The notes beneath the pieces are model-generated. The model saw only the letters and a program-made list of their open reading frames with translations, was not told where the DNA came from and ran no database searches. A program made the translations under genes and the position numbers. This document shows, piece after piece, positions 1 to 24,763 of a DNA stretch of 24,763 nt (within the stretch, counting starts at the first letter, position 1; every line of letters begins with the position of its first letter). The stretch is taken from the IMG/VR virus record IMGVR_UViG_3300042465_006949, positions 1 to 24,763 of that record, one strand, 5' to 3'. The stretch is from a virus.

Positions 1-3000
1 TTTCATATTCATCTTTTATTTTTTGTATAGATGTTGTTAAGTCTTCTTGTATTTTTGCTGAAGCTTCTTTTACGGTTTTTCCAGCAAATGGAGCTAAGTC
101 TGGATCTCCTGGAGCAGCATAATTCGGGACAAATCCACTAGCAGCACCATACATCATCGGATTAGCTCCTTCTCTTCTTGCGCGGTTAATTCCTTGGAAT
201 CCACCAGATGGCTCATCGCGACGATTGGCGACCATTAAACCCATTGGGTTCATGGCGTTTTTTAACGATGAATTTTTGTCTACATAAATTTGTGATGCTG
301 GAACTCCAGCAGCCATTTCACGACCAACGGCTTCTTTGAGAGGATCTGCAAAGTTAGGAATATAACCAGAAGCGGCAGTTTTTTGAGATGCTTGTCTCGC
401 CATTATTTGTCCAATGATACTTCTCGCTGGATCAGTGACATTAGCAGCTCCGACATCAATCGCGCCAATTCTACCTCCCGAAGCCGCAATCTGACGTAAT
501 ATTGAAAATGCGCCCACAGGATCGCTGGGGAAGTTTTGCATTCCATTTATTGAGTCTTGGGCGTTCTTATTAAGAGTATAGTTGGAACCGTGGAAATCAC
601 CAATCTGAAGACCTCTGGCTTTAAAAGCTGCAAATAAAACTTTTTGACCAAAATCACTTGCTTTTTGTGAACCAAGTGCTATTCGTGCAAGAGGATCAGA
701 AACAACTTCTTTTCTAATTGCTTTCTTTCTTTTTGAATCTTCAAAACTAGAAAGATTCTTTGGACCAAAAACACCTGGGATATTAGCGTATTTATTTACA
801 AACTCCGATGTAAGCCATTCAGCTTCAATTGATCTCGAAGGGATATAGTTTTTGAACTTCTTGACACCGACATCTGTTCCCTCTTTATTTTTGCCAAGTC
901 TAAAAAACGTGCCAGATGCGCCGTCACCCATCTCCCTTGATTTAGATACAAAATTAGGAATATAACCACCAGCAGCTTGAATTAAATTAAATCTTGCTGA
1001 TTTAGATTTGACATTGCCAAGAAAATCAAATTGATTTAATGGCGCGTATTTTGTTCCTTTTAATTGTTTTACGCTTCTCAAATCTCCTTCTGCTGGGGAT
1101 GTTCTGCCAGATCTTCTCGCTAAGATTTCAAGATTTTTTGCGTAAAGATAAGAAACTTTTCCACCAGAAGCGTTCACTGCTGCGATTATAGATTCTAATC
1201 CTTTAGACATTCCTCCTCCTTTTGCGCGAGCAGCACCAGATAAAATATCTATTTCTGTTGCTTTAGCTACATCATCTATTCCAGATAAGAATTGTCCACT
1301 TCTTCCAGCGAAGGTTGATTTACCAGAACCAGCAGGACCAATGATCAAATTCTTTTTAACTTTAGAAGCAAGAATACTATTCAATGTAGCGCCTTTATCT
1401 GGAGCGAGTCTATCTGAATCGTAAATATATTTCGCGAAGTTTGGAATATAACCGCCAGAAGCAGTAGAAATTGATTTATCTTTAGGTAGATATTTGATTA
1501 CTTGGTCGATGTATGAATCTTTTGATTTTCTACTGTTTTTAAAATCTGCAAAGTCATACCCCTTACCCCCAATTCCGAAAATTGTTTCTAATATTGTTCT
1601 TGATCGTTCTCCCCCTTCTTTAAAATCAATATCAAGCGATCCACCTTCTTGAAAATTCCTACCCTTTGCTTCAGCAACTTTATTAACAATACCTTCGAAT
1701 AATGCTCCTTTAAGAGCGCCAAATGCGCCAGGTCCACCTTTTTCTAGCAAATTTTTTATATTTTTTGAAGAAAGATCACTGGTATCATCTAATTGTATTC
1801 CTGGTTGTATTCCGCTTAGTATATTAAACGCTGCTTCAGAAAGCCCATCACTTAATGACTTATCAATTTTACTTATTTTTGAAAACCTAATTTCATCTGT
1901 ATCGGACAAATTTTCTTGAATACCCGCAATACCTCCAACGAATCTATCATAAATTTTTCCACCAACTTTTCTTTTTTCTTTAAAAGCAACATTTAGACCA
2001 CTAGAATTATATGGACTATTTTGAGGAATAAGCATTACCGCCTTATTGAAACCTGCGTTAGCGTCGTAAACGCTTTCTCCTTTTTTTAATTCTTTAGAAT
2101 CCCTCTGCTTTTCGACTGCGGATATAGGGATTGCTTGGCTTGTTAGGTTTGTACCATTTTGCGATATATTGAATGCATTTTTTGTTTTTTCATCAACCCA
2201 TTGAACTTTAGATCCTTTATACGTGCTTTCAATTTTTTTGAAGATTTCATCGTATGATTCATCTCCTTGAAATCCTATGGATTGCAAAATGGTTGATGCA
2301 CCCAGACCTTTAGGCTTTCTTTGTCTATCAGCCTCATTTACAAAATTAGGAACAAACCCCCCAGCAGCTCCTATCTTCTTCGCGCCAGATGGCAATCCCA
2401 TAGATTGAACCATTCGTCTATTAAACACAGCGCTGCCGCCACTTCCATTGAAATTAGGTACAACGTACTCTCCAGTATGAGCGACCATTGTCCCCTTTTT
2501 ACCGCCGCCAAAATTAAAGTTTGGCATTACTACTGGTTTATCACCTGAGCGAGCGCCACCTACCCCTTGTTTAATAGCCGAGCTTTCTTTTGCAACTGCT
2601 GGCATATAACCACCAGCACTATTACCACCAAGACGCAAACCAGAACTCGTCGCTCTTCCTCCGACATTATAAAGTGGCGCTGCTAATCCAGAAGAAATAG
2701 TAGAACTTCTTCGTAAAATAGCTTCCTGCTCTATTAAAGCGGCGGTAATTGCTCTTAATTGACCAGCTCTATTGCCTTCTAATCCAAATAATTTTTGCTG
2801 AAGATCGACGTTCCTCGCTAAAATCTGAGAAATTGCTCCCTCAATATTTTGAACTTCTTTTGCAGCTTTACCGATGCCAAAGAAATTCTTTAAACTTGCA
2901 AATCCGAATTGAACTAAATCTTTAGAAAGTTTAAGAATAATCGCGCCAAATAATATTAATCCTGGACCAGCTAAGAAGCTTCCAAGACCCTTTACTAATC

Positions 3001-4252
3001 CTCGAACTAAATTGCCTAATCCGCTTTCTTCTCCTAAAACTTTTTGAATTCCTTCAAGTAAACCATTAAAAAATCCTAAAACATTTTTCAAACTATCTGT
3101 AACACCTATTTCGCCGAGTTTAGAACCAAGCTGTTCAGCGCTAACCGAAACCTTATTAATTAAAGCATCTAGTGTTGTATTAAGAATTATATTTTTTTCA
3201 TAAGCTGAGTTTCCAGCACCAGCGGCTGCTTTCAACGCCTCTGCGGTTACAGATGATTCAGAAGAAAGATCTTTTAAAGACGCTAAAAGTTTATCTAACT
3301 GGAAAACACCTCCTAGTTTTTCAGAAATGTTTGCTTGTTCAATCTGAGAGAAACCACCTAATTTATCAGCTAAATTTTGTAATACCTTTAATGCTGGTAA
3401 GACATTTCCTTCTAAATCTGTTACTTGTACTTTCATGTCTTGAAGATCAGTCAAAACATCTTTTCTTTGAATTCTGGCAAAAATTGTTTTAAAACTGTTT
3501 CCGATGACTGCCCCACCTCTAGCAGTTCTTTCTTGAACTGCCGTAATAAGAGCGGCTAATTCATCAAATGAAACACCAGCTTGTTGAGCAACCGATGCAG
3601 ATCTTTTAATGCCTTCAATAAGATCTTTTTCTGAAACAGCAAATTTTTGAGAAACGGCGACAACTTTATTAAGAATTTCTGCCGTTGTAATACCAGAAGA
3701 TTTAAACGAGTTAAAAGCTGCTGTTAAGCCTTCAACAGACTGAGCGGCATCTAATCCAGAAAGTCGAGAAAGGATTAAAGCATCATTTAATCGAATAAGT
3801 GTATCTTCTGCGTCTAAACCTTGACGGGCTAATTCTAATGCACCATTCGCCACTTCATCAAATGATTTACCTGTATTTTTTGCTACATTGAAAATATCTT
3901 GACCGAATTTATCCAATTCAGCACTGCTTTTGTTCAAAACAGAATTAATTTCAACGAGACTTTTTTCAACTTTAATAGTGCTTGTCACTAGACCTACCAT
4001 CGCTGCTGACACTCCAGCAATAATACCAGCAGAAGCTCCGAACGCTAAAACGCGAGCGTTAGCCGCCGCCATAGATTTTGAGAATTCATCAGCTTGACCA
4101 GTGATTCTTCCAAGTGGCTGGCTTAATGCATTGATTTGTTTAGAACTCGTTCCTAGATTAATTTGTGTAGAATTACCTACGCGCTTCATTGCAGCGGCGA
4201 TACTTTGCTCCAATCCAACTTGAGTTACTGGTAATTGAATAGACTGTGACAT
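1..4252 (-). CDS. Tail tape measure protein (TP901-like core) with embedded enzyme-like domains; C-terminus beyond window
   Basis: The frame opens at an ATG (4252-4250) and stays open to base 1, giving at least 1417 residues, so the end is missing. Residues about 100-330 match the TP901-type tape measure core (helical, with VAKNTGKSFDEVANGALELA and ARGGAVIGNSFKTIFARIQ). Hydrophobic helices lie near residues 70-90 and 423-441. Tape measure proteins set tail length inside the tube and pass into the cell on infection. From residue 545 on the protein is unusual: a motif G-[YF]-[IV]-P-N-[FY] recurs at about 545 (degenerate), 591, 629, 931, 1093, 1293 and 1370. Between copies are a nuclease-like region (core 849-922), a P-loop region (Walker A 972-979) and a kinase-like region (1103-1292). 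It lies downstream of two putative chaperone genes, as is usual for tape measures. The start has a purine-rich AGGAAAAAGGAAC leader and a GTGTAA motif 22 bases upstream. The core call is secure; the enzyme domains rest on motif reading. Confidence 0.92.
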   Translation of the reverse strand, partial: MSQSIQLPVTQVGLEQSIAAAMKRVGNSTQINLGTSSKQINALSQPLGRITGQADEFSKSMAAANARVLAFGASAGIIAGVSAAMVGLVTSTIKVEKSLVEINSVLNKSSAELDKFGQDIFNVAKNTGKSFDEVANGALELARQGLDAEDTLIRLNDALILSRLSGLDAAQSVEGLTAAFNSFKSSGITTAEILNKVVAVSQKFAVSEKDLIEGIKRSASVAQQAGVSFDELAALITAVQERTARGGAVIGNSFKTIFARIQRKDVLTDLQDMKVQVTDLEGNVLPALKVLQNLADKLGGFSQIEQANISEKLGGVFQLDKLLASLKDLSSESSVTAEALKAAAGAGNSAYEKNIILNTTLDALINKVSVSAEQLGSKLGEIGVTDSLKNVLGFFNGLLEGIQKVLGEESGLGNLVRGLVKGLGSFLAGPGLILFGAIILKLSKDLVQFGFASLKNFFGIGKAAKEVQNIEGAISQILARNVDLQQKLFGLEGNRAGQLRAITAALIEQEAILRRSSTISSGLAAPLYNVGGRATSSGLRLGGNSAGGYMPAVAKESSAIKQGVGGARSGDKPVVMPNFNFGGGKKGTMVAHTGEYVVPNFNGSGGSAVFNRRMVQSMGLPSGAKKIGAAGGFVPNFVNEADRQRKPKGLGASTILQSIGFQGDESYDEIFKKIESTYKGSKVQWVDEKTKNAFNISQNGTNLTSQAIPISAVEKQRDSKELKKGESVYDANAGFNKAVMLIPQNSPYNSSGLNVAFKEKRKVGGKIYDRFVGGIAGIQENLSDTDEIRFSKISKIDKSLSDGLSEAAFNILSGIQPGIQLDDTSDLSSKNIKNLLEKGGPGAFGALKGALFEGIVNKVAEAKGRNFQEGGSLDIDFKEGGERSRTILETIFGIGGKGYDFADFKNSRKSKDSYIDQVIKYLPKDKSISTASGGYIPNFAKYIYDSDRLAPDKGATLNSILASKVKKNLIIGPAGSGKSTFAGRSGQFLSGIDDVAKATEIDILSGAARAKGGGMSKGLESIIAAVNASGGKVSYLYAKNLEILARRSGRTSPAEGDLRSVKQLKGTKYAPLNQFDFLGNVKSKSARFNLIQAAGGYIPNFVSKSREMGDGASGTFFRLGKNKEGTDVGVKKFKNYIPSRSIEAEWLTSEFVNKYANIPGVFGPKNLSSFEDSKRKKAIRKEVVSDPLARIALGSQKASDFGQKVLFAAFKARGLQIGDFHGSNYTLNKNAQDSINGMQNFPSDPVGAFSILRQIAASGGRIGAIDVGAANVTDPARSIIGQIMARQASQKTAASGYIPNFADPLKEAVGREMAAGVPASQIYVDKNSSLKNAMNPMGLMVANRRDEPSGGFQGINRARREGANPMMYGAASGFVPNYAAPGDPDLAPFAGKTVKEASAKIQEDLTTSIQKIKDEYE
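377..946 (-). other. Protein-kinase/APH-like segment inside the tape measure protein
   Basis: Residues 1103-1292 show the ordered landmarks of a kinase fold. There is a glycine-rich loop GDGASGTFF (1109-1117) and a VGVKKF strand giving the ATP-binding lysine (K1131 or K1132). Acidic candidates for the helix C partner are E1143 and E1145, and a hinge-like strand IRKEVV lies at 1179-1184. A catalytic loop GDFHGSN (1218-1224) has the D-x-H-x-x-N spacing of aminoglycoside-phosphotransferase/RIO-type kinases. A metal-binding IDVG (1265-1268) stands in place of DFG. The segment is bounded on both sides by G-Y-I-P-N-F motifs. Residues and order are seen directly; kinase activity and target are inference. 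Confidence 0.65.
977..1429 (-). other. P-loop kinase-like segment inside the tape measure protein
   Basis: Residues 942-1092 contain a perfect Walker A, GPAGSGKST (972-980), after a hydrophobic strand KKNLIIG. An acidic pair (IDD) follows, then a strand KVSYLYAK and an arginine-rich stretch LEILARRSGR resembling the lid of small nucleotide or zeta-toxin-type kinases. G-Y-I-P-N-F motifs bound it at 931 and 1093. At about 150 residues it is small but complete enough for a minimal P-loop kinase. Zeta-like toxin, nucleotide kinase or a degenerate ATPase are all possible. Confidence 0.6.
1463..2338 (-). other. PD-(D/E)xK-nuclease-like segment inside the tape measure protein
   Basis: The stretch between the motifs at 629 and 931 spans about 290 residues. 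Its C-terminal part has the element order of a PD-(D/E)xK nuclease: helix GALFEGIVNKVAE (E853), an acidic strand SLDIDF (D874, D876), a strand YDFADFKNS giving D903-x-K905, then helix SYIDQVIKYL. The first 200 residues (640-845) match nothing I recognise. The assignment rests on spacing and on a D-x-K rather than E-x-K variant, so it is tentative. Confidence 0.4.
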
Positions 4253-4274
4253 TGTTCCTTTTTCCTATAAAGGT

Positions 4275-4281
4275 TTACACC
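4275..4281 (-). promoter_or_regulatory. GGTGTAA motif upstream of the tape measure gene
   Basis: The minus strand reads GGTGTAA followed by 22 bases to the tape measure ATG. It is the same heptamer as before genes 24250 and 23388 but further from the start, with a purine-rich stretch in between. It lies in the 42-base gap after the preceding gene, so it could serve a separate tape measure transcript. Confidence 0.45.
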
Positions 4282-4294
4282 AAAAGTCTAGTTG

Positions 4295-5266
4295 CTAGCT
4301 CATTAATTCAATCAAATCATCCATATTCATTACTCCGCCTTTTTTGTTGATTTCGTCGGATAAGCTAACGGCTCTCGCATTTGGATCAATTATCTCTAAA
4401 TCTTCTTTCGTAGCGCCGAATACGGCAGACGCTCCTGACGATGTATTAACACTTCCTTTAGAATCCCTACCCTTCTTTCTTTCAATAAAATCAAAAATTG
4501 CTACAGGATCTTTTTTTATTCTTTCGGGTATATCTTCGTGATATTGGAATATGTTGAACAAAATGCGTGAATAAATCGCCAGTTTCAATTGATAAACAGA
4601 AAGCTCGATAATCGGCTTGCCATAAAACGATGCAATATCTTCTGTTTGAGACATATACATATTAAAAAAGTCACGCAAAACAGTATGTTGTATATTAGAC
4701 TCACTTAATCTTTGGCTAATCATATCGTTTTCTTTGACAAAGAATTCAACCTCCTCTTCTGATAGGTTAGCAAATTCTTCATCTGTAAAAAAATGCTTAG
4801 AGCTTTTCGGGTCAGAATAAATCAAATAACGAATAAATTCTTCATTTGATCGTTGCGAGCCATATTTTTCAGATGTTTTGCCGACAAGCTCAGCTTTTTT
4901 CGAATATAAAAAATAAAGATCTTTTTGTTTAGATTCTATCTGTAATTGAATATTTTGTTTTTGAGATGGTAGAAATGAGATTTTTTTTGATTGCTGCAAT
5001 CCATCTAGCTCTTGTTCTAAATCAATAATCTTGCGATCATCATCATCGCTCCATAATCCATCTTCTCGCAAAGAGTCGAGCATTTCCTTCTCTGAAGGGA
5101 TGCCTTTTGATTCTGCGATTGATCTATATTTATTGTAAAATCTATGGATATATCTTTGATCTCGAATAGAAAAATGTTTAATGTATACGGTTTTATCTTG
5201 AAAAGTTACGTCCGTATAGCCATCAAATATTTCCCCAACGATTCCAATATATTCCTCTTCAGTCAC
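4295..5266 (-). CDS. Probable tail assembly protein upstream of tape measure (chaperone-like)
   Basis: This 323-residue mostly helical, acidic protein starts at a GTG only three bases after the stop of the preceding gene and in the same frame as it. I do not recognise a domain. Residues about 70-120 are a charged helical stretch (LEQELDGLQQSKK). The last 60 residues are low-complexity and then acidic (SSGASAVFGATKEDLEIIDP). In siphovirus and myovirus genomes the two reading frames just before the tape measure gene usually encode the tail assembly chaperones that coat it, and position and size fit that role. The first ATG is at about residue 63, so the GTG start is chosen to keep the coding stretch that begins right after the upstream stop. 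Function is inferred from context only. Confidence 0.75.
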   Translation of the reverse strand: MTEEEYIGIVGEIFDGYTDVTFQDKTVYIKHFSIRDQRYIHRFYNKYRSIAESKGIPSEKEMLDSLREDGLWSDDDDRKIIDLEQELDGLQQSKKISFLPSQKQNIQLQIESKQKDLYFLYSKKAELVGKTSEKYGSQRSNEEFIRYLIYSDPKSSKHFFTDEEFANLSEEEVEFFVKENDMISQRLSESNIQHTVLRDFFNMYMSQTEDIASFYGKPIIELSVYQLKLAIYSRILFNIFQYHEDIPERIKKDPVAIFDFIERKKGRDSKGSVNTSSGASAVFGATKEDLEIIDPNARAVSLSDEINKKGGVMNMDDLIELMS

Positions 5267-5269
5267 AAA

Positions 5270-6031
5270 TTAGAGTTCATTTTTTTCGACTCTCTCCATT
5301 AGACCATCGAAAGATTCTTTATCTGAAGCTTGATTGAAAAACCAGAATGCCAAAATTGTAGCGGCTTTCTTTGTAATCAAGAAATAAAGCGAGTCGTCGG
5401 ATTCTTCTTTTTTATAATATTCTTCTAATCTATCCTCAAAGTCACCAACTCCAAAATACGGCTTAGGATACTCGTCTTCACAATTTTGAATATAAGTAAG
5501 CATGATAACATACCACAAAATTAATTTGTTCTGAGCCTTTACATCAGCAGTGTGATCAAACAGTGCTTGATAATTAGATTCTGTTTCAACAATTTTGCGG
5601 CGAACCTCTTGCAATTCGCCAGTCATTTCAGTGACTCTTGCTGCTTGTTTTTCAGTTTTGTTTTGAATGATTTCTAATCTTGCGTATTCTGATTGTAATT
5701 CAAAAATCTTTTTATAGTTATCTATTAGATCTGTAGCATCATCTTCGCTCATAAGACCACCAGTGTCGCTATATTTTTTAGCCAACATCGCTTTAGTGAG
5801 AATGCCTTTTTTAATACATTTGCTCATTTCGACACTAAACTCCAATTCAGCCTCTTCCAATTCTCTGCGAGATGGCTTTTTGAGCTTGATTGCAACAGGC
5901 TCCATTTCCTTGACTTTTTTAGTCACGGTAATTTCTTCTCCTGTTTTTTTGTCTTTTTTAGTTGTCTTGACTTCCTTTTCGACCTCTCTGTCAACAGAGA
6001 AACTATATAATTCTTTAAAACCTTTTTCCAT
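5270..6031 (-). CDS. Probable tail assembly chaperone-type protein
   Basis: This 253-residue charged helical protein has a lysine-rich N-terminus (residues 17-45, KTTKKDKKTGEEITVTKKVK), a coiled-coil-prone middle (about 105-155) and a hydrophobic C-terminal helix pair (LILWYVIMLTYI near 170, ATILAFWFFNQ near 225). Its start is an ATG preceded by AT-rich sequence without Shine-Dalgarno. It ends AAT GAA CTC TAA, and the next gene begins in the same frame after one intervening codon. No domain is recognised; placement two genes before the tape measure suggests the first of a chaperone pair. There is an A-rich stretch near the 3' end (GAA AAA AAT), but a -1 shift there meets a TGA at once, so a lambda G/GT-style frameshift is not supported. 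Confidence 0.75.
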   Translation of the reverse strand: MEKGFKELYSFSVDREVEKEVKTTKKDKKTGEEITVTKKVKEMEPVAIKLKKPSRRELEEAELEFSVEMSKCIKKGILTKAMLAKKYSDTGGLMSEDDATDLIDNYKKIFELQSEYARLEIIQNKTEKQAARVTEMTGELQEVRRKIVETESNYQALFDHTADVKAQNKLILWYVIMLTYIQNCEDEYPKPYFGVGDFEDRLEEYYKKEESDDSLYFLITKKAATILAFWFFNQASDKESFDGLMERVEKNEL

Positions 6032-6036
6032 AATCG

Positions 6037-6324
6037 TTATTTAAATATAAAAGAAACTCGATAGTTTTCCATTTCATCCGCAAAATTTCTTAAAGATTCG
6101 TTGCCGCCATCAAGTATTCTTTTGCGAATCCAATTGAGTTTATTGTTATCGAAGTGATTCGCGGCAGTAATAATCACATGATATTGCTCTGGAATTAGTT
6201 CGTAAAGTTTGTTATAATGAAAGTCGTGATCCGCTTTCATGTCCTCCAAAATTTTTAAATAATTCTTAAACAAATTAGTTACTTCTTTTTTGTTTTGCCG
6301 TAGTAGGTATTGGTTAGCTTCCAT
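6037..6324 (-). CDS. Small hypothetical phage protein
   Basis: A 95-residue protein, predominantly helical and charged, with no recognised domain (motifs such as LFKNYLKILEDMKADHDFHY and NKLNWIRKRIL). It is the first gene of the leftward tail block, six bases before the next gene, and starts 40 bases from the divergent gene at 6365. Its position ahead of the putative chaperones suggests a tail-assembly role, but the sequence does not show one. The start lies after TATTAAATAGATAA, without Shine-Dalgarno or GTGTAA motif. Confidence 0.7.
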   Translation of the reverse strand: MEANQYLLRQNKKEVTNLFKNYLKILEDMKADHDFHYNKLYELIPEQYHVIITAANHFDNNKLNWIRKRILDGGNESLRNFADEMENYRVSFIFK

Positions 6325-6350
6325 TTATCTATTTAATAATAGAAAAAAAA

Positions 6351-6356
6351 GTGTAA
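6351..6356 (+). promoter_or_regulatory. GTGTAA motif at head of the rightward connector/tail block
   Basis: The plus strand reads an A-tract, then GTGTAA, then 8 bases to ATG 6365. The match in sequence and spacing to the minus-strand copies upstream of 9992, 16384, 23388 and 24250 is the best evidence that the motif is functional, since it occurs here on the opposite strand at the first gene of a block. Confidence 0.65.
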
Positions 6357-6364
6357 ATTTCAAT

Positions 6365-6823
6365 ATGCCGAGCTTAATAAATCAAAAAGTCATGGATAAA
6401 GTGATCAGTAAATTCGCTGATCTACATGATACATTTTCCCGCGAAATTACTGTTTATAAAAATGCTAAAAGAGTCGCAATAGCGAGTTCGCCTTCATTTA
6501 ACGCTATTTATGGTAACTCTGGAGCGACAAATACATCTGAATATCAAACAGTTTCCGCAACATTTTCGGCTCGTATTTACTATCTTAAAATGGATGAAGA
6601 ATTTTTTTCAAATTATTCCGCTGAAACTGAATCTCAAAATAAAATCATTATGCCAAATGGTTCTGTTAAAATTGTCGTTGATCCTCAAGGATATTTGTTT
6701 ATCAAAGAAGCTCGCAAAGTTGAATTTGACGGCATTACCTTTTCTATTCGTAGCGATGGCAATCCAATTGGTTTGTTTAGCAATCAATACTATGAATTCT
6801 TTTTAACACCTATTGATGAGTAA
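6365..6823 (+). CDS. Putative head-closure/neck protein
   Basis: A 152-residue protein starting MPSLINQKVM. The frame is open further upstream to 6290, but that extension would run through the divergent promoter region, and ATG 6365 has the GTGTAA motif exactly 8 bases before it. The C-terminal half reads as a beta barrel: a strand with GSVKIVVDP, then GYLFIKEARKVEFDGITF and a final GLFSNQYYEFFLTP. This resembles small head-closure or stopper proteins that cap the connector, and the gene leads a connector-to-tail-tube cluster. Family assignment is from fold impression and position; the gene itself is secure. Confidence 0.8.
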   Translation: MPSLINQKVMDKVISKFADLHDTFSREITVYKNAKRVAIASSPSFNAIYGNSGATNTSEYQTVSATFSARIYYLKMDEEFFSNYSAETESQNKIIMPNGSVKIVVDPQGYLFIKEARKVEFDGITFSIRSDGNPIGLFSNQYYEFFLTPIDE

Positions 6824-6828
6824 TAAAA

Positions 6829-7425
6829 ATGGCTAATGTAATAATTCCACAATCTGTTTTGAAAAAAGCTCGCAAAGACTCTGCAAAGATTTTAAAATTG
6901 CGCGTTTATAACGCTATTCAAAAAGAATTTATGATCATAAAAGAGCAAATGATTCGCGATTTTTTGAATTTACCAGTAACCCAAGAGATTTCGGGGGGAT
7001 CAGACTCACCAAACATTTCTGGGACTTTATCTGGGGACGGCAATCTTTTCGGATTTATAGGTTTTGATAAATCAGATAAACCCATAGAACCTATTTTAGA
7101 TCTTCTAGAATCTTCTTTTATTACTTTTCGAGAAGGCTCTGATTACGTTGCCACAATTACCATACCTTCAGCGGCATCTATTTTTAATGCCACGCCAATG
7201 CCTTGGGCATCTGGTCGTAGCTGGGCAAAAGGTATTGAAAGCGGTATTTCTGGTCTTGGATTCTATATTGGTAAATCTGGAATCGGAAGATCTGACGCTG
7301 GTATACAGTCAACAAAAAAAATCAAGGGCGGTACGTTTAAAAATACCGCCTATATATCTACTTTTATGCAAAAGTATATCAAACAATTTTCTTCTATTAC
7401 ATCATCACAACTTAATATAAAATAA
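6829..7425 (+). CDS. Putative neck or tail-completion protein
   Basis: A 198-residue protein five bases after the preceding gene, ATG preceded by GTAATAAAA. The N-terminus is a basic amphipathic helix (LKKARKDSAKILKLRVYNAIQ), then a Gly/Ser-rich segment (62-75) and a mixed C-terminal half containing ATPMPWASGRSWAKGIE and GLGFYIGKSGIGRSD. Such a helix-plus-barrel layout and the neighbourhood (after a closure-like gene, before a terminator-like gene and the tail tube) fit a minor virion protein of the neck. No specific family is recognised. Confidence 0.75.
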   Translation: MANVIIPQSVLKKARKDSAKILKLRVYNAIQKEFMIIKEQMIRDFLNLPVTQEISGGSDSPNISGTLSGDGNLFGFIGFDKSDKPIEPILDLLESSFITFREGSDYVATITIPSAASIFNATPMPWASGRSWAKGIESGISGLGFYIGKSGIGRSDAGIQSTKKIKGGTFKNTAYISTFMQKYIKQFSSITSSQLNIK

Positions 7426-7426
7426 C

Positions 7427-8275
7427 ATGATTGAACAATTCCAACATAAAGCAACAAACTCCTTCATGCTGTGGTTTGATAACTACCTGCTCAAAAAAGG
7501 TGAAGCCTATTCCAATAAAAGCGGGGTATTTTATTACTATGCTGATGATCGACTCGATGACCGTTTCAAAGCTTTCGGCAGTCCATATAAACAATGGGTA
7601 AATGATTCATCTATAAGTGGAGCAGTTATTCCATCTGGAGTTTACATCAGTGGCAATTTTCAAACACGAAATTCTGGACTTCTTTTAGATTTCACCAATG
7701 GTCGAGCTTTAATTAGTGGCGCAGCTTCTACAACTACCGTTTCAGGCTCTTTTGCGGTAAAGGATTTCAATATTTACTTTACTAATGATAGCGAAGAAGA
7801 TTTAATCGTAGATAAAAAATATATACCCAACTCTCGTATTTTTTCGGAGGCAATATCTTATATTGAACCATATGATAATGTTGTTCCAGCGATTTTTCTA
7901 TCTAGTCAGTCAATAAATAATACTCCATTTTCTTTCGGCGGGGAAGATACTACTAAAATCCAAATGAAAGCGGTAGTAATATCGGAGAACTCTTATCAAC
8001 TCGACGGCGCAATGTCTGTTTTTGCAGACAGTTTAAATGAGGTTTTCCCAAGCATACCATTTTCAGGCAATCCTACTACTGAATATGGTGATATTAAAAA
8101 CGGTTCATATTCTTATGATTCATTAAAAAATCAATACAGTAGCGAACCATTATTCTTTATCGAAGATGTCGTGACATCTAAACTAAGCGATAAAGCGAGA
8201 AAGACCTTGGCAAACGATCTATTTGTTGGCTTTATTGATTTTGAGATCCACCAACAAAGGAATCCTCGTTCATAG
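7427..8275 (+). CDS. Putative tail terminator/tail-connector virion protein
   Basis: A 282-residue protein starting one base after the previous stop. The N-terminus (residues 1-45) holds FQHKATNSFMLWFDNYLL and YYYADDRLDDRF. The middle is a beta-rich Gly/Ser region (65-115: GVYISGNFQTRNSGLLLDF), and the C-terminus returns to helix (SKLSDKARKTLANDLFVGF). Its place just before the tail tube gene is where tail terminator or completion proteins usually lie. A clear family is not recognised; virion localisation is an inference from the operon. A T-rich non-coding stretch of 53 bases follows before the tail tube gene. Confidence 0.7.
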   Translation: MIEQFQHKATNSFMLWFDNYLLKKGEAYSNKSGVFYYYADDRLDDRFKAFGSPYKQWVNDSSISGAVIPSGVYISGNFQTRNSGLLLDFTNGRALISGAASTTTVSGSFAVKDFNIYFTNDSEEDLIVDKKYIPNSRIFSEAISYIEPYDNVVPAIFLSSQSINNTPFSFGGEDTTKIQMKAVVISENSYQLDGAMSVFADSLNEVFPSIPFSGNPTTEYGDIKNGSYSYDSLKNQYSSEPLFFIEDVVTSKLSDKARKTLANDLFVGFIDFEIHQQRNPRS

Positions 8276-8302
8276 TTTTTTTTTCTCTTTTTTTTATTGT
8301 TG

Positions 8303-8308
8303 ATGTAA
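8303..8308 (+). promoter_or_regulatory. Possible variant (ATGTAA) of the GTGTAA motif before the tail tube gene
   Basis: The 53-base gap contains T-tracts, then TTGATGTAAAG, then 20 bases to ATG 8329. It differs from GTGTAA by one base, and the distance is close to the 22 bases seen for the tape measure gene. It may give this abundant product its own transcript, but one mismatch in AT-rich DNA is weak evidence. Confidence 0.25.
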
Positions 8309-8328
8309 AGAAAGTAAAGATAACACTT

Positions 8329-9441
8329 ATGGCAAGAAATCGAATTATTTATCAATCGGAAGGCGTATACATCAGCAAAGAAGCTACCTCTACAGGTAGC
8401 GGTGATCACGCCCAGCTCGCTCGCGTTCAGTCAGCAAACTACAATTTCAACATCGCTCGTCAGGATGTTAACCAATATGGTGAGCTTGCGCGTATCGACT
8501 CTATCGTACTTGAATCTCCTACCGTGTCTTTTGACATGAGCTACTACATCACTGATGGGCAAAATGAAAGCGCTCTTGGTTTCTATGTTGCTACTGGCGC
8601 TCAAGCTTTTTCTCAGTTTCCATCTGGTCACGTTCAAGACGGAAGTGGAAGAAATCTTTATATTGTTACCAGTAGCGAAGGCACTGACCTTAACAACTTT
8701 ACTGGTGCATCCAGCTTGAGTGGTAAAGGTTGTATCGGCGTTGGTAACGCTTATCTCACCGATTACTCGATTGAATTGGCAGTAGGCAGTATTCCTACCG
8801 CAACCGTTAGCTTCGAAGGCTCCAACATGAATGCATTTACATTCAGCGGAACCAACTCTGGAACTTCAGTTGCTATCAACCAAGAGCTTGGAACTTCATT
8901 GGGCAGCACGATCCGTCTTAAAGAGCCTGACAGCTTCACTGGAGCTAACGTCATCACAGCTCTTCGCCCTGGTGATATCACCGTTAACTTTGGTATTTAC
9001 AGCGGCAGCGGTCTTATTTCTAAACTTGGTGGCAATGATGGCGTTCACCTTCAAAGCATGAGTTTGTCTCTGCCTCTTGGTAGAACTCCAATTGAGCGTC
9101 TTGGTTCTAAATTCGCCTACGCAAGAACAGTTGACTTTCCAGTAGTTTCCACCTTGACTCTCAATGGTGTTCAAAACGAAGTTGCTGGTGGAAACTTGGT
9201 TGACTTGGTTAATGCTAATCCTAAGCAAGATATCATCATCTCTGTTAAAAAACCTGGCTCTGATGTCCTTGCTGTTCAATACGTTGTAAAACGTACTCAG
9301 CTTGATTCTGCTAGTGTTTCTAGCTCGATTGGTTCGAACAAAACTGTTGACTTTACCTTCTCTACTCAAATCGGTGGCTCTAATGACACTGACAACGGTA
9401 TTCAAATGAGTGGTAGCTTTACAGAGACACCTTTCTCGTAA
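8329..9441 (+). CDS. Major tail tube protein (tail-tube-like)
   Basis: A 370-residue beta-rich protein, starting MARNRIIYQS. It has alternating strands such as DSIVLESPTVSFDMSYYITD (57-76), YLTDYSIELAVGSIPTATVS (145-164) and MSLSLPLGRTPIERLG (near 245), the pattern of phage tail tube subunits. The internal architecture recurs in the product at 23408-24250: a strand pair ending T-A-T-[VM]-S, then later a serine/leucine-rich strand with an arginine. It is the last gene of the rightward block and is followed by a strong terminator. Codon use is clearly different from the tape measure gene (many C-ending codons, CGT/CGC for Arg), as in the capsid gene, which fits a highly expressed structural subunit. 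Confidence 0.75.
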   Translation: MARNRIIYQSEGVYISKEATSTGSGDHAQLARVQSANYNFNIARQDVNQYGELARIDSIVLESPTVSFDMSYYITDGQNESALGFYVATGAQAFSQFPSGHVQDGSGRNLYIVTSSEGTDLNNFTGASSLSGKGCIGVGNAYLTDYSIELAVGSIPTATVSFEGSNMNAFTFSGTNSGTSVAINQELGTSLGSTIRLKEPDSFTGANVITALRPGDITVNFGIYSGSGLISKLGGNDGVHLQSMSLSLPLGRTPIERLGSKFAYARTVDFPVVSTLTLNGVQNEVAGGNLVDLVNANPKQDIIISVKKPGSDVLAVQYVVKRTQLDSASVSSSIGSNKTVDFTFSTQIGGSNDTDNGIQMSGSFTETPFS

Positions 9442-9463
9442 GCTGTCTTAATAACATTAAACT

Positions 9464-9494
9464 AAAAAGGCGCTGTGAAAACAGCGCCTTTTTT
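9464..9494. terminator. Bidirectional rho-independent terminator between convergent blocks
   Basis: A perfect 13-base-pair inverted repeat AAAAAGGCGCTGT / ACAGCGCCTTTTT closes a GAAA tetraloop (9477-9480). The GC core is flanked by A and T tracts, so it gives a U-tract on both strands. It sits 23 bases after the tail tube stop and 19 bases before the stop codon end of the convergent connector gene at 9513. Confidence 0.95.
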
Positions 9495-9512
9495 ATTATC
9501 TATATCGTTTGT

Positions 9513-9992
9513 TTATAGGAAGGTATTATAATCAGCAATGGTTAACACACCGTCCACTTCTAATCCCCCCAACTGTAAAGGCTCAGACTGATACATGTTA
9601 TATTGATGAGCGAGCTTATCAATTTTGATTTCAGATTCTTCCGCCAAAGACTTGTATACTTTTGATACTTCGTTCTTGTTTGTAAAAGTAACGGAGCTAT
9701 TTCCATCGCGTAAGGAGAGAATATCAGAACCGTCTGTATTACCGACTAATCCTTTTAACGCATTGCGAGATTGTTTGCGGTAATAGTTCGACATATACAT
9801 CTCTTTATAAATAGCTTGAGACTCTTGATCTAGCGGAGCATTTGTCCCGCTGTAAGATGTATTGATGCGCGTATTCAACAGTCCCAAATTAGCATCGAGC
9901 CACGCTTCAATATAAGAGCGAGGTACGTTGCCAGTGTCTCCGTCGAATTCTGTTTGAAAAATTTTGGTTGCTAAACCACTTAATGTACTCAT
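9513..9992 (-). CDS. Putative head-tail connector (adaptor) protein
   Basis: A 159-residue helical protein, MSTLSGLATKIFQTEF at the N-terminus. SYIEAWLDANLGLLNTRI (27-44) and IYKEMYMSNYYRKQSRNALKG (62-82) are helices, followed by a short loop with SLRDGNSSVTFTNKNEVSK and a last helix EIKIDKLAHQYNMYQ. A helical bundle with a conserved RDGxxSVT segment is typical of connector/adaptor proteins that bind under the portal. It ends the leftward head block, just before the terminator. It has its own GTGTAA motif 8 bases before the ATG, so it may be transcribed separately from the gene before it. The family call is by resemblance. Confidence 0.65.
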   Translation of the reverse strand: MSTLSGLATKIFQTEFDGDTGNVPRSYIEAWLDANLGLLNTRINTSYSGTNAPLDQESQAIYKEMYMSNYYRKQSRNALKGLVGNTDGSDILSLRDGNSSVTFTNKNEVSKVYKSLAEESEIKIDKLAHQYNMYQSEPLQLGGLEVDGVLTIADYNTFL

Positions 9993-10000
9993 GTATTCTT

Positions 10001-10006
10001 TTACAC
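10001..10006 (-). promoter_or_regulatory. GTGTAA motif upstream of the connector gene
   Basis: The minus strand reads AAGTGTAA, then 8 bases (AAGAATAC), then ATG 9992. The motif lies directly after the stop codon of the preceding gene, so it has been fitted into a 14-base gap. Spacing is the same as for the rightward gene at 6365. Confidence 0.6.
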
Positions 10007-10456
10007 TTAGTTATCAAGCAGCTTCAATAATTGTTTGTGCTTAGGATTATTGTGATCAATTACAAACGACTGTACAGCGCTTGGCATAATGTTGCGGCGG
10101 CTATTGCGTGTATAAGCAGTAAACTCTCTAATAAGACTCTTCTTTAGAATTGGTTTTTCGTGATATGGATTAGTTCCAATTTTTGAAGCTAATTTCTGCA
10201 TATCTGATAAAGACATTTCTGCGAGGTTCTGTTCAAAAATTTCCAGTTCATTTGTGCCGAATGGACTAATTTGACTCACTCCCAGCAGCACTTCCAACTC
10301 TCTCATTTTATCAGTGAACTCTGGAGTTCCGACCAAGCCAGAAGCTTTCATTTCTTCGATCTCTTGAATTAGTGTTTTCTTACCAGTATTGGCGATTGAT
10401 TCAGAGATCTCTTCTTGAATCATGCCATTTGCTTCTTCTGTAATTTTTTCATGCAT
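10007..10456 (-). CDS. Hypothetical protein downstream of the capsid gene
   Basis: A 149-residue, largely helical, charged protein (residues 1-60 acidic, with LIQEIEEMKASGLVGTPEF; C-terminal third basic, with KKSLIREFTAYTRNSRRN). No family is recognised. It lies between two terminator hairpins behind the capsid gene and the connector gene. It is therefore probably virion- or assembly-related, expressed at a lower level than the capsid protein. The start ATG 10456 follows CTATAAAGT; there is no Shine-Dalgarno. Confidence 0.7.
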   Translation of the reverse strand: MHEKITEEANGMIQEEISESIANTGKKTLIQEIEEMKASGLVGTPEFTDKMRELEVLLGVSQISPFGTNELEIFEQNLAEMSLSDMQKLASKIGTNPYHEKPILKKSLIREFTAYTRNSRRNIMPSAVQSFVIDHNNPKHKQLLKLLDN

Positions 10457-10489
10457 ACTTTATAGTAATATTTAAATGTTAAATTTAAA

Positions 10490-10535
10490 CAAAAAAATAC
10501 CCACCTGGTGCGCATCGTAGAGAGGCGTGGTGGGT
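10490..10535 (-). terminator. Second terminator-like hairpin after the capsid gene
   Basis: On the minus strand ACCCACC (10535-10529) can pair with GGTGGGT (10505-10499) around a 23-base loop and is followed by A then seven T. The loop is long for a simple terminator, so it may hold other structure. It is the second hairpin in tandem with that at 10541-10570. Confidence 0.55.
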
Positions 10536-10540
10536 CTGCT

Positions 10541-10570
10541 TTTTAAAAGCTGGGGGCGCGAACCCCCAGC
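10541..10570 (-). terminator. Terminator or attenuator directly after the capsid gene
   Basis: GCTGGGGG / CCCCCAGC form an 8-base-pair GC-rich stem with a 6-base loop (10549-10570), eight bases after the capsid stop codon. On the minus strand it is followed by TTTTAAAA. It would end or reduce transcription after the capsid gene and stabilise that mRNA's 3' end. Confidence 0.8.
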
Positions 10571-10578
10571 TGAATCTA

Positions 10579-11721
10579 TTAAGAAAGTCCTGAGACAATC
10601 TTGCCAACTAGAGCGCGGGTATCGAGAACCATACGACCTTCTTCGAGCGAGCCGAAGTAGCCGATTTTGTTCTGACGAACGCTGTATTGATCATCGGCGG
10701 TCAGAGAGAACTCCGAACCATTTTCCGAATCGACAGCAACCGCACGAATCAGGGATTCGCGATTACGATCAAGACCAATGATGATCTCTTCGTTAGCACC
10801 ATCGAAGACGGCGGAGTTGCCACCAGCAGCGTTGGTGTATGCAGTCGAACCAGCGACAGTATCAAAGATGCTGTTGAAGCGTTGACCACGACCAAGCTCA
10901 TTGATTTCCATGATAGCCACACCATAAAACTCAGGAATACCTGCGGAGTTATAGATAGCGCTTCTCATGTCTTCAGGAGCGGCAATACCATCGGCAGGGG
11001 AACCACCAGCAGGTGAGCCTTTAGTATTGATTGGGTTGTAAGCCATAGAACGAAGCTCTTGAACAACTTCAGGAGATACGATGATGTCTGTAAGACCACG
11101 ACCTTGACGAGCGTCTGGAGTACCACCAAGCCAAGAAGTGTTAACACGCTTAGCGAGAGTGAATAGCTCATTCAAGTCAGCCAAGAGGAAACGACCATTG
11201 GTATTAGCACGTTGAACGTGTTTTTTGCCATTGGTTTGAGCAGCTGCAAGCGCTCCAAGAAGGAGGTTAGCAGAAGTTTTTTCTTGTTTGAAAAGGATTT
11301 CTTGAGCAAGACGAGTGAAGGTTTTGCTGATTACATCCAAGCGGCTTTTAGCTGCATAGCGCTTATCGAAGCTCAGTGCGGAATCAAGAGTATACGTGTG
11401 GATCTTCATTTCAGAAACAGTAGGAAGTACTTGGTTCTGAGGAAGACCACCAGCAGCGCTTTGGCTATAAACTTCGATATAGTCTTCGGCATTAACATCA
11501 TAATAGAGGTCGAGCGGAATGCTAGGATTGTCATCGGCATTGAATTGCAGAGAGGTGAACAAGTTGCTCAGAGTAGGAGCGTTGTTGATCACTTCAGCCA
11601 ATACAGGACCGATAAACTCAGCGAGTGCAACTTGTGCTTCAGTCGCGATAGCGCGATTTTTAGAAGCCATAGCCTTCACAAGCTCGATTTGTTCTGGAGT
11701 TCTTTTAAGGGTAATTTTCAT
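10579..11721 (-). CDS. Major capsid protein (HK97-fold type)
   Basis: A 380-residue protein. The features and order fit an HK97-like capsid subunit: a helical N-terminal region (1-50), an E-loop-like beta segment (SIPLDLYYDVNAEDYIEVYS, 68-87), a long spine-helix region (ISKTFTRLAQEILFKQEKTSANLLLGALAA, about 131-160) and a P/A-domain section with LTDIIVSPEVVQELRSMAYN and FYGVAIMEINELG. It follows portal, protease/scaffold and decoration genes in canonical order and is followed at once by a strong hairpin terminator. Codon choice is enriched in C-ending and CGT/GGT codons relative to the tape measure and chaperone genes, as for a very highly expressed gene. No N-terminal prohead-protease site could be assigned by eye. 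Confidence 0.88.
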   Translation of the reverse strand: MKITLKRTPEQIELVKAMASKNRAIATEAQVALAEFIGPVLAEVINNAPTLSNLFTSLQFNADDNPSIPLDLYYDVNAEDYIEVYSQSAAGGLPQNQVLPTVSEMKIHTYTLDSALSFDKRYAAKSRLDVISKTFTRLAQEILFKQEKTSANLLLGALAAAQTNGKKHVQRANTNGRFLLADLNELFTLAKRVNTSWLGGTPDARQGRGLTDIIVSPEVVQELRSMAYNPINTKGSPAGGSPADGIAAPEDMRSAIYNSAGIPEFYGVAIMEINELGRGQRFNSIFDTVAGSTAYTNAAGGNSAVFDGANEEIIIGLDRNRESLIRAVAVDSENGSEFSLTADDQYSVRQNKIGYFGSLEEGRMVLDTRALVGKIVSGLS

Positions 11722-11742
11722 GTGATTGTTTTCTAAGTTAGA

Positions 11743-12381
11743 TTAGAGACCCAAGTAAACCATGGCGTAACTGCCAGTTAGAGGATCTGAAAGATTCGCG
11801 GTTGAAACGCTAGCTGTGCGTGAGCCAGTAGCCAAAACCGAACCAATTTTGTTTGCATCAGCATTCGTGCAACCAGTGACTTTGCCACTCACACCACTAG
11901 GGAGTTTGATGCCAGAACCGATTCCTGGTACAACAGAACCAGCGAAGGCGGAAGCAGCAAGAGTGAATACACCACGTTTAACAACGGGAACTGATTGACC
12001 AGGAAGCATGCACATCAACTCTTCAGCTTTTTGCGGATAGTAGAGAAGTTTTTCGCCGTTTTCGTCGAACTTAGCTGTCTGACGGAGAGTCATGCCGATA
12101 AGAGCATCACCCGAAGTAGCAGGTTTGAGCGAGAGGGATACGCGAGGATATTGATTAACTCCAACGTGTGGATAGGTAGTTTTGCCGAGGTAGGAATCAT
12201 AAGCGCTGTCATACACGATTGTATCAATGTTGAGGTTGCCAGATTCTACAGTAACGAATACTCCTGCATCGCCATTTCCGCTGTCGGTAACAGATTCATT
12301 AATGAATCCAGTACCCATAGCGAACATGTTGATAACATCAGTTTCGTTATATTGTCTGAATGGTAGGGTTCTAAGTGCCAT
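11743..12381 (-). CDS. Putative head decoration/stabilisation protein
   Basis: A 212-residue beta-rich protein with Gly/Ser/Ala-rich composition and few charged residues (GVFVTVESGNLNIDTIVYDS near 41-60; SAFAGSVVPGIGSGIKLPSG near 145-164; C-terminal SYAMVYLGL). It is encoded between the scaffold and the capsid gene, the usual place for head decoration proteins. Codon use resembles the capsid gene, implying high copy number. The 5' side is unusual: a 12-base tandem repeat fills its leader, and there is no Shine-Dalgarno. Family not recognised with certainty. Confidence 0.65.
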   Translation of the reverse strand: MALRTLPFRQYNETDVINMFAMGTGFINESVTDSGNGDAGVFVTVESGNLNIDTIVYDSAYDSYLGKTTYPHVGVNQYPRVSLSLKPATSGDALIGMTLRQTAKFDENGEKLLYYPQKAEELMCMLPGQSVPVVKRGVFTLAASAFAGSVVPGIGSGIKLPSGVSGKVTGCTNADANKIGSVLATGSRTASVSTANLSDPLTGSYAMVYLGL

Positions 12382-12387
12382 ATATTT

Positions 12388-12419
12388 TGTTTATTAGATT
12401 GTTTATTAGATTGTTTATT
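12388..12419. repeat. 12-base tandem repeat in the leader of the decoration-like gene
   Basis: The unit TGTTTATTAGAT occurs twice in full (12388-12399, 12400-12411) plus eight bases of a third. It lies between the stop of the scaffold gene and the ATG at 12381. On the coding strand it reads ATCTAATAAACA, an unstructured A-rich leader that may favour ribosome loading. Confidence 0.9.
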
Positions 12420-12427
12420 GTTTGAGA

Positions 12428-13117
12428 TTAGGAAATTACGATATTGTCTCTGCTAAATGCACTAGCAAATTTGTCTCTGAAAGATGCTGGTTTTTGTGAT
12501 TGAGCTTCGTTATTATTTGGAATTGTGACTTCAGAAGCTTTTGCATTGTCCAAAGCTTCTTGTGCCAATTCTTCTGCTGTTTTAGTTTCAGAAGCATTCG
12601 ATACAGAAATTTTCTTAGCGACTTCTTCGTCGATACGAGCTTGAATTTGTTTTTCGAAAGCTGCTTTAGACTCTTTGTTTTTGTGTCTCCACATAACAGC
12701 AAGTTTTTCTTCATAAGAAGCGAAAGCTTCGTCCGACTTATCGAGTTCTTTCAAATCGGCAGCAAGTACTTTGCGATCTTCGTCTTCAAGTTCATAGACT
12801 TGGTCGATAGCTTCCATACGAGTATTGAAACAAGCAACAGCTTCTTCTTGTTTTTTGAAGTTTTCGAACTCTTCGAGTTTCTCCTGAGCGGCTTTCATTT
12901 CGTCTTCCATTTTTTTCATGGATTTTTTCATTTCTTCTTTTTCCTTAGCCATTTCTTCTTTTTCTTTTTCGGCTTTGGTCATAGAATCACGGTATTCTCC
13001 GTCTTTCTTTTTAATTGCTTCCGCAAAGGTCTGTGTCATATTAGCAACAGCTTCTTCGGAAAATTTCTTTTCGATAAGTAAGCCTTTCAGTTCTGCAAGA
13101 ATTTGTTCAATATCCAT
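12428..13117 (-). CDS. Possible internally initiated scaffold protein (nested, in frame)
   Basis: ATG 13117-13115 follows AAAAAAGAAACTAAT in the same frame as the 519-residue fusion and would give a 229-residue protein that is exactly the coiled-coil scaffold half, without the protease. A-rich upstream sequence is like that of normal starts here. Supporting parallel: nested scaffold genes inside protease genes are known in lambda and relatives. There is no GTGTAA motif at this start. It is an inference. Confidence 0.4.
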   Translation of the reverse strand: MDIEQILAELKGLLIEKKFSEEAVANMTQTFAEAIKKKDGEYRDSMTKAEKEKEEMAKEKEEMKKSMKKMEDEMKAAQEKLEEFENFKKQEEAVACFNTRMEAIDQVYELEDEDRKVLAADLKELDKSDEAFASYEEKLAVMWRHKNKESKAAFEKQIQARIDEEVAKKISVSNASETKTAEELAQEALDNAKASEVTIPNNNEAQSQKPASFRDKFASAFSRDNIVIS

Positions 13118-13987
13118 ATTAGTTTCTTTTTTGTTTTTTACATCATCATTCTCCAAATGTGAAATAAAAGCGTTATTTTTTTTAGATAAAATATTATTTT
13201 TAATATCAAAATACACTTTCGCATCTCTTTTATCTTTAAAAGTGATACTATTCGAGTTCGTATTTTCAGAATACAAGCCTCTTACATCTGCTGCTGGTTT
13301 AGTTGTGAAACCAATACCGAGCGGGAAAATTTCTCCTTTGAGTAGTCTATAAACTTTATCACCATTTTTGGTATAGCCAGCTCCACCGTAAGCTTTAAGC
13401 AAAGGTCTGAATTCATCCATGTGCTTTTCATTAATCAACTCTCCATCTTTAAGATCCCTGCCACCAACAACAATATCGTATTTGCTAAATCCAACTTCCC
13501 AACTTGCGGAAATTGATTGATACATAGTGTCTGATGGATCTACTGAACGCTCAATAAGATTTGCAAAATCTTTATTAATTTGTTTATAAACAACCGCGCC
13601 CAATGCGATATTAAACGGATCGGTCATTCCGCTTACTTCTTCAGCAGTCAAAATTTTGCTAGCATCATTGTACTCGCTAAATCCAGCGCTTATAATATGA
13701 CCAACAATATTTTCTTTTTTGTGTTCAATGTTGGTTGGTTTGTGGATGAAGTTTTTAGTTATTTCGCTAGCAAGAGACGCACTAATTCCATCATCGTTTT
13801 TGTTGAATTGATTAACTACTGCCGCATTGAATGCAACGCCAAGCAAATCAATGTTCTGAGAGAAGTCGATGTCTTTAGGTAAAAAATCTTTTAAATTAGA
13901 CAAAGAAGCTTGCGATACATTAAACTCATCTCCCGACTTGCAGGAGATGATTGGAGCTGTAAATTCAGAACGATATAAATATTTCAT
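12428..13987 (-). CDS. Prohead protease fused to scaffold (core) protein
   Basis: A 519-residue two-part protein. Residues 1-240 look like a herpesvirus-assemblin-type prohead protease: NIEHKKENIVGHIISAGFS (86-104) supplies a candidate catalytic His (H89), and YQSISASWEVGF (156-167) a candidate Ser (S158 or S160). Residues 291-519 are a highly charged coiled coil (KEKEEMAKEKEEMKKSMKKM near 340-360) with an unstructured Ala/Asn-rich end, typical of scaffold. Protease-scaffold fusions direct capsid assembly and are then degraded. An internal ATG (M291, 13117) opens the scaffold half after an A-rich stretch and could yield free scaffold, as with lambda C/Nu3. It lies between portal/acidic protein and decoration/capsid genes. 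The catalytic residues are assigned by eye. Confidence 0.8.
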   Translation of the reverse strand: MKYLYRSEFTAPIISCKSGDEFNVSQASLSNLKDFLPKDIDFSQNIDLLGVAFNAAVVNQFNKNDDGISASLASEITKNFIHKPTNIEHKKENIVGHIISAGFSEYNDASKILTAEEVSGMTDPFNIALGAVVYKQINKDFANLIERSVDPSDTMYQSISASWEVGFSKYDIVVGGRDLKDGELINEKHMDEFRPLLKAYGGAGYTKNGDKVYRLLKGEIFPLGIGFTTKPAADVRGLYSENTNSNSITFKDKRDAKVYFDIKNNILSKKNNAFISHLENDDVKNKKETNMDIEQILAELKGLLIEKKFSEEAVANMTQTFAEAIKKKDGEYRDSMTKAEKEKEEMAKEKEEMKKSMKKMEDEMKAAQEKLEEFENFKKQEEAVACFNTRMEAIDQVYELEDEDRKVLAADLKELDKSDEAFASYEEKLAVMWRHKNKESKAAFEKQIQARIDEEVAKKISVSNASETKTAEELAQEALDNAKASEVTIPNNNEAQSQKPASFRDKFASAFSRDNIVIS

Positions 13988-13995
13988 ATTTAAAA

Positions 13996-14391
13996 TTAAT
14001 CTTCTGCTTCTTCCATTTTCTCTTCTTTTTCAGTTTCTTTATTTTCATGAGAAGCTGGATCGGAAGATTTGTCCATTTTTTTAAGAATGGCTTTTTGAAG
14101 AGCTAGTGGAAGTTTTTTTTGCCCTGGTGTCAATTCTCCAGAATCACTTTTTTCCATAAGCATTGATTTCATTTTATCAAATTGCATTGCACAAGCCTTC
14201 ATGGTTGATTGATCATCCATATCTGTAGTATCAATAAGAGCTTTGTCATCTGATGCGCATGTACTCATGAATGATTTATACATTTCAGCTTTCGCATATG
14301 TCATTTTGCCAATGGATACTTGAATTTCTCTGTTTTTAACTTCCACTATTTTTTCAAGTGGCACTTTAACGTCTTCTGGATTAATTTTCAT
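13996..14391 (-). CDS. Small acidic prohead-core-like protein
   Basis: A 131-residue protein whose last 30 residues are an acidic/lysine tail (HENKETEKEEKMEEAED). The middle is methionine-rich and helical (MKACAMQFDKMKSMLMEK). It overlaps the portal stop by 11 bases and precedes the protease-scaffold gene. The same gene position in T4-like phages holds the small charged prohead core proteins (gp67/gp68), so a core role is suggested by position and composition only. Confidence 0.7.
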   Translation of the reverse strand: MKINPEDVKVPLEKIVEVKNREIQVSIGKMTYAKAEMYKSFMSTCASDDKALIDTTDMDDQSTMKACAMQFDKMKSMLMEKSDSGELTPGQKKLPLALQKAILKKMDKSSDPASHENKETEKEEKMEEAED

Positions 14392-16384
14392 TTATTTTTT
14401 GTGAATGGTATAACAATGCTGCGGAATAATCGTCGTCTATATCAAAATCTGCAACTGCTTCTAAAACTTCTGGTAGAATAGATAAAGAAGCGATGTTCTC
14501 AAAGTCTTTTACACAAGAAGATGCGATTTCATCCCAACTTTCTAAATGACTTGAAACAACAACGGTTTCGCACAACTTATTTACCATTTCCTGTTGATTA
14601 TCAGATAGAGTGTCCAGCGACAACGAACTCTTCAAATCTTTTTCGATAGAGGCGTGGAGTTCTTGAATCTTAGTAACAATGCCGCGAATATTTTTCACAG
14701 ATATGTTAGCTTTAGCAAGAGGGATGTCGGTTGTGCCTTCTGGACGACCAGGAACTTTAGGAGTTGTATTGATATTATTAGATTCTTTAGAGCCTTTTGG
14801 TGCTGGCGCTGATATCGTCGGAATACCGCCTACAATTGGATTGTAATAGCCATCTTTTCTTTGCGAAACAAATTCGGGCTGAGATGCTGCAATCTCTTCT
14901 GACTTAGGGAATTCTCCAGTATGAAACATATCCATGCCTTGTTGTGGAGTGATAATACCCAATTCCATTAATCTGGTGGTAACGCGCATAAGCTGTGTTT
15001 TATCTCTGATATCAATGTCTCTAAACTTAACAGTTGGATATTTTTTGAGACCAAGAGCCTTGGCTATTCTTTTAATTTCGGGTTGTAGGAAATCATTCAA
15101 AAACGCATGTCTAGCTTCTTTGAGTCTATCCAAAAAGATTTCCGCTTTAACTTCCGTCGAACTATACTTCTCTTCTCCAACAATAATGTTCTGAAGTCCT
15201 TGTTTAATGTCTTCATTGAGAACTTTATACTTTTCAGGACCAAGAACTTTATTTAAATCAGGAATAACGAAATCAGCTTTTGTGGTATAATCGGAAACGA
15301 GAACTCTACCGACACTTTCGTTTTTAAAGAGCTTCTGCATGGCAATCAAATTATTTGGGTTGATGCCCCCCTTCTCTGGTTCCGCTCCCATTGTAATCAA
15401 TAGAATGACGTTCTCAATGGTACGAGTGATGGCTTGATCCATTTTTTTCAATTCAAGCTTGGCATTAATATCTTCCAATACTGGATAGCCAAATGGAACA
15501 GCAAACGGTTCGTAGTCTTGTTTTTTATAGAAAGCAAAAATAATTTTGTTTGGATCAAGCTTGATTTTTAAGCCGTTTTGATAATAAGCTCCCTTTTGGA
15601 TGTCTTGTCTTACATCTTCTGGAAGACCATTAAAGGTTTCTCTATCTTCATCGGAAACTGGGTTTTGCAAACGAGCTAGCTCATATTCAGAAAGGATTTT
15701 TTCATAAGCTCCTGTTTCGAAGCTGGAACCTCGTTTCGCCACGATATCAAACGGGTTCAATAGAATGTATCTGACGGGTACTTTATTAGAGGTTGGCTGT
15801 TGATCAGCAATTTGCTTAATTAGTTTCGTAAAATCTCCAGCCTGAATTGTGCCATCGACACGATAAAAGAAAATATTGCCACTACGATAAAACTCTCTAA
15901 AGAATTGATCTTTCAAATGCCATAGTTTGATTTTTTTAAACCATTCATTAAAGAAATCGCGACTTTTTTGCGAGCCACCTTCAAGATACAATTCGGTATT
16001 AGCGAACTCTGACATGATGTCGATAGAGTTTCTGAATACAGCTACGTTTGCATAAGCTTTTTGGCAAAGCTCGATTGCTTCGCGCACATTAACGCCGTCC
16101 ATAGCATAACTGTAAGGCAGAAGACCGTTGCGAATGCTGCTGAAGCGATCATGAGTTCTTGAGGTCGCAGCTCTATTTCTACGGCTACCGCTGCGAGAAG
16201 AGCTGTCCACGCGAGAATATTCATCGCTGGCAAAAGAAGTGTTCAACGAGGCTTCTGCAACGTAAAATGGTTCGCCGCACAATTCTGGCTCATATTGTTG
16301 GTGAGCCTGTGACATGATTTTTATTGGTTCTTTTGCAAATTGATTCCAATAATCAGATTTTTTATTATAGTGTCGCTTATCCAT
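14381..16384 (-). CDS. Portal protein
   Basis: A 667-residue portal-type protein, forming the dodecameric ring through which DNA is packaged. The N-terminal 75 residues are polar and serine/arginine-rich. The core begins with YAMDGVNVREAIELCQKAYANV (about 92-113) and continues with FREFYRSGNIFFYRVDG, VPVRYILLNPFDIVAKRGSS and the helical stem (LKKMDQAITRTIENVILLITMG), ending with wing-like MELGIITPQQGMDMFHTGEFP. Portal size is on the large side because of a long C-terminal tail (residues about 515-667) rich in Pro/Gly/Asn and then helical. It is next to the terminase and ahead of protease and capsid genes. Its ATG has the GTGTAA motif exactly 9 bases upstream. Confidence 0.88.
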   Translation of the reverse strand: MDKRHYNKKSDYWNQFAKEPIKIMSQAHQQYEPELCGEPFYVAEASLNTSFASDEYSRVDSSSRSGSRRNRAATSRTHDRFSSIRNGLLPYSYAMDGVNVREAIELCQKAYANVAVFRNSIDIMSEFANTELYLEGGSQKSRDFFNEWFKKIKLWHLKDQFFREFYRSGNIFFYRVDGTIQAGDFTKLIKQIADQQPTSNKVPVRYILLNPFDIVAKRGSSFETGAYEKILSEYELARLQNPVSDEDRETFNGLPEDVRQDIQKGAYYQNGLKIKLDPNKIIFAFYKKQDYEPFAVPFGYPVLEDINAKLELKKMDQAITRTIENVILLITMGAEPEKGGINPNNLIAMQKLFKNESVGRVLVSDYTTKADFVIPDLNKVLGPEKYKVLNEDIKQGLQNIIVGEEKYSSTEVKAEIFLDRLKEARHAFLNDFLQPEIKRIAKALGLKKYPTVKFRDIDIRDKTQLMRVTTRLMELGIITPQQGMDMFHTGEFPKSEEIAASQPEFVSQRKDGYYNPIVGGIPTISAPAPKGSKESNNINTTPKVPGRPEGTTDIPLAKANISVKNIRGIVTKIQELHASIEKDLKSSLSLDTLSDNQQEMVNKLCETVVVSSHLESWDEIASSCVKDFENIASLSILPEVLEAVADFDIDDDYSAALLYHSQKINEN

Positions 16385-16393
16385 TACTCTATA

Positions 16394-16399
16394 TTACAC
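16394..16399 (-). promoter_or_regulatory. GTGTAA motif upstream of the portal gene
   Basis: The minus strand reads TTTTTTGTGTAA, nine bases (TATAGAGTA), then ATG 16384. It sits in the 43-base gap between terminase and portal, next to a perfect 12-base palindrome (16411-16422). It would start a head-gene transcript. Confidence 0.65.
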
Positions 16400-16410
16400 A
16401 AAAAAGTCCA

Positions 16411-16422
16411 AAAGTTAACTTT
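16411..16422. promoter_or_regulatory. Perfect palindrome in the terminase-portal gap
   Basis: AAAGTTAACTTT is a perfect 12-base palindrome, 11 bases upstream of the GTGTAA motif of the portal gene and just after the terminase stop. It could be an operator half-site pair, or be accidental in AT-rich DNA. Confidence 0.3.
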
Positions 16423-16427
16423 AAAAG

Positions 16428-19400
16428 TCAATCAACAAACATTGGTACGAATGTGGTTTGAGTAGCTGCTTCTGGAGTAGCCATCATATCGAAGTAAATA
16501 TTCATTAACCAGTTGCCCAAAACAAGAGCAGAGTAAGAGTCTTTCCTTGCTTTATCAGCGTTTCTTTGTTTCTTTAGGTTATAGGGTAGATCAAAAGATT
16601 GAGATCCATTGGCAGTGGTTGACACCTGTATCAATGCGCACTGGACTTTTGTAATGTCGATTGTATCTTTCAAATGTTCAATTAAGTCAATTTGTTTCGC
16701 GTAAGAATCTAGTTCTTCATTGTGTTTAGAAAATGTAATTTCATCAATTGGTATTGTCGCTGATTTTTGACGGGAATAATCATCATCAAGTGCAGATGCT
16801 GCAAACCAAATCTTTTTATGATCGAAAGCGGCTTGTAGTATTTCATTAGCATACCTAATCCACTGCGAGCTTGGCTTTCTCAGTATACATATTTTTTTAG
16901 ATTCTAAGTTGTATTGATTTCTGGCTGATCGCAAATCGGCACTGTAATTTTGTGGATCATCAAAATCAGAATCAATACATTGTATGTGGATTCCAGCTTT
17001 CTTAAAAATCTCACTTTCGTTACAAGAGTTGATAAACTGAACGCCACCGTTGTAGTCTCCTACAATCATTTTAATATTGAAATGCGTATAAAGATAGTGG
17101 AAATAAACAATATGCTTTTTCAAGTTTGCACCCGCCATAGCATAAGAATGAACTATTGTTCCTGATTTTTTCTCAGGATTTAATTTAATAATGTGTATCG
17201 CAAAATCATCAGAGCCTTCACTTTCTGACCAAGATGGGTCAAATGCCAAGATGTATTCGCTAGATTTATCGCCGACGACTTCTACCGCTTGCCCCTCTCC
17301 GTCTTGAACGGTGCAGAGAGCCATCTTGCTGACCTTAAAGTAGCCAGAGCTATCATCTGTGAATATAGAGCCAAATTCTCTTTGGAACTGAGCCTCGCTC
17401 ATAGTAGCTTTAGATTGATCCAAAAGGTTTTGATCATAAAGTTGTTTTGGAGCGCAGTCGTAACTCAAGTGCATAATTACTCGATGTGCGTTGTCTTGCT
17501 TAGATGGATTAAGAATCAAGTTTTCATATTGTTGATAAAGCTTATATAAATATTCGAATTTATACGAAGCGGAAGATAATCCTATAATTTTGTTGTGAGA
17601 CCATTTATATCTTTCATCCTCTGTCATTTTACCAGCATCAATCATCTTTGTTTCCAAATCGTACATTTTTTGGCGTTCCGTTGGATTTTCGACAACCGCC
17701 AAGAATGGAAGGATAACCTCGTTGATAATTTTTTCTGGCATCAAAAGAAGTTCGTCAATAATCATTCGTTGGAAACGGAATCCCCGCAATTTCTCTCCAT
17801 CTCCAAGTGGAAGAGCAATAATTTTGCTGCGACCGATCTCCATAACCCACTGGTCATTTGATTTGCTTACCTTCGTAATGCACTGAGATAACAACGCCGA
17901 TTTGGGGCTTTTTGCGATTTCTTCAATCTTGTTGAAGATCATTCTACTTTGACGGAAAGATTTGGATATGATACCGATATAAACCCCTTGATTCAGAATA
18001 GCATCCATAGCGGCGAAAATACCCGTTGTGAAAGACTTCGAGAGTCCCCTTGAATTGTGATGAACAATACCATTTCCGATATAGCATTCTTCGTTTTCTA
18101 CAGTGATATCTACAGATGTTACTTGGCAAGGTGTGATAGTTTTTACTACAGAAAATGATACTTGTTCTTTTTTGATTGAATCAATAATATCTTTGGCATT
18201 GTCCGAAAGACCATTTAGTTTATCAAATTCATTCTGCGATAAGTCGATTCCCCATTCTCCATTTTTTTGACAAATTTGCTTACGAGATCCCTCTGTTTTT
18301 AAGAATTGTCCGAATTTAGGAACCAGTTTGTTTTGATAGTTTCTTTTACTTGATCTATCAATGATCTTTTGAAGATTTTGTTTTTTATGGTAAACGACGA
18401 AGTCAATTTGATCTTGAAATTTTTGCAAGCTGTTAACATCTTTTGCCAATATCAAATCATAATAAGGAACTTCTTTGTGTTGTCCCGAAAATCGTAAATT
18501 AGATTCGATACCCAAGTTGTTTAAAAGCATTTTAATTTGTCGCAACAATTGCAGAGACGTACTCTTTAAGCCTACTTTGCTATTCCTGGGCTGATAAGAT
18601 GCGTATCCATCTGCGTCAAACAATCCGCCAATCAGAGCGCATAAATTTTCTTTTGTTGCGCCAAGTATTTGATCGCATATAATCTTATCTTTTGATTTTA
18701 GGGATTTATCCCAGCCGATTGATTCTAACGCTTTTACCAATTCTCTATTGAAGATCGAGTATTCATAAAAATTCAAGTTGGAGCTTCTTTGGCGAGCGCA
18801 CATTTTAAAATCATTAGCTTTGGTAAATTTTAAAATAGTGTCTTGAATTTCACCGTTCTCCGAGCAGTAATGGACACCACCTTGATTGAGAAATCCGTCG
18901 CCAATTACATAACCAAGCCAATAGAATAAGTGTTGTTTGTTTTTGAAGTTAAAATCTTTAAAAACATCCTCTTGACCCCAAACATCAGTTCCTAGCTTTA
19001 CTGGAACGATATCTCCCTTCTTGATATTTTGTATTTCTTCGAACTGGAATTGAAAGTCTCTAAATATAAGAGTCTTGTGTCCCATTTTTGCTTTGAACGA
19101 ATCTCCAGATTGTAAAGCGATTTCAAGTCCATCTTCCAATGGATTGATGCGCTTATCTGTTACTAAATTAAGTTGCTCGCGAGAACGAACCATTTCGCCT
19201 ACTTGAATATCTTTGATTTTTTTAAAGCCATTGCTCGACAAAACGTATTCATTCTCATCTAAACACCAAATGCCCAAAAAGTAATCAGTCTCCATCATTG
19301 CCTTGATTGCCATATGTTGGAATGGAAACAGTGTGATCCCAGAAATAAGTTCAGAAGTAAAAGATGGATTTTCTTTCAAGAACTTATACAAAAGAATTTT

Positions 19401-19499
19401 AGCCTTGTCTTCCTCAATATAACCTTTTGTTGCTAAGATTTCTTGATTTACATTTTCGAATTTTTTATGTAAAATTTGATGTCCTTTTTCCCAAGCCAT
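16428..19499 (-). CDS. Terminase large subunit (packaging ATPase/nuclease) interrupted by an intein
   Basis: 1023 residues: N-extein 1-78, intein 79-482, C-extein 483-1023; after splicing 619 residues, close to T4 gp17. It is the motor that pumps DNA into the prohead and cuts it. The spliced junction IW/SRGLSKSF is Walker A (a Ser replaces the Gly before Lys). Walker B is RMIIDE (D582, E583), and the coupling motif is near IGLSSASYK (639-647). The RNase-H-like nuclease half has FDPSW (D754), VGDYNG (D815) and RKDSYSAL (D987). It lies directly after the ERCC4-like gene (start two bases after its stop) and before portal. Start ATG 19499 follows ATTAAATAAAT. Confidence 0.95.
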   Translation of the reverse strand: MAWEKGHQILHKKFENVNQEILATKGYIEEDKAKILLYKFLKENPSFTSELISGITLFPFQHMAIKAMMETDYFLGIWCLDENEYVLSSNGFKKIKDIQVGEMVRSREQLNLVTDKRINPLEDGLEIALQSGDSFKAKMGHKTLIFRDFQFQFEEIQNIKKGDIVPVKLGTDVWGQEDVFKDFNFKNKQHLFYWLGYVIGDGFLNQGGVHYCSENGEIQDTILKFTKANDFKMCARQRSSNLNFYEYSIFNRELVKALESIGWDKSLKSKDKIICDQILGATKENLCALIGGLFDADGYASYQPRNSKVGLKSTSLQLLRQIKMLLNNLGIESNLRFSGQHKEVPYYDLILAKDVNSLQKFQDQIDFVVYHKKQNLQKIIDRSSKRNYQNKLVPKFGQFLKTEGSRKQICQKNGEWGIDLSQNEFDKLNGLSDNAKDIIDSIKKEQVSFSVVKTITPCQVTSVDITVENEECYIGNGIVHHNSRGLSKSFTTGIFAAMDAILNQGVYIGIISKSFRQSRMIFNKIEEIAKSPKSALLSQCITKVSKSNDQWVMEIGRSKIIALPLGDGEKLRGFRFQRMIIDELLLMPEKIINEVILPFLAVVENPTERQKMYDLETKMIDAGKMTEDERYKWSHNKIIGLSSASYKFEYLYKLYQQYENLILNPSKQDNAHRVIMHLSYDCAPKQLYDQNLLDQSKATMSEAQFQREFGSIFTDDSSGYFKVSKMALCTVQDGEGQAVEVVGDKSSEYILAFDPSWSESEGSDDFAIHIIKLNPEKKSGTIVHSYAMAGANLKKHIVYFHYLYTHFNIKMIVGDYNGGVQFINSCNESEIFKKAGIHIQCIDSDFDDPQNYSADLRSARNQYNLESKKICILRKPSSQWIRYANEILQAAFDHKKIWFAASALDDDYSRQKSATIPIDEITFSKHNEELDSYAKQIDLIEHLKDTIDITKVQCALIQVSTTANGSQSFDLPYNLKKQRNADKARKDSYSALVLGNWLMNIYFDMMATPEAATQTTFVPMFVD
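18054..19265 (-). mobile_element. Intein with LAGLIDADG homing endonuclease in the terminase large subunit
   Basis: Residues 79-482 (404) form a complete intein. It begins with Cys (CLDENEYVLSSNGFKKIKDI, the usual block A) and has a block B GHKTL with its His. It ends VENEECYIGNGIVHHN just before Ser483, giving the canonical His-Asn/Ser junction. In the conserved block F an E-E-C replaces the usual histidine region, so splicing kinetics may differ. Two LAGLIDADG motifs, WLGYVIGDG (TerL residues 194-202) and IGGLFDADG (290-298), keep both catalytic aspartates (D201, D297), so the endonuclease looks intact. The insertion is exactly at the Walker A motif, a favoured type of site for inteins. Confidence 0.95.
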
Positions 19500-19501
19500 A
19501 T

Positions 19502-20434
19502 TTATTTAATTTCAAAGTAGTTCATTTCTCCAGCGTCCAAGAAATATTGGACATCGACATTCCACATCTTCTCACCAAGCATAAGAAGTTTCGGAGTTAG
19601 TATCTGACTGCTGCTTCTATTTTTTGCAAATACGAATTGACAGCAATCTCTGAAGTCTGTTTGTAGTTCTTTCATATTATGGAAGATATAGTCTAAATTG
19701 AATCGTTTCGGAGCGTATTTGTTAATTTCTCGCATCTTGTGCAAATCGCTTTCAACGACAATAAACAGAAAGCATTCTGATTGTCTGCATCTTTGTAGTT
19801 CGCGCACGAATCTTTTATATTCTGCTGATAAAGTGCTGCAAAAGTCAGCGAATGATTTTCTATCGACGTAAGTATATTGGAAGTTTTCTTTAGTAACTGC
19901 GTAATCACCAACATCTAGTTTTAAAGGTGAAGAGTTTTTGAATTTTAGAGGCTGTTGCTCTCTAGTATCAATCAAAATCTTTACATCTCTATAATCATTA
20001 TGAAATTCTTGTGGTAAATTAGAGCCAAACATCGGTTTTACTCCACATTCTTCACACACTTTCTTGTAGCTACCGAATATTCTTTTGTAGATTCTAATTG
20101 GTGGCAAATCAGATGTGAATAGCTCTGTAGAGCATGGACCATAATCCAAGCCTTTTCTCTCAATGCGTTTTTTAAGCAATAAAATTATATAATTACCGAC
20201 CTCTTTTTGATCTGCGGTATCGCACCATTCTATCAATTGATCGTAAGTGGCGAAGTCTCTCTCGAAGTAATCTTCATATGTTTTGAATTGAATGGCGACA
20301 CCTGTTAATTTATTGAATCGTGGATAATGCTTAACATAATAATCCCCCAACATCATACTATGTTTCTTGATGTGATGGTGTAGGCTTTTTAATGAATCAA
20401 ATGACTCATTGCATTCTTTACAATTAAATGACAT
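19502..20434 (-). CDS. Zinc-finger protein with ERCC4-type nuclease domain
   Basis: A 310-residue protein. Residues 5-25 are a classical C2H2 finger (C5-x2-C8-x12-H21-x3-H25). Residues about 115-137 (IYKRIFGSYKKVCEECGVKP) resemble the short G-S-[YW]-containing repeat often found with homing endonucleases. Residues 150-310 hold an ERCC4/XPF-type nuclease: ILIDTREQQP (154-162), LDVGDYAV (173-180) and YVDRKSFADF (189-198), the signature GD...(E/D)RK...D. Such enzymes cut branched or looped DNA. Being next to the terminase suggests resolving replicated concatemers before packaging, though it could be a free-standing homing or repair nuclease. It overlaps the upstream gene by 11 bases. Domain call strong; role inferred. 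Confidence 0.85.
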   Translation of the reverse strand: MSFNCKECNESFDSLKSLHHHIKKHSMMLGDYYVKHYPRFNKLTGVAIQFKTYEDYFERDFATYDQLIEWCDTADQKEVGNYIILLLKKRIERKGLDYGPCSTELFTSDLPPIRIYKRIFGSYKKVCEECGVKPMFGSNLPQEFHNDYRDVKILIDTREQQPLKFKNSSPLKLDVGDYAVTKENFQYTYVDRKSFADFCSTLSAEYKRFVRELQRCRQSECFLFIVVESDLHKMREINKYAPKRFNLDYIFHNMKELQTDFRDCCQFVFAKNRSSSQILTPKLLMLGEKMWNVDVQYFLDAGEMNYFEIK

Positions 20435-21476
20435 GGTCTTTAGATATGCCGAGTATACGGGCTTTCCACTCCTCCATTCCCTCTAATCTATTAGCTTCTT
20501 CTGAGACTAATTGTTTTTGCATTTCTGCAATTTTGACCATATTATTACGTTCCTCTTCGTCTTGGAAGAATTGAACTAGAGCCAAAATAGAAGCATTTTC
20601 TTTTTGCTTATTCTGCATCCTGGAAGATCTGTCGCCTTGAAGTTTTTTAGTTAAATTTTCAATTCGTGTTTCGCACTGATGGTATTCGGAACTTTTAGCT
20701 TTGATAATCTCCGCGAGTCTCACACTCATTTCCTCCTGATCATTAGCAATATCGAACATATCGTTAAGTTTGTTCAGATGCTTACTAATCACTTCAAGAT
20801 TGATGATTTCTTTACATACGTTCATATAAAGGTTGATTTCATCGGATGTTAAATCTGGTTTATCCCAAGTTAGACGTATAAACTCATGTTCGAACAAATC
20901 CCTATCGTCCTTTACCGTATAATTATTCATAATTTTTACGAAACGTGAGTTATTAAGGTTTACGGTTAACTTATCCACGCAAATCCTGTGCTGGCGATTA
21001 ATCTTCTCTTCCTCAAAAACACTTCCAGTAGCATCGTTGATTTTTTTTACTACCCTACCCGCAGCTTTGGGAGCTACGTAGCTTGACAGCACAGAATCTG
21101 TGTCTTGAGATGGATTGTAGTCTGGATTTATTTCGCGCATGAGGGCAAAAACTGCCCTCTGTTCCATAGACAGTGGTTTGATTTCTTGTTTGGGAAATAA
21201 CAGTTCAGCAACAGCTAGTGAGGATAGACCAGCGTTTGCTTGGTCGATAATAAATTCCTTTTGTTGGGATGTGAAGACAATTCCTTCTTTTTTTTCGCGG
21301 CGAGCAGTATTGAACTTCATACCTGATGTCACCATGTATGATCTAACTTCTCTTCCTTCTTTCGAACGACCATCAAGTTGTGGATTATCAAACACATGTT
21401 TGACAATTTCATTCAAATCAGGATTCTTAGCGAAAGCATCTTGGACTTTCTGTTTCTGTTCTTCAGTTAAGCTCAT
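20424..21476 (-). CDS. Helical protein, candidate small terminase subunit
   Basis: A 350-residue protein without recognised catalytic motifs. The N-terminal 110 residues contain two helix-turn-helix-like stretches (LNEIVKHVFDNPQLDGRS near 21-38; FTSQQKEFIIDQANAGLSSL near 68-87). The middle is mixed, and the C-terminal 100 residues are strongly coiled-coil (IENLTKKLQGDRSSRMQNKQ; MVKIAEMQKQLVSEEANRL). DNA-binding N-terminus plus oligomerising helices and position two genes before the large terminase fit a small terminase subunit, but it is longer than typical. It overlaps the sigma-like gene upstream by four bases. The assignment is a positional guess. Confidence 0.6.
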   Translation of the reverse strand: MSLTEEQKQKVQDAFAKNPDLNEIVKHVFDNPQLDGRSKEGREVRSYMVTSGMKFNTARREKKEGIVFTSQQKEFIIDQANAGLSSLAVAELLFPKQEIKPLSMEQRAVFALMREINPDYNPSQDTDSVLSSYVAPKAAGRVVKKINDATGSVFEEEKINRQHRICVDKLTVNLNNSRFVKIMNNYTVKDDRDLFEHEFIRLTWDKPDLTSDEINLYMNVCKEIINLEVISKHLNKLNDMFDIANDQEEMSVRLAEIIKAKSSEYHQCETRIENLTKKLQGDRSSRMQNKQKENASILALVQFFQDEEERNNMVKIAEMQKQLVSEEANRLEGMEEWKARILGISKDHVI

Positions 21477-22162
21477 AATATGATATCGTTTTTAACAATG
21501 ATGTTTTGCACTTTTTCTTTTAGCATTTTTTTGAGATTTTTAATCTGTTTGTAGCCAGCGGTGCGATTTTTTTCTGAAGTTTTGTATCCCATGTATTTGG
21601 CGACATCGTCTTCTGAAGAATCTTGAAAAAATAACATCATATAAACTTGATAATGTTCACTAGAGAGTTCTTTTTTAAGTATTGCATTCAATTTTTCGAT
21701 TGATGCATCAAAATTAACACCAGAATCAGTAAATAAATCAATCTCTTGCTGATGGTTCTCCATCGCTAGTGGCATCTTTACACCATATCCTTGACGTTTC
21801 GACTTTGCCCACTTTGCATACAGTGAACACGAAGAGTTTTGTTGCCCCGATTGAGTAAGTAAGCATAAGTTATCTCCAAGATTATGTGGGCAAGACATAC
21901 ATGGTTTAACATAGTTCGTATAATTATTGCGTACTATGTTTTTAATTTGGTGAGAAGCTATCCTAGAAACCCAAGGTTCTAATGGTCGCTCTTGATCCCA
22001 CAAGTGCCATTTTTTAAAAATATGAATTTTAACAATTTGCGCTACATCCTCAAAGTCAAACCAGTTGATGGCTTTGAGCCTCCACTTGCCTTGATATTTA
22101 GAAACAACAGTGTCTATAATATGATAGCACTCCTCGTATGTCTTTTTCTTCGGCTCTTCCAC
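21473..22162 (-). CDS. Sigma-70-family (ECF-like) factor with Cys-rich insert, probable phage transcription factor
   Basis: A 229-residue protein. Residues 35-82 read as sigma region 2: FDFEDVAQIVKIHIFKKWHL and PLEPWVSRIASHQIKNIVRN, including the D-x-x-Q segment and W-V-x-R-I-A helix. Residues 88-112 hold CMSCPHNLGDNLC then C112, a likely zinc-binding insert. The last 60 residues (LSSEHYQVYMMLFFQDSSED, then VAKYMGYKTSEKNRTAGYKQ) look like region 4, a helix-turn-helix for promoter recognition. It would redirect host RNA polymerase to phage promoters, and the GTGTAA motif is a possible target. The GTG start (22162) directly abuts the stop of the zinc-ribbon gene. Fold call good; late-promoter role inferred. 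Confidence 0.75.
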   Translation of the reverse strand: MEEPKKKTYEECYHIIDTVVSKYQGKWRLKAINWFDFEDVAQIVKIHIFKKWHLWDQERPLEPWVSRIASHQIKNIVRNNYTNYVKPCMSCPHNLGDNLCLLTQSGQQNSSCSLYAKWAKSKRQGYGVKMPLAMENHQQEIDLFTDSGVNFDASIEKLNAILKKELSSEHYQVYMMLFFQDSSEDDVAKYMGYKTSEKNRTAGYKQIKNLKKMLKEKVQNIIVKNDIIL

Positions 22163-22537
22163 TTATTTTTTATTCTGTTTAAAATCTTCGAGAGAAGTTG
22201 AACGATTTCTTCTAGGCGAGGAACCTCTTGAAGTTTGATTTGATTCGCTACCAATAATAGATCCTAGATCAAAAGTATTGTATTGCGCGGCTGTTTCAAT
22301 ATCGACTTGAATCTTCCTGATTTTGGGAACGCTGTTGACATTAGAAAAAGACTCGCCGTCATCTTCAAAGTAATCTTCGCCTTCTTCGTCATCTTCTATA
22401 TCTTCATCTTCTTTTGCTTGACTAACTTTTTTTAGTTTAGCCATTCCGAATGCACCACCACAAGTGGAACAGAAATTCGGTTTCGCAAAATTATAATCGT
22501 GTTTCTTTCCACACCCAGAACAATAAATAACGCTCAT
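22163..22537 (-). CDS. Small zinc-ribbon protein
   Basis: A 124-residue protein with an N-terminal zinc ribbon C6-x2-C9 ... C23-x2-C26 (YCSGCG; FCSTCGG), followed by an extremely acidic stretch (residues 42-62, EDEDIEDDEEGEDYFEDD) and a Ser/Arg-rich C-terminus. It immediately precedes and is translationally coupled to the sigma-like gene (TAA followed by GTG). A zinc ribbon with acidic linker might bind RNA polymerase or nucleic acid and assist the sigma factor, but there is no direct evidence. Confidence 0.75.
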   Translation of the reverse strand: MSVIYCSGCGKKHDYNFAKPNFCSTCGGAFGMAKLKKVSQAKEDEDIEDDEEGEDYFEDDGESFSNVNSVPKIRKIQVDIETAAQYNTFDLGSIIGSESNQTSRGSSPRRNRSTSLEDFKQNKK

Positions 22538-22656
22538 AATTAATAATGAGTTTTTTTACTGTATTTTCAATAAAAAAATAGGCACGAAGAGACAGGGAAT
22601 ACACCTTTTTTTATGCATTTCGCTGCGAGCGTTGTGTGTAACCCTGCTGTATCTAT
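22538..22656 (-). promoter_or_regulatory. Structured leader and possible promoter between PhoH-like and zinc-ribbon genes
   Basis: This 119-base gap contains an imperfect stem: CAGGG-AA-TACAC (22593-22604) opposite GTGTA-A-CCCTG (22636-22646), with an inner hairpin CGCT-GCG-AGCG (22621-22631). On the minus strand it reads GCATAAAAAAAGGTGTAT, nearly the promoter-like sequence before gene 24250 (GCATAAAAAGGTGTAA); the heptamer is at 22599-22605. A run of seven T on the minus strand lies beyond the stem, so part could be a weak terminator for the PhoH-like gene. Whether it is a promoter, terminator or RNA element cannot be decided by eye. Confidence 0.4.
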
Positions 22657-23388
22657 TTACACATGAAAATCAACTTCTTCTAGCTTTTTGACAATGAATT
22701 TCAAGATTTCGCTGCGAACAATATCTTCTTTGCTGAACATGAATGTTTGAATTCCTTGTTGTTTACTTTCTTGATCATTGAAAGCGTTGAGCATTGGTAT
22801 GAAGCCTGACTTGGCTCTTCCTATATCGCTCTGCATTGGATCGCCACAGATGATAATCTTCGAGCCTTCTCCAATTCTTGTAATCAGAGTAATAAGTTCT
22901 TTGGCTGAAAAGTTTTGCGACTCGTCTGCGACGATAATCTTGTTAGTCCAACTCGCGCCACGTAAAAAGTTGATTGGCACAGCACTGATTCTTCCTACTG
23001 TTTTAAGATGCGCCACATCTTGTGGTGCAACGATTTCCTCCAACTTATCATAGAGTGGCATCAAGAACGGGTCGAACTTTTCTGCGATATCTCCAGGCAA
23101 ACTACCAAGTCCCTTATCAGCGCTTTCAATGATGCTGCGAATGTAAATCAGTTGTTTATCAACGTCTTCAGACATCATTTCGATTGCACCGTAAAGTGCC
23201 ATGTACGTCTTGGAAGTTCCCGCCGCTCCAGATATAAAGATGATTTTGTTTTCGGGGTCGAGTATCATCCCCAGTAACTGCACTTGTTTTGCGGTTAGTC
23301 TGAAGTTCTTTTTCTTTATTTTTATTTTACTGGATTGATTCAAGCGAATTTCAACCGAGTCCGACTGACTAAATCTTTTTTTAGGCAT
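22657..23388 (-). CDS. phoH: PhoH-like P-loop ATPase
   Basis: A 243-residue protein with Walker A GAAGTSKT (54-61) after a KIIFISG strand, Walker B KIIVADESQNF (around 152-162; DE), and the PhoH-family segments RSIIESADKGLGSLPGD, FLRGASW and ICGDPMQSDIGR. It is typical in size for phage PhoH-like proteins, whose biochemical role in infection is not established; nucleic-acid-related ATPase/helicase activity is proposed for the family. The basic first 30 residues may contact nucleic acid. ATG 23388 has the GTGTAA motif 9 bases upstream. It begins after the tail-tube-like gene 23408-24250, so it may be the first gene of a transcript. Confidence 0.88.
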   Translation of the reverse strand: MPKKRFSQSDSVEIRLNQSSKIKIKKKNFRLTAKQVQLLGMILDPENKIIFISGAAGTSKTYMALYGAIEMMSEDVDKQLIYIRSIIESADKGLGSLPGDIAEKFDPFLMPLYDKLEEIVAPQDVAHLKTVGRISAVPINFLRGASWTNKIIVADESQNFSAKELITLITRIGEGSKIIICGDPMQSDIGRAKSGFIPMLNAFNDQESKQQGIQTFMFSKEDIVRSEILKFIVKKLEEVDFHV

Positions 23389-23397
23389 TTGTATAGT

Positions 23398-23404
23398 TTA
23401 CACC
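23398..23404 (-). promoter_or_regulatory. GGTGTAA motif upstream of the PhoH-like gene
   Basis: The minus strand reads TATAAATAGGTGTAA, nine bases (ACTATACAA), then ATG 23388. TATAAATA alone is identical to the T4 late promoter core; here it directly abuts GGTGTAA and includes the stop codon of the preceding gene. Confidence 0.65.
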
Positions 23405-23407
23405 TAT

Positions 23408-24250
23408 TTATACCAATGCTTCGTCAATAGTCACATCTGCCATCAAAATATTTGGTGGTGACACTGTGAGGTTTTGGGCAGTCAGTCTTCCGCGAGAAGA
23501 AACGGACAATGTTCCTGAAGGCAAAACGTATTCGCCAGATTCGTTTTTTAAATCAACAGAAAAAGAAGAACTTGCTCCAGACTCATTAATGAATGTTTTT
23601 ATGTTTGTTGCTTTGATTTGTAGCTGCTTTGTTGCTTCGTCCAAAAAGACGATGTTGGCGTTGCGCTTTGAGATACCATAAGAATAGGTTCTTTTTAAAT
23701 CAAGAGAGAAGGAAATGCTGGAGTGAATGTCATCTGAATAATTATCTGCCCCCGAAAGTACTGCAAAATGACCGTACGCGAATTTGTTTGTCATACCAGT
23801 TTCTCCTGTAGCTAGCCCCGAAATCATTGCCAAACCTGTGGGTGCATCGGTGCAAGTAAAGGATGTTGACATTGTCGCGGCTTGAAACGGCGCGATTTCT
23901 ATAGACAAACTGTCGAGATAACATCCACTAAACGTTCTCCCCCCGATTGTAAGATCTGTATTGCCTGTGCCTGTAAGATTCGCGAAAATGCCAGATCCGA
24001 AATTGTATGAATCAAGAGAAACATCGTCGCCGCCGAACTTATTACACAGTGGGAACGATAAGGTAATCTTGGTGTCTGTATTGCCAGCGACTCTCATTTC
24101 TGGAAAAGTATTTGGGGCAAGAGTTCTTTGACTGTTTAATTTCGCGCTGTGAGCTATCGAGACGCTGCTTGCAGGTGCGATGTAGCGTTTGCCTACAACA
24201 TCAAGTCGAGGCATAGAGACTGGTACATTTTCGTAGCGTAATACTGGCAT
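23408..24250 (-). CDS. Second tail-tube-like virion protein
   Basis: A 280-residue beta-rich protein, starting MPVLRYENVPVSMPRLDVVG. Its pattern parallels the tail tube protein at 8329-9441: a strand pair GCYLDSLSIEIAPFQAATMS (109-128) against YLTDYSIELAVGSIPTATVS there, and a later strand with SLDLKRTYSYGISKRNAN against LSLPLGRTPIERLGSKFA. So two divergent tail-tube-fold proteins are encoded, 90 residues different in length. This one might form the tail tip or baseplate tube rather than the main tube. The ATG at 24250 has the GGTGTAA motif 9 bases upstream and is the first gene of the leftward block. Fold by resemblance only. Confidence 0.65.
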   Translation of the reverse strand: MPVLRYENVPVSMPRLDVVGKRYIAPASSVSIAHSAKLNSQRTLAPNTFPEMRVAGNTDTKITLSFPLCNKFGGDDVSLDSYNFGSGIFANLTGTGNTDLTIGGRTFSGCYLDSLSIEIAPFQAATMSTSFTCTDAPTGLAMISGLATGETGMTNKFAYGHFAVLSGADNYSDDIHSSISFSLDLKRTYSYGISKRNANIVFLDEATKQLQIKATNIKTFINESGASSSFSVDLKNESGEYVLPSGTLSVSSRGRLTAQNLTVSPPNILMADVTIDEALV

Positions 24251-24259
24251 CGTAAGATA

Positions 24260-24266
24260 TTACACC
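24260..24266 (-). promoter_or_regulatory. GGTGTAA motif at head of the leftward block
   Basis: The minus strand reads GCATAAAAAGGTGTAA, nine bases (TATCTTACG), then ATG 24250. Sequence and spacing are identical in type to sites before 23388 and 16384, and the upstream GCATAAAAA is shared with the site at 22599-22605. Confidence 0.65.
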
Positions 24267-24569
24267 TTTTTATGCTATTTTGTTTTTTGAAAAAGGGGGC
24301 GTGGATTTTTTTGGGTTGGTTTTTTAGGTTATTTTAAGAAATGTGCCGCGATTTAGCGTAAATGGGGGGGGTGTGTGGTGCGGAGCTGAGTGCGTCGGCG
24401 TTGGCGCTTAGATGCAAATGGAGATTTGAGTAGGGGAGAGTGAGAATAGTATCCCCCCACTGCTTTCTGTGATGCACTATCGACGCTTTTTTCAGAAATA
24501 GGGGGGGGTCTGTCAAGTTTTTTCTCTACTAAACAAAGAAAAGAAAATGATTTTTTATCTAGAAAGTTC

Positions 24570-24598
24570 TTGCGAAATAGTCCCCGCCATGCTACACT
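24570..24598 (+). promoter_or_regulatory. Candidate sigma-70-type promoter giving a leaderless transcript
   Basis: TTGCGA (24570-24575), a 17-base spacer, then TACACT (24593-24598) preceded by TG (extended -10). Only six bases separate the -10 from ATG 24605, so transcription would begin at or next to the start codon. This site does not match the GTGTAA motif, which would suit an early, host-sigma-read promoter. Confidence 0.45.
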
Positions 24599-24604
24599 CT
24601 GGAC

Positions 24605-24748
24605 ATGAAAGCAAACAACCACACGCAATTCGCAATCTATCAAAACGAACTTGTTATCATCGAAGAAGTCTTCGAAGATACCGCCTTCGTTTCTTTTAAA
24701 GATGGATCGGAAAAAGAAGTTCAACTTTCCGAATTGGAATCTGCATAA
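24605..24748 (+). CDS. Small hypothetical protein (47 residues)
   Basis: A complete rightward frame, ATG 24605 to TAA 24748. The product is short, with alternating strands (QFAIYQNELVIIEEV, DTAFVSFKDGSEKEVQLSELE) like a small beta-barrel; it has coherent amino-acid composition and mostly non-random codon use. A possible promoter lies directly upstream, with no Shine-Dalgarno, so translation may start from a leaderless message. A reading frame on the opposite strand (24353-24724) overlaps it but looks like non-coding shadow. Family unknown; it may be the first of a rightward gene series beyond the window. Confidence 0.6.
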   Translation: MKANNHTQFAIYQNELVIIEEVFEDTAFVSFKDGSEKEVQLSELESA

Positions 24749-24763
24749 AAAAATAAAAAAAAA

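Follow-up and report, generated by a model that had tools for sequence, protein, structure and literature searches.

Tape measure proteins (TMPs) of tailed phages are usually regarded as rulers, their length normally determining that of the tail, and exit the tail during DNA injection; some of them bear envelope-penetrating enzymes. Among described systems, the polyvalent proteins, i.e. large multi-domain phage proteins that are encoded near virion genes and predicted to be injected (Iyer et al. 2017, PMC5512222), come close to the TMP reported here. They unite domains of the kinds predicted for TMPs of the present group (nuclease, kinase, zeta-like kinase and GNAT), and some of their kinases do without a C-lobe, as does one of the modules below (PMC5512222). 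However, TMPs are mentioned nowhere in that paper, whereas here the TMP itself is the carrier and, unlike in polyvalent proteins, a short repeated motif bounds its cassettes. The Kinase-PolyVal family (PF18762) had no match in the viral record analysed or in three relatives.

Enzymes within TMPs are known as well: in Thermus phage P23-45, a virion RNA polymerase that works on pre-early genes is fused within a giant TMP and acts at genome entry (PMC10770324). This is one fixed N-terminal polymerase, reported with neither an exchangeable array nor a boundary motif. Polymorphic toxin systems, in turn, join a constant delivery part to recombining effector cassettes (PMC3482391), and a constant carrier with exchangeable cassettes is also what we find in the TMPs of the present phage group. 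There, the variable toxin domain is reported to be C-terminal, with further cassettes standing alone, whereas our TMP has an internal multi-cassette array. Effectors of contractile injection systems (Sle1/Tme) likewise couple a TMP-like delivery part to diverse functional domains, but belong to bacterial nanomachines rather than to a replicating phage and carry a single C-terminal domain instead of a motif-bounded array (PMC13277306, PMC11126660). Finally, a large survey of mosaicism in phage proteins left genuine recent mosaicism in TMPs unconfirmed (PMC10684548). Each element, namely TMP enzymes, multi-enzyme injected proteins, recombining cassettes and TMP-like effectors, is known separately; their combination in a phage TMP, as an internal array that is exchangeable and delimited by a motif, appears to be undescribed, no earlier account having been found in the open-access literature.

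The DNA analysed here is a 24,763-nt viral stretch (IMG/VR record IMGVR_UViG_3300042465_006949; hereafter, the window). Its minus-strand ORF 4252..2 runs off the window end and encodes a genuine TMP, just as the initial annotation had proposed: PF10145 matched residues 123-315 (E 2.7e-30; 106 bits vs a cut-off of 33.2), and many PHROG TMP families matched the ORF (best 4e-47). The window truncates a protein whose full length is 2874 aa (locus L003), as encoded on IMG/VR contig 3300042397_001747 (loci L002/L003), which is 100% identical in sequence, represents the same phage and carries the complete gene (Table 1). We consider it rather probable that this TMP is a polymorphic, injected array of exchangeable enzyme cassettes. 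For the wider proposal, that in widespread uncultured phages the TMP would be a motif-delimited multi-effector cartridge whose nuclease, kinase, acetyltransferase and ATPase cassettes are swapped and codelivered with the genome, the chances seem to us evenly balanced.

Relatives were collected by searches with the N-terminal core (43 loci) and the P-loop module (16 loci) as well as by a degenerate-DNA scan for the boundary motif (at least 120 stretches). The pooled set comprised at least 180 motif-containing ORFs of >300 aa, which dropped to 145 once near-duplicates had been discarded; between motifs, the set contains 255 modules measuring at least 60 aa. In tblastn searches of cultured phages, solely the TMP core was matched, and distantly (25-30% identity), while the P-loop, kinase-like and nuclease/RDEP segments had no relatives there; for the P-loop and kinase-like cassettes, searches of bacterial and archaeal genomes found none either.

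Table 1 Layout of the TMP gene and its cassette array (window coordinates; residues refer to the TMP)
Feature	Coordinates	Strand	Evidence
TMP gene, 5′ 1417 codons	2..4252	-	PF10145, PHROGs, full length in L002/L003
Conserved N-terminal TMP core, residues 1-630	2363..4252	-	Length nearly constant among relatives
Motif copy 1, GGFVPNF, residues 631-637	2342..2362	-	
Cassette 1, residues 638-932	1457..2341	-	
Nuclease-like core, residues 832-930, GxxFE853...D874...D903-x-K905, PD-(D/E)XK-like	1463..1759	-	Alignment, 110 distinct relatives
Motif copy 2, GGYIPNF, residues 933-939	1436..1456	-	
Cassette 2, P-loop module, residues 940-1094	971..1435	-	Alignment, AF2, Foldseek
Walker A GPAGSGKST, residues 972-980	1313..1339	-	
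Motif copy 3, GGYIPNF, residues 1095-1101	950..970	-	
Cassette 3, protein-kinase-like module, residues 1102-1294	371..949	-	Relatives, pattern test, dN/dS
Motif copy 4, SGYIPNF, residues 1295-1301	350..370	-	
RDEP closing segment, 70 aa, residues 1302-1371	140..349	-	Conserved
Motif copy 5, SGFVPNY, residues 1372-1378, array end	119..139	-	

The recurring motif that had initially been noticed between the domains is present in five copies, beginning at residues 631, 933, 1095, 1295 and 1372, and these form the exact borders of the three segments named at that time. Across 383 copies the consensus reads A-A-[GS]-G-[FY]-[IV]-P-N-[FY]-A, of which P and N were preset by the search pattern, and no mention of the exact motif was found in the open-access literature. 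We rejected the notion of a mere DNA-level repeat, as residues shared between copies used the same codon at a fraction of 0.55 vs 0.48 for random same-residue pairs. The motif is thus conserved mainly at the protein level, and may act as a hinge for cassette unfolding and refolding, or as a processing site. The array is inserted at a fixed point, TMP residue ~630, and ends with the RDEP segment, which is 70-90% identical among nearer relatives. In most relatives this segment forms the end of the array, and it too is exchanged, with borders at the motif (L046, 11300-11544).

Comparison of related TMPs revealed how readily the internal segments differ between otherwise similar proteins. The TMPs of L004, L005 and L007 share 84-86% identity with the window TMP in the core and 84-90% in the RDEP segment, whereas its three cassettes gave no BLAST match there; a profile did pick up a diverged nuclease-like core. 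Conversely, L046 is 38% identical to the window TMP in the core, 79% in the P-loop cassette and 84% in the RDEP segment. The DNA of L046 and L047 is 92% identical over 9977-10480, a block bounded by two consecutive motifs (9974-9994 and 10460-10480), with core proteins of 40% amino acid identity. Cassette order varies too: in L046, L049-L055 and others, the P-loop module precedes the nuclease-like core, and in L003, L047, L048 and L058 it follows. Among 134 dereplicated TMPs, 206 distinct breakpoints of DNA similarity were mapped, 59% of which lay no more than 6 nt from a motif (4.2% at random positions) and 34% inside it (2.8% at random positions); before dereplication, the result was the same. 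The cassettes are hence interchangeable units delimited by the recurring motif, the most important addition to the initial annotation and one that no lone sequence could have revealed. The breakpoints indicate modular units more firmly than crossover at the motif, because unrelated cassettes share the motif, and its role as the site of exchange is correspondingly the more tentative proposal.

The same region drives much of the variation in TMP length: in 62 complete TMPs the N-terminal part measures 629 ± 10 aa, the cassette region spans 219-1446 aa, and the length of the latter correlates with total TMP length (0.77). Given that TMP length sets tail length, the cassettes might be structural, i.e. 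enzyme-descended globular or filler pieces that sit in the lumen of the tail and adjust its length or the assembly of the TMP. We hold this to be unlikely, since conservation within the cassettes is highest at the active-site residues, which would be unexpected for filler, since cassettes are missing or replaced in TMPs with the 84-86% identical cores, and since the cassette region varies so widely next to an N-terminal part of constant length. Such a sporadic, exchanged distribution places the cassettes closer to conflict-related effectors than to a structural or housekeeping role.

Within cassette 1, the N-terminal part (residues 642-830) has just three close relatives, while iterated profile searches retrieved the nuclease-like core (832-930) from 130 of the 180 collected motif ORFs, where it is frequently the first cassette and in some cases is present in two copies. 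Examples of two cores in separate cassettes are L050 (943-1025 and 1162-1237 aa), L056 and L141. The residues on which a nuclease had been proposed (E853, D874, D876 and D903-x-K905) are all in place. An alignment of 38 sequences shows no variation at G, D874 and K905 and >90% conservation at F and E853, so that D874, and not D876, is the invariant Asp. Over 110 distinct sequences, conservation amounts to 100% for G, 90% for F, 95% for E (plus 4% D), 99% for [DE] before K, and 100% for K. The E...D...[DE]xK residues match the active-site pattern of PD-(D/E)XK nucleases. That part of the proposal stands, the catalytic residues being kept in relatives, whereas the domain itself drew no match among Pfam and PDB profiles and its AF2 model reached a pLDDT of about 40-70; a nuclease fold with catalytic activity is what the residues would suggest.

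Segments outside the three families named so far fell into 74 BLAST clusters, of which 71 include a sequence of at least 90 aa; because some clusters represent constant segments, there are somewhat fewer cassette types than clusters. Searches of 64 modules against Pfam, NCBIfam, PADLOC and PHROGs gave no confident family. Together with 82 more modules (146 scanned in total), two known enzyme families emerged, each between boundary motifs: a GNAT acetyltransferase cassette (L141:6135-7304; 20.9 bits vs the Pfam cut-off of 20.7) and a HATPase_c_3 cassette, i.e. a GHKL-type ATPase (L091:5045-6751; E 3.8e-5). These sister cassettes, as predicted from sequence, support reading the region as an enzyme array. 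The enzymes could nevertheless serve the phage rather than target the host, helping the TMP to mature, the DNA to be ejected or the envelope to be crossed. The presence of the nuclease-like core in so many of the collected PNF-motif ORFs would fit a near-core function, and the envelope-penetrating enzymes of other TMPs offer a parallel; however, the P-loop and kinase-like cassettes occur sporadically and are swapped between phages, which fits conflict-related factors and not a housekeeping step, and the 146 scanned modules included no recognisable peptidase or murein hydrolase. We give this explanation the same low probability as a structural role.

Cassette 2 bears out the earlier assignment of a P-loop domain. 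The module, with its Walker A sequence starting at residue 972 as quoted, recurs in about 20 TMPs, and in 16 aligned sequences the Walker A glycines, Lys and Thr are invariant, as are a D-x-D before Walker A and an R-R-x-x-R near the module end. The AF2 model was confident (pLDDT about 83-98 over most 10-residue blocks). In Foldseek searches with this model, zeta-toxin domain and polynucleotide kinase models ranked highest (prob 0.96-0.99, E >0.001), and PNKP, adenylate and guanylate kinases were retrieved from the PDB (prob up to 0.80, E >0.001). Matches to Pfam were confined to weak AAA hits, and those to PDB profiles to short P-loop/adenylate kinase stretches. The confident model thus confirms a P-loop fold of the nucleotide-kinase type for cassette 2, of a zeta-, polynucleotide- or adenylate-kinase-like kind, with E-values too high for assignment to one family. 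With dN/dS values of 0.05-0.25 for the P-loop module and 0.15-0.22 for the kinase-like module, both are under purifying selection.

Cassette 3 has relatives in L181, L182 (63% identity) and L183/L184 (51%), each between two motifs. The kinase residues originally listed (G1109, K1131/K1132, D1219-F-H-G-S-N1224 and D1266-V-G) are in place, and the Gly loop, VGVKK, D1219-x-H-G-S-N1224 and D1266-x-G are invariant in the four relatives at about 50-63% identity. As an ordered and spaced pattern, these landmarks hit the kinase modules alone among the 255 modules. The pattern was absent from all 1196 other ORFs (384,558 aa) and arose in 14 of 20,000 shuffled versions of the module. Only about 30 residues lie between D-x-G and the next motif, and cassette 3 therefore lacks the usual C-lobe. 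T7 gp0.7 shows a D-x-H-x-x-N ... D-P signature akin to that of cassette 3, but is a separate, early-expressed protein; the best local HHalign match to the T7 kinase falls on the catalytic loop without being significant (probability 0.24%). HHalign comparisons with E. coli UbiB and SrkA and with gp0.7 were not significant and no better than E. coli decoys, and a 65-locus T7-kinase family likewise gave no significant match. The kinase-like domain of the initial annotation hence holds as to its landmarks, whereas the module found no match in Pfam and PDB profiles and its AF2 model, built on an alignment of four distinct sequences, had a pLDDT of 38; we infer a kinase fold and catalysis from the landmarks. 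Less probable still than the two explanations above is that the kinase-like, and perhaps the nuclease-like, signatures are coincidental or mark inactive unrelated folds, with the P-loop module as the sole enzyme: this would explain why neither module has a profile, PDB or HHalign match and why the kinase-like model scores so low, but not why the landmarks are invariant in diverged relatives, why their ordered pattern is absent from the other ORFs, or why even the low-confidence model keeps the strand-strand-helix order of a kinase N-lobe.

We thus return to the injected array of exchangeable enzyme cassettes. The occurrence of several effector-type enzyme domains in one polypeptide is supported by the P-loop fold and by the GNAT and GHKL cassettes, and is suggested for the kinase-like and nuclease-like modules by their motifs. 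Loss of catalytic residues in homologues, which had been named as an argument against enzymatic cargo, is the opposite of what we observed, as these residues are conserved. In the mechanism we propose, the fixed N-terminal core (about 630 aa) and the C-terminal part would perform the tape-measure and injection work, and between them would lie one to six globular cassettes flanked by the motif, in the window phage a nuclease-like, a P-loop kinase and a protein-kinase-like cassette followed by the closing segment. Phages would swap cassettes at the motif in the fashion of polymorphic toxins. During infection, the TMP would exit the tail, and its cassettes might enter the periplasm or cytoplasm, where they could act early on components of the host or its defences, modifying or cutting them. 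Delivery is opposed by one obstacle, in that folded domains would need to pass through the narrow tail lumen. The original interpretation of an enzyme-delivering TMP is therefore partly supported, catalytic activity, arrival in the cytoplasm and action on host or defence components being its presumptive elements.

The internal TMP region behaves as a site of cassette exchange whose enzyme signatures are intact. Should the cassettes be delivered, tailed phages would gain a direct route for enzymes at DNA entry, ahead of phage gene expression, and the motif search would reveal a large, unrecognised pool of candidates for host takeover or counter-defence (about 70 sequence clusters). The array also hints at a natural design for putting cargo into phage tails.

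As to the genomic context, a plus-strand gene block (6290-9441; 177, 198, 282 and 370 aa) lies upstream of the TMP operon, and a PHROG search of its 198-, 282- and 370-aa products yielded no match. On the minus strand, the terminase large subunit ORF (16428-19499, 1023 aa) is probably interrupted by an intein, with matches to Intein_splicing (2.9e-9) and LAGLIDADG_3 (2.5e-14) before or within the terminase region. Further along the same strand are encoded a Sigma-70 region 2 protein, possibly a T4 gp55-like late sigma factor (21473-22162), a PhoH-like protein (22657-23388) and a tail tube protein (23408-24250). The T4-type terminase, the sigma-factor-like protein, PhoH and the tail tube suggest that the window derives from a large T4-like tailed phage.

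Follow-up and report, generated by a model that had tools for sequence, protein, structure and literature searches.

The best-described relatives of the arrangement reported here are the T4-type late promoters, which consist of the element TATAAATA and are read by the sigma factor gp55 with gp33 and gp45. A cellular counterpart is known from Deinococcus-Thermus, in which a -10 motif of the housekeeping RpoD located directly before ORFs was shown by reporters to be a promoter producing leaderless mRNA (PMC12340547). For the phage AR9, leaders of 26–491 nt have been reported (PMC5312081), and a passage of the same paper, citing Brock 2008, states that phage messages are often leaderless. We have analyzed a window of 24,763 nt, i.e., positions 1 to 24,763 of record IMGVR_UViG_3300042465_006949, which derives from an uncultured tailed phage, encodes a tape-measure protein, a terminase, PhoH and a sigma factor, and lacks close relatives among the phage records searched. 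On the basis of its sequence and that of its relatives, the hexamer GTGTAA is probably a -10-type late promoter, likely read by a phage sigma factor, from which transcription would start 8–10 nt downstream and produce mostly leaderless messages.

In common with the T4 late system, there is a single strict -10-type element with no conserved -35 element, and a protein of the sigma-70 family is encoded by the phage itself, as in the case of gp55; the host core polymerase would be used here too. The two systems differ in that the element is GTGTAA and most ATGs lie 8–10 nt after it without a Shine-Dalgarno (SD) sequence, and in that the sigma factor, unlike the gp55 system, combines a conserved Cys4 segment with a C-terminus that resembles region 4. 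Since its sequence departs from TATAAATA, the element falls outside the T4 late promoters as strictly defined. When the same scan was applied to T4, its late promoters were located 14–28 nt before ATG, with an SD in 10 of 11 cases; the long-gap class described below (18–32 nt, with SD) thus has the T4 layout, and the short-gap class lacks a leader. With the Deinococcus-Thermus case the locus shares, as far as sequence can indicate, a -10 element adjacent to the start codon and hence a leaderless placement, but a cellular housekeeping motif is replaced here by a phage-specific late hexamer whose presumed reader is a phage sigma factor, and an SD class is additionally present (PMC12340547). The AR9 leaders contrast with the short-gap genes here (PMC5312081).

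Table 1. Features of the window discussed in the text, with coordinates on the 24,763-nt record.
Feature	Position	Strand	Remarks
GTGTAA	24260..24265	-	9 nt upstream of the ATG of gene 23408-24250, whose product weakly resembles Pfam Phage_tube_2; spacing kept in relatives
GTGTAA	23398..23403	-	9 nt before ATG of phoH (22657-23388); GTGTAA/GTGTAT in orthologs
GTGTAA	16394..16399	-	9 nt before ATG of 14381-16384; GTGTAA or GTGTAT in orthologs
GTGTAA	10001..10006	-	8 nt before ATG of gene 9513-9992
GTGTAA	6351..6356	+	8 nt before ATG at 6365 (gene 6365-6823)
GTGTAA	4275..4280	-	22 nt upstream of the tape-measure ATG (4252); class with long leader
SD AAGGA	4256..4260	-	between GTGTAA and tape-measure ATG
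GTGTAA	22657..22662	-	includes phoH stop codon; 9 nt before structured leader RNA
ATGTAA	8303..8308	+	20 nt upstream of ATG 8329; probably a weak form of the element
Structured RNA	22592..22647	-	conserved, covarying outer stem; leader of zinc-ribbon/sigma genes
Putative zinc-ribbon protein	22163..22537	-	small; directly upstream of sigma gene; weak Pfam matches
Phage sigma factor	21473..22162	-	229 aa; contains sigma region 2, a conserved Cys4 segment and a C-terminus resembling region 4
Terminase large subunit	16428..19499	-	intein at Walker A region
ERCC4 nuclease-domain protein	19502..20434	-	adjoins terminase
abiF RNA (RF03085)	10499..10534	-	between genes 10579-11721 and 10007-10456

The initial annotation had pointed out five GTGTAA copies 8 or 9 bases before the ATGs at 24250, 23388, 16384, 9992 and 6365 and a sixth before the tape-measure gene, and all of these were located (Table 1), the sixth with an SD in its gap. 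The tape-measure genes of relatives likewise carry GTGTAA 21–26 nt before ATG together with an SD, and the product of 14381-16384, a 667-aa protein, adjoins the terminase and occupies the portal position. The view that the marked genes lead gene blocks holds for part of them; those starting at 23388 and 9992 trail a co-directional gene by 15–20 nt, showing that some copies lie inside co-directional runs. Two near-variants noted earlier have turned out differently: ATGTAA at 8303-8308 is probably a weaker real site, because [A/C]TGTAA is conserved in orthologs, and GGTGTAT at 22599-22605 was rejected as a promoter, since it belongs to a conserved RNA hairpin, of which it forms the 3' arm.

The hexamer itself occurs 11 times in the window versus 9.0 expected and is thus not enriched, a point that would suit the view that its placement is a coincidence in an AT-rich genome. 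Its spacing to start codons, however, is far beyond chance, as the initial annotation had argued: GTGTAAN{5,12}ATG was found 5 times versus 1.19 expected, a count reached in 0 of 100 shuffles, and 5 of the 22 gene starts have the hexamer at a gap of 8–10 nt, for which dinucleotide shuffling gave a mean of 0.012 and 0 of 2000 shuffles reached 5. The genome-wide scan suggested in that annotation gave the same enrichment at gap 8–10 in three large relatives, with sites at 16 of the 185 genes of G001, 14 of the 139 of G002 and 8 of the 102 of G003; the shuffle means stayed below 0.1, and none of the 500 shuffles of each genome reached the observed count. Since the hexamer was also found within a gap of 7–12 nt in 37 unrelated gene families of uncultured relatives, we regard the probability of coincidence as negligible.

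For this wider comparison, about 150 loci were collected from viral contigs by terminase and sigma searches, eight of the larger contigs being read at full length, and gene starts were taken from a simple ORF caller. The clade includes freshwater and marine phages, with contigs of up to about 205 kb, and the pooled set comprises 1768 distinct genes in 662 families; because the sequences are related, raw site counts overstate independence, and family-weighted counts are therefore given as well. In the relatives, GTGTAA upstream of ATG was the top hexamer-position signal, with 63, 66 and 36 sites at gaps of 8, 9 and 10 nt, respectively. The sequence is strict, 161 sites being exact and any one-mismatch variant accounting for at most 5, with A/T-rich flanks and no conserved -35 element upstream of the sites.

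The distance from GTGTAA to ATG is bimodal, being either 8–10 nt without an SD or about 18–27 nt with one. In the group resembling the window, an SD-like tetramer was present in the leader of 1 of 149 genes at gap 8–10, versus an SD in 24 of 31 genes at gap 18–27. Overall, SD frequency is 70–81% in the long-gap class and 10% in genes without GTGTAA, the latter equal to the shuffled level. The split recurs in the A7 clades with a gap of 23–32 nt (SD in 85–88% for the closer set, with a weaker signal for the other), and in the A6 clades long-gap sites are few, with one recurrent site at a gap of 28–32 nt without an SD. For the short-gap genes, the spacing of the element would place the +1 at the start codon where the SD is absent, and a leader of 0–3 nt is likely.

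An independent hint as to the transcription start comes from the GTGTAA that heads a structured leader of roughly 120 nt between phoH and the zinc-ribbon/sigma genes. The conserved RNA in this leader has the core CACAACGC[A/T]CGCAGCG..ATGC, shows double-sided (compensatory) changes in 5 of 13 predicted pairs and has no match in Rfam. Its stem starts 8–10 nt after GTGTAA in all 17 aligned sequences, i.e., at the distance of ATG in the short-gap genes. Transcription starting at the base of a stem is common for structured leaders, and if this holds here, the short-gap genes would be leaderless or nearly so. Separately, the RNA itself may have a regulatory role in the sigma operon.

The two spacing classes, the stem position and the strictness of the hexamer without a -35 element argue for a -10-type element and against a ribosome-binding signal, and they support the earlier proposal of a -10-like element with leaders of 1–3 nt. 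A translation signal, either an SD substitute or a protein-bound leader element before the start codon, would account for a hexamer occupying positions -16 to -9 relative to ATG, close to the usual place of ribosome signals, in phages that use almost no SD. It would not account for hexamers separated from ATG by 18–32 nt that include a normal SD, or heading a long structured leader, nor for the marking of a subset of genes only, rarely those less than 20 nt behind a co-directional gene; furthermore, the early genes carry sigma-70 hexamers at leaderless spacing. The ribosome-binding version was discarded on the basis of the spacing classes and the RNA-stem calibration, and a translational role in general appears very improbable. 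Under the promoter reading, GTGTAA would serve a large clade of uncultured tailed phages as the -10-type core of their late (or middle/late) promoters, most likely directing host RNA polymerase carrying the phage sigma factor to start about 8–10 nt downstream of the hexamer. In most late genes the ATG would coincide with this start point, giving a leaderless message or a leader of 0–3 nt, and in a minority, including the tape measure, the ATG would follow the hexamer by 18–32 nt with an SD filling the gap.

The likeliest predicted reader of GTGTA(A/T/C) is the phage sigma factor of Table 1. Pfam Sigma70_r2 was matched by all 20 aligned homologs, and PHROG_1740, a family of phage sigma factors, by 15 of the 20, these latter matches being partial and weak and the Cys4 segment (C88/C91/C100/C112, conserved between region 2 and the region-4-like tail) being additional here; a PDB profile search with the protein matched no sigma factor. 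At orthologous genes in other clades with this sigma family, the element reads GTGTA(A/T/C). TATAAT is enriched in the most divergent clade, and a shift of the element to TATAAT was considered there and rejected for the late orthologs, which keep GTGTAA (GTGTAATATAAT). It is also conceivable that the same near-leaderless promoter is read by a host alternative sigma factor or a phage-modified host polymerase: the assignment to the phage sigma is a prediction from co-occurrence, every locus having been obtained via sigma or the adjoining terminase, and region 4 is weakly detected in the homologs. Against this, the sigma gene is conserved in hundreds of contigs and lies in the same late cluster in relatives, and no RpoB-family polymerase was found in 13 large relatives with positive controls; a search for T7-type polymerase gave no match, its positive control being unmatched too. 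Moreover, early genes with ordinary sigma-70 signals imply that a second specificity is needed, and the sigma gene supplies one. We therefore consider another reader unlikely and prefer the phage sigma factor.

These ordinary signals were found in the genes without GTGTAA, where TTGACA occurs 42 times versus 8.7 expected, starting 34–38 nt before ATG with a peak at 37–38 nt (37 genes versus a mean of 1.7 per position), and is usually followed by TAnnnT at a 17-nt spacing; the signal is weaker in marine clades, with the spacing unchanged. This spacing predicts that early messages, too, start at ATG or close to it; early genes would be expressed from host-type TTGACA-N17-TAnnnT promoters. The Bacteroidota-type promoter TAnnTTTG was tried too and is unenriched (13 versus 16.5 expected). 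Gene content separates the two sets: in G001, the genes behind GTGTAA include those for proteins of the virion and minor tail, PhoH, a protease and ribonucleotide reductase, and those behind TTGACA, which lie mainly in 33–73 kb, include rIIA, rIIB and a DnaB-like helicase gene. The timing is deduced from this content, i.e., GTGTAA mostly for late/structural genes and host-type promoters for early ones, and the reductase and ferredoxin genes could be middle genes. A broader proposal, which we offer tentatively and at somewhat less than even confidence, is that leaderless messages organize the transcription of the whole clade, early and late, SD leaders being reserved for selected late genes such as the tape measure and spacing from promoter to ATG selecting the translation mode. 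A repeated hairpin-like element near GTCATAAGTCGTTGAYAYTCAACGA was also observed downstream of several TTGACA boxes in L152-L153 (G001 59–73 kb).

In the literature searched, which was covered in part, we found no published GTGTAA phage promoter, nor any phage whose late regulon is systematically leaderless. Such a design is rarely described for phage late genes, and the systematic near-leaderless placement is a notable feature of this clade. A late-promoter definition for a large uncultured phage lineage can promote the annotation of its late genes, and pairs a promoter word with a candidate sigma factor in a manner open to direct test. The clade would also be a natural example of a single promoter word serving two translation modes by spacing alone.

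Several observations on the host and on neighboring features are added. Contig matches were found in MAGs of unrelated taxa, among them Flavobacteriaceae, Halobacteriovorax and Verrucomicrobiales, which were rejected as hosts because the phage tmRNA tags mismatch those MAGs; the count of leaderless patterns did not discriminate among them, and a freshwater actinobacterial host (TAnnnT, leaderless habit) was considered and not established. Relatives have tmRNA genes of their own, which specify unusual tags (L157:7863-8241 on the minus strand and L383-L386; tags GNNKIVSFRKPNYSSKTVAFAA, AKNINSVESFSQEGLALAA and others). The terminase intein is about 400 aa long, starting with CLDENEYVL and ending at VHHN|S; many relatives have a 619-aa terminase without an intein, and L047 appears to have two. 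The adjoining ERCC4 protein has a weak N-terminal C2H2 zinc finger. Finally, the abiF RNA scored 44.8 bits, above the gathering score of Rfam, and might also serve as a terminator or affect an AbiF system of the host; an abiF RNA in a cyanophage is mentioned in a passage of PMC9964418.
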